From Levilactobacillus lanxiensis (GTDB taxonomy: Bacteria; Bacillota; Bacilli; Lactobacillales; Lactobacillaceae), in the NCBI RefSeq assembly GCF_016861655.1, contig NZ_BOLN01000002.1, positions 1 through 64,000 on the forward strand: DNA of 64,000 bases, read 5' to 3'. Below are positions 1 through 64,000 of this stretch, in pieces. Both the position numbers and the translations under genes were made by a program. The notes beneath the pieces are model-generated. The model worked only from the letters and a program-made list of their open reading frames with translations, searched no databases and had not been told where the DNA came from. Within the stretch, counting starts at the first letter, position 1. Every line of letters begins with the position of its first letter.

Positions 1-87
1 AAACTGGAATCCTCGTTCTAGCATTGAATATCCTCAAGTTAGTCTCCACCAGGAGAAGACGGCTTGAGAATCAAGAGTATGGAAATA

Positions 88-126
88 AGGCACGAAACCA
101 AAGTTCGGTTTCGTGCCTCATTTTTG
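88..126 (+). terminator. Rho-independent terminator
   Basis: An 11-bp stem (GGCACGAAACC with GGTTTCGTGCC) is followed by a T-rich run. It would end a plus-strand transcript entering from the left edge. Nothing recognisable as coding lies in bases 1-87. Confidence 0.8.
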
Positions 127-131
127 TTCTA

Positions 132-163
132 CAGAGGCTAGTTATGTCACAGCCTCTTTTTTA
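132..163 (+). terminator. Second Rho-independent terminator
   Basis: AGAGGCT pairs with AGCCTCT across an 11-base loop and is followed by TTTTT. It lies just after the first terminator and next to the transporter remnant. Confidence 0.55.
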
Positions 164-170
164 ACCAATT

Positions 171-281
171 TTAACGGTCTTGCGATTCAGAAATTTCGTA
201 AGGCTTTTTCGCTTGCGTCGCTTGTTGTTCGATCTCTTCCGGCATTCGGCCCTTGGTTTCTGGTACAAACACCTCCGCGTC
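171..281 (-). pseudogene. C-terminal remnant of an MFS sugar transporter
   Basis: On the minus strand this stretch encodes DAEVFVPETKGRMPEEIEQQ and about 16 further residues before a TAA stop at 171-173. VPETKGRxxEEIE is the hallmark that closes the last transmembrane segment of MFS sugar porters (XylE/GLUT-like arabinose or xylose:H+ symporters). A stop codon at 282-284 interrupts the frame, and no transporter coding lies upstream because the acetyltransferase begins there. Only the last 35 or so codons survive. Given the ara genes nearby, this may be the residue of a lost pentose symporter; that is inference. Confidence 0.7.
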
Positions 282-315
282 TTACCCTGCGAAAATTGTG
301 CTTTGTAATACAAGT

Positions 316-879
316 TTAGTTTAAATTTTTAATCACACGTGCTGGATTGCCCCCCAGAACCACGTTGTCGCCAAATGATTTAGTCACGACCGCACCGGCC
401 GCAACGATGACGTTGCTTCCAAGGGTCACGCCAGGGCAGATGATGGCCCCACCACCGACCCAGACGTCGTCGCCCAACGTGACGGGCTTGCCAATGCCCA
501 TGGCCCCGTTACGCCGGAGCTTGGGGTCAGCCGGATGGTTCACCGAATAAATCTGAACTTTAGGTCCCAGTAGACAGTGTTTGCCGATTCGGACCGGCGC
601 CACATCTAAGATTGTGCAGTCGTAGTTGGCAAAGAAATCATCACCGACATAAATATTGTAGCCATAGTCACACCGGAACGTGGCGTGGACTTCAACGCCC
701 TCGCCCGTCGCCCCAAATAGAGCCTTCACTCGTTGTTCACTGGTCGCCGGGTCAGATTCACCTAACGCGTTCAAGGCTTCGACCTGCTTACGCGCCACGT
801 CACGTTCGGCGACTAGTTCTGGGTCGTAGACGTTGAAGAGTTCACCGGTGATCATTTTTTGTTTTTCACTTTTAGCCAT
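316..879 (-). CDS. maa: Maltose/galactoside O-acetyltransferase (hexapeptide-repeat family)
   Basis: This 187-residue protein belongs to the left-handed beta-helix acetyltransferases that move acetyl from acetyl-CoA to the 6-hydroxyl of maltose, glucose or galactosides in the cytoplasm. Residues 1-60 form the Maa N-terminal helical cap (MITGELFNVYDPELVAERD). From about residue 75 come hexapeptide turns (YVGDDFFANY, IGKHCLLGP, LGDDVWVGGG, LGSNVIVAAGAVV). The expected catalytic His is in YSVNHPADP near residue 114, and the typical GNPARVIK ending is present. Length is normal for the family. A GGAGG site sits 5-6 bases before the ATG. The gene stands alone, between a transporter remnant and a SIR repeat. 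The exact acceptor sugar cannot be told from sequence. Confidence 0.88.
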   Translation of the reverse strand: MAKSEKQKMITGELFNVYDPELVAERDVARKQVEALNALGESDPATSEQRVKALFGATGEGVEVHATFRCDYGYNIYVGDDFFANYDCTILDVAPVRIGKHCLLGPKVQIYSVNHPADPKLRRNGAMGIGKPVTLGDDVWVGGGAIICPGVTLGSNVIVAAGAVVTKSFGDNVVLGGNPARVIKNLN

Positions 880-926
880 AATTCCTCCATTTTCCCGGTT
901 CTGAGTTTAAACAGGTGTTTTGCATC

Positions 927-1176
927 GCCTCCGGGCTGGTGAAAATGGGCCTCGTCGCGTCCGTTCCCGGCGGTGAGCTCAAGCTGCCCTGCTGTGGGGC
1001 CGGTTACAGCCAAAGCGCGGGCTTCCACCTCAACTTTGCGCCTGAGAACCGGTCGCAAAGGTTGTCCCGTGGACTAGGCTGAAAAAGAACTTCAGCCAAG
1101 ACCACCGACACAGCTGGTCGGCTTGGCTCACCTCTGGTCACTGCCACAACTGGCCCATTTTCACCAGCCCTGCGGC
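927..1176 (-). repeat. SIR element 1 (long type)
   Basis: This is a full copy, read on the minus strand. The ends are GCCGCAGGGCTGGTGAAAAT and ATTTTCACCAGCCCGGAGGC. Inside are GTGACCAGAGG, CAGCTGTGTCGGTGG, a GGCTGAAG/TTCAGCC hairpin, a CTTTGCG/CGCAAAG hairpin, CCCCACAGCAGGG and CCGCCGGGAACG. The rest of the 880-1655 spacer outside elements 1 and 2 and the araA terminator (1177-1391) shows nothing recognisable. Confidence 0.85.
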
Positions 1177-1391
1177 TAACACTTGTTTACCCCGTTACCG
1201 CGTCATTCTTCTTGTTGTCGGTAACATACTTATTGTTTTGAGATGATGTCACTTATTCTATTGATATCCACATATTTTACTGGTAGATTCCGTGACGCTG
1301 GCTGTTGCTCAGAACCTGTGAAATTACTAATCCACGCTGCTGACAACACACAATCCCTACACACCCACTCCGGCCACTTCTCTTCACATTT

Positions 1392-1590
1392 GTGAGCGAC
1401 CAAAGGCAACCTTGCGGACGCAGCTGTGTCGATGGCGTTAGCTGGGGATTCTCACCCAGGTTAGGCCATGGAACGACCTTGGAAACTCGCGCTTTTCAGC
1501 GAGGTTTCAAGGCGAGACGGAGGACCGCTCCTCAGGCCGTAGTCGGTCCCCACAGCAGAGCACCTTGAGGCTGCCGCCGGGAGCGCAAAG
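1392..1590 (+). repeat. SIR element 2 (long type, ends lost)
   Basis: It contains the core CAGCTGTGTCGATGG, a CTTGGAAACTCGC/GCGAGGTTTCAAG hairpin, GGACCGCTCCTCAGGCC and CCCCACAGCAGAG. The outer GGTGAAAAT arms are not visible. It abuts the araA terminator. Confidence 0.75.
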
Positions 1591-1604
1591 CACAAACCGA
1601 TAAG

Positions 1605-1641
1605 AAAAGTGGCCGTCCGCCTTACCGGCGAGCGGCCACTC
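1605..1641 (-). terminator. araA terminator
   Basis: On the minus strand AGTGGCCGCTCGCC pairs with GGCGGACGGCCACT and is followed by TTTTCTT. It lies 15 bases past the araA stop. Confidence 0.85.
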
Positions 1642-1655
1642 CTTTTCAATTAAAA

Positions 1656-3080
1656 TTACTTAATGAAAGCCTTAGTCATGCCAACCATGGTAGCGTAGTC
1701 TTCCATTTGTTCTTCAGTCAAGGAGAAGGAAAGCATGGTGTGGTGACCACCACCGGCCTTCATCCATTCCAAGGCACCGGTCTTCAAGCCAACCTTTGGC
1801 GTCCAGAGTTGCTTAGCAACTGGCAACTTAGGCGTTTCAGCTTCTGGCTTGTTCGCGTCTACGGCGTAGCTGATCATCTTGAAGCCGTCGCGGAAGTCCG
1901 CAACAGTGACATCAATGGCGTCACCTTCGGAACCCGTGAAGACCAGACGTGCAGGGTCAGCCTTACCACCGATATCCAATGGGTGAACCTCAACGCGTGG
2001 CTTGTCGGAAGCGATTGAAGGATCAACTTCCAGCATGTGAGAACCGAGGATGGCTTCGTGGCCCTTCCGCAGATCCAACGTGTAGTCTTCCATGAAGGCC
2101 GTCCGGTCGTTGTGGGACATGATCTTCATGACACGGCCCAAGGCAGCGGTCTTCCAGTCACCTTCGGCACCGAAGCCATAACCGTCACGAATCAATAATT
2201 GTGCGGCCAAACCAGGAAGTTGTTCCATCCCCCAGAGGTCTTCGAAGTTCGTGGTGAAGGCCGTGTAACCGCCCTTTTCCAAGAAACTCTTGATTCCCAG
2301 GTATTGCTTCAATTGTACGCGAACAGAGTGCTTGTATTTGTCAGCATCGTTGTCGCCTTGAACCATTTCGTAACGAGATTCGAGGTCGGCGTATTCCTTG
2401 TCGATGTCAGCGTCAGCAACCTTGCTGATCTCTTCAACTAAATCACCGATACCGTAGTAGTCGACAGTCCAGCCCATCTTGATTTGTGCTTCAACCTTGT
2501 CACCTTCAGTAACGGCAACGTTGCGCATAGTATCGCCAAAGCGAGCAACCTTAACCTTAAAGCTTTCGTTGTAAGCAACGGCAACGTCTTCCCAACGCGC
2601 GATTTGTTCTTGCACGTCTTCGTCACCCCAGTAGCCGTAAACGATCTTGTTGTTCTTTTGTAAACGGGCGTTGATGTAGGCGTATTCGCGGTCACCATGG
2701 GCACTTTGGTTCAAGTTCATGTAATCAAAGTCGATGTCGGCATAAGGAATGTTGTTCAGGTATTGGGTAGCCAAGTGAAGTAATGGCTTTTGTAATAATT
2801 CCGTCCCACGGATCCAGTTCTTGGCTGGGGAGAACGTGTGCATCCAAGTGATCACACCGGCAACCTTGTCGTTGTAGTTAACTTCCTTCATGAAATTGGT
2901 GATGCTTTCAGCGGTCGTCATGACATCCTTGAAGACCACCTTGTAAGGCAATTTGCCGCTAGCGTTCAGCTTGTCGGCAATGTCTTGAGCATCCTTAGCA
3001 ACGGACTTCAATTGTTCTTCACCATACAGGTGTTGGGAACCGGTAACAAACCAAAATTCATAATCTGGAACTGATAACAT
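1656..3080 (-). CDS. araA: L-arabinose isomerase
   Basis: A 474-residue protein that interconverts L-arabinose and L-ribulose, the first step of arabinose catabolism, as a Mn-dependent cytoplasmic oligomer. The whole length matches AraA: N-terminal [16 protein letters not shown], central [14 protein letters not shown] and [14 protein letters not shown] (a metal-site glutamate region), [10 protein letters not shown], and the C-terminal [10 protein letters not shown]. Length is normal. The start is an ATG with AAAGGAG upstream. A 376-base spacer holding a SIR repeat and an operator-like site separates it from araD, so araA probably has its own promoter instead of relying on readthrough from araBD. 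It has a strong terminator of its own. Confidence 0.97.
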
Positions 3081-3154
3081 AATAATGACACTCCTTTGAT
3101 ATATTTTTTATTTATTCGCGATAATTCAAGTAGCCAACCTATGCCATTTATAAA

Positions 3155-3172
3155 TACTGATTCATATAAGTA
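3155..3172. promoter_or_regulatory. Probable AraR operator upstream of araA
   Basis: The minus-strand reading TACTTATATGAATCAGTA matches the perfect araB-upstream palindrome (6091-6108) at 14 of 18 positions. It lies about 75 bases before the araA start. AraR binding is inferred from position and the shared sequence. Confidence 0.5.
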
Positions 3173-3271
3173 TCATAGGCATGAACCCAAATGGATCAGG
3201 CCCACAACAATCACACTCACGCTAGTCCAGAGAATACCGCGCGACGTTCACAACCATTGCCAGTAGCCGGA

Positions 3272-3435
3272 GCTAACTAGGGATGGATGCCTGTGTCGGT
3301 GGTGTTGACCGGTGTCATCCCGGCCTTACAGCACGGGACGCTGGCAAGCCTCACAAAGGCGTGAGGCTTGCCAGCGAGGCCGAAGACCGCTCTTTGGCTT
3401 CGGCTGTGCCCCACAGGCAGGAATTCCTAGTTAGC
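3272..3435 (+). repeat. SIR element 3, inside the ara gene cluster
   Basis: The outer stem is GCTAACTAGG/CCTAGTTAGC. Inside are CCTGTGTCGGTGGTGTT, a CTGGCAAGCCTCAC/GTGAGGCTTGCCAG hairpin, the GCCGAAGACCGCTCTTTGGC hairpin and CCCCACAGG. It sits between araD and araA. The outer arms differ completely from the GGCTGGTGAAAAT arms of other copies yet still pair. Confidence 0.8.
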
Positions 3436-3456
3436 GCAGGCGTCAAGGTCAAAGCC

Positions 3457-4188
3457 CTACTCGCGAGCGGCGTGTTCCTTGGACTTGGCGTTGTTTTGGC
3501 CGTAGTAGGCGTTGGCGCCGTGCTTGCGGAGATAGTGCTTATCCAACAAGTACTGTGGCAACTCCCGGTTAGCCCGCGTCAACTGGGACGTGTGGTAGTC
3601 TTCTTCGGCAACCACTTCGAGCACCTTGGCGTTGTAAACGGCCTTGTCTGGCGTTGGGCCCCAAGCAAAGGGACCATGTTGGCTAACTAACGCTGCGGGA
3701 ACGGCTTCGTAGTCGATGCCCCGCTCGTTAAAGGTCTTCACGATGGTCTTCCCCGTGTTACCTTCGTAGTCTTCTTCGATTTCTTCCTGCGTCAAGGCAT
3801 CGGCAGCAGGCACGTCACCGTAGAAGGTGTCGGCGTGCGTCGTGTTCATGGCTGGAATGTCCATCTTAGCAGCGGCAAAAGAAACGGCCCAAGGTGAATG
3901 GGTGTGCACAATCCCACCAATATTTGGAAAATGGTTGTACAGGTACGTGTGGGTCGGCGTATCACTGGAAGGGTTCATGTCCCCTTCAACGACTTTGCCA
4001 TCGGCGACACTCACGACAACCATGTCTTCTGGCTTCAGGTCGTTGTAATCGACACCGGAAGGCTTGATGACGTACAAGCCCTTTTCGCGGTCAATCCCGG
4101 AAACGTTACCCCAGGTGAATGAGACCAGGCCAAGCTTTGGCAAACGCATGTTGGCTTCATAAACTTCTTGTTTTAAATCTTCAAGCAT
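3457..4188 (-). CDS. araD: L-ribulose-5-phosphate 4-epimerase
   Basis: A 243-residue class II aldolase-fold enzyme that turns L-ribulose 5-phosphate into D-xylulose 5-phosphate, feeding the phosphoketolase pathway. Family marks are LGLVSFTWGNVSGIDRE (phosphate-binding region), IKPSGVDY, SSDTPTH, the zinc-binding HTHSPWAVSFAA, the following TTHADTFYGDVPAA, and a third metal His in SQHGPFAWG. Length is normal. It starts with ATG after AAGGAGAAAG. It lies 25 bases after araB and is surely cotranscribed with it. The spacer towards araA contains a SIR element. Confidence 0.97.
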   Translation of the reverse strand: MLEDLKQEVYEANMRLPKLGLVSFTWGNVSGIDREKGLYVIKPSGVDYNDLKPEDMVVVSVADGKVVEGDMNPSSDTPTHTYLYNHFPNIGGIVHTHSPWAVSFAAAKMDIPAMNTTHADTFYGDVPAADALTQEEIEEDYEGNTGKTIVKTFNERGIDYEAVPAALVSQHGPFAWGPTPDKAVYNAKVLEVVAEEDYHTSQLTRANRELPQYLLDKHYLRKHGANAYYGQNNAKSKEHAARE

Positions 4189-4213
4189 ATTCTTTCTCCT
4201 TAACTATCAGTGA

Positions 4214-5818
4214 TTAATCAGCTAGTAAGTCGACGGCCTTGCCTTCAACGGGTAAGGCGGCCTTGTAACCGGCGATAAATTCATTCGAACCTTGCACACC
4301 AGCTGGGTCAGGGTCGACCGTGGTGCTGTCAGGGTTGGCAAAGACCTTGTTGTCCAGGAAGTCTTCCAACGTTTCGTTGGTATCCTTGTCCATGACGTAG
4401 AAGCCAAGGACTGCCATCCCCCAAGGACCACCCTCGCCGGCATTGCTGGTGACGGTGATCGGCGTGTTCAACGAGTCGGCTAAGACCTGTTGACCCACCT
4501 TAGGCGTCCGGAACAGCCCACCCTGAGCAATCAGGGAATCCAAATGAATGTGTTCCTCGTTAGCCAGAATGTCCATGCCAATCTTCAATGGCGCAAACGC
4601 GGCGTATAACTGCGTCTTCACGAAGTTGGCTAAGGTGAAGTTGCTGTTCGGTGTCCGGACAAACAGTGGCCGGCCAGCCGTCATCTTGGTGATGTTTTCA
4701 CCGGAAAGGTAACTGTAGTTCAACAGGCCCCCGGCGTTGGCATCGCCCTCCGTTGATTTGTTAAACAGCGCGCCGTACAATTCGTCGGGCTTCAAGTCAA
4801 CACCAATCGTTTGGGCAAATTCCTTAAACAGGTTGACCCAAGCGTTGATATCGGAAGAGCAGTTGTTGGTGTGGACCATGGCAACTGGCAAACCGGTTGG
4901 GGTCGTGACCAAGTCAATGTCGCGGTGAACGGCCTTCATAGGTTGGTCCAAGACCACCATGGAGAAGGCGGACGTCCCAGCGGAAATGTTCCCGGTCCGT
5001 TCGCGGACGGCGTTGGTGCCGACCATCCCGGTCCCCGCATCCCCTTCAGGCGGTGCCATCACGCTACCAGCGGTCAGGTTGCCATTCGGATCCAATAATT
5101 TGGCGCCATCAGTCGTTAAGGTACCGGCTGGTTGACCCGCTAAGAGTACCTTGGGCAAGATTTCCTTGATATCCCAGTGGTACTGCCGGACGGACTTGAC
5201 GTTTCTGAATTTTTCTAATAACTTTTCATCATAATCTTTGGTGTAACTGTCGATTGGGAACATCCCGGAGGCATCCCCAATCCCAATGACCCGTTCACCG
5301 GAGAGTTGCCAGTGCACGTAGCCGGCCAACGTCGTGAAGAACGTCACGTCCTTGACGTGGTCCTCTTGATTGAGGATGGCTTGATACAAGTGGGCAACGC
5401 TCCAACGTTGGGGCACGTTAAAGTCGAATAAATCCGTCAGCTCATCGGCGGCCTGTTCCGTGATGTTGTTCCGCCAAGTGCGGAATGGCACCAGCAGCTC
5501 ATCGTTTTCATTAAAGGCCATGTACCCGTGCATCATGGCACTGACCCCAATTGACCCAATCTTGGTCAAGGGAACATGATAGTTCGTTTGTACTTCCGCA
5601 GCCATCTCTTGGTAACTGGCTTGAATCCCGGCCCAAACGTTTTCCAAGGAATACGTCCAAACGCCCTTCTTCAACTCGTTTTCCCAAACGTAACTGCCTG
5701 AAGCAATCGTTTTAAAGTCGGGAGTGACTAAGACGGCCTTGATCCGCGTGGAACCTAGTTCGATTCCCAACGAGATGTTACCGCTTTCAACATCCTGAAT
5801 AATATTCTCCGCACTCAT
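4214..5818 (-). CDS. araB: Ribulokinase
   Basis: A FGGY-family sugar kinase of 534 residues that phosphorylates L-ribulose with ATP in the cytoplasm. The N-terminal ISLGIELGSTRIKAVLV is the phosphate loop. Later come SVMAPPEGDAGTGMVGTNAV, ISAGTSAFSMVVLD and the C-terminal ATP-binding IAQGGLFRTPKVGQQVLADS with SNAGEGGPWGMA. I chose the ATG of MSAENIIQDV because GGAGG lies 8 bases before it; a longer in-frame ATG at 5833 overlaps that site. It is the first gene of araB-araD on the minus strand. The long leader upstream carries operator-like sequences. Confidence 0.95.
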   Translation of the reverse strand: MSAENIIQDVESGNISLGIELGSTRIKAVLVTPDFKTIASGSYVWENELKKGVWTYSLENVWAGIQASYQEMAAEVQTNYHVPLTKIGSIGVSAMMHGYMAFNENDELLVPFRTWRNNITEQAADELTDLFDFNVPQRWSVAHLYQAILNQEDHVKDVTFFTTLAGYVHWQLSGERVIGIGDASGMFPIDSYTKDYDEKLLEKFRNVKSVRQYHWDIKEILPKVLLAGQPAGTLTTDGAKLLDPNGNLTAGSVMAPPEGDAGTGMVGTNAVRERTGNISAGTSAFSMVVLDQPMKAVHRDIDLVTTPTGLPVAMVHTNNCSSDINAWVNLFKEFAQTIGVDLKPDELYGALFNKSTEGDANAGGLLNYSYLSGENITKMTAGRPLFVRTPNSNFTLANFVKTQLYAAFAPLKIGMDILANEEHIHLDSLIAQGGLFRTPKVGQQVLADSLNTPITVTSNAGEGGPWGMAVLGFYVMDKDTNETLEDFLDNKVFANPDSTTVDPDPAGVQGSNEFIAGYKAALPVEGKAVDLLAD

Positions 5819-5867
5819 GCGATTAACCTCCATAGCTCTGTCGGCTAGTTCTGTAACTTATGACTCA

Positions 5868-5890
5868 ACACAAGAATTGTACAATTTTTA
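5868..5890. promoter_or_regulatory. AT-rich AraR-like site near araB
   Basis: The stretch contains AATTGTACAATTTT. It and a nearby ATTTGTACGGATTATTT (about 5918-5934) resemble the Bacillus AraR consensus (ATTTGTACGTACAAAT) in part. This is weaker than the palindrome at 6091. Confidence 0.35.
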
Positions 5891-6090
5891 TTCGCATAAA
5901 TCAAGAACAAATTATATTTGTACGGATTATTTGTTTAATTCAGTCGTATCAAGGGTTCGTGGGACTCGCAATCGTTGGTTCTTTCAAAATACAACCAAAT
6001 TATCGTCCATAAAGTGGAAGATAACCGGGTGAAACTGACCTATTTTCGCCAAAAACGATATCCAAAAGGTTGGTTGTTGCCTGAATTATG

Positions 6091-6108
6091 TACTTATCCG
6101 GATAAGTA
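6091..6108. promoter_or_regulatory. Perfect 18-bp palindrome, candidate AraR operator
   Basis: TACTTATCCGGATAAGTA is fully self-complementary. It lies in the 430-base spacer between araR and araB. Related sequence occurs upstream of araA (14 of 18) and the left half, TATGTACTTAT, recurs just after the GH43 promoter -10 (about 8502-8512). Confidence 0.55.
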
Positions 6109-6181
6109 ACTGACCTGATTCACTGTCGTCTCTAACAACTCACACCGTGCGCGCTGAATTTACCGAATCCATTTCGACCAC

Positions 6182-6216
6182 AAAAAAAACGAACCCGGCA
6201 GTTTCACCAAGTTCGC
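6182..6216 (-). terminator. araR terminator
   Basis: The minus strand reads CGAACTTGG, a loop and CCGGGTTCG followed by eight T. It separates araR from araB. Confidence 0.85.
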
Positions 6217-6249
6217 TCTCTCATACTAGTTATTGATCAAATCAGACGG

Positions 6250-7335
6250 CTAGTCCCCATCTGGTAGCTTAATTGCTGAATGACGCTTCACAATTTCTGG
6301 TTGGTACGTGATGTTCTCAACCTGATCATGGTTCAGCAATTTGATCATGGCATTGGCCGCGTCGGCCCCCATGCGTTCCTTCTCGTGATTCATGGTCGTC
6401 AGGGATGGCGTGAAGTATTCCCCAATCTGATAGTTGTCAAAGCCCGTGACCGAGATATCTTCCGGGACCCGGACGCCGTTAGACTTCAGGTAGTCGATCA
6501 CGTGAATCGCCAGCTGGTCGTTGTAACAGACGATGGCTGTTGGGGCCTCTGTCTGTTGCAGGTAACCATTGATGCGTTCATAGATTTTCTCGGATGATTC
6601 TCCCGATTGGTACATGATAATGTTACTCATATAGGAATACTCGGGATGCTCCTGGTAGGCCCGGACAAACCCGTTCATCCGGTAGACCCCTTGGATATCA
6701 TCCACCTGGAAAATTCCCAGGATACTCTTGTGCCCCAGGTCAAACAGGTAGCGCATCATGCTCTGTTCGGCGGTCAGGTCATCGGTATCCACGTAGGGAA
6801 AGTCCAGTTTGGGATAGTGGGCGTTAATGAACAACGTCGGCAGCTCATCATCCTTGATTTCCTGGTAAAGGTCCTCGTTGGGGTTGGGCAAGGCGCTCTG
6901 GGTGGGTTCGATGATCAGCCCGGCCACCTTACTGTCCAACATGTTGATGAGGCTCTTACGCTCCTTATCATGCATGTTATGCGTGTTACTGATCAAAATT
7001 GAGTAACCGGCCTTGGACAACACCTGGTCGATTCCAGAAATGATATTCGGGAATATGTAATCCGCGATGTGGGTGGTAATGACCCCAATCAGCTTGGTAT
7101 CGGTTGGCGTTGACCAGTCCTTATGCCAGTCCTGGACGAACATGCCGCCCCCTTGAATCCGGTAAATGAAGTGATCACTTTCCAGATCCCCCACTGCCCG
7201 GCGCACCGTGTAGCGGCTCACCGCGTATTGTTTCATTAACTCGGACTCCGTCGGTAGCTTTTCATCCACCTGATATTTGCCCGAGATGATATCTTCTTTT
7301 AAGCCATCTTTGACTTTTTGATATTTATTTTCCAT
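6250..7335 (-). CDS. araR: Arabinose operon repressor
   Basis: A 361-residue regulator with a GntR-type winged helix at residues 1-70 (YQKVKDGLKEDIISGKYQVD, LPTESELMKQYAVSRYTVRR) joined to a LacI/ribose-binding-protein-like effector domain (LIGVITTHIADYIFPNIISG, TAIVCYNDQLAIHVIDYL, ISVTGFDNYQIGEYFTPSLTT). This mixed architecture is diagnostic of AraR, which binds DNA without arabinose and leaves when arabinose binds. ATG follows GAGGTG. It lies upstream of araB in the same direction but is cut off by its own terminator. Palindromes near araB and araA are its probable targets; the effector is inferred from the neighbours. Confidence 0.93.
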   Translation of the reverse strand: MENKYQKVKDGLKEDIISGKYQVDEKLPTESELMKQYAVSRYTVRRAVGDLESDHFIYRIQGGGMFVQDWHKDWSTPTDTKLIGVITTHIADYIFPNIISGIDQVLSKAGYSILISNTHNMHDKERKSLINMLDSKVAGLIIEPTQSALPNPNEDLYQEIKDDELPTLFINAHYPKLDFPYVDTDDLTAEQSMMRYLFDLGHKSILGIFQVDDIQGVYRMNGFVRAYQEHPEYSYMSNIIMYQSGESSEKIYERINGYLQQTEAPTAIVCYNDQLAIHVIDYLKSNGVRVPEDISVTGFDNYQIGEYFTPSLTTMNHEKERMGADAANAMIKLLNHDQVENITYQPEIVKRHSAIKLPDGD

Positions 7336-7421
7336 GTCAGCACCTCATCAATGCACTTATTCTACCGGTTTTCGGCGTCCGTTTCAAATAAATATCATAA
7401 TAATCGGAATTCATTAGACAA

Positions 7422-8312
7422 TTAACTATAGAAGGCAGACAACGCAATATTTTGGTCATGGTTGCCAAAACCTTGGCCGAAAATAGTACAGCCACCGGAC
7501 TTTTTAGCATCTTTTTTAACCTCAAAACGAATGGTCCAGGTCTCCTGATCCGTTGGTAAATCATCCAAACAAACATCGGTGAAGGGTTGCCCATCCAGAT
7601 AGGTCCCATGGTCTGTGACCCGCAAGATTTTGAGAATCCCATACTGGTTGACGTTGTCCGGCACCCAGTCGGGCGTGTATTTCCCCCGGATATCGGAAAA
7701 GTCACCGGGACTCCGCCACGTGCCAATTTCCTTACCATTAATGGAAAACGTAATGTCGGACGGCCAGGTATTATTGGAGAACGGAAATTCCGAGCCCAAC
7801 TCCACGGACAGGTCGAGCATCTCCAGGTGCTCCCCCCGTTGTAGGAAGTTAGGCGTGCGGTACTCCACGTAACCATCGTTAAACCAGATCATCCCGGCAT
7901 TCATCCGCTCGGGAAACATGAAGAACTTGGGGTTGTCTACCTTGCCAATGTAGCCATCGGGGCCGGCCAACCCACATGACGGCTGCACAGAGTATTCGGT
8001 GTAGTGGCCAACCGGGATGGTGGTCTGGTGAACCTTGAAGTCCGGATAAATGGCCTGGGGGAACTTGACCTCAATCGTATCGACATGTAAGGAAGAAATC
8101 TTCTGATGACCGACCCGCTTGCTGACGATCAGTCCGGCCGTCTCTAGCTTACGCAAGTGTTTGGTAACGATGGCACTGCTTAAATCCAGGTGACCAGCCA
8201 AATCTTGGACACTCATCGGTTGACCGGACAACAATTGAATAATTTTCAATCGGACGGGGCTTGCCAAGGCCTCGTAAACCGGTAAAGATGTTTCTGTTAA
8301 ATCTAATTGCAT
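7422..8312 (-). CDS. ArsR-type HTH regulator with large C-terminal beta-rich domain
   Basis: A 296-residue protein. Residues 5-80 are a clear ArsR-like winged helix (VYEALASPVRLKIIQLLSGQ, VQDLAGHLDLSSAIVTKHLR). The remaining 210 residues contain many aromatics and look beta-rich (GYVEYRTPNFLQRGEHLEML, SDITFSINGKEIGTWRSPGD, YGILKILRVTDHGTYLDGQP). This is not a metal-sensor ArsR: no CxC metal motif is present. The tail may be a ligand-sensing domain. I chose the ATG at 8312 because GAGGGG stands upstream; an earlier in-frame start at 8354 lacks a good site. It is divergent from the GH43 gene, so control of the arabinofuranosidase/transporter unit is likely but inferred. Confidence 0.75.
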   Translation of the reverse strand: MQLDLTETSLPVYEALASPVRLKIIQLLSGQPMSVQDLAGHLDLSSAIVTKHLRKLETAGLIVSKRVGHQKISSLHVDTIEVKFPQAIYPDFKVHQTTIPVGHYTEYSVQPSCGLAGPDGYIGKVDNPKFFMFPERMNAGMIWFNDGYVEYRTPNFLQRGEHLEMLDLSVELGSEFPFSNNTWPSDITFSINGKEIGTWRSPGDFSDIRGKYTPDWVPDNVNQYGILKILRVTDHGTYLDGQPFTDVCLDDLPTDQETWTIRFEVKKDAKKSGGCTIFGQGFGNHDQNIALSAFYS

Positions 8313-8348
8313 CGTAATGCGCCCCTCTTCACAAAGTTTTTCAGTCTT

Positions 8349-8422
8349 TAACATTTACCATTAGATTAACTAAATCAAAACCAATCGGCGATGTATCCGC
8401 TAACATTTAACATTATAGTTAA
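8349..8422. promoter_or_regulatory. Two direct-repeat operator-like sites
   Basis: TAACATTTACCATTAGATTAAC (8349-8370) and TAACATTTAACATTATAGTTAAC (8401-8422) are near-identical and start 52 bases apart, about five helical turns. They lie between the divergent ArsR-type gene and GH43. This is a plausible binding pair for that regulator. Confidence 0.5.
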
Positions 8423-8470
8423 CCCAGCCACGAAAAACAAACTTTTTTGTAGAAAGATTAACAAAAGTGG

Positions 8471-8499
8471 TTGACAGCGTTTTCATCCGGTTGTATATT
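8471..8499 (+). promoter_or_regulatory. GH43 promoter overlapping a cre-like site
   Basis: TTGACA (8471-8476), a 17-base spacer and TATATT (8494-8499) make a near-ideal sigma-A promoter. TGACAGCGTTTTCA at 8472-8485 fits the CcpA cre consensus TGWAARCGYTWWCA at 13 of 14 positions and covers the -35, suggesting glucose repression. Confidence 0.75.
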
Positions 8500-8586
8500 T
8501 CATATGTACTTATTTATTAGGATTTATTTGGAAATAGCAATTTTAAGTCCTTACAAATTATTCATCAAAGGAGAGATTGATTTAAT

Positions 8587-9567
8587 ATGGTACAAGCACA
8601 GGATTACATCAACCCACTCATTGTTCAACGGGCAGATCCTTACATCTACAAGCACACTGACGGTTACTACTACTTCACTGCTTCGGTGCCTGCCTACAAC
8701 TTAATTGAAATTCGCCGGGCAAAAACCTTAAACGGGTTGGCCAATGCTGCACCCCGGACTATCTGGCGTAAACACCCAGATGGTAGCGGTGCCATGAGCC
8801 AATTGATCTGGGCACCAGAATTACACTACATTGATGGTAAGTGGTTCATCTACTTCGCCGCTTCCCACACCAAGGAATTCGACCACAACGGGATGTTCCA
8901 ACACCGGATGTACTGTATTGAATGTGACAATCCAGATCCCATGCGTGACGAATCCGACTGGATCGAACATGGCCGGGTCGAAACGCCAATGGACACCTTC
9001 GCTTTGGATGCCACGGTCTTTGAAGCCCAAGACAAGTTATACTACGTTTGGGCCCAAAAGGATCCCGCAATCAAAGGAAACTCTAACATCTATATCGCTG
9101 AGATGGAAAATCCTTGGACGTTGAAGAGCAAGCCAGTGATGCTGACGAAGCCTGAATACGACTGGGAAACGAAGATTTTCTGGGTCAACGAAGGTCCTGC
9201 CGTGTTACACCGTAACGGTCGGTTCTTCCTCACCTACTCCGCCAGCGCGACCGACGAAAACTATGCCATGGGCATGCTGAGTGTTCCCGAAGATGCTGAC
9301 TTACTGGACGCATCCAACTGGACCAAGTCTAAGACACCTGTTTTCCAAAGCAACATGCCAATTCACCAATTTGGCCCAGGTCATAACTCCTTCACGGTTG
9401 CCGAAGATGATAAAACTGATATCTTGGTTTACCACTGCCGGAACTACACCGACATCAAGGGTGACCCACTGTACGATCCAAACCGTCACACGATGGTTCA
9501 GCCGTTCACTTGGAATGATGATGGCACACCAAACTTTGGTAAGCCAGTTCCATACAATTACAAATAG
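8587..9567 (+). CDS. GH43 alpha-L-arabinofuranosidase (intracellular)
   Basis: A 326-residue single-domain five-bladed beta-propeller glycosidase of family GH43. The expected catalytic triad is visible: base Asp17 in QRADPYIY, pKa-modulating Asp141 in FALDATVF and acid Glu202 in VNEGPAV. WAPELHYIDGKWFIYFA is the typical second blade. There is no signal peptide, so it acts on imported oligosaccharides. The likely substrate is arabinose-substituted xylo- or arabino-oligosaccharide, by analogy with the known L. brevis GH43 enzymes; beta-xylosidase activity cannot be excluded. ATG follows AAAGGAGAG. It is first in an operon with the symporter, 14 bases downstream, under a promoter that carries a cre site. 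Confidence 0.88.
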   Translation: MVQAQDYINPLIVQRADPYIYKHTDGYYYFTASVPAYNLIEIRRAKTLNGLANAAPRTIWRKHPDGSGAMSQLIWAPELHYIDGKWFIYFAASHTKEFDHNGMFQHRMYCIECDNPDPMRDESDWIEHGRVETPMDTFALDATVFEAQDKLYYVWAQKDPAIKGNSNIYIAEMENPWTLKSKPVMLTKPEYDWETKIFWVNEGPAVLHRNGRFFLTYSASATDENYAMGMLSVPEDADLLDASNWTKSKTPVFQSNMPIHQFGPGHNSFTVAEDDKTDILVYHCRNYTDIKGDPLYDPNRHTMVQPFTWNDDGTPNFGKPVPYNYK

Positions 9568-9581
9568 GGGCGAAATAAAAA

Positions 9582-10856
9582 ATGGATAATGCAAAAACTG
9601 AATCAAAACATTTCTGGGGGTTCCCATTCTCTCACTTTAGTTACTTCTTTATCTGGGCTGTCGTCAACGGGTATTTAACTCTTTGGTTGGAACAAGTTGC
9701 CCATTTAAACGGGACTGAATCTGGGATGATCTTCTCCATGATGGCCGGGATTTCTTTGATCTTCCAACCAGTCTTCGGGGTTGTTTCCGATAAGTTACTC
9801 TTCAAGAAGACCTTGATCTTAACGATTTCCATCGTCGGGATCTTCATCGGGCCTTACTTCCAATGGGCCTTCATGCCATTGCTGCACATTAACACGGTAT
9901 TAGTTGCCATTGTGACTGGGACTTTCCTCAGTTTCATCTTAAACGGTGGTGTTTCCGTTATTGAACAATACGTCCAACGTGCTAGTTTAGCCAACGGTTT
10001 CGAATACGCCCACTCACGGGTTGGTGGTTCTGTTGCCGGGGTTGTCGCTTCATTAGTTGCCGGCCGAGTATTCCTCTGGAAACCAAACTCAATCTTCTGG
10101 GCATGTACCATTGCTGCTATTGTTTTAACTGGTTTATTACTTTTCTCTGACAAAGTTGATATGGACAATGCCTCCGCTGCCGGTGATACTTCCGACTCCC
10201 TGGACATGAAGACGGTTCTTTCCGTGTTCAAGATCAAGAACCTTTGGGTTTTGGCCATCTTCTACATGGGTGCTTCTGCCTTATTCGATGTCTTTGACCA
10301 ACAATTTATCATCTTCTTCAAGACTTTCTTTGACACGGCCGCCCAAGGGACCTTGGTTTACTCTTACATGAGTTCCGCCCAAACGGCCATTGAATTCTGC
10401 TTAATGTTCCCAATGCCATGGATCATCAACAAGATTGGTTCTCGGAACGGGTTGATCATCTACGGGTTCCTGACTTGTATCCGGATCTTAGGGTCTGCTT
10501 TATCCCCTAACTGGATTTGGATCGTCGGCTTCCGTCTGTTGGCTGGTCTGGAAATGCCATTGCTGTTAACTTCTATTATGAAGTACATCGCTGGTGCCTT
10601 CGATATTCGTTTGTACGCTACGGTTTACGCCCTCGCGTCGAACTTCGCTAAACAGATTTCCGTCTTCATCTTCTCAACCGTTGCTGGGAGCATGTACGAC
10701 AAGATTGGTTACCAACACACTTACGTTATCATGGGTGTCGTTGTCTTCTTCATTACCTTGTTCGCTGCCTTCATGTTAAAGAAGGAAGACCCTGTCCAAG
10801 CTGGTGAAGTTGAAGCACCTGCTGCTAAGACTGAAACGGCGACTAATCAGGAATGA
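9582..10856 (+). CDS. LacY-type oligosaccharide:H+ symporter (MFS)
   Basis: A 424-residue membrane protein with 12 predicted transmembrane segments. The N-terminus FWGFPFSHFSYFFIWAVVNG and FEYAHSRVGGSVAGVVASL match the LacY/RafB/CscB oligosaccharide:H+ symporter family, in which the acidic residue before YxxxR takes part in coupling. A cytoplasmic loop rich in D, S and A lies around residues 190-205, and the C-terminal tail is hydrophilic. It is translationally close to GH43 (14-base gap, GGGGCG upstream). Its role is most likely uptake of short arabinosyl oligosaccharides for GH43 and GH51; the substrate is inferred from context only. A terminator follows. Confidence 0.85.
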   Translation: MDNAKTESKHFWGFPFSHFSYFFIWAVVNGYLTLWLEQVAHLNGTESGMIFSMMAGISLIFQPVFGVVSDKLLFKKTLILTISIVGIFIGPYFQWAFMPLLHINTVLVAIVTGTFLSFILNGGVSVIEQYVQRASLANGFEYAHSRVGGSVAGVVASLVAGRVFLWKPNSIFWACTIAAIVLTGLLLFSDKVDMDNASAAGDTSDSLDMKTVLSVFKIKNLWVLAIFYMGASALFDVFDQQFIIFFKTFFDTAAQGTLVYSYMSSAQTAIEFCLMFPMPWIINKIGSRNGLIIYGFLTCIRILGSALSPNWIWIVGFRLLAGLEMPLLLTSIMKYIAGAFDIRLYATVYALASNFAKQISVFIFSTVAGSMYDKIGYQHTYVIMGVVVFFITLFAAFMLKKEDPVQAGEVEAPAAKTETATNQE

Positions 10857-10884
10857 CCGTCAACGCTTAAGTAATTAGATTTGA

Positions 10885-12531
<1,647 letters not shown>

Positions 12532-12557
12532 CCTGTTTTATTAAATGAACGACTAGC

Positions 12558-12603
12558 AAAAAAGATTCGCATCCGCAACTTTGCGCGGACGCGAATCTTT
12601 TGG
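12558..12603 (+). terminator. GH51 terminator (probably bidirectional)
   Basis: AAAGATTCGC and CCGC pair with GCGG and GCGAATCTTT, flanked by A-rich and T-rich runs. It can also stop minus-strand transcripts coming from the uvrA-like gene. Confidence 0.8.
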
Positions 12604-12652
12604 TTTACATTTATTTTTTGATACATATTTGCGTTCTTACTGAATTTTCTTT

Positions 12653-12704
12653 GGCTGGAACCGGCCCCAAAGCAGAACAGCTTGACTTCGCCGCCGGGAA
12701 CGGG
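12653..12704 (+). repeat. SIR element 4 (fragment)
   Basis: Only the 3' third remains: GGCTGGAACCGGCCCC, AAAGCAGAACAGCTTGA and CGCCGCCGGGAACGGGC. It ends about 6 bases short of the uvrA-like stop codon. Confidence 0.65.
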
Positions 12705-12709
12705 CTCGC

Positions 12710-14953
12710 TTACAAGTACTGGGCCGTCACCGAACGCTCAGCCTGGTGGATGCCGCTAACGGGGCCTTCGTACAGGACCTCGCCACCCTTGTCCCCGCCG
12801 TCCGGACCGATATCAATCAGCCAGTCCGCACTGCGCATGATGTCCAGGTTGTGCTCAATGACCAGCACCGTATTGCCCTTATCCACCAGACGATTAATAA
12901 TCTGAATCATCACCTTAATGTCTGAGGGATGCAGTCCGGTAGTCGGTTCATCTAAAATGTAGAGGTTTCCGCGCTTGTTGAGCTCTTTGGCAATCTTCAA
13001 CCGTTGCCCTTCCCCACCGGACAAGGTGTTCAGGGGCTGGCCGAGCGCCAAGTAATCCAGACCAACATTGGTCACGTGAGTCAACTTATTCGCCACCTTA
13101 GTACCAGCAAAGAAGGTCACCGCCTCCTCAACCGTCATCGCCAGAATTTCAACAATATTCTTTCCCTGGTAGGTGTAGGTCAGCACTTGCGGATCAAACC
13201 TTCCGCCGTGGCACAGCGAACAGGTCACCGTCGCGTTTTCCATAAATGATAGGTTCAGTTCCACGACACCCTTACCGCCACACTGGGGGCAAGCGCCCTT
13301 GGAGTTGTAACTAAAGAGGCTGTCGCTCACGTCATTGGCCGTGGCCAACAACTTGCGAATGTCGTTCATCACGCCAATGTAGGTCGCCGGATTGGAGCGA
13401 CTATTGGCGTGTAACGGTCGCTGGTCGATTTGAATGGCGTCCGGCTGGTCATGGGCAAAGGCCTGCTCGACCAGCGTGCTTTTGCCAGAGCCCGCCACCC
13501 CGGTCACCACGGTAAATAGCCCCGTTGGTACCCGCAAAACGGCGTCCTTGAGGTTATGTCGGCGACTCGGTTGGCTGGTCAAAAAGGTCGTTGGTTGGCG
13601 CGGATTGGGGTTAATCGGCAGGCTTTGACTCAGAAAACGACTGGTCAACGTGTCTGCCTTCAGCAATTCTGGATAGGTCCCGGTGAAGGTAATTTCGCCC
13701 CCATGAATACCGGCGCGTGGGCCGACATCGACCACGTAATCGGCCACCTTGATGACGTCCGGGTCGTGTTCGACCACGAGCACCGTGTTGCCGTTATCCC
13801 GCAAGCGACAGAGCAAGTCATTGAGTCGGTGAACATCGCGGGGATGTAAGCCCGTGCTGGGTTCATCGAGGATGTACAACAGGTTCGTCAGACTATTGGC
13901 CAAATACTTGACCGTCTTCACCCGTTGAGATTCCCCGCCGGATAACGTGGTGGTCTCCCGCGTCAGGCTAAGATAATCCAGACCGACGTCGACCAAACTT
14001 TGGACCCGGTCGCGAATACTGGTGATCAGGCCCTGCATCCGCTCATCCGTAAAGGTCTTTAACATGACCAGTAATTGATCCAACTGTAGGTCCGTTAGTT
14101 CAAAAATATTAAACCCGTTGACCTTGGCGGCTAAGACCTCTGGCCGGTAACGTTGGCCGTGACAGGTTGGGCACGTCTGCATGGTCGCAAATTTTTCGAT
14201 TTTCTTGCGTGCACCCTCACTGATTCCCGTGCTGGTCTTTAGATTTTGCCGATAGAAGAGTCGCTCGATGCCCTCAAACGTCACGTTCATCTGTGACCCC
14301 CGGTAATCGACCGTTAAGGGCTTCTCACCGTTCATCAGCTGGTCCATTTCGGCTGGGGTGAAGTCTTGCACCGGTTTGTCGAGGTCAAAGTAACCGCTGT
14401 TCGCAATCATTTGAAAGTAAAAGCTGGTTGCCCCGTACCCCGGCAACTGGATGGCGCCTTCGTTCAGGGATTTTGTCACATCCAACGCCGCCTCGCGATT
14501 CAACACGTAGGTCTTGCCAATGCCCTCACAATCCGGACACATCCCCGCCGGATCATTGAAGGAAAAGGCATTGCTGGCGTGCCCATACTGGGGCCGACCG
14601 AACCGTGAAAACAGAATCCGCAAGAGCGCGTTGATGTCACTGACCGTCCCCAGCGTCGAGCGGGCATTGCCACCTAAGGGCTTCTGGTCGATGACGATGG
14701 CCGTCGACAGGTTATGCACCTCATCCACGTCCGGTCGGTGATAGTGTGGCAGGTATAGCCGCGTGAAACTATCGTATGTACTGTTCAGCTGTCGCCCCGC
14801 CTCCTGGGCAATGGTGTCGAAGACGATGGAAGACTTCCCCGATCCGGATACCCCGGTAAACACGGTCAATTTATTCTTGGGAATCTTGAGACTCACGTTC
14901 TTCAAGTTGTTTTCCCGGTCATTCACAATTTCGATAAAGTCTGGATTAGACAT
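12710..14953 (-). CDS. UvrA-like excinuclease paralogue (class II, short)
   Basis: A 747-residue duplicated ABC ATPase related to UvrA. It has two Walker A loops (GVSGSGKSS near residue 34 and GVAGSGKST near 478), two signatures (LSGGESQR, LSGGEGQR), Walker B LYILDEPSTGLHP and LYILDEPTTGLHP, and CxxC zinc motifs (CPDCEG, CPTCHG, CPQCGG, CSLCHGG). It is some 200 residues shorter than housekeeping UvrA, which points to the UvrA2/drug-resistance group lacking the UvrB-interaction insert. Proteins of this group are linked to tolerance of DNA-binding drugs; actual repair function here is uncertain. GGGAGG lies 5 bases before the ATG. It is probably a single-gene unit. Confidence 0.88.
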   Translation of the reverse strand: MSNPDFIEIVNDRENNLKNVSLKIPKNKLTVFTGVSGSGKSSIVFDTIAQEAGRQLNSTYDSFTRLYLPHYHRPDVDEVHNLSTAIVIDQKPLGGNARSTLGTVSDINALLRILFSRFGRPQYGHASNAFSFNDPAGMCPDCEGIGKTYVLNREAALDVTKSLNEGAIQLPGYGATSFYFQMIANSGYFDLDKPVQDFTPAEMDQLMNGEKPLTVDYRGSQMNVTFEGIERLFYRQNLKTSTGISEGARKKIEKFATMQTCPTCHGQRYRPEVLAAKVNGFNIFELTDLQLDQLLVMLKTFTDERMQGLITSIRDRVQSLVDVGLDYLSLTRETTTLSGGESQRVKTVKYLANSLTNLLYILDEPSTGLHPRDVHRLNDLLCRLRDNGNTVLVVEHDPDVIKVADYVVDVGPRAGIHGGEITFTGTYPELLKADTLTSRFLSQSLPINPNPRQPTTFLTSQPSRRHNLKDAVLRVPTGLFTVVTGVAGSGKSTLVEQAFAHDQPDAIQIDQRPLHANSRSNPATYIGVMNDIRKLLATANDVSDSLFSYNSKGACPQCGGKGVVELNLSFMENATVTCSLCHGGRFDPQVLTYTYQGKNIVEILAMTVEEAVTFFAGTKVANKLTHVTNVGLDYLALGQPLNTLSGGEGQRLKIAKELNKRGNLYILDEPTTGLHPSDIKVMIQIINRLVDKGNTVLVIEHNLDIMRSADWLIDIGPDGGDKGGEVLYEGPVSGIHQAERSVTAQYL

Positions 14954-15051
14954 GGCGACCTCCCGTCGATTGACTAAGTAACTGACAGACTTCTAGATTA
15001 CCATAGTTGATAGCGTGAACAAAGTGAGACGTCTTGCCATTTTACGTCGTC

Positions 15052-15100
15052 AAAAAAACGGCCAACGATGGCGGGAAACTCCCGTTAATCGTTGGCCGTT
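15052..15100 (-). terminator. recQ terminator
   Basis: Minus strand: CGGCCAACGAT pairs with ATCGTTGGCCG and is followed by TTTTTTT. It lies just after the recQ stop. Confidence 0.88.
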
Positions 15101-15112
15101 TGGCGTTAGGTA

Positions 15113-16912
15113 TTAGGCTTCTTTTGTTGATTTTTCCTGTTCTGTCGCCACGTACTCGCGAATGATTGCCATGAACTCTTCGCCGTACTTATCCAGCTTG
15201 CTCTGACCGACACCCTTAACGTCGAGGAAGCTCTGGTCATCGGTTGGCAGGGCTTCACAGATGGCGTGGAGCGTCTTGTCCGAGAAAATGACAAATGGTG
15301 GCTTACCAATGGCTTCGGCCAATTCACGACGTAAGGCGCGCAGTTGACCAAAGAGTTCATCATCCTCTGGCGCCAGGCGTTTGACCTGCCGGGCCATCTT
15401 CCGGAAGACCTGTTCGTCGCCCTTCAAGACGGCCCCACCCTCGGCCGTCACCTTTAACGTGGGGTACTGGCCCCCAACGCTTGCCAGGTAGCCGGCCGCG
15501 GTCAGAAAGTCAATCAGCTCCCCGACGGCCTTTTGTCGCTGGCCCTGCATGATACCGTAGGTGGTGACTTCGTCTAAATGATTCTCGCGAACTCGCTGAT
15601 TGTGCGCGCCAGTCAGCACCTGCGCGACCACGGCCTTACCGTAACGGGACCGTAACCGAATAACACAGGACAGAATTTTCTGCGCATCCGTGGTGACGTC
15701 TTGGGCTTCCCGGTCATCGAGACAGTTGCTACAGCGCCCACAGGGTTCGGACTCTTCGCCAAAGTAATGCAGAATAAACTGTTGCAGGCACCCCTGCGTG
15801 TTGGCATAGCGGTTCATGACCTGCAGCTTGCGATAGGACCGTTGGCGGTGCTCCTCATCCATTTCGGATTGATCAATAAAGAACCGTTGAATCTGGAGGT
15901 CTGAGGCCCGGTAGAGCAAAATGGCTTCACTGGGTAACCCATCACGACCGGCCCGCCCCGCTTCTTGGTAGTAGGCCTCCAGCGTGCCCGGCACCTGCGC
16001 GTGAATCACGAAGCGCACGTTACTCTTGTCGATGCCCATCCCAAAGGCGTTCGTGGCGACCATCACTTGAACCCGATCATAGAGAAAGTCTTCTTGATTC
16101 TGCCGCCGCACATCTTCGTCCAGTCCCGCATGGTATGGGGCCACGTCAATGTGGTGCCGTTGTAAGAGTTTGGTGACCCGGTCGACTTCCTTCCGGGTGC
16201 TGGCGTAAATGATGCCAGCTTCGCCCTGGTTGACCTTTAAGTAGTCTAAAATGTACCGGTCCGTATCCTGGTCCTTGACCACGGTCAAATTCAAATTGTC
16301 CCGGGCAAACCCGGTGTTGACCTCGTTGGCCTCATCGATACGTAGTTGCTGACGGATGTCGGTGGCCACCTGAACCGTGGCCGTGGCTGTCAGAGCTAAG
16401 ACCTGGGGATGTGTTGGCAATTGTTCAATCGCCGTGCTCAACGCCAGGTAGCTGGGCCGGAAGTCATGACCCCATTGAGAAATACAGTGGGCCTCATCGA
16501 CCGCCAGCAAATCAATCGGCAAACTTGACAGCGCCTGAATAAACGCCGCCGAATCCAACCGTTCGGGGGCAATGTAGAGCAATTTAAACACGCCATTGTG
16601 TAAGGCGTTCAAGCGTTCCTGAATATCGGGCCAGTCCAACGAACTGTTAATGAACGTGGCGGGGATGCCGCTGTCGTTTAACGCATCGACCTGATCCTTC
16701 ATCAAGGAAATCAAGGGAGACACGACTACGGTAATGCCATCAAACAACACCGCTGGGATTTGATAACACAGGGATTTCCCACCCCCGGTCGGCATGATGG
16801 CCAAACTATTATCGCCAGCCATCACGTGTTCGATGACGGCCTTTTGCCCCGGCCGGAACTCATCGTAGCCGAAGACTGTTTTTAAAACCTTTTGTGCTGC
16901 CGCTAACTCCAT
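15113..16912 (-). CDS. recQ: ATP-dependent DNA helicase RecQ
   Basis: A 599-residue 3'-to-5' helicase for recombination and fork repair. In order it has the RecQ motif 0 region (FRPGQKAVIEHV), Walker A MPTGGGKSLCYQIP, AVDEAHCISQWGHDFRPSYL (DEAH box with the aromatic-rich loop), QEAGRAGRDGLPS (motif VI), the RQC zinc cysteines (CLQQF, CGRCSNC) and a C-terminal HRDC domain (RRELAEAIGKPPFVIFSDKT). The ending is rich in charged residues. I chose ATG at 16912 with AAGGAG 8 bases before; a GTG one codon earlier is possible. A TATAAT-like -10 lies about 55 bases upstream (16966-16971). Confidence 0.96.
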   Translation of the reverse strand: MELAAAQKVLKTVFGYDEFRPGQKAVIEHVMAGDNSLAIMPTGGGKSLCYQIPAVLFDGITVVVSPLISLMKDQVDALNDSGIPATFINSSLDWPDIQERLNALHNGVFKLLYIAPERLDSAAFIQALSSLPIDLLAVDEAHCISQWGHDFRPSYLALSTAIEQLPTHPQVLALTATATVQVATDIRQQLRIDEANEVNTGFARDNLNLTVVKDQDTDRYILDYLKVNQGEAGIIYASTRKEVDRVTKLLQRHHIDVAPYHAGLDEDVRRQNQEDFLYDRVQVMVATNAFGMGIDKSNVRFVIHAQVPGTLEAYYQEAGRAGRDGLPSEAILLYRASDLQIQRFFIDQSEMDEEHRQRSYRKLQVMNRYANTQGCLQQFILHYFGEESEPCGRCSNCLDDREAQDVTTDAQKILSCVIRLRSRYGKAVVAQVLTGAHNQRVRENHLDEVTTYGIMQGQRQKAVGELIDFLTAAGYLASVGGQYPTLKVTAEGGAVLKGDEQVFRKMARQVKRLAPEDDELFGQLRALRRELAEAIGKPPFVIFSDKTLHAICEALPTDDQSFLDVKGVGQSKLDKYGEEFMAIIREYVATEQEKSTKEA

Positions 16913-16980
16913 CACGTCTACTCCTTATGCTTGTTTCTAATTTCTGCGGATTAACTCTAGGCTCCATTATACGCTAGGTT

Positions 16981-17043
16981 GGCCCGCAATACTCCCCTGG
17001 TCGTTAGACTGACATGACCAAACTTCAGTCCAGCTAGCGGGCC
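16981..17043. other. Nested hairpin between recQ and the OhrR-like gene
   Basis: GGCCCGC (16981-16987) pairs with GCGGGCC (17037-17043). Inside are GGTC/GACC and GACTG/CAGTC arms. TTTTT follows on the plus strand shortly after. No gene lies upstream on the plus strand, so its role is unknown. The rest of the 16913-17209 spacer shows nothing else. Confidence 0.4.
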
Positions 17044-17209
17044 AGTCAGCTTTTTAGCCATTTTACGTAAATAGTGTGAGTTAACCTTTTAGTGAAAAAA
17101 TTTATTCAACAATTTTTAGTTCATCCCACAATCCTATTTAGCCGGGATTCGGTGACGGTTACAACGGCCTTAATTATCTCGGATTTTTCACAATATAGCC
17201 CGAAGATAG

Positions 17210-17254
17210 TTGACAGGTAAGACAAATGCGCATATAGTACAGTGTATCGTACAC
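17210..17254 (+). promoter_or_regulatory. Promoter and operator of the redox regulator gene
   Basis: TTGACA (17210-17215), 17 bases, TATAGT (17233-17238). Immediately downstream lies the inverted repeat GTGTA-TCG-TACAC (17242-17254), placed over the likely transcription start. Such placement fits autorepression by the MarR/OhrR protein. Confidence 0.75.
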
Positions 17255-17278
17255 AACTCAATTGGAGGCGAGGATACT

Positions 17279-17716
17279 GTGCAGGATGACTTAACTCTAG
17301 CCAATCAACTTTGTTTCTCAACTTACCACGCTAGCCGTTTGCTGATTAAACTCTATCAACAAGCGCTTCAGCCATTTTCCCTGACGTATCCCCAGTATCT
17401 CGTTTTATTGAGCCTGTGGGAAAATGATCGGCAACCCCTCCATGATCTAGGTGACCGCCTAGATTTTGGCAGTAATACGCTGACCCCACTGCTTCGGCGG
17501 ATGGAATACAACGGCTGGCTCACGCGAACCCCCCAGGTCGATGACCGGCGTCAATTGATCATCAGCCTCACGGAATACGGGCGAACATCCAAACCAGCCA
17601 TCTTTGACGCCATCCGAATCTGTGTGGATGCCCAAAACATCGACCCGATTCAATACAACGCCGCGTTGCAGATGAACCATGCGCTCATCGAGAAACTACA
17701 AAAAATGCTAAATTAG
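17279..17716 (+). CDS. MarR/OhrR-family redox-sensing regulator
   Basis: A 145-residue winged-helix repressor. The N-terminal ANQLCFSTYHASRLLIKLYQ matches the OhrR pattern (NQLCFALYSASR), with Cys12 at the place of the peroxide-sensing cysteine. The wing DDRRQLIISLTEYG is typical of MarR. No second conserved cysteine is seen, so it may be of the one-Cys class. I chose the GTG at 17279, which has GGAGG 10 bases before it; the longer reading from 17210 would start inside the promoter. Oxidation of Cys12 should release it from DNA. The oxidoreductase gene follows 60 bases later in the same direction and is probably in the same transcript. Confidence 0.83.
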   Translation: MQDDLTLANQLCFSTYHASRLLIKLYQQALQPFSLTYPQYLVLLSLWENDRQPLHDLGDRLDFGSNTLTPLLRRMEYNGWLTRTPQVDDRRQLIISLTEYGRTSKPAIFDAIRICVDAQNIDPIQYNAALQMNHALIEKLQKMLN

Positions 17717-17776
17717 TGTTTTTTGTCCCCCAAATCAATCGTTCACGACCAAAAACAGAAAGAGGTTATTTAGTTA

Positions 17777-19141
17777 ATGTCACAATATGATGTCGCGTTT
17801 ATCGGTAGCGGTCACGCCAATTGGCACGCCGCTGTCACCTTGAAACAAGCCGGAAAATCAGTAGTTATTATCGAAAAGGACTTGGTTGCCGGCACCTGTG
17901 CCAACTATGGCTGTGATGCCAAAATTTTACTGGATGGGCCTTCAGAACTGATTGCCAAGCTTCACCAATACGCCAACGTCGGAGTTCAAAGCACGATGAA
18001 CGTTAACTGGGACCAGTTCATGGCCTACAAGCACCAGGTGATTGATCCCCTCCCAGACCAAATGACGGCCCTCTTCACTAAACTGGGGATCGACGTCATC
18101 AATGGCCGGGGCATCCTCATGGGCAACCACCTCATCCAAGTTGGTAAGGAAATCATCAAGGCCGACAACATTGTGATTGGCACCGGGCAAAAGCCTAAAC
18201 GCCTCGCCATCGTGGGCAATGAATTTCTGCATGACAGCCGTGAATTCCTTAGTCTACCGAAATTACCTAGTCACCTCACCTTTATTGGGGCAGGCATCAT
18301 CTCGCTAGAATTTGCTTCCTTGGTGCTGGCTCTCGGGAGTCAGGTCACCATCATCGAACACGGCGACCGAGCGGCTCGTGGCTTTAATGCCGCACACGTT
18401 GACAAGTTAGTAGCCCACTTAGAAGAAGCCGGCGCGACCTGCTACTTCAATGAATCTGCCTTATCCGTTGACGTCACCACCGATGGCTACCGGGTCACCA
18501 CGGCTAGTGGCAAGAGTATCGACACCCAGTACGTCATCGACGCCACCGGTCGGGAAGCCAACATCACCCGCTTAGGCTTAGAGAACGCCGGCATTTACTC
18601 CAGCGCACGTGGTATCGAAGTCGATGACCACCTGCGGGCGAACGGCGACAACATTTACGCCAGCGGCGACGTTCTGGACAAGGACGAGCCCAAGCTCACG
18701 CCCACGGCAATCTTCGAATCCAACTACATTGCCGGTCAAATCTTAGGTAACTCGGACCCCATCGCTTACCCGGCCATCCCCAGTGTCCTCTTCACGCTCC
18801 CCCGGTTGGCCCAAATCGGCGTTACCACTGAAGATGTGGCTGTTGATCCAGACAGTTACCACGTTCAGACCATCCCCTACGGCAAGCTCTTTGCCTTCGC
18901 CTATCAGAACGAAACCGATGCCGAATTGACGGCTGTATTTAATAATGCTAACCAATTGGTGGGTGCTTCGGTCTATGGCATGGATGCCCCGGATATTGTC
19001 AACGTTTTGGCCCTAATCATTGATCAACGCCTGAGCGCGCTGGACCTTAGCAAGATGATTTTTGCCTTTCCAACGGCCACTCAGGGCATTATCGATGCGC
19101 TCTTACCAGCTATGATGCCTGCGCCGGTTGCTACGGTCTAA
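17777..19141 (+). CDS. FAD/NAD(P)-dependent disulfide-reductase-like flavoprotein
   Basis: A 454-residue class I pyridine nucleotide-disulfide oxidoreductase fold. It has FAD loop VAFIGSGHANWHAA, redox pair Cys41-xxxx-Cys46 in GTCANYGCDAK, NAD(P) loop FIGAGIISLEFASLVLALGS, and the second FAD motif NIYASGDV. It resembles glutathione or mycothiol-type reductases. The C-terminal dimerisation domain has FAFPTATQG where HPTxxE is normally found, so the catalytic His-Glu pair looks absent. It may therefore use another acid or reduce a non-glutathione oxidant. Placement behind an OhrR-like regulator suggests an oxidative-stress role. AGAGG precedes the ATG by 12 bases. Confidence 0.78.
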   Translation: MSQYDVAFIGSGHANWHAAVTLKQAGKSVVIIEKDLVAGTCANYGCDAKILLDGPSELIAKLHQYANVGVQSTMNVNWDQFMAYKHQVIDPLPDQMTALFTKLGIDVINGRGILMGNHLIQVGKEIIKADNIVIGTGQKPKRLAIVGNEFLHDSREFLSLPKLPSHLTFIGAGIISLEFASLVLALGSQVTIIEHGDRAARGFNAAHVDKLVAHLEEAGATCYFNESALSVDVTTDGYRVTTASGKSIDTQYVIDATGREANITRLGLENAGIYSSARGIEVDDHLRANGDNIYASGDVLDKDEPKLTPTAIFESNYIAGQILGNSDPIAYPAIPSVLFTLPRLAQIGVTTEDVAVDPDSYHVQTIPYGKLFAFAYQNETDAELTAVFNNANQLVGASVYGMDAPDIVNVLALIIDQRLSALDLSKMIFAFPTATQGIIDALLPAMMPAPVATV

Positions 19142-19167
19142 TCTTTTTAAAACTATGTATCCTGCTT

Positions 19168-19196
19168 GAGCCTGGGACTTGTCCTGGGCTCTTTTT
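19168..19196 (+). terminator. Terminator after the flavoprotein gene
   Basis: GAGCCTGGGAC pairs with GTCCTGGGCTC and is followed by TTTTT. Confidence 0.88.
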
Positions 19197-19336
19197 GTCG
19201 CCCTGCTGCCTGGCCTATTATTTGTCACACTCTTTTCAAGTAAGCCCACCGTCAATACCAGTCACCCCCACACTCATCCGCTGCCTAAACGTGTCATACT
19301 AGCCTTAATACGAGGGACAAATGACTGTGGGGAGTG

Positions 19337-20110
19337 ATGATATTGACGACCGTTAAAAAGTTCTACAACTTAATCGTCGTAGGTCTGGCCTTGATTTCGA
19401 TTGGCCTGGCCGTCTTTGACTTCTCCGGGGTCATCGGTATCACCCACTGGCCGTGGTCCGTGCTGGATGACGGGATTCTGGCCTTCTTTACGCTGGATTA
19501 TCTCGTTCGACTGTGGCGGGCGCCTCGCAAATGGGCCTTCTTCCGCCACAACATCTTTGACCTCCTGGCCATCATCCCCCTCAGCACCATCTTCAGCTTC
19601 TTCCGGTTGGCTCGGATCACGCGGCTCTTTCGACTGGTTCGCCTCTTTCGGTTCGTCCGGCTCGTGGGCTTCATTGGCAAGCTCCGTCACACCCTAAAGG
19701 GCTTCCTAAAGACGAATGGCTTCGTCTACCTCCTCTGGGCCTGTACCGCCATTCTGATTCTGGCGGCCACCCTGTATTCCTACGCCGAGCACGTTTCCTG
19801 GGGCGAGGCCCTCTGGTGGGCGATTGCCACCACGACGACGGTCGGCTACGGTGACGTGGCCCCGCATACGGTCATCGGCAAATGTGCGGCCACCCTGTTA
19901 ATGCTGGTGGGCATTGGCTTTATCGGGGCGTTGACCAGTACGATTACCACCTACTTTGCGAACCGCGGACGTGACTCCGAGTATCAGCAGGTCGTTAACC
20001 GCCTGACCACCATCGAGCAACAGAACCAGGAGCTCAGAGACCTCTTGCGTGCGCAACGCTCCAAGACTGACGACACATCCGACAAACACGCTGAAACAGC
20101 TGAAAAATAG
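19337..20110 (+). CDS. Voltage-gated K+ channel (KvAP-like, six segments)
   Basis: A 257-residue membrane protein of the voltage-gated ion channel superfamily. Four segments precede the pore; the S4 helix RLARITRLFRLVRLFRFVRL carries arginine at every third position. The pore helix and filter TTTTVGYGDVAP identify potassium selectivity, followed by S6 (LLMLVGIGFIGALTSTITTYF). The C-terminus is a short coiled coil (LTTIEQQNQELRDLL). GGGGAG lies just before; ATG at 19337 is taken, but a TTG at 19343 has better spacing. It stands alone between terminators. Its physiological role in lactobacilli is not established. Confidence 0.9.
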   Translation: MILTTVKKFYNLIVVGLALISIGLAVFDFSGVIGITHWPWSVLDDGILAFFTLDYLVRLWRAPRKWAFFRHNIFDLLAIIPLSTIFSFFRLARITRLFRLVRLFRFVRLVGFIGKLRHTLKGFLKTNGFVYLLWACTAILILAATLYSYAEHVSWGEALWWAIATTTTVGYGDVAPHTVIGKCAATLLMLVGIGFIGALTSTITTYFANRGRDSEYQQVVNRLTTIEQQNQELRDLLRAQRSKTDDTSDKHAETAEK

Positions 20111-20187
20111 CCCGCTGGAATTGCCGAACCACTTCTCTTCACCCTGACGACAATGATATAATATGGGTTAAAAGGAGTACTGCATTT

Positions 20188-21591
20188 ATGGAAAAACGAA
20201 TTAAAGGTTCATGTACCACTATTTTAGTTGGGAAAAAGGCCTCAATCGACGGCTCAACCATCATTTCACGGAACGACGATGGCCACGAAGCCCTCGACCC
20301 CGAGAAGTTTGTCGTGGTTAACCCCGCTGACCAACCCCGGGATTACCAAGCCGTTATCAGTGGCGTTCAAATCAAGCTGCCTGATAACCCCTTACGTTAC
20401 ACGTCAATTCCTAACTCAATTCTGACCAACGGTATCTGGCCAGCAGCCGGCATCAACAGCGATAACATCGCGATGTCAGCCACTGAAACCATCACCACGA
20501 ACTCCCGCGTCTTGGGCATCGACCCTTACGTTGCCGGTGGAATTGGTGAAGAAGACCTGGTCACCTTAGTTCTGCCATATATCCACAGTGCCAAGGAAGG
20601 GGTCGAACGTTTGGGTGCCCTCCTGAAGGAATTCGGGACCTACGAACCAAACGGCATCGCCTTCTCCGATAACAACGAAATCTGGTGGTTAGAAACCATC
20701 GGTGGTCATCACTGGGCTGCTAAGCGGATTCCAGATGACGCCTACGTGGTTGCCCCTAACCGGATGAACATTGACGACTTTGATTTCAACGCCGATGACA
20801 CACTGGCTTCAGATGACCTGGCTGACATGATTGCCACTTACAACCTGAACCCCGACTTTGACGGCGTTAACCTGCGTCACATCTTTGGGAGTGCGACTGA
20901 CAAGGACACGGTTTACAACAACCCACGTGCTTGGTTCGGTCAAAAGTACTTCACCCCAGACGTTGAACAGGACCCACAAGGTCAAGACCTGCCATTCATT
21001 TGTCACGCCAACCGGAAGATCTCTATTGAAGACGTCAAGTACGTCCTGAGCTCTCATTTCCAAAACACGAAGTATGATGTTTACGGCGACGGCTCCGAAA
21101 GTGACAAGACGAAGTTCCGCCCAATCGGGATCAACCGGAACCACGATGTCCACATTCTGCAAATTCGGAACAACGTGCCCGACAGCATTGCCGGGATTCA
21201 CTGGTTAGCCTTTGGCGCCAACACGTTCAACACGGTCGTACCTTTCTACGCCAACGTTGACGACACCCCAGCTGCCTACAAGGATGCTGATGGCACCTTC
21301 AACATGAACCACATGTACTGGTTGAGCTGCACCACGGCCCTCTTGGGTGACACGGACTTCGACCTGTACGAAGACTTCCGGAACACCTTTGCCTTAGACG
21401 CCATGGGTGCCTACCGTAAGATTCAAAACGACACGGATGCCGCAATTGCTAACGGCGCCGACGTGAAGATTTTAAAGGATGCTAACGAAAAATTGTCCAA
21501 CGAATCCTTCACCCGTCAAACCAAGTTGCTTGGCGACATGGTGACCTTTGGTTCCGAACACATGAAGTTACGTTACAACCTAAACGACTAA
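20188..21591 (+). CDS. pepD: Dipeptidase, family C69
   Basis: A 467-residue cytoplasmic Ntn-hydrolase dipeptidase of the PepD/PepDA family. The nucleophile Cys9 (KGSCTTILVGKKAS) becomes N-terminal only after processing of a short propeptide. Conserved DGSTIISRNDDGHEA and NEIWWLETIGGHHWAA follow. Length is typical. It completes degradation of peptides brought in by Opp and trimmed by PepN. A TATAAT box lies at 20157-20162 and AAAAGGAG precedes the ATG. A terminator follows closely, so it is monocistronic. Confidence 0.93.
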   Translation: MEKRIKGSCTTILVGKKASIDGSTIISRNDDGHEALDPEKFVVVNPADQPRDYQAVISGVQIKLPDNPLRYTSIPNSILTNGIWPAAGINSDNIAMSATETITTNSRVLGIDPYVAGGIGEEDLVTLVLPYIHSAKEGVERLGALLKEFGTYEPNGIAFSDNNEIWWLETIGGHHWAAKRIPDDAYVVAPNRMNIDDFDFNADDTLASDDLADMIATYNLNPDFDGVNLRHIFGSATDKDTVYNNPRAWFGQKYFTPDVEQDPQGQDLPFICHANRKISIEDVKYVLSSHFQNTKYDVYGDGSESDKTKFRPIGINRNHDVHILQIRNNVPDSIAGIHWLAFGANTFNTVVPFYANVDDTPAAYKDADGTFNMNHMYWLSCTTALLGDTDFDLYEDFRNTFALDAMGAYRKIQNDTDAAIANGADVKILKDANEKLSNESFTRQTKLLGDMVTFGSEHMKLRYNLND

Positions 21592-21602
21592 TTAATCTGA
21601 TT

Positions 21603-21633
21603 GAGAGTCTGGGATTTTTCCAGGCTCTTTTTC
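21603..21633 (+). terminator. pepD terminator
   Basis: GAGAGTCTGG pairs with CCAGGCTCTT across a T-rich loop and TTTTT follows. Confidence 0.8.
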
Positions 21634-21694
21634 TATTTCAAGTGATTCTTGCAAGTATACCTGGCCCCCACCGAAATAACTAGCGAACACCGGC

Positions 21695-21760
21695 AAAAAA
21701 GGGAAAGAATCGTTTTAACCCGCGAGCCATTGCAGGCAAAAACGATTCTGTCCCTTTTTT
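21695..21760 (-). terminator. Long bidirectional terminator-like hairpin
   Basis: AAAAAAGGGAAAGAATCGTTTT pairs with AAAACGATTCTGTCCCTTTTTT, about 21 bp around a 22-base loop. It lies between convergent genes and probably ends the minus-strand NlpC/P60-like transcript. Confidence 0.8.
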
Positions 21761-21779
21761 ACTTAGGCGCTGGTGTCAG

Positions 21780-22856
21780 TTAGAATTTTAACTCATACGC
21801 AAACGCCAATTTCTTATAGTAATCTTGCTCGATAAAGTCCGTGGGCTTGACCTCACCGTCTCGCTTATCAAAGTAGGCGACACCCGCCAACTTGAGCATC
21901 TTGTAGACAAACTGCGAACAAAAGAGAATATTGGGCTTCGCCGAGTGCTTCGAAACCAGGCCCACCATGTTGTAGGCACTGCCTTCCCGGTTAATTTCCG
22001 CAATCTTATCAATCACGAACTGCTTCTGTGCGCGCGTCACCGGCAAACTGTAGACCAAGAGTGACGCGCCCTGTTTCTGGTGAAAAAACTCCAGCGTCTC
22101 CGCGTTCATTCCCGGCGGATAGACATTGTCCCCACCGTTGTACGAAATAATCGTGGCCAGGTCGCGGTCAAATGCCAGCGACACGTGATTGAACTGTTTG
22201 CGCGTAACCACCGAGATCATTTCACTAGCGGCGCTCCCGGTATTGGACACGGCCAGGTACAGGTGCTCATCGGCTAGCGTCGCGGTGGCGGCCGCAAAGT
22301 AGTCGTCCGTCAACGTGCCATGATTGATGTACCGCACGGAACTGTGACGTGGCAGGTCCGCCAATATCGTTTTCAAATGGTCAACGGACACCTTGTCTTT
22401 GGCGGCCGTCGCATCGTTCATCAGGTCGCTCAATTTGTCAGCGCTCTGCCGCAGCTCATCGAAGCTGACCGTTGCCGCCTCTTCGACCGTCGGCAGGTAA
22501 AAGGCTACCTGATTGTTGGTCGTCACGAAGCGTTCGACCCAGAGCGGCAACAACACGATGACGACCCCGATGATTTTTTCGGGAAAGTACACGAATGACC
22601 AACCGCGGTCCGGAAAGACCACGACCGAGACAAAGATAATCTGTAACGCCATCAAGAGGCCGTAAACCGCCGTCAGCCCCCATTTAGCCAGTCGCGGAAA
22701 CTGCGCCAACCATGTCCGCAGAATCATCATCGCGGCTAAGTAGATGTACACCAAAATTAGCATTGGTTGGTTCGCAAATAAATACAGGCAGACCAGCAAC
22801 AGCCAGCCCATCCCCCGAATCCGAATAGATTGAAAATAATCGACGAGTTCTCTCAC
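21780..22856 (-). CDS. Membrane-anchored YiiX/NlpC-P60-like cysteine hydrolase
   Basis: A 358-residue protein with three or four N-terminal membrane segments (MGWLLLVCLYLF, LILVYIYLAAMMIL, WGLTAVYGLLMALQIIFVSV, IIGVVIVLLPLWV) followed by a linker and a C-terminal permuted papain-fold domain. The likely catalytic His is in FNHVSLAFD and the Cys in NILFCSQFVYKML, the order seen in YiiX/LRAT-like enzymes. The substrate is unknown; amide or thioester bonds are possible. I chose the GTG at 22856, preceded by GAAGGG. The open frame runs on to 23012, but that extension lies in a truncated SIR repeat and is not protein-like. A long terminator follows. Confidence 0.7.
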   Translation of the reverse strand: MRELVDYFQSIRIRGMGWLLLVCLYLFANQPMLILVYIYLAAMMILRTWLAQFPRLAKWGLTAVYGLLMALQIIFVSVVVFPDRGWSFVYFPEKIIGVVIVLLPLWVERFVTTNNQVAFYLPTVEEAATVSFDELRQSADKLSDLMNDATAAKDKVSVDHLKTILADLPRHSSVRYINHGTLTDDYFAAATATLADEHLYLAVSNTGSAASEMISVVTRKQFNHVSLAFDRDLATIISYNGGDNVYPPGMNAETLEFFHQKQGASLLVYSLPVTRAQKQFVIDKIAEINREGSAYNMVGLVSKHSAKPNILFCSQFVYKMLKLAGVAYFDKRDGEVKPTDFIEQDYYKKLAFAYELKF

Positions 22857-22906
22857 GCCATGCCCTTCTTCCACAGTTGTTGTGCAAATCAGTCTTGTGT
22901 TACTGT

Positions 22907-22988
22907 CGTTCCCGGCGGTGGGGAACGGTTCCAGCCTGAGGGGCGGTCTGCCACCTCGCCTTGAAACCTTGATCCCCCTCTGGTCACT
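22907..22988 (-). repeat. SIR element 5 (internally deleted)
   Basis: Read on the minus strand it has GTGACCAGAGG, then jumps to GGTTTCAAGGCGAGGTGG, CAGACCGCCCCTCAGGCTGG and CCGCCGGGAACG. The CTGTGTCGGTGG hairpin block is missing. It creates a false N-terminal extension on the neighbouring ORF. Confidence 0.75.
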
Positions 22989-23089
22989 TAAACTGGTCTG
23001 ATTTAAACACAATTTTTTTATACATTCTATCTACTAGCAATAACTCATTGTAGTATACCATACGCCCCATCTCCCCCTATCCAGAGCCG

Positions 23090-23121
23090 AAAAAGCCCCC
23101 ACCATTTCTGATGAGGGCTTC
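23090..23121 (-). terminator. pepN terminator
   Basis: Minus strand GAAGCCCTCA pairs with TGGGGGCTTT and is followed by TTTTC. Confidence 0.8.
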
Positions 23122-23140
23122 CGTTTCATTCAGTTAAGCT

Positions 23141-25672
23141 TTACTTTACCGTCTTGGCAACCGCAGCGTTCACGGCATCCTTTTCGGCTTCGACCAGGTC
23201 AACGCGACTCTCGATGACCTTGGTGTCCATCTTAATTTCTCGGGTTAAGCCTGGGGTGTTGATCTTAGGTTCGAAGAAGGCCTTGAACTCAGCCAACCGT
23301 TCTGGCGTGTGGAAGACGCCCGTCGTCACGGTGATGTAGGTGGTGAATTCCATGTCGCCACCGACCGTGTCTTCGAGCCATTGCCAGTCGTTCCGTAACC
23401 AATCCCATGCCGCCTGTTGACCCTTGTGGGCTAACACGCCACGGTACCATGCCCGTAAGTCTTGTGGCTTGATGGTGTCGGCATCTTCGAACGCGTTGAT
23501 CAATTGTTTGATCAAGTCAGCGTCCGGCGTGGTTGGTAAGGCTGCAGCGATGTCGGCCTTGTAGCTGGCGTCGCTGGACTTCCGGTAGTCGTTCAACAAT
23601 TGGGCAAACAAGTCGGCGTTCCCGAAGTTTTCCACCTCGTTCGCCAAAATGTAGACCCGTACGGCAGCTGGCAAACTAGCTAACTTGTCCTGGTTCGCCG
23701 TGAAGATGGCGTGAGCGGCCTGTAACGTGGCTGGTTCCTTGGCGTACAGCGCAGCGTTTAAAATCGTTGGCCGTGTCAACTGGTCGTCGTTGGATTCGCC
23801 AGCTTGTGGTAACCACCCTAACCGATCAGCCTGTGGCGCACTTAATTTACCAAACAAGGCCCGTAATTGGGCTTCTTCGGTCGAACCAGGCGTCACGAAC
23901 TTCCGCAGGTTGTTGGCAACACCGTAGAGCACGTCGTTGACCACAGCGGAGTGGCTCTTAGCGAACCGTGGCAGTAATGGCACGATGTCCGCGTAAGAAA
24001 TTTGCCGACCTTCCGCGAGTAAACGCAGGTCTTGTAACAATTGTAACTGCGTGATGGCGTCCAGAGACTCCAAGTTGTCCAGGATGTCTTGCAACAAGGT
24101 GGCGTCGTACTTCACGATGAAGTGGGAGTTGTTCCCGACGTTCAACCGGAAAGGTTCGCCGCTGGTCTGACGCAACGTAGCGTAATCGCCTAACGTGGCA
24201 TCGGTGTCCGCGAAAATGGCTGGGGCAGCGTCGTAGTTGCTGTTCAATGGCACTTGCCATTGACGGCCAGCGTCCTTGCCCTCACCCACGAAGAATTGTT
24301 GTTGGTGGATGGTCAATTTACCATCGACGACTGCGGCGGAAACAACGGGGTAACCGGGTTGTTCGAGCCAAGAGGTCATGATAGCGCCGACGTTCATGCC
24401 GGAAGCGGCCCCCAGAGCGGCCCAGAGGTCGGCCCCGGTGGCGTTGCCGTAGTGGTGCGTGGCGAAGTAGTTCTTCAAGCCGGCACGTAAGGCGTCGTCA
24501 CCGATCAAGGCACGGACCATGACCAGCATCCGCGCACCCTTGGCGTAGACGATGGCACTGTCGAACAGCGCGTCAATTTCGGCGGGATCTTCAACCTGCA
24601 CGTGAACGGATTGGACACCGTCCGTGGCATCCCGTTGGAGGGCCATTGGGGCTTCACCGGTTTGGAAGGATTCCCAGATATGCCAGTCGGGTTCGATGGC
24701 GTTGATGGCCACGTATTCCATCATGTTGGCAAAACTTTCGTTCAACCAGAGGTCATCCCACCACTTCATAGTAACCAGGTCACCGAACCATTGGTGAGCC
24801 AATTCGTGGGCAATAACCGTGGCCACGCGTTGCTTGGTTTCAAATGACGTGTTGTCGGGATCTAACAGTAAGTAGGCTTCCCGGTACGTGACCAGGCCCC
24901 AGTTTTCCATGGCGCCGGCTGAGAAGTCTGGTAAGGCCAGTTGCCAGGAATGTGGGAGTGGATATGGCGTTTGGTAGAAGTCTTCGTAGAATTCAATCGA
25001 GCGCTTGGCAATGTCTAAGGCAAAGTCGAGTTCCTTGGCCTGGTGCGCCTTGGTGGCAAAAACACCGACCTTGACGCCACTCTTGGTGGTCGTCAGCTTG
25101 CTCTGCATATCCCCGAAAGCAAAGGCAATCAGGTAAGACGACATGCGAACCGTGGTGTCAAAATAGTGAACACCATCAACTGTCTTAACTTCAGGCATGT
25201 TGCTGATGATGGTTTCGCCGTCACGCTCGTCGAACTTGATTGCCAGGTCAAACGTGGCCTTGGCCTCGGGTTCGTCGATACATGGGAAGGCTTGGCGAGC
25301 AGCGGTCGTTTCAAACTGCGTCCCAATCAATTGTTTCTTCTCCCCATTTAACTCGTAGTAGGAGGGGTAAATCCCCATCATGCTGTCGGTCAATGGTGCG
25401 GTGAAGTCAATGGCTACCGTGGTCTCGCCGGTCTTGCCCAGGTCGATGTGGATGCCTTCGGACTCGTCATCAAAGGTGAATGGCACGTCCTTGCCATCGG
25501 CTTTAACGGCGCTGATGGTCATGTATTTCTGGTGAATGGCGATGCTCGTCTCTTTGGCGTCACCAGTGATGGTGGACGTCCCAGAGATCAGCTTGGTCGC
25601 ACGGTTGATATCAAGGTAAACGTTGTAATGCGTTGGTTGAAACAGTGCATAAAAATGTGTGGATTCTGCCAT
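23141..25672 (-). CDS. pepN: Aminopeptidase N (lysyl aminopeptidase)
   Basis: An 843-residue cytoplasmic M1 zinc metallopeptidase that removes N-terminal residues from imported peptides. It has the exopeptidase motif GAMENWG, the zinc site HELAHQWFGDLVTMKWWDDL with the third ligand in WLNESFANMMEY, and a C-terminal ERAP1-like helical domain (residues from about 520). Full length for the lactobacillar enzyme. AAGGAG lies 7-8 bases before the ATG. No signal peptide. Together with Opp, PepD and GlnPHQ in this window it shows dependence on peptide nitrogen. Confidence 0.97.
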   Translation of the reverse strand: MAESTHFYALFQPTHYNVYLDINRATKLISGTSTITGDAKETSIAIHQKYMTISAVKADGKDVPFTFDDESEGIHIDLGKTGETTVAIDFTAPLTDSMMGIYPSYYELNGEKKQLIGTQFETTAARQAFPCIDEPEAKATFDLAIKFDERDGETIISNMPEVKTVDGVHYFDTTVRMSSYLIAFAFGDMQSKLTTTKSGVKVGVFATKAHQAKELDFALDIAKRSIEFYEDFYQTPYPLPHSWQLALPDFSAGAMENWGLVTYREAYLLLDPDNTSFETKQRVATVIAHELAHQWFGDLVTMKWWDDLWLNESFANMMEYVAINAIEPDWHIWESFQTGEAPMALQRDATDGVQSVHVQVEDPAEIDALFDSAIVYAKGARMLVMVRALIGDDALRAGLKNYFATHHYGNATGADLWAALGAASGMNVGAIMTSWLEQPGYPVVSAAVVDGKLTIHQQQFFVGEGKDAGRQWQVPLNSNYDAAPAIFADTDATLGDYATLRQTSGEPFRLNVGNNSHFIVKYDATLLQDILDNLESLDAITQLQLLQDLRLLAEGRQISYADIVPLLPRFAKSHSAVVNDVLYGVANNLRKFVTPGSTEEAQLRALFGKLSAPQADRLGWLPQAGESNDDQLTRPTILNAALYAKEPATLQAAHAIFTANQDKLASLPAAVRVYILANEVENFGNADLFAQLLNDYRKSSDASYKADIAAALPTTPDADLIKQLINAFEDADTIKPQDLRAWYRGVLAHKGQQAAWDWLRNDWQWLEDTVGGDMEFTTYITVTTGVFHTPERLAEFKAFFEPKINTPGLTREIKMDTKVIESRVDLVEAEKDAVNAAVAKTVK

Positions 25673-25749
25673 AGTTTTCTCCTTAAATTCTTAGAATAAA
25701 CCCATTATACGACAATTATTTGCGGGGCGCCACGAATCACGCGACGAGA

Positions 25750-26232
25750 TTACCGATTCCCCCGTTTGATCCAGTCCTCGACCGCCGTGCCGGTGATGGC
25801 ACTGGTGAAACGCTGGCTGGGTCCCCAATTGATGGCGGGATAGTCCGTGGTCAGCTTGGCCGTCGACTTGGTGATGGGTGTCTCGCCAGAGGTGCAGAAC
25901 TGCCGGACGTCCTTGCAACGGAAGAAGCCGGTCTCCAGCAAGGTGTTGATGACGTGTGGGACCTGGCCCCACCAGAGGGGTGAGCCCAGGTAAATCCTGT
26001 CGGCGTTGGCAATCAGCGTCTTGTCTGGCACCACAATGGCTGGCCGCGACGTCTCGTCATGGGTCTCCAGTGAGGTCCGACTTGTCGGATCCTGATAGTC
26101 AAGGTCGGCCGGCGTGTAGGGTTGCTCGGCCTGAAGTTGAACGAGTTGCGCACCCGTCACGGCCGCAATCTTCTGGGCCACGGCAGCGGTGTGTCCAGTA
26201 TTAGAAAAGTAGATAATCACTTGTTTTGACAT
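25750..26232 (-). CDS. Flavodoxin 1
   Basis: A 160-residue flavodoxin-fold protein. FMN phosphate loop FSNTGHTAAVAQKIA is at residues 8-22, and YLGSPLWWGQVPHVINTLLE and FCTSGETPITKS form the isoalloxazine loops. It is of the flavodoxin_4 type common in Lactobacillus and may act as an electron carrier or NAD(P)H-linked reductase. I chose ATG at 26232 (AGGAGG at 7 bases); a longer in-frame start at 26304 lacks this. It is a paralogue of the flavodoxin at 26896-27372, with one small secreted protein between them. Confidence 0.88.
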   Translation of the reverse strand: MSKQVIIYFSNTGHTAAVAQKIAAVTGAQLVQLQAEQPYTPADLDYQDPTSRTSLETHDETSRPAIVVPDKTLIANADRIYLGSPLWWGQVPHVINTLLETGFFRCKDVRQFCTSGETPITKSTAKLTTDYPAINWGPSQRFTSAITGTAVEDWIKRGNR

Positions 26233-26292
26233 GTAAAATCCTCCTGTGGTTGGATTTTTCTCTCTGTCTTTATTATACGACCATTTCTTGGC

Positions 26293-26322
26293 AAAAAAAC
26301 ACAATCCGATTGGGGATTGTGT
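26293..26322 (-). terminator. Terminator after the small secreted protein
   Basis: Minus strand ACACAATCC pairs with GGATTGTGT and is followed by TTTTTTT. Confidence 0.85.
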
Positions 26323-26340
26323 TGGTGTTGAACTGAATTT

Positions 26341-26754
26341 TTATTTGGCACGGTGCATGATAATGTCGCCGCCCATTTGTTGGCCGAAATCGAGCTTCTT
26401 GCCCTGACGACTTAAAAAATTCCACTTCGTAAACAGCGCATCCCCGTGCAGCGTGACAATATCCTTACTGTACTGAAAGGCGTTGATCTTATGGATTTTA
26501 TGATCATAACCCGTATCTGAAGGCAAGTAACCCTTCATCTGCCACTTGGCAGTCTTTTTGTAAACCACTAACTTCATGCTGGGTAGCCACATGTTCTTCT
26601 TGATATGCGGCTTTTTATTGTACTGGGGTTTCGTTACCCAGGTGCCCCGCATGGCCTTTGGAATCACCTTAACCTTAGCACTGGCGGGTACGGTCATCAC
26701 CGGTGCTAAAACGACTAGTGTTAACAAAGATACCCCAACTTGTTTGAACGTCAT
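26341..26754 (-). CDS. Small secreted protein A (PKxxRGxW family)
   Basis: A 137-residue exported protein of unknown function. Residues 1-26 are a signal peptide (FKQVGVSLLTLVVLAPVMTV, then PASA-K). The mature part begins VIPKAMRGTWVTKPQYNKK and is basic, with many Lys, His and Trp. PKAMRGTW is shared with three other small secreted proteins in this window, so it belongs to a local paralogous group. The GxW reminds one of the lipocalin N-terminal motif; that is only a suggestion. ATG at 26754 has GGAGGAG before it. It has its own terminator. Confidence 0.7.
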   Translation of the reverse strand: MTFKQVGVSLLTLVVLAPVMTVPASAKVKVIPKAMRGTWVTKPQYNKKPHIKKNMWLPSMKLVVYKKTAKWQMKGYLPSDTGYDHKIHKINAFQYSKDIVTLHGDALFTKWNFLSRQGKKLDFGQQMGGDIIMHRAK

Positions 26755-26895
26755 CTGAATCGCTCCTCCACTATGTATTCGGTACAAGCCCAGAATAGCA
26801 CGGTGAACCTCGCGATTACCAGTGTTGTGGCGCACAATTTGTGGGGTTTTACTTTCTAGTTAAAGAGACGACAGCCATTGACGTATTCGCCGTAG

Positions 26896-27372
26896 TTAGT
26901 CTTCTTCCGCCCAGTCACGAATCTCATCCGCGGTCAGACTGGTGGCGAAACGACGGCCGGCATGCCAATCAATGTGCGGATAATTTGCCCGTAACCGTTC
27001 AACTGCCTCGGCGATTGGCGTCGACCCAGATGTGCAGAAAGGATGAACCGCCTTGCCGGTCAAATCCAAACTGTCGAGGAGCGTGTTGATTTCCCGTGGC
27101 ACGGTCGCCCACCAGAGTGGGAAACCCAGGTAGATGACGTCGGCTGCCGCAATCGGTGCCGGATCAATCGCCTCAATGGCTGGCCGCACCTTTCCGGCGT
27201 GCATCTCATGATAACTCCGGCTGGCTGGGTCCTCCCAGTCTAAATCGGCCGGTGTATAGTCTTCCTTGGCGTGAACCCCAATGAGCTTAGAGCCCGTCGT
27301 AACCGCAATCTGTTCAGCGATAGCCTGGGTAGTCCCAGTATTTGAAAAGTACATGACAACTGATTGCCCCAT
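26896..27372 (-). CDS. Flavodoxin 2
   Basis: A 158-residue paralogue of the flavodoxin at 25750-26232. FMN loop YFSNTGTTQAIAEQIA, then YLGFPLWWATVPREINTLLD and PFCTSGSTPIAEA. Length and motif spacing are the same. GGGGGAA precedes the ATG. The acidic C-terminus (DEIRDWAEED) differs from the basic end of flavodoxin 1, suggesting different partners. Confidence 0.88.
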   Translation of the reverse strand: MGQSVVMYFSNTGTTQAIAEQIAVTTGSKLIGVHAKEDYTPADLDWEDPASRSYHEMHAGKVRPAIEAIDPAPIAAADVIYLGFPLWWATVPREINTLLDSLDLTGKAVHPFCTSGSTPIAEAVERLRANYPHIDWHAGRRFATSLTADEIRDWAEED

Positions 27373-27546
27373 TAGTCATTCCCCCGTTTTATAAATAGCA
27401 TTCTAACTTAGTTATACACCCTTTTAGTCCGTCTGTGGTCATCCCTGCGAAAGATTCCAAAACTGAGTGATGGCGTATACGTTTTGAGTATGAGGGTTGA
27501 CGCATTTATGGACTACATGGGGGTTGGGGAGGTGACTAAGCTATCT

Positions 27547-27582
27547 AAAAAATCGCCGCCAATTTTTGAATTGACGACGATA
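27547..27582 (-). terminator. Terminator of the secreted-protein operon
   Basis: Minus strand ATCGTCGTCAATT pairs imperfectly with AATTGGCGGCGAT and is followed by TTTTTTAG. The rest of the spacer 27373-27546 shows nothing clear. Confidence 0.65.
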
Positions 27583-27595
27583 AGATACAGCTAGT

Positions 27596-28054
27596 CTACT
27601 TTTTGTAGAAATAAGTTCTCTGCGGCGTACCATCACCAAAATGATTTAGGAAAACTAGCGCCGTCTTCCCCTTATGGTTCACTTTTTTAATCGTTTCAGC
27701 AAACAAACTATTCATGCGATACCAACTGATTCGCCAGGTTCCCGCGTGCTTACCTTTCTTGACGCTAAGGTCACTGTGGTTGTAGTAATGTGATTTCTTC
27801 TTGCCGGACCATTTAGCCAGCGTCTCTTTCTTGCCATGATAATTAGACTTGTAGTCGTACACGTATTTCGAAATCTTAAGCGTGTGAATGTTGGCGGAAT
27901 CTTCATCATCAACGCACACCCAGGTTCCTCTGAATGATTTGGGCATCGTTGTGTAGTGAATCTTCGCTTCAGCCGTCGTGTTCGGAGTCGCAACGCCGCC
28001 TAGGGCTAGACCCGCCGCTACTGCCATGGTTGAAAAAATCAATTTAGATTTCAT
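27596..28054 (-). CDS. Small secreted protein B (PKxxRGxW family)
   Basis: A 152-residue exported protein of unknown function. A signal peptide covers residues 1-30 (cleavage after TTAEA). The mature start KIHYTTMPKSFRGTWVCV, the middle WSGKKKSHYYNHSDLSVKKG and the end NHFGDGTPQRTYFYKK are close to protein E (29778-30251). It is the last gene of a minus-strand run, with 42 bases between it and the gene upstream. It is strongly basic, which would favour binding to teichoic acids; that is inference. Confidence 0.75.
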   Translation of the reverse strand: MKSKLIFSTMAVAAGLALGGVATPNTTAEAKIHYTTMPKSFRGTWVCVDDEDSANIHTLKISKYVYDYKSNYHGKKETLAKWSGKKKSHYYNHSDLSVKKGKHAGTWRISWYRMNSLFAETIKKVNHKGKTALVFLNHFGDGTPQRTYFYKK

Positions 28055-28096
28055 AATATCTATCGCTCCCTTACTAAATTTGGTGACTGTTGTTGC

Positions 28097-28870
28097 TTAC
28101 TTATCCAAGCCATGAATAGCATGACCTAATGTCTTCGTGAATTTCAAAGTCGAGTCGTACATCTGATCGGTAACGTCGCCCATATCAGGTTGGCGTTTCA
28201 CCGCAGCAGAATCCTTTAAGACCTTTTTCCATTGCTTCGCTAGTTTTGCGTTAATCTTAGCGCTGAACCGACCTTTGAAAATTTTATAAGTCGCCTGACA
28301 TCCCCGCAGCGTTTTAGCGTTCGATGTACTATAGGTTGCCTCAAGAATCGAGGGAATACCCGCATCCTCAACATAGATACTGTCATTATAAGCATGGGCT
28401 AAAGTCATGCCGCTCAACGAGTCACGGTACAATTGGTACCCGTCATCCTTGGGATTATCAACATATTTGTATGTCGCTTTAAAACGCCGAATGTCAGAGG
28501 CACGTTGTGCCAGGTTTTGGGTCTTGTTTAGATACCCTTTCCAAATCCAACCGTTAATATTGCCCTTCTTGTTTTTAACATAGTAATAGGTTGCCCGCTT
28601 ACCATTAGCCTTCTTCAGCTTGACTGACTTCGTCGCGTAGAACGTCGTTTTCACTGTCTTGAACGTCTTAGGCGACTTCTTCGTCAGCTTAGTTGAGGTA
28701 TATAGGCTGCCGCCATTGGGATGGAACTTGGTCTTCGCTAATTTTTGGTGGCTAATTACTTTGGCCGCCTTGGTCTTTGCCAAAGCTGGCGAAGAGACTG
28801 TGGCCACGGAGACGATGCCAAAACTGAGTGCCATCAATCCGGCAATAACTAGCTTTATTCGTTTGTTCAT
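28097..28870 (-). CDS. Secreted protein C (SH3-like N-terminal half, variable C-terminal half)
   Basis: A 257-residue exported protein. The signal peptide is residues 1-30 (ends SSPALA-K). Residues 31-115 form a lysine-rich SH3/GW-like module ending YYYVKNKKGNINGWIWKGYL, a type that binds the cell wall. The C-terminal half (residues 120-257) is helical and of unknown function. The N-terminal 130 residues are nearly identical to protein D (28998-29756), while the C-terminal halves have diverged strongly. I chose ATG at 28870 with GAGGAGG upstream; an ATG six codons earlier overlaps that site. Confidence 0.75.
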   Translation of the reverse strand: MNKRIKLVIAGLMALSFGIVSVATVSSPALAKTKAAKVISHQKLAKTKFHPNGGSLYTSTKLTKKSPKTFKTVKTTFYATKSVKLKKANGKRATYYYVKNKKGNINGWIWKGYLNKTQNLAQRASDIRRFKATYKYVDNPKDDGYQLYRDSLSGMTLAHAYNDSIYVEDAGIPSILEATYSTSNAKTLRGCQATYKIFKGRFSAKINAKLAKQWKKVLKDSAAVKRQPDMGDVTDQMYDSTLKFTKTLGHAIHGLDK

Positions 28871-28891
28871 TCGCTTAATCCTCCTCATGAC

Positions 28892-28970
28892 TTACTTCTT
28901 GTAGTAGTAAAAGTTCAGTGGTGTGCCATCTTCGTAATGATCAAGACTGACTAAGGTCTGTTTCCCATTG
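28892..28970 (-). pseudogene. 3' tail remnant of a small secreted protein gene
   Basis: The minus strand encodes KQTLVSLDHYEDGTPLNFYYYKK then stop, matching the last residues of protein E (KQALVSLDHYEDGTPLNFYYYKK) with one change. It has no start or signal sequence. It is the scar of a tandem duplication whose unit was the tail of gene E plus a copy of gene D. Confidence 0.88.
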
Positions 28971-28997
28971 CCAAAACAATGACGCATCGTTAACTCA

Positions 28998-29756
28998 CTA
29001 ATCCAGCGTATGAACCGCCTTAGCCAATGTCAGGCCAAAATCATTCGTTGCATTCCACAAATCGTCATCAGAACCAAAATTGTCCGATTTATATTCCGAA
29101 ATTGCTTTTAGAACTGCCTTTTTCTGCTTCAACAATTTTGCATTCGTTTTGGCATTAAAACGTCCCTTAAATATGTTGTACGCAGCTAAGGATGCTTTGG
29201 CCTCTTTGGGATTCCAGGCATAGAACCCGGTTAACAAGGAAGCAATTCCAGCCTTATCAACGTGGTCACTAATATTATAAGCATGAGCTAACGTCATTTC
29301 TCGAAGTGCCTTGTCTGTCAGGGAACGCATATCGCCCCGCTTCTCCAACAATGAATAGGCTCCCTTGAATCTTCGGATATCTGATGAACGCTGAGCTAAA
29401 TCTGAAGTCTTATTCAAAAAGCCTTTCCAAATCCAACCGTTAATATTACCCTTCTTATTTTTAACGTAGTAATAGGTTGCCCGCTTACCATTAGCCTTCT
29501 TGAGTTTGACCGATTTCGTCGCGTAGAACGTCGTTTTTACTGTCTTGAACGTCTTAGGCGACTTCTTCGTCAGCTTAGTTGAGGTATATAGACTTCCGCC
29601 ATTGGGATGGAACTTGGTCTTCGCTAATTTTTGGTGGCTAATCACTTTGGCCGCCTTAGTCTTTGCCAAAGCGGGTGAAGAGGCCGTGGCCACAGAGACG
29701 ATGCCAAAGCTGAGCGCCACCAATCCGGCAATAACTAACTTTACCCGTTTATTCAT
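28998..29756 (-). CDS. Secreted protein D (paralogue of C)
   Basis: A 252-residue exported protein, sister of protein C. Signal peptide and SH3/GW-like module (residues 1-115) are almost the same, ending NINGWIWKGFLNKT. From about residue 130 the sequence follows only the general pattern (LREMTLAHAYN, YNIFKGRFNAKTNAKLLKQK) with many substitutions. Only 21 bases separate it from gene E upstream, so they share a transcript. ATG at 29756 has GAGGAGG upstream. Function unknown; wall attachment by the N-terminal module is likely. Confidence 0.75.
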   Translation of the reverse strand: MNKRVKLVIAGLVALSFGIVSVATASSPALAKTKAAKVISHQKLAKTKFHPNGGSLYTSTKLTKKSPKTFKTVKTTFYATKSVKLKKANGKRATYYYVKNKKGNINGWIWKGFLNKTSDLAQRSSDIRRFKGAYSLLEKRGDMRSLTDKALREMTLAHAYNISDHVDKAGIASLLTGFYAWNPKEAKASLAAYNIFKGRFNAKTNAKLLKQKKAVLKAISEYKSDNFGSDDDLWNATNDFGLTLAKAVHTLD

Positions 29757-29777
29757 TCGCTTAATCCTCCTCATGAC

Positions 29778-30251
29778 TTACTTCTTGTAGTAGTAAAAGT
29801 TCAGTGGTGTACCATCTTCGTAATGATCAAGACTGACTAGGGCCTGTTTCCCATTGTGCTTAACCCGCTTGTAGGTCGTATTGAAGATGTTATTTTTCAT
29901 GCCATACTGAGAAATCCGCCAGTGGCCGTTCTTACCCTTTTTAACGCTAAGATCACTATGATTATAAAAATGTGATTTTTTCTTTCCCGACCAGTTAACC
30001 TTGGAGATTGTCCGCCCATTAACGACATATTTATAGTTGTACACGTACTTAGTTATCTTTGTCGTTGAACGATAGCGATACATAGTACCGTTCATGTCTT
30101 CTTTGAAAAAGTTCACCCAGGTTCCTCTAAACGATTTAGGCGTTGTCGTGTAGTGAATTTTGGCTTCAGCCGTGGTGCCTGGCAACGCGACACTCCCTAA
30201 AGTCAGGCCCACCATAACGGCTAGTCCTGAAAACAATAATTGCTTCTTCAT
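29778..30251 (-). CDS. Small secreted protein E (PKxxRGxW family)
   Basis: A 157-residue exported protein of unknown function. Signal peptide at residues 1-30 (cleavage after TTAEA), then KIHYTTTPKSFRGTWVNFFK, WSGKKKSHFYNHSDLSVKKG and the end LDHYEDGTPLNFYYYKK. It aligns with protein B along its whole length. Its 3' end was copied to 28892-28970. ATG at 30251 follows GAGGAGTGAAGG; an in-frame GTG four codons earlier overlaps that site. Confidence 0.75.
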   Translation of the reverse strand: MKKQLLFSGLAVMVGLTLGSVALPGTTAEAKIHYTTTPKSFRGTWVNFFKEDMNGTMYRYRSTTKITKYVYNYKYVVNGRTISKVNWSGKKKSHFYNHSDLSVKKGKNGHWRISQYGMKNNIFNTTYKRVKHNGKQALVSLDHYEDGTPLNFYYYKK

Positions 30252-30301
30252 AGTGACCTTCACTCCTCTAGCTTATAAAACGCTTTCATTTGGGTGCTTG
30301 C

Positions 30302-30682
30302 TTAACGCTTATAGAGCTGACTGTACCCAGTTCCAACCATCCGCATTTTATTCTTGCCTACGTATTGAAACTTGAAATTCAGTGGTGGTAATTTTCCTTC
30401 GGCTTTCGTTTTCACCTGATACTTATGGTGACCCAATGCTTTGTATGACGCCTTCCCCTGAATACTGCCGCGACCATACGTCTTCATCGTGGTCTTCGTC
30501 AGCTTAAACATAGGCCCAACGTCATCTTTCCATTTTCCTGAAAGACTGTACTTCCAAACGCCACGCAAGACTTTGGGTGTCCCCTTGTGCCAGGTGCTGG
30601 CATTCGCCGTAGTCGTTGTCACCACGCTACTCCCGAAGCCCAGAGCCGTCACCATCATCAGTGTTGCTGCTAATTTGCGCAT
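30302..30682 (-). CDS. Small secreted protein F (PKxxRGxW family)
   Basis: A 126-residue exported protein of unknown function. The signal peptide is residues 1-29 (cleavage after ANA). It continues STWHKGTPKVLRGVWKYSLS, so the PKxxRGxW motif is kept, but the remainder (TMKTYGRGSIQGKASYKALG, end MVGTGYSQLYKR) has diverged. AAGGAG lies 11 bases before ATG. It is the first gene of the run F-E-D-C-B on the minus strand. Confidence 0.7.
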   Translation of the reverse strand: MRKLAATLMMVTALGFGSSVVTTTTANASTWHKGTPKVLRGVWKYSLSGKWKDDVGPMFKLTKTTMKTYGRGSIQGKASYKALGHHKYQVKTKAEGKLPPLNFKFQYVGKNKMRMVGTGYSQLYKR

Positions 30683-30788
30683 CTTCCCACTATTCTCCTT
30701 TTTATGTACTTATTAACCAAATTAACCATAGCACTATCTGACTTTCACCGCACTAAAAATTTAATTGACACTGATTGTTGAACGGCAA

Positions 30789-30829
30789 CAAAAAGGCTTC
30801 TAGCTACCTTTTTCGTAGTTAGAAGCTTT
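30789..30829 (-). terminator. Terminator after secreted protein G
   Basis: GAAAGCTTCTAACTAC pairs with GTAGCTAGAAGCCTTT on the minus strand and is followed by TTG. T-rich on both sides, so it may work both ways. Confidence 0.75.
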
Positions 30830-30933
30830 CGCCATAATCAAAAAGTAGTCACACCGGAATCTAATTCCCAGTGTGGCTGCTACATTGGGTGTATACCCGT
30901 GAACTATTTTTAAGTTGGTTGCCCTGGTCCTTG

Positions 30934-31293
30934 CTAAACCCTCTTTAAGGCACCGCTCCAAACCCAGCCAGTAGGGATTCTGAAGTGACCCTTGAACATG
31001 TAGTAGACACGCTTGTGGCCGTTGATGGTCACGTGGGAAGCCTTGTAGATGGTGAGGGGATCGCCTTTATCGCCGTAGGCACCGAGCATAAAGAGGCTCT
31101 TATGATTAATCTTACCACTAGTATAAATCTGTGCTCTCTGTTTGACGATTTTATACGTGTGGGGCTTCATGTTCTTGTAATACCGAACCTTGGTGTTGGC
31201 GGAAGCGGTAATCGGGGTAGTCGTGGTGATAATCCCGCCAGCGACACCGGCCGTGGCAGCCATTAGTGCAATTAATTTTGTGATTCTTGTCAT
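30934..31293 (-). CDS. Small secreted protein G (SH3-like)
   Basis: A 119-residue exported protein. The signal peptide ends near residue 32 (ITASA-N). The rest is one SH3/GW-like module ending YYMFKGHFRIPTGWVWSGAL, similar in pattern to the modules of proteins C and D (NINGWIWKGYL). Strong GGAGGAG before the ATG. It is probably a cell-wall-associated protein of unknown role. It stands alone between terminators. Confidence 0.7.
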   Translation of the reverse strand: MTRITKLIALMAATAGVAGGIITTTTPITASANTKVRYYKNMKPHTYKIVKQRAQIYTSGKINHKSLFMLGAYGDKGDPLTIYKASHVTINGHKRVYYMFKGHFRIPTGWVWSGALKRV

Positions 31294-31442
31294 GCTGAAC
31301 TCCTCCTATGGATTCAAATACAAGACTAATTGTATCATTAATCTCGTAAATGATTAAATCTTATATCCACTTTATCGTATACATTCACAGATTTATATGT
31401 TCCTTGCTACTCAATGGACTTTTCCCTTCTATGATTGTCATT

Positions 31443-31523
31443 ACTAAAAAAGCAGCCACCCCCAACAAAAGGTTAGCTACTTCATTTAAATCATCGTATA
31501 TTTGCGTCGTTACATACCGGTTG
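31443..31523. repeat. 81-bp direct repeat, copy 1 (contains terminator)
   Basis: It matches 35277-35357 at 73 of 81 positions without gaps. On the minus strand it forms a GTAGCTAACC...GGTGGCTGC hairpin followed by TTTTTT and so ends the adhesin gene. The two copies flank the adhesin gene. Confidence 0.85.
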
Positions 31524-31539
31524 TATTTCAAATCTAAAC

Positions 31540-34500
31540 TTAGAAGCGACGTTTCCTCCAGCCCACAACACTAGTCAAAGCACCTAACAGCGCTAAACCG
31601 ATGACGGCTAACCCGTTATGCTGCTGTTCATCAGTCTGTGGTAACTGAGCGACCTTCAAATCCGTCGTTGCTGCAGCCGTTTTCGCTACTGATGCTGGCT
31701 TCGCTACTGGCGCCGTCAAGGACTGAACCTTCGCCCCTTGACTACCGGCAGTGACCGTCCCACCAGCCTGATGACCAGCTCCGCGAATCGTCTTCTTATT
31801 CACGACAACCGCTTGACCACCCTGGTTGGGTTCTGTCAGCTTTGTCGGCGTTGTCGGTTTTGTCGGTTTCTTAGGTGCGACTACAGCCGCGGCGCCACCG
31901 CCATTACCGCCGGGAGTTGGCGTAGTTGGTGTCACTGGTGGCGTGACGGTCCCGCCACCGTTGTTGCCATTGTCGCCGCCGCCGGATGTTGGGTTAGCGT
32001 CATAGGTGACGACAAAACTCAGGTCGGCGGTGGTTGGTGTTACTGGCTGAGTCACCGTTTGCGTCAAATCGTTGGCCGGGTCAGTTGTTGAAACAACGTG
32101 CATCCCAGGCACACTTGGGTTTTTCACCGCAGTGAATGCCAGATCACTACCCGCTTGGTAAACCACCCAGCTAGGGTCAGTGGGTTTACCAGTGACGTCT
32201 AATTCGGGCGTCGCCGTAGCATCTACTTTGCTGTAGGTGACGGCTTCTTGGGTGACTTGATCCGTCACCGTGGCAAAGTCCATCGTCTTAGTTACCGGCG
32301 CAGCAACGTTCTTTTGTTGATTATCTTGATACGTGATCTGTTCGTGAACGGCCTGCTCAACGGTCTTAAAAGCGTGTGCTAAGGTAATCGTGTAGTCCAA
32401 GTTAGCCGTAGCATCCTTGGCGAAAACAATGGCACTGGTGCCGTCAGCGTTCTTCGTGGTATCACTGACCACCGTGTATCCCTTGGCCAGTTCAGGCGCA
32501 ATCACCGCGTTGGAATCAAAGGAACTGGTGGAACCAATGGCCCCCTTCAGTTCAGGATTAGTCGTCGCATCCAACACCTGGAGCGTCTTACCCGTGGTAG
32601 CGTCCTTGATGGTCACCGTGGCTTTTTTAGCCTGGGCATAAACCATCCGGACTGCTTGAATATCGTTAACGTAAGGAATATCAGCTGCCTGACTAATATC
32701 AGTCCAGGTCTGACCATCGGCACTCGTTTCAGCACCGGTGTAAACGTAGTCGTCAAAGTTCTTTTCATAATCGGTCAAAGCTAGTTTGTCCGCTGACGTT
32801 CCTTTGTAGTTGGCGGTCACGGCCGAACCATCCGCATTCGTGATTGCTGTGTAATTGCCATTGGCATCCTTCACACCATAACCAACTGACACCGTCCAGG
32901 GCATGACGTCCTTGTAGAATAGAATCGTCCAGTTCTTGGATTCGTCACCTAAAGTGGTGGCCCAAGACGTTTGCGCATTGGCTTTGCCATTTTTCGCCAC
33001 GTAGTCGGAATAAAGGCCCGTGCCATCCAAAATCAATCCGGAGAACGTGTAGCCCTTAGACAACTGTTGATTCAATAACGTCTGGACGGTCGCATTCTGT
33101 TGGACATTCACACTCGACCCAACATCCCCAGAAATCAGGGTAGCTGGCGCCAAGTTCAACTGCTGGCCGTTAGCTTGTAGCAGCTGAATATTAACGTTTA
33201 AATCGCTGACGTTGGCAGCCAATTCATACGGCTGAATGATGTAACCGGCGAAGTCACTGTTGGTATCACTCCAGGTGGTGGACAGACTGCCGTACGTGGA
33301 ATCGGTACTATTTAATAAGTTATACCAGGTCAACGTGTTACTGTTCAGATTACCGGCATCAGAACTAGACGGGTACAGGGAAGGATATAACAGATCACTG
33401 GCATTATCAAAGCCCTGAATTGGCAGGTTGCTAGCAGTCAGGTCCTTGATGATAAAGGAAGGTGTTGTGTAGGTCAGCATTCCTGCGTCAGTTGTGTTGG
33501 CCCCTTTAGCCAATTTATCGCTGACTTTAATCGGTGCTAACAGCACGTGTTGCTTAGCCAGGTTAGCATTTGAAATCAAGAGGTTCTTATCCGTCGCCAA
33601 TGGTGAAATATCCGTGATCTGGTTATCGATCAAACCGACCTCAGTCAGCTTGTCGTGATTCCCCAACGCTGAGATATCATTGATGGCAGCCATTGGTAAC
33701 CGAACCTCACGCAGGTTCTGCAGGCCACTTAACGCCCGAATATCCCAAAGGTTGCTATTCTTCTCACCAGTCCCGTAAGTTTCTAAACTGACCAACATGT
33801 TCGGCGAAATATCTAATACCTGAAGGTTGACCGCATTTTGTAGGCCTTCAAGTGTCTGCATGGCCATGATACTCTGATAGTAAGTCGTCGGCTGATTGCC
33901 GGCTGCGGCTTGTAAATTATCGTTCGAATAAATGGACGTAAGCGTTGCCAACTCAGCCTTCGAGAAGTTGTTTCGAAAGTCAGCAATCGTGGCATACGTC
34001 TTGGCATAGTTATTCTGCCAGAGAAAGTATTGGAGTCCATAATCTGGCAACCATTCATCGATGTACATGAGTTGGGTCCCATACTTAGCCGATGAAACGG
34101 GATCAATCCCTTTGGCATCCTGGGCAATCTGGTTCGCATACGTTTCGCCCAACCAAGTGCCAGCTCCCTGTACTTGGTGACTACTATCATAACCATCCAC
34201 AACTCTTAAGTCTGTGTTGTGCCCGGCAGAATCCTCGTGATTATAAGTATATTGCAATTGATCAGTCTTGCTGATATTAAAGGCTGGTGTGGCAGCCACC
34301 TTGTTGGTTAAATCATCGGTATCCTGCACAGAAATCCCGGTCTTAACAGGCGTAGCGGTCGTCACGGCAGCTCTAGCAGTCGGTCGTTCAACCGGTGCCG
34401 GTGTCGTCTGATCAGATGAAGGCTCCTTTGTCGTAACGATACCATCGTTAGCCGGCGTGCCACTGTCAGCTGGCTGGACGGGTGCAGACTCAACTACTGG

Positions 34501-34824
34501 CTTCTCTGCCGGGTTCTGTGTTGGTGTTGGTGTTGGTGTTGGTGTTGGTGTTGGTGTTGGATCACCATTACTAACTCCAGCCGACTTGTCCGTCGTTGAC
34601 GCAACCGGTGTAGCCGGTAGTTTAGCTTGCGAGCCACTTGTCGTCGATTGACCGGAAGTGGTTGTCGTGGTAGTTGGCGCATTATCGTCAGCCCGTGCAG
34701 TCTGACTGGTCTGTGGTCCAGCGACGATTCCCACTGCCATACTGGTGACAGTGATACCAGCAACTAGCCAGCCTCTATGTGATTTGTACATCTTGTAATG
34801 TGTTTTACGTTCATAATCCTTCAT
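31540..34824 (-). CDS. LPxTG-anchored LRR/MucBP-like surface adhesin
   Basis: A 1094-residue cell-wall protein. The N-terminus has a KxYKxGKxW-type signal (THYKMYKSHRGWLVAGITVT). Residues 45-170 are a Ser/Thr/Pro-rich stalk including a PT dipeptide run. Leucine-rich repeats lie at roughly 280-430 (LQNLREVRLPMAAINDISAL, KLTEVGLIDNQITDISPLAT). The region 700-960 resembles mucin-binding modules (VTIKDATTGKTLQVLD, VHEQITYQDNQQKNV). A Gly/Pro/Thr spacer leads to the sortase signal LPQTDEQQ, a hydrophobic segment and WRKRRF. Adhesion to mucus or plant surfaces is likely but the ligand is unknown. I chose ATG at 34824 with GAGGGGG upstream; the frame extends to 34872. Confidence 0.87.
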   Translation of the reverse strand: MKDYERKTHYKMYKSHRGWLVAGITVTSMAVGIVAGPQTSQTARADDNAPTTTTTTSGQSTTSGSQAKLPATPVASTTDKSAGVSNGDPTPTPTPTPTPTPTQNPAEKPVVESAPVQPADSGTPANDGIVTTKEPSSDQTTPAPVERPTARAAVTTATPVKTGISVQDTDDLTNKVAATPAFNISKTDQLQYTYNHEDSAGHNTDLRVVDGYDSSHQVQGAGTWLGETYANQIAQDAKGIDPVSSAKYGTQLMYIDEWLPDYGLQYFLWQNNYAKTYATIADFRNNFSKAELATLTSIYSNDNLQAAAGNQPTTYYQSIMAMQTLEGLQNAVNLQVLDISPNMLVSLETYGTGEKNSNLWDIRALSGLQNLREVRLPMAAINDISALGNHDKLTEVGLIDNQITDISPLATDKNLLISNANLAKQHVLLAPIKVSDKLAKGANTTDAGMLTYTTPSFIIKDLTASNLPIQGFDNASDLLYPSLYPSSSDAGNLNSNTLTWYNLLNSTDSTYGSLSTTWSDTNSDFAGYIIQPYELAANVSDLNVNIQLLQANGQQLNLAPATLISGDVGSSVNVQQNATVQTLLNQQLSKGYTFSGLILDGTGLYSDYVAKNGKANAQTSWATTLGDESKNWTILFYKDVMPWTVSVGYGVKDANGNYTAITNADGSAVTANYKGTSADKLALTDYEKNFDDYVYTGAETSADGQTWTDISQAADIPYVNDIQAVRMVYAQAKKATVTIKDATTGKTLQVLDATTNPELKGAIGSTSSFDSNAVIAPELAKGYTVVSDTTKNADGTSAIVFAKDATANLDYTITLAHAFKTVEQAVHEQITYQDNQQKNVAAPVTKTMDFATVTDQVTQEAVTYSKVDATATPELDVTGKPTDPSWVVYQAGSDLAFTAVKNPSVPGMHVVSTTDPANDLTQTVTQPVTPTTADLSFVVTYDANPTSGGGDNGNNGGGTVTPPVTPTTPTPGGNGGGAAAVVAPKKPTKPTTPTKLTEPNQGGQAVVVNKKTIRGAGHQAGGTVTAGSQGAKVQSLTAPVAKPASVAKTAAATTDLKVAQLPQTDEQQHNGLAVIGLALLGALTSVVGWRKRRF
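34522..34560. repeat. GGTGTT hexanucleotide run in the adhesin
   Basis: About seven tandem hexamers encode the (PT)n stalk. Because the unit is 6 bp, slippage changes stalk length but not the frame. Confidence 0.85.
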
Positions 34825-34872
34825 GATTGGTCCCCCTCTTAACATGACCAAGCTCAGGTAATGTGATGTCAA

Positions 34873-35276
34873 ATATAGTCGTTACCCTTGTTATTACTAT
34901 CCATTATAGGTAGTTTGTGAGATACATTCAATCCCCTAAAACGTTATTACTGCCGAATATTATTGAAACGTTAAGTGAACCCCCGTTACGCTTAGATCTA
35001 CAGGTGGTTTATGGGTACTTGAATTTTTATGGTCTAGCCGTATTTTGGCGGGTAAAACGTGAAATTTTATGTAGGTAATAAACCTTTATCGAATCGTATC
35101 ATCATTTTTTTGTGGTTACACGGTCGATGCCGCCACAGCATCCTAGTGCTACTAAAAATCCATCGAGAGCCTAACTGGTCTCAATGGGTTGCGTACGATA
35201 AATCTACTTGTGTGCGTGAGCCGACTCTCTGTGAAAAATAATTTTATACCCCAATACCCGTAAGTTCTTGCCCACC
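34873..35276. other. Spacer between guaA terminator and adhesin gene
   Basis: About 400 AT-rich bases. It should hold the adhesin promoter, but no clear pair of boxes was found. Open frames here are short and lack protein-like features. Nothing else recognised. Confidence 0.4.
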
Positions 35277-35357
35277 ACTAAAAAAGCAGCCAACCCCAAC
35301 AAAAGGTTAGCTGCTTCGTTTAAATCATCGTATATTTACGCCGTTACAATCCGGCTG
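35277..35357. repeat. 81-bp direct repeat, copy 2 (contains guaA terminator)
   Basis: It pairs with 31443-31523. Its hairpin (GCAGCTAACC...GGTTGGCTGC, then TTTTTT on the minus strand) ends guaA. Confidence 0.85.
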
Positions 35358-35371
35358 AATGGAAGTAAAGC

Positions 35372-36928
35372 CTACTCCCACTCGATTGTCGAAGGCGGCT
35401 TGCTCGTAACATCGTACAGGATACGGTTGACGTGATCCACTTCGTTGACGATGCGGACGGAAATCTCCTGTAAGACATCCCATGGAATGCGCGCGAAGTC
35501 CGCCGTCATCCCATCGATGGACGTGACGGCCCGGATACCCACGGCATAATCGTAGGTCCGGCCATCGCCCATGACCCCGACACTCTTAATATTTGGTAAG
35601 ACGGTAAAGTATTGCCAAATATCACGGTCGAGGCCGGCCTTCTTGATTTCTTCACGCAGAATCAAGTCACTATCGCGAACAATTTGTAACTTTTCTGGCG
35701 TGATTTCACCCAGAACCCGAATCCCTAAACCGGGACCAGGGAACGGCTGACGCCAAACGAGGTCGCTTGGCATCCCTAATTTTTCACCCAACTCACGGGC
35801 TTCATCCTTGAACAGGGAACGTAGGGGTTCAATCAGCTGGAAGTGCATGTCTTCCGGCAACCCACCCACGTTATGGTGAGACTTGATGGTTTGCGCCGTG
35901 TCCGTCCCACTTTCAATCACGTCGGTGTACAACGTGCCTTGGGCCAAGAAGTCGATACCGTCGAGCTTTTGGGCTTCGTCGTTAAAGACTTGGATGAATT
36001 CATTCCCAATAATCTTACGTTTCTTTTCGGGTTCAGTGACACCAGCCAGCTTGCTCAGGAAACGGTCTTGCGCATCGACTTTAACGATGTTCAGACCAAA
36101 CTTCCCTTCCAGGCTCGCCATCACTTGTTCAGCTTCACCCTTTCGCAACAGGCCGTGGTCCACGAAGATGCTGGTCAGTTGCGTCCCAATAGCCTTGTGC
36201 AAGAGCACACCGACCACGGAGGAATCGACCCCACCGGACAGGCCCAACAAGACCCGCTTGTCACCGACCGTCTCACGGATATGCTCGATCTGCAGGTCAA
36301 TGAAGTCGTCCATGGACCAGTTAGATTTTGCGCCACAGACATCAAAAGCGAAGTGTTTCAAGATGTCATTACCGTATTCCGTGTTCCGAACTTCCGCGTG
36401 GAATTGAATCCCATAGAAGTTGCGGTCAACGTCTTGCATAGCAGAAATCGGGCAATTTTCGCTCGTTGCCACGCGTTCAAAGCCATCAGGCACCTGGGTC
36501 ACTAAGTCACCGTGACTCATCCATACCGTCTGCGTCTTTGGCGTGTCCTTGAACAGTTTGGCATCGTCACTTAATACCGTGATGTCAGCCCGCCCATATT
36601 CCCGGTTATCAGCGGATTCAACTTTCCCGCCAGCCAGGCTGTGGGCCATCAGTTGCATCCCGTAACAGATACCCAAGATAGGAATCCCTAACTTGAAGAT
36701 CTCTGGGTCAACGTTAAAGGCACTGCTATCGTACACACTGTTAGGTCCCCCGGAGAAAATAATCCCCTTAGGGCCCCAAGCCTTGATTTCAGCCGCACTC
36801 ATGGTGTGGGCCTTTAGTTCAGAGTAAACGCCCATGTCACGAATCCGGCGCGTAATCAATTGATTGTATTGACTTCCGAAGTCCAAGACGATAATTTTAT
36901 CGAATTTGGACATATCAACGTTTGCCAA
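35372..36928 (-). CDS. guaA: GMP synthase (glutamine-hydrolysing)
   Basis: A 518-residue enzyme converting XMP to GMP with glutamine and ATP. It has a class I amidotransferase domain ([13 protein letters not shown] with Cys88, FHAEVRN with His and Glu), an ATP-pyrophosphatase domain ([16 protein letters not shown]) and a C-terminal dimerisation domain ending [11 protein letters not shown]. All expected motifs are intact. The start is uncertain: TTG at 36928 has GAAAGG at 9 bases; GTG at 36935 overlaps the site, and an ATG (MSKFDK) lies further in without one. A strong promoter lies just upstream. Confidence 0.96.
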
Positions 36929-36964
36929 GCCATTCACCCTTTCTTCTTTTTAAACATTGGTTAT

Positions 36965-36993
36965 ATCATACCGATTTCTGAAACGCGGGTCAA
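36965..36993 (-). promoter_or_regulatory. guaA promoter
   Basis: On the minus strand TTGACC, a 17-base spacer and TATGAT. It ends about 37 bases before the guaA start; no purine riboswitch is visible. Confidence 0.75.
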
Positions 36994-37018
36994 TATAAAT
37001 CCACCACAATCGCTTCAC

Positions 37019-37262
37019 CCGGTGATGGAAAATTTGCTTGGTCTCCACGGTCTACACCTGCGGCTGACAGCCCCGTGCCACCTGTGGGGCCCGGCAGAAG
37101 CCAAAAAGCGGTCTTCTACCTCGCCTTGGAGCCTTGTAAAAACCACAAGTCTCCAAGGTCGGCCCGTGCTGTAAGGTCGGAAAAATCCCGGCCTAACAGC
37201 ACCGACACAGGTGGCACGGGGCTGTCCTCCTCCGGTTCCGACCAAGCAAATTTTCATCTCGG
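37019..37262 (-). repeat. SIR element 6 (divergent outer stem)
   Basis: The outer arms GATGGAAAATTTGCTTGGTC and GACCAAGCAAATTTTCATC pair, with one arm base extra, although they differ from the usual GGTGAAAATGGGC. Inside: CACCTGTGTCGGTGCTGTT, a CTTGGAG/CTCCAAG hairpin, GAAGACCGCTTTTTGGCTTC and CCCCACAGGTGG. It lies upstream of guaA. Confidence 0.85.
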
Positions 37263-37426
37263 TAAACCTATTCATCAAAGGATGCTGCTCAAAATCACCT
37301 ATACTGACGTAACCTTTTGGCACGAGTACAACTAATCTAGTTCACATCATTTAAATTTAACAACTGTTCACCAGCAGCACACCAGCAGAGCCGCCAACTC
37401 GCTATCTGCGGTTCAAACCAGTGTCA

Positions 37427-37603
37427 GCCGCAGGGCTGGTGAAAATGGACTCAGCCGTGGGAGTTGCCTTAGCGGGTTTCCCGCTTAGGCAACTGATATC
37501 TTTGAGACTCGATTCTTGAGGCTCAAAGTAAGCTCGGAGACCGCCCTTCGGCTTCGGACGTGCGCCCACAGCGTCACGGCCCAGTTTTCACCAGCCCGGA
37601 GGC
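37427..37603 (+). repeat. SIR element 7 (short type)
   Basis: Ends GCCGCAGGGCTGGTGAAAAT and GTTTTCACCAGCCCGGAGGC. Hairpins GTTGCCTTAGCGGG/CCCGCTTAGGCAAC, CTTTGAG/CTCAAAG and CTCGGAGACC/GGCTTCGG. It abuts the GNAT gene end. Confidence 0.88.
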
Positions 37604-37608
37604 GCAAT

Positions 37609-38187
37609 TCAAACCAGTTTCAACCGCAAATGATAGTAAGTTTGGCGGTCTAGCTGGCGGCGTTGTGTGGCGATGAAACCGAAGTCGGCCGCCAGCCCCG
37701 CCAGCGAACTCCCCGGCCGCACATCCATCCCCATCGCCGGCAATCGACTCTGCCGCGCGCGATGGATGGCGTCGCCCAGCAGCCACTCATCAAACCATTT
37801 CTGCTGGTAGGTCTTGCCCTTGGAGCGGTTACGGACTGTCAAGAGATCCAGATACCACTCGTCCGGCAAGGCCCGCGGCGTCACCACGAGCTGTTGGGGC
37901 ACCGTTAACTGTTGCCGTTCAAACAACGTCGCCCACTGATTATCCAGCGTCCGCTCAGTTGCGGCGGGATACCCGTAAGCCACACCGACCGCCACACCCT
38001 GATTTTGATAGACTCTCGCCTGCGGATACCCGTAGCGAAAATCAGGCTGGTGGTAGCCGACAAATAACATTTGCGATAACTGTTCCTTGGTCACGCGGCG
38101 TAGGCGTCTGAGCTGGCGGCGTTCCACCTCGTGGAGCACCAGCATGGCCACGGCGTCCGCGTCCACAATCGTTGCGTCTCGTAACAT
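37609..38187 (-). CDS. GNAT-family N-acetyltransferase-like protein
   Basis: A 192-residue protein opening with LRDATIVDADAVAMLVLHEV, the usual first strand and helix of GNAT acetyltransferases, and DEWYLDLLTVRNRSKGKTYQ, which fits the strand-4/acetyl-CoA-loop region (xVxxxxRGxG position). The loop lacks the classic QxxGxG glycine spacing, so activity is not certain. Substrate unknown. It begins 11 bases after coaA ends and is therefore cotranscribed with it. GGGGG lies upstream of the ATG. Its stop codon is next to SIR element 7. Confidence 0.68.
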   Translation of the reverse strand: MLRDATIVDADAVAMLVLHEVERRQLRRLRRVTKEQLSQMLFVGYHQPDFRYGYPQARVYQNQGVAVGVAYGYPAATERTLDNQWATLFERQQLTVPQQLVVTPRALPDEWYLDLLTVRNRSKGKTYQQKWFDEWLLGDAIHRARQSRLPAMGMDVRPGSSLAGLAADFGFIATQRRQLDRQTYYHLRLKLV

Positions 38188-38198
38188 CGCGCCGCCCC

Positions 38199-39122
38199 CT
38201 AGTACTTCCGCAACAACAAGCGGTCGATGCGGTGGTGGAAGGATTTATGCAGAATCATGTCCGCGCGATTACGCGTGGGTAAAATGTATTCCGTTAAATT
38301 TTTCAAATCAATGTCACGCCAAACCTGCTTACCCTTCGCGATGGCTTCCTCGTGACTGACCGTCGTATAAGGATAGTAATAGTTGGTCGGGTCCTGAAAA
38401 GCCGTTTGCAATAACAACTCGAACCGTTCCAAGAACCAACTCTCAATCAGCGTCGGATCAGCATCCACGTACAACGAAAAGTCGGTGAAGTCGCTAACAT
38501 AAATCTGTTCATTGGTCGGTAACTGCAGGGTATTAATCCCTTCGACAATCAAAACGTCTGGGTGCACGATGTATTCAAATTGATCTGGCACGATGTCATA
38601 GACCTTGTGCGAGTAAACGGGGGCCTTAATTAGCTCCTGCCCCGCCTTAACGTCGTTTAAAAACTGAATCAGTGACGCCATATCATAGCTTTCCGGAAAG
38701 CCCTTGCGCGCCATCAGATTGCGTTTTTTTAATTCCTCATTGCTGTATAAAAAGCCGTCGGTCGTAATCAGCTGAATGCGTTGCCCCTCAAAATAGTGAT
38801 TGAGCAACACTTCTAGCAAGCGTGCCGCCGTGCTCTTACCCACGGCCACACTGCCGGCGATGCCGATAATAAATGGGACCCGCCGCGGCTTTTGCTGGAG
38901 AAAGGCCGCCTTGTCTTTTTGTAATTGGCGGTAGTGGTTAAATTCCAAGTGTAATAAATGCACCAACGGAATGTACACGTCCTGAACGTCTTGCAGGGAA
39001 ATCCGGTCGTTAAACGCCTTGATCTGCCGCAGACTTTCCTGCGTCAGTGGGAGCGTTGCGTCATCGGAAAAGGCCCGCCACTGGGCGCGGGTAAACGCAT
39101 TGTAATTGATGGGATCACTCAT
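38199..39122 (-). CDS. coaA: Pantothenate kinase, type I
   Basis: A 307-residue kinase that commits pantothenate to coenzyme A synthesis. P-loop GSVAVGKS at residues 90-97 within a PRK/CoaA-type domain. VLIVEGINTLQLP, YSHKVYDIVP and TRNRADMILHKSFHHRID are CoaA signatures. Length is normal. AGAGGTG lies before the ATG. It is the first gene of a two-gene unit with the GNAT-like protein. SIR element 8 lies upstream. Confidence 0.95.
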   Translation of the reverse strand: MSDPINYNAFTRAQWRAFSDDATLPLTQESLRQIKAFNDRISLQDVQDVYIPLVHLLHLEFNHYRQLQKDKAAFLQQKPRRVPFIIGIAGSVAVGKSTAARLLEVLLNHYFEGQRIQLITTDGFLYSNEELKKRNLMARKGFPESYDMASLIQFLNDVKAGQELIKAPVYSHKVYDIVPDQFEYIVHPDVLIVEGINTLQLPTNEQIYVSDFTDFSLYVDADPTLIESWFLERFELLLQTAFQDPTNYYYPYTTVSHEEAIAKGKQVWRDIDLKNLTEYILPTRNRADMILHKSFHHRIDRLLLRKY

Positions 39123-39171
39123 GGAGACACCTCTACTTTGGTTAAAATAAACTGTTGTGCTGGGTCTTTCC

Positions 39172-39350
39172 GCCTGCGGGCGTTTAGGCTAGCCGGCCTG
39201 TGGGGCCCACCCGAAGCCAAAGAGCGGTCTTCGGGTTCGGTTTGAGCCACGAAAGTCACGTATCTCAAACGCGTCCCGTGCTGTAAGGCCGGAAAATCAC
39301 CGGTCTAACACCACCGACACAGGCGCTGGCAAGCCTAACGCCCTCCGGCT
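39172..39350 (-). repeat. SIR element 8 (divergent)
   Basis: Read on the minus strand: GTTAGGCTTGCCAGCGCCTGTGTCGGTGG... with CCGAAGACCGCTCTTTGGCTTCGG-type hairpin and CCCCACAGGCCGGCTAGCCTAAAC. The outer arms pair over about 20 positions with a few mismatches. Confidence 0.78.
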
Positions 39351-39533
39351 CCAAGACCGACCATCCGTTGATTTAAACCCGCACCAGTGTCTAAGATTCT
39401 AAGCCTTGGCACTGCTTGTTTTATACGCACAACAGGTCAAACAATTAAATCCTATTATACCGCAGATACGCTGGTTACCGGGCATGATTTCACCAGAATG
39501 GCAGCGGATTCAGTCAAGACACTTTATGGACAC

Positions 39534-39572
39534 AAAAACATCCCCCACTAGCCCAAAGGCCAGTGGAGGATG
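39534..39572 (-). terminator. Terminator of the HelD-like gene
   Basis: Minus strand GCATCCTCCACTGGC pairs with the TAGTGGGGGATG side and is followed by TTTTTG. The spacer 39351-39533 shows nothing else. Confidence 0.8.
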
Positions 39573-39596
39573 CGTTTCATTTCTTAGATAGTAGCT

Positions 39597-41891
39597 TTAA
39601 ACCATTTCATACTCATCCGCCGGCACGTCACTCAATAGCGGTGACAACTCGCCGACCGCAATCAGGCTCAAGCGGTGCATGGCTCGCGAGCAGATGGTGT
39701 ACAGCAGTTGCCGTTCGTCATCCGCGTCATAGCGGCTGGCCGAGGCCTGCCACACGATGACGCCGTCAAATTCCAGCCCCTTGGCCAAAAAGGATGGCAC
39801 CACGATGGTCCCCGGTGCGAGCCGTTGGTTTTCAGATTGGATCAACGTCACCGCCACGCCGGCCGCCTTCAAGCGCTCCGTCAGGTCGCGACAGTCCGCC
39901 AAGTCCTTGCCGATGATGGCCGTGGTTTCGTCCTCTTCCTCGTTTTGCTTGATTTGGGCGATAACCTTTTGCAGGCCAGTTTCCTCATCAGCCGCCACCG
40001 TCATGGTTGGCAGCTCCCCTTCACGGGCAAAGGCGGTCACGGCTTCCCCATTTTTCAAAATGTGCTTAGTGAAGTCGGTGACCTGTTGCGTTGACCGGTA
40101 AGACTGCGTCAACTGGACGACGCGCGTCTTGTCGGGGTCAAACATGGTGCTCAGCTCCTGCAGCAGCGTCCCGCTATTTTCCTTGGTGAAGATGGCCTGG
40201 TTGAGGTCCCCTAACATGGTAAAACGAGCTCGTGGGAAGCTGAACTTCAGGAACGCCAGTTGAAAGGCGTTATAGTCCTGAATTTCATCCATGAAGACGT
40301 AGCGCATGTCACGTTCGCCGGATTTCCCGGTCATCTTGTCGTACAGGTACAGGTACGGCGTGGTGTCGACCAGTTGCATCCGGTGGTCACGCAGCTTTGC
40401 CACGGATTCCTCGACGCTGGCGTTCCAGTCGGCCACGGTGACCTGGTAGTCGCTCAGGTCGATGCGATTCGGCATGTCGCGGAGCATGTGGACGTACTGA
40501 TTGTTGATGCTCAGAAAGCGCGCCCGCACGATGGCCTTTCGAATGGGTTCAAAGGCCTTCATGACAACCTTACGCGCCAAGAACTGCATTTCCTTTTCGG
40601 AGGAATCGAACTCCCGGGGGTCATCCCCGTACAGCGTGTCCAACTGTTCCTTGCTCAAGTCTTGAATCGTGTCTTCAACCCACTTGGTCTTCATTTCGCT
40701 GGTGATGCGGCGGTTGAGAATCCGAATCAGGGCTTCCTTGGTGGCCTGTAGCCGGTTGCCCAGATGGTAGTTGCGGTTGAAGCTGTAGTAGATTTCCTGA
40801 ATCTTTTCCTTGGGGATAAAGACGTCGCCCTGGAACTTGATGTTACGGAAGACCATATCCTTGGCTTCCAAATGATCGGCGTAACCGGTCACGGCATCAA
40901 AGAACGCCAGGCTCCCCTTCATCTGATTGATTTTCTTTTGCGCGGGAGTGTTGGTCTCGTCAAAGCGTTGGGCCAACGTTTCCACTTCAATTTTTGGCAA
41001 ACGACGGCCAGCGTACTGGTAATACGTCATTTGGACCATATTGTGCTCGCCTAATTCTGGGAGCACCTGGTCGATGTAATCGTTAAATAATTGGTTAGGC
41101 GAGAAGAGCATGACCTGGCCAGCGGTTAAATGCCCGCGGTACCGGTACAAGAGGAACGCGACCCGCTGTAAAATAGCGGCCGTCTTCCCGGAACCCGCCG
41201 CCCCCTGCACGAATAACAGGTCGGAGCCGGTGTCCCGGATGATTTGGTTTTGTTCCTTTTGAATGGTGGTCACGATGCTCTTCATCTTGGTGTCGGAATG
41301 CTCACTCAGGGCCGACAGGAGCATCTGATCGGTGACCGTCTGATCCGTGTCGTACAGAGTGATGATGGTACCGTCTTCAATTTGAAATTGGCGCTTTAGC
41401 TTGACGTCCACCGTCTGCTCGCCATCCGGCGTTTGGTAGCTGACGTTTCCCAGCTCGCCATCGTAGTAGATGCTGGAGATGGGCGCCCGCCAGTCATAGA
41501 TCAGGAAGTGGTCGGGCGTGTCGGAGAAGGACCCCAGACCGATGTAAATGGTTTCCACCTTGGCTTTGGGACCTTCCTGGAAGTCGATTCGGGCGAAGTA
41601 AGCCTTCTGTTCCAAGCGTTTGAGCGTACTCAGTTCCGTCGTCGCATGTTGCCAACTGTTCTGCCGTTCGGCCAGCATTTGTTGCTGTTGCCGCACGGAG
41701 AGCGCCGTTTCCAAAATCCCTTCGTAACTATCCGTCTTGATTCGTAAATCATTGACAAAGTTCTTCCGGATCCCGGCCTCATCACTCTCGGCTACGTCGA
41801 TCCGTTCCTTAGCTTCCTTTTCGGCGGTCTTGATCTTTGTGACCACCGCGTCTAAATGTTCTTGCTCGTGGGCCTTGATTGAATCTGGCAA
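39597..41891 (-). CDS. helD: HelD-like UvrD/Rep-family ATPase
   Basis: A 764-residue superfamily 1 helicase-like ATPase. The N-terminal coiled coil (residues 1-70) is followed by YIGLGSFSDTPDHFLIYDWR, Walker A QGAAGSGKTAAILQRVAFLL near residue 230, DEIQDYNAFQLAFL (motif II), MLGDLNQAIF (motif III) and a C-terminal RecA-like domain (VVPSFLAKGLEFDGVIVW). This architecture is that of HelD, which strips RNA polymerase from DNA and helps recycle it. Length fits. The start is a TTG with GAGGAGG 7 bases before; no better ATG is available. Confidence 0.9.
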   Translation of the reverse strand: MPDSIKAHEQEHLDAVVTKIKTAEKEAKERIDVAESDEAGIRKNFVNDLRIKTDSYEGILETALSVRQQQQMLAERQNSWQHATTELSTLKRLEQKAYFARIDFQEGPKAKVETIYIGLGSFSDTPDHFLIYDWRAPISSIYYDGELGNVSYQTPDGEQTVDVKLKRQFQIEDGTIITLYDTDQTVTDQMLLSALSEHSDTKMKSIVTTIQKEQNQIIRDTGSDLLFVQGAAGSGKTAAILQRVAFLLYRYRGHLTAGQVMLFSPNQLFNDYIDQVLPELGEHNMVQMTYYQYAGRRLPKIEVETLAQRFDETNTPAQKKINQMKGSLAFFDAVTGYADHLEAKDMVFRNIKFQGDVFIPKEKIQEIYYSFNRNYHLGNRLQATKEALIRILNRRITSEMKTKWVEDTIQDLSKEQLDTLYGDDPREFDSSEKEMQFLARKVVMKAFEPIRKAIVRARFLSINNQYVHMLRDMPNRIDLSDYQVTVADWNASVEESVAKLRDHRMQLVDTTPYLYLYDKMTGKSGERDMRYVFMDEIQDYNAFQLAFLKFSFPRARFTMLGDLNQAIFTKENSGTLLQELSTMFDPDKTRVVQLTQSYRSTQQVTDFTKHILKNGEAVTAFAREGELPTMTVAADEETGLQKVIAQIKQNEEEDETTAIIGKDLADCRDLTERLKAAGVAVTLIQSENQRLAPGTIVVPSFLAKGLEFDGVIVWQASASRYDADDERQLLYTICSRAMHRLSLIAVGELSPLLSDVPADEYEMV

Positions 41892-41959
41892 GCCAATCCC
41901 TCCTCAAATAACTGGGTAAACAACTACCACTTAAAATTACTGTATGTTAAATCCGTTCT

Positions 41960-42056
41960 GCCTGCGTCAGTTAGGTATGCCACCCCTGTGGGGCAACCCT
42001 TTGAAGCCATAGGGCGGTCTTCACAGGCGGCGGTTCCATACCTAACTGACTCCGTC
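41960..42056 (-). repeat. SIR element 9 (minimal form)
   Basis: Only 97 bp. A perfect 14-bp outer stem GTCAGTTAGGTATG/CATACCTAACTGAC encloses one CCTGTG/CACAGG stem and the GAAGACCGCCC hairpin. The two larger hairpins are lacking. Confidence 0.75.
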
Positions 42057-42265
42057 GCCACTCATATGGTAATTGTGGTGGCTAAATTAATTTATTTCAT
42101 GCACCAACTTTATTCCATAACTCTATTTTAGTCTAACCTACTAGATAAGTCATTGTCTTAACAGTTAGGCCGAATGATTAGTAAGGCGACCTACCGACGT
42201 CAACAATGAAACCAACAACATTAATCAACTATGCATGACTACGGGCTAAACCGATGGACACCACC

Positions 42266-42570
42266 GAGATGGTGAAAATCGACCAACCACATTGATTGTC
42301 ACTGGCATGGCCAGTCTGAGCGACCAGAGGCGTATCAAGCCGCCCAGCTGTGTCGACGTTCTTAGCTGCGTGATCTTCACAGCTTAGAACGTGGGCCGAC
42401 CTTTGAGACCGATTTTGGGCTCAAAGTCGAGGTGGCAGACCGCCCCTCAGGCTGGAACCGGGCCCCATAGCAGGGCGGCTTGAATCCGCCGCCGGGAGCG
42501 TCCGTACCGCCGATGTCAGTGACGGGCGTTCGCCCACAGCGTCACGGCCTATTTTCACCAGCCCGGAGGC
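42266..42570 (+). repeat. SIR element 10 (long/short chimera)
   Basis: It starts as a long type (CAGCTGTGTCGACG, CTTTGAG/CTCAAAG, GCAGACCGCCCCTCAGGCTG, CCGCCGGGAGCG) and continues into the 3' end of a short type (GGGCGTTCGCCCACAGCGTC, ATTTTCACCAGCCCGGAGGC). It looks like a recombinant. The rest of the 41892-42729 spacer holds nothing besides elements 9 and 10 and the promoter. Confidence 0.82.
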
Positions 42571-42683
42571 ACCAGCAACGACTAAAATTAAACCCGTATC
42601 AAGCATAATTCGACTTTCCATTTTACACGTGTTCAGCCTATAAAGAAAGTAAACTGACCGGCGTCAAACCAGTTCCTTCACGC

Positions 42684-42698
42684 GAACTTTGGTATAAT
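42684..42698 (+). promoter_or_regulatory. Extended -10 promoter of the antiporter gene
   Basis: TTTGGTATAATG: TATAAT at 42693-42698 with a TG one base before. The -35 is weak, as usual for extended -10 promoters. Confidence 0.6.
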
Positions 42699-42729
42699 GT
42701 AGGGGAACTTTTTTTGAGGGGATGAAACG

Positions 42730-44586
42730 ATGGATCAAGTATCCTTGTTAATTATTTTAACCGCCGCCCTGGTGACGCCGCTGGTCATGGCCAAATTCAA
42801 ACTGACCGTGCTACCGACCGCCGTGGTGGAAATTTTGGTGGGAATCCTGTTGGGCCCTAGCGTCCTCAACATCGTTCACAGCAATTCGACGTTGTCCTTA
42901 CTGTCGAGCACCGGGGTCATTTTCCTCCTGTTCCTCAGTGGGATGGAAATCGACTTCAGCCTGTTCAGCCGGCGCAAGGTGCCGCAGACCCCGTTAGCGG
43001 CCAAAGCGGCCGGGAGTGCGCCCAAGTACTCGCCGGTCTTTCTCGCCGTCTCAAGCTACGCGGCCATCATGGTCAGCTCGCTGTTGCTGGGCTTCATTTG
43101 CCAATGGACCGGGCTGTTCAAGGACCCGTGGCTGGCGGCCATTATCTTCATGACGATTTCTTTGGGGATCGTCATTGCCACGCTGAAGGAAAAGGAACTG
43201 CTGAGCAAACCATTCGGACAGACCGTCCTGTTGATTGCCGCGTTGGGTGAAATCATCCCGCTGTTTTCGCTAACGATTTACGCATCCGTCTTTGGTGACA
43301 ATAGCAAGTCCCTGTGGCTGCTCCTGCTGGTCTTCCTGGCGGCCGGGGTGCTCTTTCGCCGGTTCAAGCCGTTCTTCACCTTCTTTGACAGCATCAACAA
43401 GTCTACGACCCAGCTGGACATTCGACTGGCCTTCTTCCTGATTTTTAGTCTGGTGGTCATTGCCGAATCCGTGGGGGCCGAGGGTATCCTGGGCGCCTTC
43501 GTGGCCGGCATCGTGATGAAACTCCTGCAACCACAGGAAAACACCATGGTCCGGCTCGATGGCATCGGGTACGGGTTCTTCATCCCCATCTTCTTCATGA
43601 TGAGTGGGGCCGACCTCAACCTGCGCACGCTGCTGGCAGACCCGGCAACCTTGCTGCTGATTCCGGCCTTCTTTGCCGCCTACCTGCTGTCCAAGGCCGC
43701 CGTTTACTTCATCTTGCGGTTGCGGTTCAAACGCGGTAACGCCTTTGCAGGGACCGCCATTTCCGCGGCCACCATCACCATGGTCCTGGCCGTCTTGCAG
43801 GTTGCCAAGTCCATGAAGGTCGTCACCTCGCAACAGTCTGGTGCCTTCCTACTGGCCGCCATTTTGACCTGTGTGCTGGGGCCCCTGCTCTTTAACACCG
43901 GCTACTCCGCCGAGGCTGAAGACCTGAAGAAGTCGACCGTCCACTTCATCGGGACCAACCTGCTGACCGTGCCCGTGGCGCAACAGCTGGCCGATAGCTG
44001 GTACGACATCAGTATGTACACCGACAAACCTGACAATTACAAAACTTATAACTCCGAGGTCAACGTTCACCTGCTGGATTCATTGGAAAGTGACTACGTG
44101 GAGGCTCAGGATGCCTTCGACGCGGATATCGTGGTTCTCGGTCATTTCAACGCCAACAAGAATTATGAGCTGGCCAAGGCCGCTAAAGCCTACGGGGTCA
44201 AACGGGTCATCGCCCGCTTCGAGGACCGCAACGTGTTAGACGCCCGCGAAGACGAGCTGACCGACCTGGGCATCGAGGTCTACAACACGCCGAACGTGAA
44301 CATCTCCATGCTCCGGAGCCTGATTGAAACGCCAACGACCTTACGCCTGTTGACCTCAACGACCGCCGCCGTCTACGAAGTGGCCCTCCACAACCGGCGC
44401 TACACCGGCCTGGAAATTCACAGTTTGCCATTTGTTAAAGACATCACCATCAGTCAGATTTTCCGGGATGGTCACTTTGTTCGGCCAACCGGGAGTACCA
44501 CGCTAAAGCTGAATGACCGGATCATCTTCACGAGCAATGCGGAAACGGCTCGTGACATCCGGCGCGAACTAGGCATTTTAAACTAA
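42730..44586 (+). CDS. CPA2-family monovalent cation:H+ antiporter with TrkA-N domain
   Basis: A 618-residue protein. Twelve or thirteen membrane segments occupy residues 1-395 (Na_H_Exchanger fold; VEILVGILLGPSVLNI, EGILGAFVAGIVMKLL, FMMSGADLNL). A cytosolic Rossmann-like domain follows at about 405-520 (FIGTNLLTVPVAQQLADSWY; note that the usual GxGxxG is altered) and a TrkA-C module at about 535-618 (GLEIHSLPFVKDITISQIFR, LNDRIIFTSNAETARDIRRE). This is the KefB/YjbQ-like K+ or Na+/H+ antiporter layout, acting in pH and ion homeostasis. GAGGGG precedes ATG by 8. Ion specificity cannot be read from sequence. Confidence 0.88.
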   Translation: MDQVSLLIILTAALVTPLVMAKFKLTVLPTAVVEILVGILLGPSVLNIVHSNSTLSLLSSTGVIFLLFLSGMEIDFSLFSRRKVPQTPLAAKAAGSAPKYSPVFLAVSSYAAIMVSSLLLGFICQWTGLFKDPWLAAIIFMTISLGIVIATLKEKELLSKPFGQTVLLIAALGEIIPLFSLTIYASVFGDNSKSLWLLLLVFLAAGVLFRRFKPFFTFFDSINKSTTQLDIRLAFFLIFSLVVIAESVGAEGILGAFVAGIVMKLLQPQENTMVRLDGIGYGFFIPIFFMMSGADLNLRTLLADPATLLLIPAFFAAYLLSKAAVYFILRLRFKRGNAFAGTAISAATITMVLAVLQVAKSMKVVTSQQSGAFLLAAILTCVLGPLLFNTGYSAEAEDLKKSTVHFIGTNLLTVPVAQQLADSWYDISMYTDKPDNYKTYNSEVNVHLLDSLESDYVEAQDAFDADIVVLGHFNANKNYELAKAAKAYGVKRVIARFEDRNVLDAREDELTDLGIEVYNTPNVNISMLRSLIETPTTLRLLTSTTAAVYEVALHNRRYTGLEIHSLPFVKDITISQIFRDGHFVRPTGSTTLKLNDRIIFTSNAETARDIRRELGILN

Positions 44587-44637
44587 AACTGTTAAGATAT
44601 TAACCAGTTGTATGGGTACCAAACTGATGTTACCAGC

Positions 44638-44815
44638 GCCTTGCCGGGCAGAAAAAATGAGCCGGAACGCTGGGGGCAGGACGGCCGAAGCCAAAGAGCG
44701 GTCTTCGCCCTCGCTTTGAACCGCCCAAATCGCGTTTCAAAGTCGCCATTCTTTGAAGAACACAGAGAATCCCCCGGCTGAGCTCATTTTCGCTGCCCTC
44801 TCGGCTACACTGCGA
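44638..44815 (-). repeat. SIR element 11 (short type)
   Basis: Minus strand: GCAGCGAAAATGAGCTCAGCCG... with a TTCTTTGAA... hairpin, CTTTGAAACGCG/CGGTTCAAAG, GAAGACCGCTCTTTGGCTTC, and ends at CATTTTTTCTGCCCGGC. The outer arms pair. Confidence 0.75.
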
Positions 44816-44837
44816 GTGCCCACACCATTGGTTATGT

Positions 44838-44880
44838 CTTTCAGTTAGTTACCACCTATGTATTGGTAACTAACTGAAAG
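44838..44880. repeat. Perfect 16-bp hairpin without U-run
   Basis: CTTTCAGTTAGTTACC and GGTAACTAACTGAAAG around an 11-base loop. No T-run on either strand, so not a normal terminator. It lies between SIR elements 11 and 12; GTTAGTTAC resembles the outer arms of elements 3 and 9. Confidence 0.8.
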
Positions 44881-44932
44881 TAGCTGTCATTTAACGAACA
44901 GTTGACCTTATCCATGGTCTAAACGTTTATCA

Positions 44933-45108
44933 GCCGCAGGGATGGTGAAAATAGGCTCAGCCGTGGGAGTTACCTTAGCGGCAAAGCCACTTAGGTAACT
45001 GATATCTTTGAGACTCGTCCTTTGAGGCTCAAAGTAAGTCCGAAGACCGCTCTTTGGCTTCGGACGTTCGCCCACAGCGCCACGGCCTATTTTCACTATC
45101 CCGGAGGC
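44933..45108 (+). repeat. SIR element 12 (short type)
   Basis: GCCGCAGGGATGGTGAAAAT to ATTTTCACTATCCCGGAGGC. The T-to-A type change in the left arm (GGGATGG) is matched by CTATCCC on the right. Inner hairpins as in element 7. Confidence 0.88.
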
Positions 45109-45165
45109 AATGACAGCGAGCAACAGACCATGGAGGAAGTTCTTTGAAGAATAGGAGAGATTGAG

Positions 45166-45822
45166 ATGGCAACAGTTGAACTTTACTTGGTGCGTCACGG
45201 CCAAACTTATTTGAACAAATACCACCGGATTCAAGGGTGGTCCGACTCTCCGCTGACCGCTAAGGGAATCGCCGATGCAAAACGTGCCGGCGAGCGATTG
45301 GCGAAGATTCCTTTTGCCGCTGCCTATGCCAGTGACACGACGCGGGCCCAGAATACGGCGAAGAACATTTTAGCCGCTAACCAGGCCCCCGTTGCTTTGA
45401 CGACGGAACCCGCCTTCCGTGAAGAAAACTTTGGGTATTTCGAAGGCCTCGACACCGGTCTCACCTGGCACACGCTGGGTACGCCGGTTGGCCTGGACTC
45501 TTTCAACGCCATGATCAAGGAATTGACGATTGAAAAGACCAAGGACATGTTTCACGCCCAAGACCCCTTCGGCGATGCTGAAGACAACGCGATGTTCTGG
45601 GCCCGGGTACAACCAGGTTTGGACCACGCGATTGCCGCTGCCAAAGATGGCGACCGCATTCTGATTGCCACCCACAGCACGACCATCCGCAGTATCGTTT
45701 CCAAGTACTCGGACATCGACGTCTCCGTGCCGGTCGATAACGGGAGTATCACCAAGATTACCGTTAAGGACGGCACCTACAAGGTGAACGACTACAACAA
45801 CTCTGAGGGTAAGATTAAATAG
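45166..45822 (+). CDS. Histidine phosphatase (phosphoglycerate mutase-like) protein
   Basis: A 218-residue member of the histidine phosphatase superfamily. Catalytic RHGQT (residues 9-13, LYLVRHGQTYLNKYHRIQGW), substrate-clamp FREENFGYFEG, second His in IATHSTTIRSIV. Length and layout fit cofactor-dependent phosphoglycerate mutase-like phosphatases (GpmB/PhoE group). These act on varied phospho-compounds, so the substrate is unknown. GGAG lies 9-10 bases before the ATG. Own terminator follows. Confidence 0.88.
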   Translation: MATVELYLVRHGQTYLNKYHRIQGWSDSPLTAKGIADAKRAGERLAKIPFAAAYASDTTRAQNTAKNILAANQAPVALTTEPAFREENFGYFEGLDTGLTWHTLGTPVGLDSFNAMIKELTIEKTKDMFHAQDPFGDAEDNAMFWARVQPGLDHAIAAAKDGDRILIATHSTTIRSIVSKYSDIDVSVPVDNGSITKITVKDGTYKVNDYNNSEGKIK

Positions 45823-45831
45823 TCTCTTACT

Positions 45832-45865
45832 AGCCTACTGACAAGCTTTTGTTGGCGGGCTTTTT
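45832..45865 (+). terminator. Terminator after the phosphatase gene
   Basis: AGCC-T-ACTGACAA pairs with TTGTTGGC-G-GGCT and is followed by TTTTT. Confidence 0.65.
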
Positions 45866-45921
45866 ATAACGAAATTTGTAAGCGCTTGGCAGGGTTGTCC
45901 GGGTTAGAATATGCTATATTA

Positions 45922-46035
45922 TAAGCATGAAAAAGACTGGCGTTCGAGCACCGACCTTACAAGCCACTTCAAGAGCGGAGACAGTAACGACGAATGAGTC
46001 GCCCTAACCCGTCAAAGATTTAGGGGGCGGCTTTT
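45922..46035 (+). ncRNA. Solo copy of a type I antitoxin RNA
   Basis: It shares a -10 region (AGAATATGCTATATT), GACCTTACAAGCC, CTTCAAGAGCGGAGACAGTA and a GTCGCCCT...GGGCGGC terminator with the copy at 46175-46291. A cre-like half site TGTAAGCGCTT lies upstream. The partner toxin is reduced to a 3' scrap (about 46036-46080, minus), so this RNA has no intact target beside it. Confidence 0.7.
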
Positions 46036-46080
46036 GAATATTTCCGATTGTTATGACAATCAACTATGGATTTGAACGAT
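46036..46080 (-). pseudogene. Remnant of a hydrophobic peptide toxin
   Basis: GATTGTCATAACAATCGG on the minus strand aligns with the end of the toxin gene at 46294 (GATCGTCACGATCGAAAG). No start codon or hydrophobic core remains. Confidence 0.5.
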
Positions 46081-46174
46081 GTTTAGGGCTATGGAATTGA
46101 TTTCAAATTCTCTATGCTTTCACACTAATTTGAGTGGCTTGAATAGGCATTCGAGTCAGAATATGCTATATTGT

Positions 46175-46291
46175 AATCATAGAAAAAGGCCGGCGTTGGA
46201 CCGCCGACCTTACAAGCCGCTTCAAGAGCGGAGACAGTAACGACAGATGAGTCGCCCTAGCCTGTCAAAGCTTATACAGGGCGGCTTTTTT
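46175..46291 (+). ncRNA. Type I antitoxin RNA (RatA-like arrangement)
   Basis: The probable promoter is TTGAAT-17-TATGCT. The transcript would run through GACCTTACAAGCCGCTTCAA and GAGCGGAGACAGTAACGAC to the hairpin GTCGCCCT...AGGGCGGC followed by TTTTTT. It converges on the toxin gene and is complementary to the 3' part of the toxin mRNA, as RatA is to txpA. Confidence 0.72.
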
Positions 46292-46408
46292 GATTACTTT
46301 CGATCGTGACGATCGATTAGTATCATCAATGTGGCAAACGCCAACATCAATGATAGCGCTTGAAACACGCTCATGGACTGTGAAACCTTTCTTTGGGATT
46401 TTTTCCAT
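46265..46408 (-). CDS. Leader ORF overlapping the toxin gene
   Basis: A 47-codon frame (MEKIPKKGFTVHERVSSAII...) with an excellent GAGGTG six bases before its ATG. It overlaps the whole toxin ORF in another frame. The protein looks like ordinary out-of-frame sequence, yet its start signal is better than the toxin's. It may couple or limit toxin translation; whether it is translated is not known. Confidence 0.35.
   Translation of the reverse strand: MEKIPKKGFTVHERVSSAIIDVGVCHIDDTNRSSRSKVIKKAALYKL
46294..46374 (-). CDS. Putative holin-like toxin of a type I toxin-antitoxin system
   Basis: A 26-residue peptide, MSVFQALSLMLAFATLMILI followed by DRHDRK. It has one membrane-spanning segment and a charged C-terminus, the pattern of the TxpA/BsrG-like holin-like toxins common in Firmicutes. 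Such peptides damage the membrane when made freely. AAAGG stands 11 bases upstream. It lies convergent to the antitoxin RNA at 46175-46291, overlapping in the 3' untranslated region. A palindrome GTAAGTCGACTTAC lies at 46496-46509, near where the toxin promoter should be. Confidence 0.8.
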   Translation of the reverse strand: MSVFQALSLMLAFATLMILIDRHDRK

Positions 46409-46539
46409 ACGCTTCACCTCAGAAGGAAAAAGACAGCCCCCGCTCACAAAACTTCCTGCATTTCCCAGTGTAACAGAGTTATCGCCATTCCCTCGGTAAG
46501 TCGACTTACAAATAATTCAATAAACCGTTCCATCTCTAT

Positions 46540-46574
46540 GGCCAGCAACTAATCACGGTTGCTGGCCCTTTTTG
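46540..46574 (+). terminator. Orphan terminator
   Basis: GGCCAGCAAC pairs with GTTGCTGGCC and is followed by CTTTTT. No plus-strand gene precedes it; it may stop transcription past the antitoxin RNA. Confidence 0.7.
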
Positions 46575-46639
46575 CATCCTCCAAGTACATAAGCTGTGTA
46601 GCCAACTGTGAATAGTTTGTACCAAGTCAGCAAATTAAG

Positions 46640-46899
46640 TTGGGCTTCGGGCTTCGGGCTAAACCAGCGACCTGGTCAACGCACAACCAGGAGCCGGAGG
46701 AAGCCAGGGCGGAGACGGCTGTGTCGGTGATGTTAGGCCGGTGGGCTTCCCGACCTTACATCACGGGGCGACTTTTGAGATGCCGACCCTGGCGGCTTAA
46801 AAGCGAGCTGGAGGAACCCTGGAAGCCGCAGGCGGCCATCCCCCACTCCACTGTCCTTGACCCAAAAGCCTTTGACCTAAAGCCCCGAACCAAGCCCAA
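46640..46899 (+). repeat. SIR element 13 (divergent)
   Basis: Core GGCTGTGTCGGTGATGTTAGGC, CCGACCTTACATCACGGGGCGA, CTTTTGAG/CTTAAAAG and GGAGGAACC. The outer arms TTGGGCTT...GGGCT and AGCCCCGAACCAAGCCCAA pair loosely. It lies next to the oppF terminator. Confidence 0.65.
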
Positions 46900-46901
46900 A
46901 G

Positions 46902-46940
46902 AAAAGCACCGCAGCCAGGAAAACAGCTGCGGTGCTAAAA
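46902..46940 (-). terminator. opp operon terminator
   Basis: Minus strand AGCACCGCAGC pairs with GCTGCGGTGCT and is followed by TTTTCTTT, just after the oppF stop. Confidence 0.88.
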
Positions 46941-46943
46941 CAC

Positions 46944-47903
46944 TTACTTGCGAATCAACGAAGCCTCGTGGGCCCGTTGGGTGTACATGTCAATTTCATC
47001 ATCGGCAGCCCGCACCCAGTGACGTGGGGCGATTTCAACCAAATGACGTTCCTTGCCATCGTTTTCACCGCTACCGTCGTACGCAATCTCTTCCCGGGTC
47101 CGTTCGAACTCAGGGTCAGGGACAGGCACAGCGGACAGTAAACTCTTGGTGTAATCATGCAAGGGGTGGGCGTAAATTTCGTCAGAGTCGGCGATTTCTA
47201 GCATCCGGCCGTAATGCATAACCCCGATCCGGTCCGAAATGTATTTCACCATGGAGAGGTCATGGGCGATGAACAGGTACGTTAAGCCCTGTTCACGCTG
47301 GAGCTTCTTCATCAGGTTGACCACTTGGGCCTGGATGGAAACATCCAAGGCTGAGATAGGTTCATCGGCAATCACGAACTTAGGATCAACGGCTAATGCC
47401 CGCGCAATCCCAATCCGTTGCCGTTGCCCACCAGAGAATTCGTGGGGGTACCGGCTGGAGTGGTCCTTGTTCAGACCCACAGTTTCCAGCAAGTCTTCCA
47501 CCCGCTTGGTCCGGTCGGCATCGTCCTTAGCCAAATGGTTAATGTCGATACCTTCGGCCACGATATCCTTGACCTTCATCCGCGGATTTAAGGACGCGTA
47601 AGGATCTTGGAAAATCATTTGCATATCTTGACGGAATTCGCGTTGGTCGTCTTTACTAGTAAAGTTATCCACGTTCTTGCCGTTAAACAAGATTTCACCT
47701 GAGGTAGGTTCGTACAAATGGATGATGGCCCGACCGGTCGTGGTCTTCCCAGAACCGGATTCACCAACAAGACCAAAGGTTTCCCCGCGGTAGATATCAA
47801 ACGAGATATCATCGACGGCGCGAACCTCATCGGCCTTACCCACGTTGAAGTATTGCTTGAGGTGCTTGACCTCGAGGATTTTTTCGGCATTTTCGTAGTC
47901 CAT
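46944..47903 (-). CDS. oppF: Oligopeptide ABC transporter ATPase OppF
   Basis: A 319-residue ATPase subunit. Walker A GLVGESGSGKTTTGRAI near residue 47, signature FSGGQRQRIGIARAL, Walker B FVIADEPISALDVSIQAQ, and the C-terminal Opp/Dpp extension (SAVPVPDPEFERTREEIAY). It powers peptide import with OppD. Its ATG overlaps the oppD stop by one base (TAATG), so translation is coupled. GAGGAGG precedes. It is the last gene of oppABCDF. Confidence 0.96.
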   Translation of the reverse strand: MDYENAEKILEVKHLKQYFNVGKADEVRAVDDISFDIYRGETFGLVGESGSGKTTTGRAIIHLYEPTSGEILFNGKNVDNFTSKDDQREFRQDMQMIFQDPYASLNPRMKVKDIVAEGIDINHLAKDDADRTKRVEDLLETVGLNKDHSSRYPHEFSGGQRQRIGIARALAVDPKFVIADEPISALDVSIQAQVVNLMKKLQREQGLTYLFIAHDLSMVKYISDRIGVMHYGRMLEIADSDEIYAHPLHDYTKSLLSAVPVPDPEFERTREEIAYDGSGENDGKERHLVEIAPRHWVRAADDEIDMYTQRAHEASLIRK

Positions 47904-49003
47904 TATTGCTGTTCCTCCTCTTCTTCAACTGGGACACTTGGCCGTTGCTTGGCGACCAAGGCCTGTTGCATCTCAGCGTACTTCTTTTGCCGCGCCACGA
48001 TTTGGGCTGGCGGCGTGACCTTTGGTGCATCCGGATGGAGCAACCAAGTGGCCGCGTAGTGCGTGTCAGAAACCTTAAAGAATGGTGGTTCTTGTTCCGT
48101 ATCAATCTTCAGGGCGTACGCGTTCCGGGCAGCGAAAGCATCCCCGGTTGGTGGATCGAGTAAGTCAGGTGGCGTCCCAGGAATCGATGGCAATTCATCC
48201 CCACTCGAATCAAGCGTTGGCATGGAACTCAAAAGGCCCCACGTGTACGGATGCTTCGGGTTGTAGAAAATTTCATCGACAGTCCCGTATTCCACGATCT
48301 TCCCGGCATACATAACGGCGACCCGGTCGGCCATGCCGGCCACGACACCCAAGTCATGCGTGATAAAGATGATTGACGTGGAAATCTTGTCTTGCAGTTC
48401 CTTCATCAGGTTCAAAATTTGAGCCTGAATCGTCACGTCCAAGGCGGTCGTTGGTTCATCGGCAATCAGAATTTCTGGATAATTGATCAAGGCAATCGCA
48501 ATCACGATCCGTTGCCGCATCCCACCAGAGAATTGGTGCGGATAATCATTGATCCGGTTTTCTGCATCGGTGATCCCAACTAATTTCATCATTTCCAAGG
48601 CTTGTGCCAAGGCTTTTTCTTTCTTCATACCCTTGTGGACCATCAGCGGTTCGGCAATTTGCTTACCGATCTTCATGGTTGGGTCCAGTGAGGTCATTGG
48701 GTCTTGGAAAATTTCGGCGATATCTTGTCCCCGGAATTGTTCCATTTCCTTGTCGCTCTTCTTCAACAGGTCTTGGTCCTTGTATAGGATCGAGCCACTG
48801 GTGATGTCGGCGTTACGGGCGTTTAATCCCATAATCGTCCGGGTGGTCACGGATTTACCGGAACCAGATTCCCCAACGATGGCTAAGGTTTCACCCTTCC
48901 GCAGATCAAAGCTGACGTTCCGGATGGCCTTAACGTCACCGGCGTAAGTTTTGAAATTAACCTGCAGGTTGCGTACTTCCAAAATGTTTTTATCGTTCTC
49001 CAT
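47903..49003 (-). CDS. oppD: Oligopeptide ABC transporter ATPase OppD
   Basis: A 366-residue ATPase subunit. Walker A AIVGESGSGKSVTTRTIMGL, signature FSGGMRQRIVIAIAL, Walker B ILIADEPTTALDVTIQAQ, then the oligopeptide-transporter C-terminal segment (SIPGTPPDLLDPPTGDAFAA). The end carries an acidic tail (VEEEEEQQ). It follows oppC by 13 bases. The usual iron-sulfur cysteines of Dpp-type subunits are not seen in the C-terminal part. Confidence 0.96.
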   Translation of the reverse strand: MENDKNILEVRNLQVNFKTYAGDVKAIRNVSFDLRKGETLAIVGESGSGKSVTTRTIMGLNARNADITSGSILYKDQDLLKKSDKEMEQFRGQDIAEIFQDPMTSLDPTMKIGKQIAEPLMVHKGMKKEKALAQALEMMKLVGITDAENRINDYPHQFSGGMRQRIVIAIALINYPEILIADEPTTALDVTIQAQILNLMKELQDKISTSIIFITHDLGVVAGMADRVAVMYAGKIVEYGTVDEIFYNPKHPYTWGLLSSMPTLDSSGDELPSIPGTPPDLLDPPTGDAFAARNAYALKIDTEQEPPFFKVSDTHYAATWLLHPDAPKVTPPAQIVARQKKYAEMQQALVAKQRPSVPVEEEEEQQ

Positions 49004-49016
49004 GACGTTAGTTCAC

Positions 49017-50042
49017 CTACTCTTTCGTCCGCGGATCAAAGGCATCCCGTAAGCCATCACCCAGAAGGTTAAAGGCTAACATGATGATGGAAAGAATCAA
49101 CGCTGGCCACCACATTTGATATGGTAGGAATTGGAAGTTCTTCTGTCCATCGTTCAACAACGTCCCTAGTGAAGCCTGTGGTGAGGAAATCCCAATCCCA
49201 ATGTAGGACAAGGTGGCTTCGAAGAAGATGGCGTTAGGGATGGTAAACATCGTGTTAATGATGATCACACTGGAGAGGTTTGGCAGAAGATGCTTGAAGG
49301 CTATCTTCAGCGGTCGCTCACCCAGCGTTCTCGCCGCCAGAATGTATTCTTGTTCCTTTATCTCCATCGTTTGCGCTCGGACTAGTCGGGCCATGTTGGT
49401 CCACGATGTCAGCGCGATGGCAATGATGATTGAGGTCATCCCGGGTTTCAGAATCAAAATCAACAGGACGATAACAACTAGGTTAGGGATGGACAAGATG
49501 ATTTCAATGATACGCTGCATAATGGTATCTATGCGGCCACCTTTCCACCCCGAGAACATCCCGTAGGTCACCCCAATCGTTAAATCAAAGAGGGTCGCCA
49601 CTAACGCAATGATCAAGGAGATCCGAGTCCCGTAGAGAACCCGTGAGAACAGGTCCCGGCCTAAGTAGTCGGTCCCCATGATGTAAAACTTGCTGGAAGC
49701 CCCAGCCTGCTTATAAGCATCGATTCGTTGACCCGCTTGGACCAACGTCCCGTTGAAGCCGTTGATGCCAATACCAGGAATCTTAGAAGGTAAGTTGGCG
49801 TATGACGGGTTCACGGCGTTCGGGTTGTGTGGTGAGACCACCAGGGACCCAAAGGCCATGATGAACACGATGGCTAAGACAATCAAGGATACCCAAGCAC
49901 CCTTGTTCTTCCGCAACCGGCGCCATGCATCTTGCGCGAAGGTTAACGAAGGCGCCGCAATTTTTTCACTGTCGAGCGCTGCCCGGTCATCGGCATTGAT
50001 TCGCTTAAAGCTATCTTCAGGGAGTTTAACTGTATCTGCCAT
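49017..50042 (-). CDS. oppC: Oligopeptide ABC transporter permease OppC
   Basis: A 341-residue inner-membrane permease with six segments. The N-terminal cytoplasmic part is followed by GAWVSLIVLAIVFIMAFGSL, and the ATPase-docking EAA loop is AARTLGERPLKIAFKHLLPN. The FFEATLSYIGIGISSPQASL segment is typical for OppC/DppC. It is 11 bases after oppB. Confidence 0.95.
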   Translation of the reverse strand: MADTVKLPEDSFKRINADDRAALDSEKIAAPSLTFAQDAWRRLRKNKGAWVSLIVLAIVFIMAFGSLVVSPHNPNAVNPSYANLPSKIPGIGINGFNGTLVQAGQRIDAYKQAGASSKFYIMGTDYLGRDLFSRVLYGTRISLIIALVATLFDLTIGVTYGMFSGWKGGRIDTIMQRIIEIILSIPNLVVIVLLILILKPGMTSIIIAIALTSWTNMARLVRAQTMEIKEQEYILAARTLGERPLKIAFKHLLPNLSSVIIINTMFTIPNAIFFEATLSYIGIGISSPQASLGTLLNDGQKNFQFLPYQMWWPALILSIIMLAFNLLGDGLRDAFDPRTKE

Positions 50043-50053
50043 TTATTTACCTC

Positions 50054-50983
50054 CTAGTTAGCCTTTCCTGTGATCCGGATCCGTGGGTCCACGATACCGT
50101 ATAAGATATCGGTGAACAACAGAACGACACAGAGCATGAATGAGTAGATGATGGTCAAGCCCATGATGGTTGGGTAATCGTTCGTCAAGACGGACTTAAC
50201 GAATTGTTCCCCGATACCAGGAATGGAGAAAATGTTTTCCACAACCATGGATCCAGTCATGATGTTCACAGCTAACGGTCCAACGATCGTAATCAACGGA
50301 ATCAAACTGTTCCGCAGCGCATGGTGGTAAATAACCCCCGTACGACTCAACCCTTTCGCTTTGGCCAATTCAATGTAATCCGAACTGAGCACGTCGACCA
50401 TTTCGGTTCGGACGAACCGCGCCGACTCGGCTAGCGGCGTCGCTCCTAACGCTAGGGTTGGCAAGACCGTGTAGATAAAGCCACCCCATTCGGCGATTGG
50501 GAACCAGCCCAATTTCAACCCCAAGTAGTATTGGAGTAAAACGGCTAAAACGAAAGATGGAATAGAAATCCCTAAGATAGAAACAACCGTAGCCGTGGTA
50601 TCAACCCACGAGTTCTGCCGCATGGCCCCAAAGGCCCCGACAATGATCCCAACGATGACCCCTAAGATCATGGCTTGCAGCCCAATCTGCAAGGATGGTC
50701 CGATCCGACTTGAAAGCAAGTAGGACACTGGTTGGTCGCTGAATTGGAAAGACGTTCCGAAGTTACCCCGCACAGCCCCTGCTAGGTACAGCAGGTACTG
50801 TTGCCAGACTGGCTTGTTCAAACCATATTGTTCGTAGATCAGCGCAATCTGACTCTTGGACAACTTAGCTTGGTTAGTCAGTGGCGTCCCGGGTAACAAC
50901 TTCATTAGGAAGAACGTCAAGGTAATAACGATGAATAAGGTCAGGATCAGGTAAAAGATCCGTTTTGCTAGATACTTTGCCAT
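50054..50983 (-). CDS. oppB: Oligopeptide ABC transporter permease OppB
   Basis: A 309-residue permease with six segments. N-terminal AKYLAKRIFYLILTLFIVIT, docking loop AKAKGLSRTGVIYHHALRNS, and the GDILYGIVDPRIR-type ending (FTDILYGIVDPRIRITGKAN). I chose ATG at 50983 with GAGAGG 7 bases before; five extra in-frame codons upstream contain that site. About 200 bases separate it from oppA; no clear terminator is there, though a GTTAAG/CTTAAC hairpin lies near 51020. Confidence 0.95.
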   Translation of the reverse strand: MAKYLAKRIFYLILTLFIVITLTFFLMKLLPGTPLTNQAKLSKSQIALIYEQYGLNKPVWQQYLLYLAGAVRGNFGTSFQFSDQPVSYLLSSRIGPSLQIGLQAMILGVIVGIIVGAFGAMRQNSWVDTTATVVSILGISIPSFVLAVLLQYYLGLKLGWFPIAEWGGFIYTVLPTLALGATPLAESARFVRTEMVDVLSSDYIELAKAKGLSRTGVIYHHALRNSLIPLITIVGPLAVNIMTGSMVVENIFSIPGIGEQFVKSVLTNDYPTIMGLTIIYSFMLCVVLLFTDILYGIVDPRIRITGKAN

Positions 50984-51182
50984 TTGTTTACCTCTCAATC
51001 AGTAGACTTATTTGTTACCGTTAAGTCGTTAAACTTAACAAGAACTCCACGAAAATAACAAGATGATAAATGATTGCAATAATATCGAAAAGTAAGGACC
51101 AACTCGCGTTAATCCTTACCCCGATAAAGCTTATTTAAGTCGGGCCTTCGCCTGACCGTCATAACTGATTTAAACGTGTTGC

Positions 51183-52811
51183 TTACTTAGCAATGTAAGC
51201 GCGACTGAAGTCCCAGTTAGCACCGGTTGGGAAGTAAATCAATCCCTTGACATCGGACTTGACCAGTTGGGCTTTCCCTTGTTGGTAAACGGGGATGATC
51301 CCTTGGTCATTTAAGATAGTCTTTTGGGCGTTAACCATGTCATTCCAACGAGCAGTGTTGTTGTTGGCATCTTTACCAGTGGCTGCGGCAACATCCTTGT
51401 CGTAAGCCTTGGAAGACCACTTCCCGTTGTTGTAAGAGTTACCTGAAGTGAACAGAGACAGGAATGAAATTGGGTCAGGGAAGTCAGCACCCCAAGCAGA
51501 GATAACGGCATCGAATTGGCCATTTTGTGAACGGCTCAAACGCGTCTTGAATGGCAAGTTACTGTTGGTAACCTTTAAGCCATCCAACTTAGCCCATTGA
51601 CTCTGGATGAATTCGGCACTGTTCTTACCGGCTGGCGTGTCATCGGCCATTAAGGTCAGTGAGTAGCTAGAACGGCCCGTTTCCTTCAAAGCTTGTTTCC
51701 AAAGCTTCTTAGCCTTGGCCAGGTCTTGTGAAGTTGCGGCTGGAACAGCAGCATCAGTGTTGAAGTCCGTTCCCTTGTTTTCAGCTAAACCAGTTGAAAC
51801 TAAGCCCTTTGAAGCAGTAGAACCATCAGCTAAGACCTTGTTGACGAATTGGTTCCGGTTGATAGCCAGTGATAAGGCTTGACGAGCCTTCTTGTTCTTC
51901 AACATTGAATCTTTCTTTTCGTTCAATTCAATGTAGAAGGTTGAGGCACTCTTACGTTCAACATATTGCTTGTCGTTCTTGTAGTTCTTAGGTTGTTGAC
52001 CACTCAAGTAAGTTGCGTCAAGCTTGCCACTTTGGTACTGACTCAAAGAAGTTTGGGGATCCTTCATCGTCTTGAAGTTGATCTTCTTTAGTTTAACATT
52101 CTTAGCGCCCCAGTACTTAGTGTTTTTGCTTAATGTCCAGTTATCGGACGTCCCAGTCCAGTAAGTTAACTTAAATGGACCGTTGTAGACGTTATCTTGG
52201 GCATTCGTTGCGTATTTCTTACCGTATTTTTGAACAACTGATTCATTTTGTGGGAAGAACATTGGACTTGCAACCAATGAAGGGAAGTAACTAGTGGCTT
52301 GTGTTAACGTTACAACCACCTTGTAGTCCCCTTCGGCCTTAATCCCTAAGCTAGAAACTGGCTTCTTCTTGTTCATGATGGCGTTGGCGTTCTTAACCTG
52401 CGCGTACATGTAAGCGTATTGTGAAGCGGTCTTAGGGTTAACGGTCCGTTGCCAGGCGTAAACGAAGTCTTTAGCGGTTACCTTGTCGCCGTTACTCCAG
52501 TTAGACTTACGCAAGTTGAAGGTGTAAGTCTTACCATCTTTGGACTTGGTGTAGCTCTTAGCGACCCCTGGGTGAATGGAACTGTTCTTGCCGATCCGGA
52601 GAAGACCTTCACCGGTGTTGTTCATCGTTTCCCCAGAAACAACATCCGTGGCGGTAGAAGAATCCATTGAAGGTAATGCGGAATTTTCCATCCAGTTTAA
52701 CGTCTGCTTGCTAGCCTCGCTAGAACTGTTTGATGATGATCCACACGCTGCAAGTAACACAGCGGCAAATGTCGCGACCGTTCCGAGTTTGACTGCCGAA
52801 TTGATTTTCAT
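51183..52811 (-). CDS. oppA: Oligopeptide-binding lipoprotein OppA
   Basis: A 542-residue lipoprotein receptor of the Opp system. Lipobox LLAAC puts the lipid on Cys23. The SBP_bac_5 fold is marked by GEGLLRIGKNSSIHPGVAKS, WSNGDKVTAKDFVYAWQRTV and a C-terminal FPTGANWDFSRAYIAK. It captures peptides for OppBC. It starts the opp operon. ATG at 52811 has GAGGGG 12 bases before. A second copy (53725-55353) of exactly the same length lies upstream with its own promoter. Confidence 0.96.
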   Translation of the reverse strand: MKINSAVKLGTVATFAAVLLAACGSSSNSSSEASKQTLNWMENSALPSMDSSTATDVVSGETMNNTGEGLLRIGKNSSIHPGVAKSYTKSKDGKTYTFNLRKSNWSNGDKVTAKDFVYAWQRTVNPKTASQYAYMYAQVKNANAIMNKKKPVSSLGIKAEGDYKVVVTLTQATSYFPSLVASPMFFPQNESVVQKYGKKYATNAQDNVYNGPFKLTYWTGTSDNWTLSKNTKYWGAKNVKLKKINFKTMKDPQTSLSQYQSGKLDATYLSGQQPKNYKNDKQYVERKSASTFYIELNEKKDSMLKNKKARQALSLAINRNQFVNKVLADGSTASKGLVSTGLAENKGTDFNTDAAVPAATSQDLAKAKKLWKQALKETGRSSYSLTLMADDTPAGKNSAEFIQSQWAKLDGLKVTNSNLPFKTRLSRSQNGQFDAVISAWGADFPDPISFLSLFTSGNSYNNGKWSSKAYDKDVAAATGKDANNNTARWNDMVNAQKTILNDQGIIPVYQQGKAQLVKSDVKGLIYFPTGANWDFSRAYIAK

Positions 52812-52875
52812 TTTATAATCCAACCCCTCTTAGTTGTTTGATAAATAAATTGACAACCTCAAATTTGATATTGCA

Positions 52876-52904
52876 ATTGTATATTAGAAAACAATTAAAA
52901 TCAA
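52876..52904 (-). promoter_or_regulatory. oppA promoter
   Basis: On the minus strand TTGATT, a 17-base spacer and TACAAT, 65 bases before the oppA start. No CodY box was clearly seen. Confidence 0.65.
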
Positions 52905-53012
52905 TGGTAAAAGCTAATTTAATTTAAAAAAATTTATCAAAACGTTGTTGCACCGCGGTTTAAAATAAAAAATTAAAATCTGATGTCACATTTAAAACGC
53001 GCGGAATTTTCG

Positions 53013-53037
53013 TTTTCTGTATACCGTATACAGAAAA
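53013..53037. promoter_or_regulatory. 25-bp near-perfect palindrome
   Basis: TTTTCTGTATAC-C-GTATACAGAAAA. All 12 arm positions pair around one central base. It lies about 110 bases upstream of the oppA -35. It looks like a strong repressor or activator operator; the protein is unknown. Confidence 0.6.
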
Positions 53038-53361
53038 ACAGCATAAAGTTACGATGCTGAATGACTGTTATAACAGCAATGGTTACGGTTACACAGAGTT
53101 AGTAAAACCTTTTATTAGAGTTCAAGGAGCGCACCCCAGCGGGATTCCGTCGCAAATGGTGCCGCTACCAGTTAAATAATTAATCCGTCAAAATCGGTGA
53201 ATTCTAATATTCATTTTTCAAAAATAGTCATTCTAAGTTTTCCGTAAGAGTGGCAAGCTGAAAACATTAAGGTGTTTATAACGTGGAGACAGCCCAGAAG
53301 TCCCCTCCGAGTCCACACACGGCCGTTTAGCCCCCGACCCCCGGTAAATTCCTACATATAC
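53038..53361. other. Unassigned spacer upstream of oppA
   Basis: Over 300 bases with no convincing ORF. It has several G/C-rich tracts (GCGCACCCCAGCGGGATTCC) that might fold. No known riboswitch was recognised. Confidence 0.3.
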
Positions 53362-53412
53362 AAAAACAGGACTGACACGCCCAGTTAGAGGGGTATCAGT
53401 CCTGAAAAAAAT
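53362..53412 (-). terminator. oppA2 terminator
   Basis: Minus strand CAGGACTGATAC pairs with GTGTCAGTCCTG and is followed by TTTTTG. SIR element 14 lies between it and the oppA2 stop and would thus be transcribed in the 3' UTR. Confidence 0.78.
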
Positions 53413-53458
53413 TATCAGTTGTCTAATTCTTGAAAAATAAGTGTTAGCAGTACTGTCA

Positions 53459-53713
53459 GGCCAGGAAAATGAGACAGTTCCGGCCGATGTGAGTGACCAG
53501 AGGTGGGCCAAGCCGGCCAGCTGTGTCGGTGTTCTTAGCTGAGCGATTCTTCTCAGCTTAGAACACGGGGCGACCTTTGTGACCGCCTTTCAGGCACAAA
53601 GTCGAGGTCCCAGACCGCTTCTCAGGCTGGGACCGACCCCATAGCAGGCCCGCTTGAGACCACTGCCGGGAACGGACGTCACCGAACACCTCTCATTTTC
53701 ACTGCCGAAGCGG
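53459..53713 (+). repeat. SIR element 14 (long type)
   Basis: GGCCAGGAAAATGAGAC to TCTCATTTTCACTGCC. Core GTGACCAGAGG, CAGCTGTGTCGGTG, CTTAGCTGAG/CTCAGCTTAG, CTTTGTG/CACAAAG, CCCAGACCGCTTCTCAGGCTGGG, CCCCATAGCAGG and TGCCGGGAACGG. Confidence 0.88.
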
Positions 53714-53724
53714 CTCCGACTAGC

Positions 53725-55353
53725 TTACTTAGCGATGTAGGCCTTGCTGAAGTCCCAGTTGGAACTAACTGGGAAGTAAGTGACGCCCTTAACCTTTGAC
53801 TTAACCAATTGTGGCTTGCCACTCTGGTAAACCGGAATGATCCCTTGGTCCTTCAACAGAACCTTTTGGGCATCAATCAGATTTTGCCACCGGGCAGCCG
53901 GCTTGTTGGCGTTGGTCGTCGTAGCTTCCTTGACCAGCTTGTCGTAAGTCTTGTTAGACCATTTCCCATTGTTGTAGGAATTGTCGGACGTGAACAGAGA
54001 CAGGTCGGTGATTGGGTCTGGGAAGTCAGCGCCCCAGAGCGTCACCACGGCGTCGAACTGGCCACTAGCAGAACGGGAAAGCCGCGTCTTGTATGGCAAA
54101 TTAGAGTTGGTGACCTTGAAGTTAGGCAGCTTCGACCATTGACTCTGAACGAATTCGGTCGTGCTCTTGCCTTCAGCGGTATCGTCGGCCATCAGGGTCA
54201 GTGAGTAACTCTTACGCCCAGTTTCCTTTAAGGCTTCGTTCCACAACTTCTTAGCCTTAGCCAGGTTGTGTTCGGTAGCGGCAGGAATCGTGCCCTCAGT
54301 CGCAAAGTCCTTGCCGTTGCGGATGGCCAGACCACTCGTGACAATCCCGGTTGCGACCTTTGACCCGTTGTCGAGCACTTTGTTCACAAATTGATTCCGG
54401 TTGATGACCAATGACAAGGCTTGACGCGCCTTCTTGTTCCGCATCATGGAATCCTTCTTCTCGTTGAGTTCCAGGTAAGCGACCCGGGAACTGTTCCGCG
54501 CATGGTATTCCTTGTTGTTCTTGTAGTTCTTCGGTTGTTGGCCACTCAGGTAAATGGCATCGAGCTTGCCACTCTGGTATTGGCTCAAAGCCGTTTGGGG
54601 ATCCTTAACGGCACTAAATTTGATGTGCTTAAGCTTAACGGACTTGGCATTCCAGTACTTCGTGTTCTTCGTCAGCGTCCAGTTGTCAGACGTCCCGGTC
54701 CAGTAGCTCAGCTTAAAGGCCCCGTTGTAGACGTTGTCTTGGGCGTTGGTGGCGTACTTCTTGCCGTATTTTTCCACGACGCTTTGGTTTTGTGGGAAGA
54801 ACGCGGTTTGGGCGACCAGCGTTGGGAAGTAGCTGACGGGATGAATCAAAGTCACTTGGACCTTGTAATCCCCGACGGCCTTGATGCCCAGCGTGGAAAC
54901 GGCCTTCTTGCCATTCATGATGGCGTTGGCGTTCTTCACGTCAGCGTAGAGGTAGGCGTATTGGGACCCCGTCTTCGGGTTGACTGTGCGTTGCCAGCCG
55001 TAAACGAAATCTTTGGCGGTTACTTTATCCCCGTTGCTCCAGTTGGATTTCCGGAGATTAAACGTGTAGGTCTTGCCGTCCTTAGACTTGCTGTAGCTCT
55101 TGGCGACGGCGGGATGCGTGGTACTATTCTTGCCAAACTTCAACAGACCCTCACCTGTGTTGTTCAGCGTTTCACCGGAAACGACGTCGGTTGCCAACGA
55201 ACTGTCCATGGTTGGTAACGCGGAACTTTCCATCCAGGTCAAGGTTTGATCCTTGGCTTGGCTACTGCTGCTAGAAGATGAACCACACGCGGCTAACGCA
55301 ATGGTGGTTAGCGCGGCGACCGTCCCTAACTTAATGACTGATTTAACTCTCAT
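53725..55353 (-). CDS. Second oligopeptide-binding lipoprotein (OppA paralogue)
   Basis: A 542-residue lipoprotein, the same length as OppA and similar throughout. Lipobox IALAAC with Cys23, then GEGLLKFGKNSTTHPAVAKS, WSNGDKVTAKDFVYGWQRTV and FPVSSNWDFSKAYIAK. It has no permease or ATPase of its own, so it probably feeds OppBCDF with a different peptide range. ATG at 55353 has GAGGGG 9 bases before; the frame continues to 55389. It has its own promoter with an operator-like inverted repeat. Confidence 0.94.
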   Translation of the reverse strand: MRVKSVIKLGTVAALTTIALAACGSSSSSSSQAKDQTLTWMESSALPTMDSSLATDVVSGETLNNTGEGLLKFGKNSTTHPAVAKSYSKSKDGKTYTFNLRKSNWSNGDKVTAKDFVYGWQRTVNPKTGSQYAYLYADVKNANAIMNGKKAVSTLGIKAVGDYKVQVTLIHPVSYFPTLVAQTAFFPQNQSVVEKYGKKYATNAQDNVYNGAFKLSYWTGTSDNWTLTKNTKYWNAKSVKLKHIKFSAVKDPQTALSQYQSGKLDAIYLSGQQPKNYKNNKEYHARNSSRVAYLELNEKKDSMMRNKKARQALSLVINRNQFVNKVLDNGSKVATGIVTSGLAIRNGKDFATEGTIPAATEHNLAKAKKLWNEALKETGRKSYSLTLMADDTAEGKSTTEFVQSQWSKLPNFKVTNSNLPYKTRLSRSASGQFDAVVTLWGADFPDPITDLSLFTSDNSYNNGKWSNKTYDKLVKEATTTNANKPAARWQNLIDAQKVLLKDQGIIPVYQSGKPQLVKSKVKGVTYFPVSSNWDFSKAYIAK

Positions 55354-55405
55354 AAAATCCGACCCCTCTAAGTTAGTATGCCTAAGCAACTTTGTTGATA
55401 AAGAC

Positions 55406-55451
55406 CACTATAAATTAAAATCAAATGAGAATCAATACCAAATTCTCATTT
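55406..55451 (-). promoter_or_regulatory. oppA2 promoter with inverted repeat
   Basis: Minus strand TTGATT-17-TATAGT. Overlapping the -35 is AAATGAGAAT-9-ATTCTCATTT (55423-55451), a perfect 10-bp inverted repeat. This suggests a dedicated repressor not shared with oppA. Confidence 0.65.
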
Positions 55452-55484
55452 TCGAGAGTTTCTGTTGGTCTTTGTCATCACCTT

Positions 55485-55660
55485 ACCGGGCGGTCAAAAT
55501 AGGCCGGAACGCGGTGGGCAGGACGCCGAAAGCCTGAGGAGCGGTCTTTCAGCTCGCTTTGAACCGCCAAGCCCGCGTTTCAAAGACGCCATTTAGTTTT
55601 CGGTGGTTCCCACCAAAAACTAAATCCCACGGCTGAGCCTATTTTGCCCGCCCTCACGGC
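55485..55660 (-). repeat. SIR element 15 (short type)
   Basis: Minus strand: GGCGGGCAAAATAGGCTCAG..., a TTTAGTTTTTGGTGG/CCACCGAAAACTAAA hairpin in place of the usual GTTGCCTTAG one, CTTTGAAACGCG/CGGTTCAAAG, and AAAGACCGCTCCTCAGGCTTT. Ends GCCTATTTTGACCGCCC. Confidence 0.82.
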
Positions 55661-55840
55661 TGACATAACACCAACCCAATAACGATTGTGGTGTTGCTTC
55701 TCAGAAATATGTAATTTCTAACTGTCTTTAGCGTTGGATTCATTCACCAGTGTGGTCACAAGTTATCTCAATGTTTCCAAATAATCCCCTCGCCTTCACA
55801 CCCGAAAAATTAGCAATCACACACCCAAACACCAGCCAGT

Positions 55841-56090
55841 GCCAATCCAGTGAAAATACACGATCAGTATAAGTGACCAGAGGCGAGCCAAGGTGACCAG
55901 CTGTGTCGATGGTCTTAGCTGAGGTTTCTCACTCAGCTTAGTCCATGGGACAACCTTTGAGACCGCCTCTCAGGCTCAAAGTTGAGGTGGAAGCCCGTCC
56001 CTCAGGCTGGAACCGGCCCCACAGCAGGGCGCCTTGAGCTCGCCGCCGGGAACGGACCTCAAACCGCCACCCGATTTTCACTAGTTTGGG
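55841..56090 (+). repeat. SIR element 16 (long type)
   Basis: CCAATCCAGTGAAAAT to ATTTTCACTAGTTTGG. Core GTGACCAGAGGCGAGCCAAGG, CAGCTGTGTCGATGG, CTGAG/CTCAG hairpin, CTTTGAG/CTCAAAG, CCCCACAGCAGGGC and CCGCCGGGAACG. It lies just before the hflX promoter. Confidence 0.88.
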
Positions 56091-56139
56091 ACAGTCGGAA
56101 GCCTAACAACGCTTAATTTTTCGGTGTTTGCAAAGGAAC

Positions 56140-56153
56140 ATGTTATACTCAAC
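56140..56153 (+). promoter_or_regulatory. hflX promoter
   Basis: Extended -10 ATGTTATACT with a weak -35. It lies about 30 bases before the hflX start. Confidence 0.5.
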
Positions 56154-56180
56154 GTATAGACTTTAAAGGAGGGTGATCTT

Positions 56181-57458
56181 TTGGAAGAAACCCCACGAAC
56201 ACCAGTCATCACGATTGGGTTGAACGCTGGTCAAGCCACGTTCGGCTACTCGATGACTGAACTGAAAAACTTGGTAGAGGCCAACAACATGACGGTCGCT
56301 GAAGAAGTTCAGCAGTCATTGCCAAAGCCAAATCCAGGGACTTACTTTGGGACTGGTAAGGTTGAGGAATTAGCGACGATTGTTGCGGACGATGGTGTCG
56401 ATACCATTGTCGTGAACGATGAGCTGTCCCCTAGCCAAATCCGGAACCTGGAGGCTGGCACCAAGGCCCGCATCATGGACCGGACCGGTTTAATCTTGGA
56501 AATCTTCGCTAACCGGGCACAATCCCGTGAAGCCAAGCTCCAAGTCCAACTCGCCATGCTGCAATACCAACTCCCTCGTTTGCACACCAGCGCTTCGCAA
56601 CGGCTGGACCAACAAACGGGTAGCGGTGGCGGCGGTGGGTTCACCAACCGTGGTGCCGGTGAATCGCAAACTGAAATGAGTCGGCGGACCATTCAACGGT
56701 CGATTAACCACGTCAACCATGAACTGAAGGAAATCAACCAGGCAGCCGCCACACAACGGCAACAGCGGGAACGGAATGAACTCCCTTCCGTTGCGCTGGT
56801 CGGTTACACCAACGCCGGCAAGTCCACATTGATGAACGCCCTGGTTCGTGAATTTGGTAAGAGCGAAGAAAAACAGGTCTTCGTGAAGAACATGCTGTTC
56901 GCCACGCTGGACACCAGCGTTCGTCAGCTGACCTTCCCCGACCAAAAGAAGATGCTGCTGAGTGATACCGTTGGGTTTGTGAGCCAACTCCCTACCCAAC
57001 TGGTCAAAGCCTTCCGTTCCACGTTAGCCGAAGCTGCCAACGCTGACCTATTGATTCAGGTCGTTGACTATGCTGACCCGAACAAGGAATCAATGATGGC
57101 CACCACGGAACAGACGCTGCAAGACATCGGCGTCACCGACGTGCCAATGATCACCGTCTTCAACAAGGCCGACCTGACGGAAGCCCACTACCCGAACCGC
57201 GTAGGTGACCAACTCATCCTGTCAGCCAAGGACCCGGCGTCCATCGATGCCCTGGTTACGGCCATCAAGGAAAAGGTCTTCCACAACTACGTAACGGCCA
57301 ACTTCCTGGTCCCATTCGCGGACGGTGAGGTCGTCGCCTACATGAACGACCACGCCAACGTCTTGGACACCAACTACGAAGCAGAAGGCACGGCCCTGAA
57401 GGTTGAACTTCAAGAAGCCGACTTCGACCGCTTCAAAAAATACGTTGTCACCGAATAA
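56181..57458 (+). CDS. hflX: Ribosome-associated GTPase HflX
   Basis: A 425-residue GTPase that splits stalled or hibernating ribosomes under stress. N-terminal HflX domain (GTYFGTGKVEELATIV, VVNDELSPSQIRNLE, VMDRTGLILEIFANRAQSRE-like), a glycine-rich linker (GSGGGGGFTNRGAGESQTEM), a coiled-coil arm (residues 165-195) and the G domain with VALVGYTNAGKSTLMNAL, DTVGFVSQLP and FNKADL. The start is a TTG with AAGGAGG 8 bases before. Terminator follows. Confidence 0.95.
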   Translation: MEETPRTPVITIGLNAGQATFGYSMTELKNLVEANNMTVAEEVQQSLPKPNPGTYFGTGKVEELATIVADDGVDTIVVNDELSPSQIRNLEAGTKARIMDRTGLILEIFANRAQSREAKLQVQLAMLQYQLPRLHTSASQRLDQQTGSGGGGGFTNRGAGESQTEMSRRTIQRSINHVNHELKEINQAAATQRQQRERNELPSVALVGYTNAGKSTLMNALVREFGKSEEKQVFVKNMLFATLDTSVRQLTFPDQKKMLLSDTVGFVSQLPTQLVKAFRSTLAEAANADLLIQVVDYADPNKESMMATTEQTLQDIGVTDVPMITVFNKADLTEAHYPNRVGDQLILSAKDPASIDALVTAIKEKVFHNYVTANFLVPFADGEVVAYMNDHANVLDTNYEAEGTALKVELQEADFDRFKKYVVTE

Positions 57459-57469
57459 TTTGCACACCA

Positions 57470-57508
57470 AAGGCATCCCCCGACAAATAGTCAGGCGGAT
57501 GTCTTTTT
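57470..57508 (+). terminator. hflX terminator
   Basis: GGCATCCCCC with the GGCGGATGTC side, then TTTTTG. Imperfect stem. Confidence 0.6.
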
Positions 57509-57593
57509 GTTTACGATAAATGAAAAGAGCCCACCCACGCCAGTTCCAACGAACTGAAGTGAGTGAACTCAATTTACGTCTAAATATAACTAA

Positions 57594-57851
57594 ACCAATC
57601 AAATACCAAAACCAAGGCAACCGCCACCGGACAAACGACCAGCGCAGTCCGGGCTAAACAAGTGTCAGCCGCAGGGCTGGGAAAACTGGGCCGGTCGTGG
57701 GAGTGACCAGAGGCGAGCCAAGGTGCCCGGCTGTGTCGATGGACTTAACCATCTTACAAATTCACACAACCAAATACCTAAGCACAGACAACGGCCACCT
57801 GAACAAACGACCAGCGTAGTCCGGGCTAAACAAGTGTCAGCCGCAGGGCTG
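57594..57851 (+). repeat. Direct duplication carrying SIR heads
   Basis: About 80 bases (CCAAATACC, ACAAACGACCAGCG, GTCCGGGCTAAACAAGTGTC, then the SIR left end) occur at 57598-57680 and again at 57771-57852, with several differences. The first copy leads into a truncated SIR, the second into a complete one. Confidence 0.8.
57668..57752 (+). repeat. SIR element 17 (truncated)
   Basis: Left end GCCGCAGGGCTGGGAAAACT, then GTGACCAGAGGCGAGCC and GGCTGTGTCGATGG; it stops abruptly after CTTAACC. The 3' two thirds are gone. Confidence 0.8.
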
Positions 57852-58015
57852 GTGAAAATGGGCTCAGCCGTGGGAGTTGCCTTAGCGGGTTTCCCGCTTA
57901 GGCAACTGCTATCTTTGAGACTCGGTTCTTGAGGCTCAAAGTAAGTCTGGAGACCGCCTTTCGGCTCCAGACGTGCGCCCACAGCGCCACGGCCCATTTT
58001 CACCAGCCCGGAGGC
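57840..58015 (+). repeat. SIR element 18 (short type, complete)
   Basis: GCCGCAGGGCTGGTGAAAAT to ATTTTCACCAGCCCGGAGGC with perfect 17-bp arms GGCTGGTGAAAATGGGC/GCCCATTTTCACCAGCC. Inner hairpins GTTGCCTTAGCGGG/CCCGCTTAGGCAAC, CTTTGAG/CTCAAAG and GTCTGGAGACC/GGCTCCAGAC. It lies 32 bases from the glnP-like stop; no normal terminator is seen there. Confidence 0.92.
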
Positions 58016-58047
58016 GCTGCAACAACACACAAGTTTAGCCCAAAAGA

Positions 58048-58704
58048 CTAAGCTTGGCGTTTTTCCAGGTAACGAGCGAGGACGGAAAGGCAGTAGCAGA
58101 CCACAAAGTACATCAAAGCAATCGCCACGAACATCGGAATGATGTAGTTGGTGTTTTGCCCATAAATAATCTGTGACCGGTACAGCATTTCCGGCAAGAG
58201 AATGATGGTTGCCAGTGACGTGTCCTTGACCAGTGAGATAAATTGACTCACGATGGCGGGAATCATCTTGACCATGGCTTGGGGCAAGACAATGTGCCAC
58301 AGCCCTTGCCAGTAGGTTAACCCGTTGGCGCGGGCCCCTTCCATCTGGCCGGGGTCGACCGCTTGAATCCCGGAGCGGACAATTTCTGCCAGCATGGTGG
58401 ATTCAAAGATGGTCATGGCGAGAATGGCCGCTGGAATAATTTCTGGCTTGACCCCCAGGTTAGGTAACCCGAAGTAGGTGAAGAACAGAATTAAGATCAA
58501 CGGTAAATTCCGAATGATATCGATGATAAAGCCGACGATAGCTGAAAAATACTTAATTTTTACGTAGCGGATGATCCCAAGAATCGAGCCAATAATGAAA
58601 CTCCCAATGATGGACACCACGGAAACCAGAATCGTGATTCCCAGTCCACCAAACAGGTAGCGTAAGTTATCTGGGGAGTAGGCGTCAATAAAGTTTTGTA
58701 ACAT
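58048..58704 (-). CDS. glnP: Amino acid ABC transporter permease (GlnP-type), second
   Basis: A 218-residue permease of the polar amino acid family (HisM/GlnP). Five or so segments; IIRNLPLILILFFTYFGLPN is the family motif and GARANGLTYWQGLWHIVLPQ the ATPase-docking EAA loop. It pairs with the permease at 58721-59359. It is the last gene of the glnQ-H-M-P unit. Confidence 0.93.
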   Translation of the reverse strand: MLQNFIDAYSPDNLRYLFGGLGITILVSVVSIIGSFIIGSILGIIRYVKIKYFSAIVGFIIDIIRNLPLILILFFTYFGLPNLGVKPEIIPAAILAMTIFESTMLAEIVRSGIQAVDPGQMEGARANGLTYWQGLWHIVLPQAMVKMIPAIVSQFISLVKDTSLATIILLPEMLYRSQIIYGQNTNYIIPMFVAIALMYFVVCYCLSVLARYLEKRQA

Positions 58705-58720
58705 AATTTATTCTCCTCCC

Positions 58721-59359
58721 CTAAGCTAACCGTTTTTCTAAGTAACGCATGTAGTAACTGATTGGCATCGTGATGACCAGGTAGAGAACCCCGACCGCGG
58801 AGTAAGCCGCAATGGTTTCCAGTGAACTGGACGCGATGACGTTCCCTTGGTACATCAGGTCAAAGCCACCCACGAAGGCTAACGTTGAGGAGTTCTTGAC
58901 CAGGTTCACGAATTGGTTGCCCAGTGGCGGAATGACGTACCGAAAGGCTTGGGGCAAGATGATGAACCGCATGGCCTGCCAGAAGGATAATCCGTTCGCA
59001 CGGGCCCCTTCCATTTGGCCAGGGTCAACGGACTGAATCCCAGCCCGTACCGTTTCGGCGATAAAGGCGGACGTGTAGAGCGTCAACCCAATCGTCCCGG
59101 CGGTAAACCCGTTCATCTTGACGACGTACAGCGGAAAGACCACGTAGAAGAACATGGTGATAACCAGCAAAGGAATGTTCCGGAAAATTTCGATGTAGAC
59201 CCGGGCCACGCCGCGGGCAAACTTACTTGGTGATTCTTCTAGTAAAGCGAAGAGCGTTCCCAAAATCAAACTGAAGATCAAGGCGAGCACACTGCACAGC
59301 AACGTCTGCCCTAACCCGTACAGGAGGGTGCCTCCGTAATTTGCAAAGATATGAATCAT
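58721..59359 (-). CDS. Amino acid ABC transporter permease (GlnM-type), first
   Basis: A 212-residue permease, paralogue of its neighbour. Family motif IEIFRNIPLLVITMFFYVVF and docking loop GARANGLSFWQAMRFIILPQ. Its ATG overlaps the stop codon of the binding-protein gene (ATGA), so translation is coupled. The two permeases probably form a heterodimer. Confidence 0.93.
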   Translation of the reverse strand: MIHIFANYGGTLLYGLGQTLLCSVLALIFSLILGTLFALLEESPSKFARGVARVYIEIFRNIPLLVITMFFYVVFPLYVVKMNGFTAGTIGLTLYTSAFIAETVRAGIQSVDPGQMEGARANGLSFWQAMRFIILPQAFRYVIPPLGNQFVNLVKNSSTLAFVGGFDLMYQGNVIASSSLETIAAYSAVGVLYLVITMPISYYMRYLEKRLA

Positions 59360-60192
59360 TCTTTAGCCGCCTCCTTGTAGTCAAAGCCCTTCACGTTGTG
59401 GAACCACTTGTGCAGGAGTTTGTTATAAGTGCCATTGGCCCGTAACTCGGTCAAAGCCTGGTTCGTGGCGTTTCTAAACGGCATCTGGCCCTTGTCCATG
59501 GCGATCCCGTAAGGTTCGGACACGAACGTTCCCCCGGTGACTTCATAACCCGGGTTTTGAACCGACATCCCGTATAAAATACCGTTATCGGTGGTCAGCG
59601 CTTGGCCTTGACCGGACTTCAATGCCGTCATGGCTTGGGCGTAGTCGGTCAATTGCAAGACCTTCGCGTCAGGCGCGACCTTGGCCACGTTTTCCACGGA
59701 GTCAGAACCAACGACCCCGAGGACCGTGCCCTTTTGCTTGTTTAAATCTTTAACGTTTTTAATGGAACTGCCCTTCTTGACCAGTAACGATTGACCGGCA
59801 AAAAAGTACGTGTTAGAAAAGGTGACTTGCTTGCGCCGTTCTGGCGTGTTGGTCATGGTGGCGATGATGGCGTCGATGTTCCCGTTCTTTAACATGGGCA
59901 TCCGCGTTGAACTCGTCACTTGAATGAACTTGGCCTTGGCATCCTTGCCAAGCATCTGCTTGGTCAGTGCCGTCGCCAGGTCCACTTCGAACCCTTTGAT
60001 CTTCCCGTCTTTGGTATCTAGCAACCCGAACAACCGGGTATCCGCCTTGACACCCCAAGTAATCGTCTTGGATTGTTGGTCGGTCTTGTACACGTTCCGT
60101 GCGGACAACGGCTTGCTGCCACACGCACTAATCACGACCGTCAAGGCAACCAGGGAGAACAGCAGGCCCAAACTGCGAATTAATTTTTTCAT
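59356..60192 (-). CDS. glnH: Amino acid (glutamine/glutamate-type) binding lipoprotein
   Basis: A 278-residue family 3 solute-binding lipoprotein. Lipobox VISAC with Cys24. ITWGVKADTRLFGLLDTKDG, IKGFEVDLATALTKQMLG and DAIIATMTNTPERRKQVTFS are the fold signatures; the TPERR arginine binds the amino acid carboxylate. The exact amino acid is not determined; glutamine, glutamate or aspartate are likely. Confidence 0.92.
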   Translation of the reverse strand: MKKLIRSLGLLFSLVALTVVISACGSKPLSARNVYKTDQQSKTITWGVKADTRLFGLLDTKDGKIKGFEVDLATALTKQMLGKDAKAKFIQVTSSTRMPMLKNGNIDAIIATMTNTPERRKQVTFSNTYFFAGQSLLVKKGSSIKNVKDLNKQKGTVLGVVGSDSVENVAKVAPDAKVLQLTDYAQAMTALKSGQGQALTTDNGILYGMSVQNPGYEVTGGTFVSEPYGIAMDKGQMPFRNATNQALTELRANGTYNKLLHKWFHNVKGFDYKEAAKE

Positions 60193-60212
60193 AGTGAGCG
60201 TTCCTCCCCGTT

Positions 60213-60953
60213 TTAGTGTGTCAAAATCTTGCTTAAGAATTGGCGAGCCCGTTCGTTGGTTGGTTGGCCGTCGAAGAAGGTTTCCTTAGAGTCGTCTTCC
60301 AAAATCCGGCCGTCAGCCATGAAGATTACCCGGTTGGCCACTTCACGCGCGAAGCCCATTTCGTGGGTCACGACTAGCGACGTCATACTGGAGTCCCGGG
60401 CGATGGTCTTCATAACGTTCAGCACATCGTCGATCATTTCAGGGTCCAAGGCACTGGTTGGTTCGTCAAACAAGAGGCACTTCGGCTTCATGGCTAACGA
60501 CCGCGCAATGGCGATTCGTTGTTGTTGCCCCCCAGAAAGTTGGGATGGCATCTTGGGTGCTTGGTCGGCTAACCCAACGCGGTCGAGCATTTCCATGGCG
60601 ACCTTCTTGTTTTCCTCTTCGCCCCGGTGTAACACGATTCGGGGTGACAACATGATGTTTTCCAGAATCGTCTTGTTGGCGTAGAGGTTAAAGTGTTGGA
60701 ACACCATCCCCACGTTCTTTCGAATCCGGTTCATATCCGTCTTCGGATTGGCCAAATCTTGGCCGTTAACGATCAATTGGCCATCGCGAATCTGTTCCAG
60801 CCCATTGACGGTCCGAATCAGGGTTGATTTCCCGGAACCAGAAGGCCCGATTAAAACAACCGTTTCCCCGGCTTCAATCGTTAAATTAATGTTATGCAGC
60901 GCGTGAAAATCGCCGTAGTACTTTTCCACGTTGTGAAATTCGATCATTGACAT
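60213..60953 (-). CDS. glnQ: Amino acid ABC transporter ATPase (GlnQ-type)
   Basis: A 246-residue ATPase. Walker A LIGPSGSGKSTLIRTVNGLE, signature LSGGQQQRIAIARSLAM, Walker B CLLFDEPTSALDPEMI and switch His in VTHEMGFAREVANRVIFM. First gene of the unit. ATG at 60953 has GGAGGG 8 bases before; a longer frame to 60968 lacks this. Confidence 0.95.
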   Translation of the reverse strand: MSMIEFHNVEKYYGDFHALHNINLTIEAGETVVLIGPSGSGKSTLIRTVNGLEQIRDGQLIVNGQDLANPKTDMNRIRKNVGMVFQHFNLYANKTILENIMLSPRIVLHRGEEENKKVAMEMLDRVGLADQAPKMPSQLSGGQQQRIAIARSLAMKPKCLLFDEPTSALDPEMIDDVLNVMKTIARDSSMTSLVVTHEMGFAREVANRVIFMADGRILEDDSKETFFDGQPTNERARQFLSKILTH

Positions 60954-61050
60954 AAGTATTCCCTCCACTAGTGATTTGTTTGCCGTGCTTGCGGCGGACT
61001 AGCGCCTCATCCAATCCCTTGAGACCAGATTTTTACAGTGTCTAATGTAA

Positions 61051-61079
61051 AGTTTAAACCAAAAAATTTACCCGGTCAA
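61051..61079 (-). promoter_or_regulatory. glnQ promoter
   Basis: Minus strand TTGACC, 17 bases, TAAACT. It lies about 100 bases before the glnQ start. Confidence 0.5.
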
Positions 61080-61243
61080 AGTAAACCACTCCAGGTTACC
61101 CACCCCTACTGACCGTTTGGGGGTTCAAAGATTAGATGTACCACGGGTCCAGTCTGCTTTCAAAAATATTTCACGCTTGTGATTCCCATGAGGAAGCGGC
61201 GAGAGCGTTTTCGGGCTCGGTTCATGACATCCCCTGTCACCTA

Positions 61244-61373
61244 GCCAGATTGGTGAAAATGAGGAGCGCGCCTTGGTTTTCGTTCCCGGCGGTGGGCTCA
61301 AGCTGGCCTGCTTGGCCCACCTCTGGTCACTAACATGGCTTAATCATTTTAACCAATTGCTCACTGCTCTGGC
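61244..61373 (-). repeat. SIR element 19 (internally deleted)
   Basis: Outer arms AATTGGTTAAAATGATTAAG (minus-strand reading) and the GTGAAAATGAGG side pair partly. It keeps GTGACCAGAGG, GGGCCAAGCAGGCCAGCTTGAG and CCGCCGGGAACG, but the three central hairpins are gone. Confidence 0.75.
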
Positions 61374-61433
61374 TAACACTATCCTGATTATCCCTTCCGT
61401 AGTTGCCACGCCTGTGTCACTTTGCTCACCACA

Positions 61434-61474
61434 CAAAAAAATCAACCTGCCCTGTCTGGGTGGTTGATTTTTTC
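61434..61474 (-). terminator. Bidirectional terminator
   Basis: AAAAAATCAACC pairs with GGTTGATTTTTT, with inner CCC/GGG. It ends the minus-strand membrane protein gene at 61507. Confidence 0.88.
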
Positions 61475-61506
61475 TGAGTCATTTTTAGTTTTGCCGGTCA
61501 CCTAAC

Positions 61507-62475
61507 TTAATGATGGTACCGGGACGTTCTGGTCATTGGTTCATCGTCGTTGTTAGTCGCCGTCGGCTGGTCATTGTCATAACGGGCGCGGCGACTGGTG
61601 GTCGTCTGTGTTGGCGTCGTGGTGGTTTGACCGTAGCCCCGGTCGTAGGTGTTCGTCGTAGATTGGTCACTGTGCTTGTAGGCCAGTTGGACCGCCACTT
61701 GGAAGTCACCCGGTTGCTCGATCAGTGACGTGCGGCCTAAGACCTTGAAGGGTCCGCCGACCAGCGTGGCGTTGGCTAAATACAGTTCGAACTGATCACG
61801 CACATCGGCCACATTTTGTAGACCGACCGTGCTGACCACCCCGACCCGTTGCTTCTCTGCTTGGTTGATGCCAGCGTAGACGACCAGTTGGTTGCCTTCC
61901 GTTTGCATATCAAAGTAGGGAATCAGGGTGCCAGGGCCAGACGCGTAAACGGGCTTGCCGTTCTGGCGTGTCTGTTCCATGATTTCACGGTCGCCCAACC
62001 CGGAGTAATCCAGCTGTAAGAGCTGATTCTGTTGGAGTTGCGTGGCGAGGTTTTGCACGTTGCGCGCATCCATCCCGCTCATGGTCAGCTTCCCGGGGAG
62101 AATCTTCTTTTCATCAAAGTAGCCGTTGGCCGGAATGTTTCGCCCGCCACGGACCGCCGTCTTGGCAGCGTCCTCTTCGGCTTCCTTGGGCTTCATGTGT
62201 AGCATCTTTTCGATCTTAGGCGAGATGTCGAACGGGGCCTTCTTCTCGGTAAAATAATAGATGGTGTTCAGGTAGACAAAGTACAAGAGAATGATGGCTA
62301 CCAGTAAGATCAGTAAGCCCCAGAATGGATGGCCGTTTTGCAGGTAACGAACCGCGATGTAGAACAGGTAGAGGTCACCCAACGCACCAATGATCACGTA
62401 GATGCGGTTTTTAATTTTAGCGTTGACGTTGATGTAGCCTAAATAATGGTTGACCATATCAAGGAAACTAAGCAT
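61507..62475 (-). CDS. Membrane protein of unknown function
   Basis: A 322-residue protein. Two membrane segments near the N-terminus (IKNRIYVIIGALGDLYLFYI, FWGLLILLVAIILLYFVYLN), a charged linker, a soluble domain at about 110-265 (FDEKKILPGKLTMSGMDARN, GTLIPYFDMQTEGNQLVVYA) and a disordered Thr/Gln-rich tail. No enzymatic motif is seen. It is the kind of lactobacillar hypothetical protein that is well kept but not characterised. The gene upstream starts its stop only 20 bases away, so the two share a transcript. Confidence 0.75.
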   Translation of the reverse strand: MLSFLDMVNHYLGYINVNAKIKNRIYVIIGALGDLYLFYIAVRYLQNGHPFWGLLILLVAIILLYFVYLNTIYYFTEKKAPFDISPKIEKMLHMKPKEAEEDAAKTAVRGGRNIPANGYFDEKKILPGKLTMSGMDARNVQNLATQLQQNQLLQLDYSGLGDREIMEQTRQNGKPVYASGPGTLIPYFDMQTEGNQLVVYAGINQAEKQRVGVVSTVGLQNVADVRDQFELYLANATLVGGPFKVLGRTSLIEQPGDFQVAVQLAYKHSDQSTTNTYDRGYGQTTTTPTQTTTSRRARYDNDQPTATNNDDEPMTRTSRYHH

Positions 62476-62495
62476 TATCGGTCCCCCTTCCTTCG

Positions 62496-63017
62496 TTATT
62501 GATTTGTGCCGTCATTGGTTGTGCCAGTTGTCGTTTGGCCACCCGTGTCGGTATTGTCGGTCGTGTCATTTGCCGTATCGGCGTTGTCCGTTGAACTTTC
62601 TTCCGTAGTCGCTGAAGAGCTAACGGCGCTCGATGAAGTCTTCTTCTTTTTAGAATTAGTCGTTCCAGTCGTCGTCTTGCCAGTAGTGTTCTCCGCGGTA
62701 CTAGACTCGGTCGTAGAGGTCTTCTTGGCCGAGGAACTTTCCGTGTCCGTGGATGACTCGTCCTTCGATGAGGAATCACTGCTATCGGAACTGCTCTTAG
62801 AAGAGTCAGAATCCTTCTTCTTACTGTCGTCGCTAGCCTTTTTCTTCGAATCACTCGACGACATATTGTTGACCAGTGATGAGCTGGTGTTTGACACCCG
62901 CGTGGCGCCTTCGTTGGTCTTCGTCACCGTGTTCGTCACCACGTTAGTTGCCCCCAAGGCCAGAGCCATTGAGACAATTGCGAACGGCGTAATCAAGGGT
63001 GGTGTGCGATACCCCAT
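62496..63017 (-). CDS. Ser/Thr-rich anchored surface protein of unknown function
   Basis: A 173-residue protein with one N-terminal hydrophobic segment (ITPFAIVSMALALGATNVVT) that may be a membrane anchor or signal peptide, followed by about 140 residues made mostly of Ser, Thr, Lys, Asp and Glu in low-complexity order. It is likely an extended, possibly glycosylated stalk outside the cell. GGAGG lies before the ATG. No LPxTG is present. Next gene downstream is the membrane protein at 61507-62475. Confidence 0.72.
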   Translation of the reverse strand: MGYRTPPLITPFAIVSMALALGATNVVTNTVTKTNEGATRVSNTSSSLVNNMSSSDSKKKASDDSKKKDSDSSKSSSDSSDSSSKDESSTDTESSSAKKTSTTESSTAENTTGKTTTGTTNSKKKKTSSSAVSSSATTEESSTDNADTANDTTDNTDTGGQTTTGTTNDGTNQ

Positions 63018-63091
63018 GCGTCATTCCTCCTTCGTTTTGCCTAATTACGACTATTGTCGCATAGGAAACTCAAAAATCTTTCAAATTTATC

Positions 63092-63550
63092 TTAATTTTT
63101 CACTAAGTCTGCTTCCTGAACGCCGGCCGCCTTGCAGTCAGCGCAGAGGCCGTACAGTTCGAAGCTGTGCCCAGCAATTTCACAACCCGGTAATTGATCT
63201 GTGAAAAAGTCCATCGGGCACATCTGTAATTCAATCACCTTACCACAATTTTGACACACAAAATGATGATGGTGTTGGTGATGCAGGTCACACTGATACT
63301 TGACCCGCGCCCGTTCCTGTTCCGTGTTTTGCTCAACGATGCCAACCTCTTCAAATTCCTTGAGGTTACGGTAAACCGTGTTGTGGCTCATCCCCGGAAA
63401 CTCGGTCCGCATGTAAGCATCCACGGTCACCACGTCGGTGTAGTGGGCTTGGTTCGTCAGCAGAAACTCCAAGAGAGCATGCCGTTGCTTGGTCATCTTC
63501 AGTTTGTTCTTCTTTAAAATTGCGACGGCGGTGGTTAACGATTCTGCCAT
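63092..63550 (-). CDS. Fur-family metalloregulator
   Basis: A 152-residue regulator. Winged helix at 1-80 (KMTKQRHALLEFLLTNQAHY, PGMSHNTVYRNLKEFEEVGI), then the metal region DLHHQHHHHFVCQNCGKVIE and a second CxxC pair (LCADC) that forms the structural zinc site. It could be Zur, Fur or PerR; the extra His run and ELQMCPMD slightly favour Zur or Fur, but this is not secure. I chose ATG at 63550 with GGAGG 9 bases before; TTG three codons earlier overlaps that site. Confidence 0.85.
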   Translation of the reverse strand: MAESLTTAVAILKKNKLKMTKQRHALLEFLLTNQAHYTDVVTVDAYMRTEFPGMSHNTVYRNLKEFEEVGIVEQNTEQERARVKYQCDLHHQHHHHFVCQNCGKVIELQMCPMDFFTDQLPGCEIAGHSFELYGLCADCKAAGVQEADLVKN

Positions 63551-63591
63551 AGTGCCCAACCTCCTTCTTTCTCTGTCTTAACTGGTTCATA

Positions 63592-63843
63592 GGCCAGTGA
63601 AAATAAACGGGTATTGATGATGCTGGTCGTTCCCGGCGGCGGGCTCAACCTGCCCTGCTGTGGGGTCGCTTTCAGCCTGCGGGGCGGGCTTTCAGCTCGA
63701 CTTGAAACCTCGCTGAGGTTCGCGAGTTTCCAAGGTCGTCCCGTGGACTAGGCTGAGAAAGGACCTCAGCCAAGGCCACCGACACAGCTGGTCAGGTTGG
63801 CCCGCCTCTGGTCACTGATAGGGTGCGGTGATTTTCACTAGCC
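63592..63843 (-). repeat. SIR element 20 (long type)
   Basis: Minus strand: GGCTAGTGAAAATCACC..., GTGACCAGAGGCGGGCC, CAGCTGTGTCGGTGG, GGCTGAGG/CTCAGCC, CTTGGAAACTCGC/GCGAGGTTTCAAG, CCCCACAGCAGGGC and CCGCCGGGAACG, ending ATTTTCACTGGCC. The remaining 63844-64000 shows nothing certain. Confidence 0.88.
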
Positions 63844-64000
63844 GCTTAGCCCCACTACGAGGTTACCCATCGACCATTTCTATATTTCAATTTAATCTAA
63901 TTCATTCGCGATTGATTCACGAACTAAACAGGTTCACTTTAAACTCACCGGCCAACCAACCCACCGATAAGCCTAACACCCAATTCGGTTTAAACCAGTG

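What the first reader, a model, noticed from the sequence alone, without database searches (positions are those of the whole stretch)
927..63843. A high-copy family of structured intergenic repeats (SIR elements), about 20 copies in 64 kb
Twenty related elements lie only between genes, in both orientations. Most full copies are 165-300 bp. Complete copies begin GCCGCAGGGCTGGTGAAAAT and end ATTTTCACCAGCCCGGAGGC, and hold three hairpins plus conserved unpaired motifs (GTGACCAGAGG, CTGTGTCGGTGG, AGACCGCYYYTYRGGCT, CCCCACAGCAGGG, CCGCCGGGAACG). They have no ORF and no U-run. A density of one per 3 kb is far above that of ordinary bacterial repeats. I know no named family that matches, but cannot search.
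Basis: partly seen in the sequence, partly recalled or inferred. Interest (0 to 1): 0.88.

Follow-up and report, generated by a model that had tools for sequence, protein, structure and literature searches.

The report
Dense structured repeats between Levilactobacillus genes
The gaps between genes in this lactic acid bacterium hold many copies of a folded, non-coding repeat that often sits in mirrored pairs pointing at the neighbouring genes and seems to be rewritten in place; no family in the RNA library searched matches it, and it may be a new kind of genomic parasite.

Summary
Confirmed: the window holds 20 copies or fragments of one repeat family (17 by model; three fragments). About 460 kb of the same contig hold 107. 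Short S and long L forms share terminal inverted repeats, an imperfect stem and three hairpins, with strong covariation. Rfam has no match over an element. Hits occur in 33 of 35 genomes of the genus and, diverged, in 9 of 40 sampled genera of the family.

New here: (1) the 3' end is nearer a gene in 97 of 107, and pairs in one gap lie mostly 5'-to-5'; (2) S flanks carry copy-specific complementary arms to about 60 nt; (3) S and L replace each other at orthologous sites, orientation kept; (4) recent S copies lie mostly opposite the inferred leading strand, but not in a more distant species.

Best reading: a non-autonomous, hairpin-forming repeat shaped by replication-linked template switching and recombination. 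RNA function is unproven. New variant of a known kind.

The parts
927..1176 (-). L element, both terminal inverted repeats present
1394..1585 (+). L element, interior; 5'-to-5' doublet with the preceding one
3261..3445 (+). diverged L-type element between the araD and araA genes
12653..12703 (+). fragment of the 3' part of an L element
   Evidence: family D8
22907..22989 (-). internally deleted L element
37055..37238 (-). diverged L-type element, doublet partner of the next
37427..37603 (+). S element; its 5' flank is complementary to its 3' flank
39171..39351 (-). diverged L-type element
41987..42022 (-). fragment, perhaps remnant of the doublet partner of the next element
   Evidence: family D19; orientation read from the family
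42260..42570 (+). L element with an S-like right end (composite)
44638..44805 (-). lower-scoring S element, doublet partner of the next
44933..45108 (+). S element; L. mulengensis has an L element at this site
46719..46831 (+). truncated L element
53491..53674 (+). L element, interior
55480..55660 (-). lower-scoring S element, doublet partner of the next
55871..56054 (+). L element, interior; best R2 score in the window
57653..57760 (+). 5' fragment of an L element followed by a repeat of its own 5' flank
57840..58015 (+). S element; best R1 score listed for the genome; L. wangkuiensis has a single L element here
61281..61332 (-). fragment of an L element
63628..63843 (-). L element (interior 63628-63817); doublet partner of an S element just beyond the window

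Best explanation
A family of small, non-coding, non-autonomous repeats of Lactobacillaceae that persists because of what it does as single-stranded, hairpin-forming DNA during replication, not because of a gene product. SHOWN (by sequence comparison): two forms with one conserved multi-hairpin fold; high copy number; mostly 5'-to-5' doublets with 3' ends toward genes; S elements flanked by copy-specific inverted arms; S in one species where L stands in another at orthologous sites; tandem duplications of 5' flank plus element 5' end; recent S copies mostly in one orientation relative to inferred replication in three close genomes. INFERRED: nascent strands that enter the element fold back or switch template. 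Switching onto the same strand writes an inverted copy of the gene-proximal (3') flank onto the 5' side and keeps stems paired. Switching onto another copy through the shared terminal repeats replaces L by S. Slipping back duplicates the 5' side. The 3' junction stays fixed next to the gene while the 5' side is scrambled, so mainly copies whose 5' side lies in a spacer survive. How an element first reached an empty gap is not resolved.
For: Fold: on an alignment made without structure (A3, 23 rows) 97.8% of cells pair; 107 cells change on both sides against 24.1 shuffled and 2-13 in slid controls; 18 cells change on one side, as expected if both sides often change in one step. Arms: 139 S copies, window 20-45 nt out, -9.85 against -6.95 (sd 0.19) kcal/mol for re-paired flanks, no difference at 50-75 nt and beyond; same for 36 S on the own contig. 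Placement: 97 of 107 have the 3' end nearer a gene (medians 68 and 441 nt); adjacent pairs in one gap are -+ 20, ++ 8, -- 1, +- 0 (before removal of one double row). The rule recurs in relatives; the 10 pairs closer than 600 nt in the other-genus loci are all -+. Exchange: 58 of 102 site comparisons differ in composition; at ten sites S and L swap with orientation kept (five of the ten seen in alignments). Slippage-like products. Orientation of recent S, opposite:same as the leading strand inferred from GC skew: L. mulengensis 28:2, L. wangkuiensis 24:6 (1 unclear), own genome 37:7; older S 28:29, L 43:48. In 20 of 52 single-element gaps the 5' spacer holds element remnants, 0 in five shuffles.
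Against: No transposition or conversion was observed, only inferred from three close species whose sites are not independent. The replication bias is absent in a more distant species (G030: 43 + and 29 - in one half of the chromosome, 37 + and 41 - in the other, p 0.14) and in older copies. L arms are weak (n = 17, z about -2). Complementarity to the part that lies in the neighbouring gene is only suggestive (z -2.7 and -1.3, n = 30). One measure, the number of further pair types, does not exceed its shuffles (45 against 43.8). One site reads as inverted between species (53491). No trans-acting enzyme was found. Strong covariation is also what a functional RNA would give.
Confidence: 0.5

Rival explanations
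1. Structured RNA genes or RNA parasites: the + strand is transcribed, folds into a multi-hairpin junction and acts as RNA (protein sponge, RNase target, or an RNA intermediate of spread by target-primed reverse transcription).
For: Complex conserved architecture with a conserved U.U mismatch and an unpaired A; G.T cells exceed A.C cells on the + strand, 195:73 for S and 143:56 for L; a fixed 3' junction and a variable 5' side would fit priming at the 3' end.
Against: Counted per pair the G.T excess is not significant (30 against 17, p 0.08; 24 against 16, p 0.27), and unpaired columns show a larger C-to-T over G-to-A asymmetry on the same strand. Promoter scores in 5' spacers equal shuffled ones (7.35 against 7.32). 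Reverse transcriptases (RVT_1) are in 10 of 35 genomes and none was found in L. mulengensis (G016), which has many recent S copies.
Confidence: 0.25
2. Classical MITEs moved by a transposase that recognises the terminal inverted repeats.
For: Terminal inverted repeats of at least 14 bp, short length, high copy number, mostly intergenic.
Against: Not AT-rich (about 0.53-0.65 G+C). No transposase-like ORF, by eye, between widely spaced ends at the three loci inspected. Outermost sequence differs per copy yet pairs with its other side. Among 102 comparisons no full own S copy faces an empty site in L. mulengensis or L. wangkuiensis.
Confidence: 0.12
3. REP/REPIN-like elements mobilised in inverted doublets by a Y1 (RAYT-type) transposase.
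For: Mostly 5'-to-5' doublets and dispersed copies; Y1_Tnp matches in 23 of 35 genomes.
Against: No Y1_Tnp match in L. wangkuiensis (G029), which has many recent S copies, and matches in G012 and G024, which have no R1 match. Elements are several times longer than the 20-40 bp given for REPs (PMC3733652, start of abstract in the listing).
Confidence: 0.05
4. Functional gene-boundary elements (transcription insulators or mRNA 3' stabilisers) kept by selection at each gene end.
For: 3' ends sit near gene boundaries; most sites compared are occupied in close species.
Against: Both start and stop sides are faced (43 and 65 of 108 rows), the mix of gap types resembles background, and there is no consistent orientation to tandem genes (S 9 same, 11 opposite; L 13 same, 25 opposite). 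Two of 35 genomes of the genus have no R1 match and one has four.
Confidence: 0.08

Closest known systems
BOX, RUP and SPRITE repeats of Streptococcus pneumoniae (PMC3049150, passages read)
   Same: Small interspersed repeats, predicted stem-loops if transcribed, composite forms with optional internal parts, often between genes.
   Different: No BOX, RUP or SPRITE sequence was compared here. No IS partner with these ends was found (limited search); elements form doublets with 3' ends toward genes, and forms replace each other in place.
bcr1-bcr18 repeats of the Bacillus cereus group (PMC6542083, passages read)
   Same: 100-400 bp dispersed repeats of Bacilli; that paper gives 11-130 full bcr1 copies per genome.
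   Different: bcr mobility is linked there to a TTTAT motif, not looked for here; copy number here is extrapolated to about 700 per genome, and matches occur in nine genera.
REP/REPIN-RAYT system (PMC3116915 and PMC2817692, search listing with start of abstract only)
   Same: High-copy palindromic repeats, also in inverted pairs.
   Different: Core of about 165-310 nt with several hairpins; presence does not track a Y1 transposase.
Quasipalindrome template-switch mutation (PMC8794818, abstract and outline; PMC7202029, listing only)
   Same: Makes reverse-complement copies and two-sided changes that keep stems paired.
   Different: A mutational process, not an element family; here it would shape many dispersed copies and their flanks.
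rli28 (Rfam RF01492)
   Same: One match lies in the window, 46304-46482 minus strand, in the same gap as an element fragment.
   Different: It overlaps no element, and no element matches the rli28 model.

Membership tests
Any Rfam 15 RNA family | Match at or above the gathering score | tested here: not met
   Window and 13 loci of relatives: no match over an element
MITE | Terminal inverted repeats | tested here: met
   GGGCTGGTGAAAAT ... ATTTTCACCAGCCC in complete copies
MITE | AT-rich | tested here: not met
   About 0.53-0.65 G+C for window copies
MITE | Target site duplication | tested here: inconclusive
   Flanks read by eye show no constant direct repeat, but copy-specific inverted complementarity; no clean empty sister site to define the junction
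MITE | Partner transposase with the same ends | tested here: inconclusive
   Three loci with widely spaced ends hold no transposase-like ORF by eye; no systematic search
REP/REPIN-RAYT | Inverted doublets | tested here: met
   -+ 20, ++ 8, -- 1, +- 0; 10 of 10 pairs closer than 600 nt in other-genus loci
REP/REPIN-RAYT | Y1 transposase in genomes with recent copies | tested here: not met
   No match in G029; matches in two genomes without elements
BOX elements | boxA-boxB-boxC modules with sequence match | not tested
   No BOX sequence was compared
bcr repeats | TTTAT motif and sequence match | not tested
   Not compared
Retron or group II intron derivative | Reverse transcriptase in genomes with recent copies | tested here: not met
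   RVT_1 in 10 of 35 genomes, none found in G016
Structured non-coding RNA | Covariation supporting a conserved fold | tested here: met
   27 of 60 pairs, 107 cells against 24.1 shuffled; the count of further pair types is at shuffle level
Structured non-coding RNA | G.U tolerated on one strand only | tested here: inconclusive
   Cell counts favour it, per-pair test and unpaired-column control do not
Structured non-coding RNA | Transcription | not testable with these tools
   No expression data; promoter scores at background

The most novel reading that the evidence does not exclude
A new class of selfish chromosomal element that spreads and renews itself without any enzyme of its own or of an IS, by capturing replication-fork template switching: the structured core is copied onto other copies through its terminal repeats in one fork direction, and each event writes an inverted copy of the neighbouring gene's end as a private arm.
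Probability: 0.2. Interest if true: 0.88.

Novelty: new variant of a known kind. Interest (0 to 1): 0.66.

Why it matters
Small intergenic repeats are often seen as relics of transposons. This family is denser than bcr1 as reported, reaches several genera, and follows rules that can be tested in food bacteria: it points at genes, it pairs head to head, and its forms replace each other in place, recently mostly in one replication direction. That would make the question of how such repeats spread without a visible transposase directly testable, and it gives a natural system for studying template-switch mutation. It also matters for annotation: about 4.2% of the contig examined belongs to these elements, and 16 of my simple ORF calls there overlap an element by more than 30 bp; some of these look spurious, others like real genes with overlong starts.

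Tried and rejected
Autonomous copy: terminal-repeat pairs 1.2-2.4 kb apart (C5:219099/220967, C5:178164/179354, C2:188824/191236) turned out to be separate elements with other ORFs between. Insertion into transcription terminators: one striking case (GCAGATAGTTG...CAACTATCTGC followed by T's, in the flank list) but no clear excess of T-runs over 137 copies (right side 14 against 10.0, sd 2.2; either side 30 against 26.9, sd 3.7). Y1 transposase and reverse transcriptase as drivers. Promoters in 5' spacers. Plasmid or phage origin: no match for S or L in plasmids, none for S in phages; L was not run against phages. Orientation along neighbouring genes: none clear. I first took the G.T excess of model-fitted alignments (260:30 and 267:59) as a sign of RNA; the structure-free count shrank it and the per-pair test removed significance. 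I first thought the repeated 5' flanks were independent copies of the 3' flank; at 57.5-58.1 kb they share changes absent from it, so one is a direct duplicate (read).

Limits: genes are simple ORF calls, not a gene finder's. Site comparisons cover 75 of 85 gap clusters of one contig (65 comparisons with L. mulengensis, 37 with L. wangkuiensis), against the stretches held. L. mulengensis, wangkuiensis and cerevisiae were assigned to handles G016, G029 and G006 by equal contig lengths. Genome searches score a capped number of candidates (78, 13 or 150 per genome), so copy counts are lower bounds; one search used stricter filters. Rows dropped before counts: reverse-strand and low-score model hits below my cut-offs on the contig (R1 103 bits, R2 71 bits); in A4 all rows after 118, in A5 all after 92, 110 or 112 depending on the script.
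Full report
WHAT IS THERE. The window is the first 64 kb of contig C2 of a 3.03 Mb genome in 24 contigs. Repeat search and two covariance models give 17 elements plus three fragments. Complete copies come in a short form S (24 own copies aligned, 91% mean column identity) and a more diverse long form L (11 full copies; 23 interiors). Both start and end with mutually inverted repeats, and the inverted region runs further out.

FOLD. S and L share one architecture: the terminal stem, a second stem (short in S, long and imperfect in L), and three hairpins: the first usually with a T.T mismatch in CTTAGC..GCTTAG, the second with an unpaired A in GAG-A-C (also the third in S). On the structure-free alignment A3, 97.8% of cells pair and 27 of 60 pairs have two-sided changes: 107 cells against 24.1 (sd 3.7) shuffled and 2-13 in slid controls; the number of further pair types (45) is at shuffle level (43.8).

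RNA OR DNA? One-sided changes are rare (18 cells against 107 two-sided), which fits single-step two-sided change; a published study proposes template switching as one cause of such changes (PMC8794818, abstract and outline). G.T cells outnumber A.C cells on the + strand (195:73 and 143:56), but per pair the excess is not significant, and unpaired columns show a larger C-to-T bias on the same strand (0.155 against 0.037 in S). I therefore leave the acting molecule open and lean to DNA.

ABUNDANCE AND RANGE. On about 460 kb of contig C2 I count 107 elements, 36 S and 71 L (searches show 108 rows because C2:400458 was seen in two overlapping stretches). That is about one per 4.3 kb and, if even, about 700 in the genome (extrapolation). 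R1 finds 33 of 35 genomes of the genus (the own one included) at E <= 0.001, with none in G012 and G024 and four hits in G004. In a sample of 201 genomes of the family 42 match, in 9 of 40 genera, the own included; the alignments shown, which cover three other genera, keep hairpins with replaced stem sequences. Rfam finds none of the elements tested, and blastn finds no similar DNA in the plasmid collection (S and L) or phage collection (S).

PLACEMENT RULES. Elements favour no gap type or gene direction clearly. But 97 of 107 have the 3' end nearer a gene than the 5' end (medians 68 and 441 nt), and adjacent elements in one gap are -+ 20, ++ 8, -- 1, +- 0. In single-element gaps it is 47 of 52. 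The rule recurs, 3' nearer: 5' nearer: L. mulengensis 72:12 (17 not usable), L. wangkuiensis 75:12 (15), other named loci 14:7 (4), a region of G030, G025 and L. cerevisiae 11:2 (1), other genera 14:5 (1). In the other-genus loci the 10 pairs closer than 600 nt are all -+ (L221, L223, L225, L228, L229, L230, L233, L234, L236, L237). In 20 of 52 single-element gaps the 5' spacer holds remnants (11 in the same, 9 in the opposite orientation) against 0 in five shuffles. So doublets may be the basic arrangement, with decay in the middle.

PRIVATE ARMS. Sequence outside the conserved ends differs between copies, yet the two flanks of an S copy tend to pair with each other. For 139 S copies the mean duplex energy is -13.08 against -9.57 at 0-25 nt, -9.85 against -6.95 at 20-45, -9.89 against -8.22 at 35-60, and -8.79 against -8.62 (sd 0.19) at 50-75. 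The own contig repeats this (36 S, z -9.5, -7.9, -3.4, then about 0); L shows it weakly (17 copies, z -2.1, -2.1, then about 0). Because the 3' flank often runs into a gene end, the 5' arm is probably the derived one; at 29 orthologous comparisons the 5' arm is less alike than the 3' arm in 22, more alike in 5, equal in 2, though nearness to a gene alone could cause that. Complementarity within the gene part is suggestive only (z -2.7 and -1.3, n = 30).

IN-PLACE EXCHANGE. Between the own contig and the stretches held of L. mulengensis and L. wangkuiensis I made 102 site comparisons in 75 of 85 gap clusters: 44 with the same composition, 58 different. At ten sites S in one species stands where L stands in another, between the same anchored flanks and in the same orientation (C2:37427, 44933, 57840, 135796, 137702, 149840, 243120, 254279, 264604, 398011); I looked at base-level alignments for five of them (44933, 57840, 137702, 243120, 264604). 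One site (53491) reads as inverted in L. mulengensis. No full own S copy faces an empty site; four comparisons at three sites came back blank (3261 twice, 214863, 222434), for a diverged L, an L and a partial copy, and at 3261 alignment shows the relatives do hold related sequence. The more distant G030 lacks the elements at 3261 and at 44638-45108. A recurring by-product is a truncated L, then a second copy of the 5' flank, then a full element.

REPLICATION DIRECTION. Recent S copies lie mostly opposite to the leading strand as inferred from GC skew: 28:2 in L. mulengensis, 24:6 (1 unclear) in L. wangkuiensis, 37:7 in the own genome (44 of 50 examined, 6 not fetched); older S 28:29, L 43:48 (1 unclear). 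The three genomes share insertions, so they are not independent. G030, whose S copies score lower, shows no bias by chromosome half.

WHAT IT IS NOT. Genomes with recent copies can lack a match to Y1 transposases (G029) or to reverse transcriptases (G016), and genomes without copies can have Y1. No transposase-like ORF was seen between widely spaced ends at three loci. There is no clear link to terminators and no promoter excess upstream.

MECHANISM. Most likely the element is a replication-dependent DNA parasite: hairpins invite template switching, which copies arms, keeps stems paired, duplicates the 5' side and, through terminal repeats shared by the copies, lets one form overwrite another. 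The 3' junction is stable, the 5' side is not, so copies with the 5' side toward a gene are mostly lost. This joins the observations but is inference.

KNOWN RELATIVES. BOX/RUP/SPRITE (PMC3049150, passages) and bcr repeats (PMC6542083, passages) are the closest kind. Searches for a prior description in Lactobacillaceae (listings only) showed none that I recognised in the held library. PMC2267715 mentions Lactobacillus once, a table row for L. johnsonii (one passage); PMC3733652 does not mention lactobacilli. Subscription papers and ISfinder are outside reach. I file it as a new variant of the known kind 'small interspersed intergenic repeat'.

Noticed in passing
window 46304-46482, minus strand: Rfam RF01492 (rli28) match just above the gathering score (47.2 against 45); PMC8249650 (passages) reports five rli28 copies in L. 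casei Zhang and a growth effect of one.
   Followed up: partly
window 45929-46020 and 46182-46273: Two 92-nt direct repeats, 88% alike, beside the rli28 match in a 1.1 kb gap; form resembles antitoxin RNAs of type I toxin-antitoxin pairs (recalled, not tested).
   Followed up: no
window 51183-52823 and 53725-55389: Two neighbouring ORFs (546 and 554 aa), minus strand, with stretches 72-76% identical.
   Followed up: no
window 28097-28888 and 28998-29774: Tandem ORFs sharing a 300-nt stretch that is 88% identical.
   Followed up: no
window 3261-3445 and L150: An element sits between araD and araA in this species, with related sequence in two relatives; G030 has none there.
   Followed up: partly
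   Followed up: no
A4 and A5, unpaired columns: Marked C-to-T over G-to-A asymmetry on the element + strand in unpaired columns (0.155 against 0.037 in S, 0.162 against 0.032 in L).
   Followed up: no
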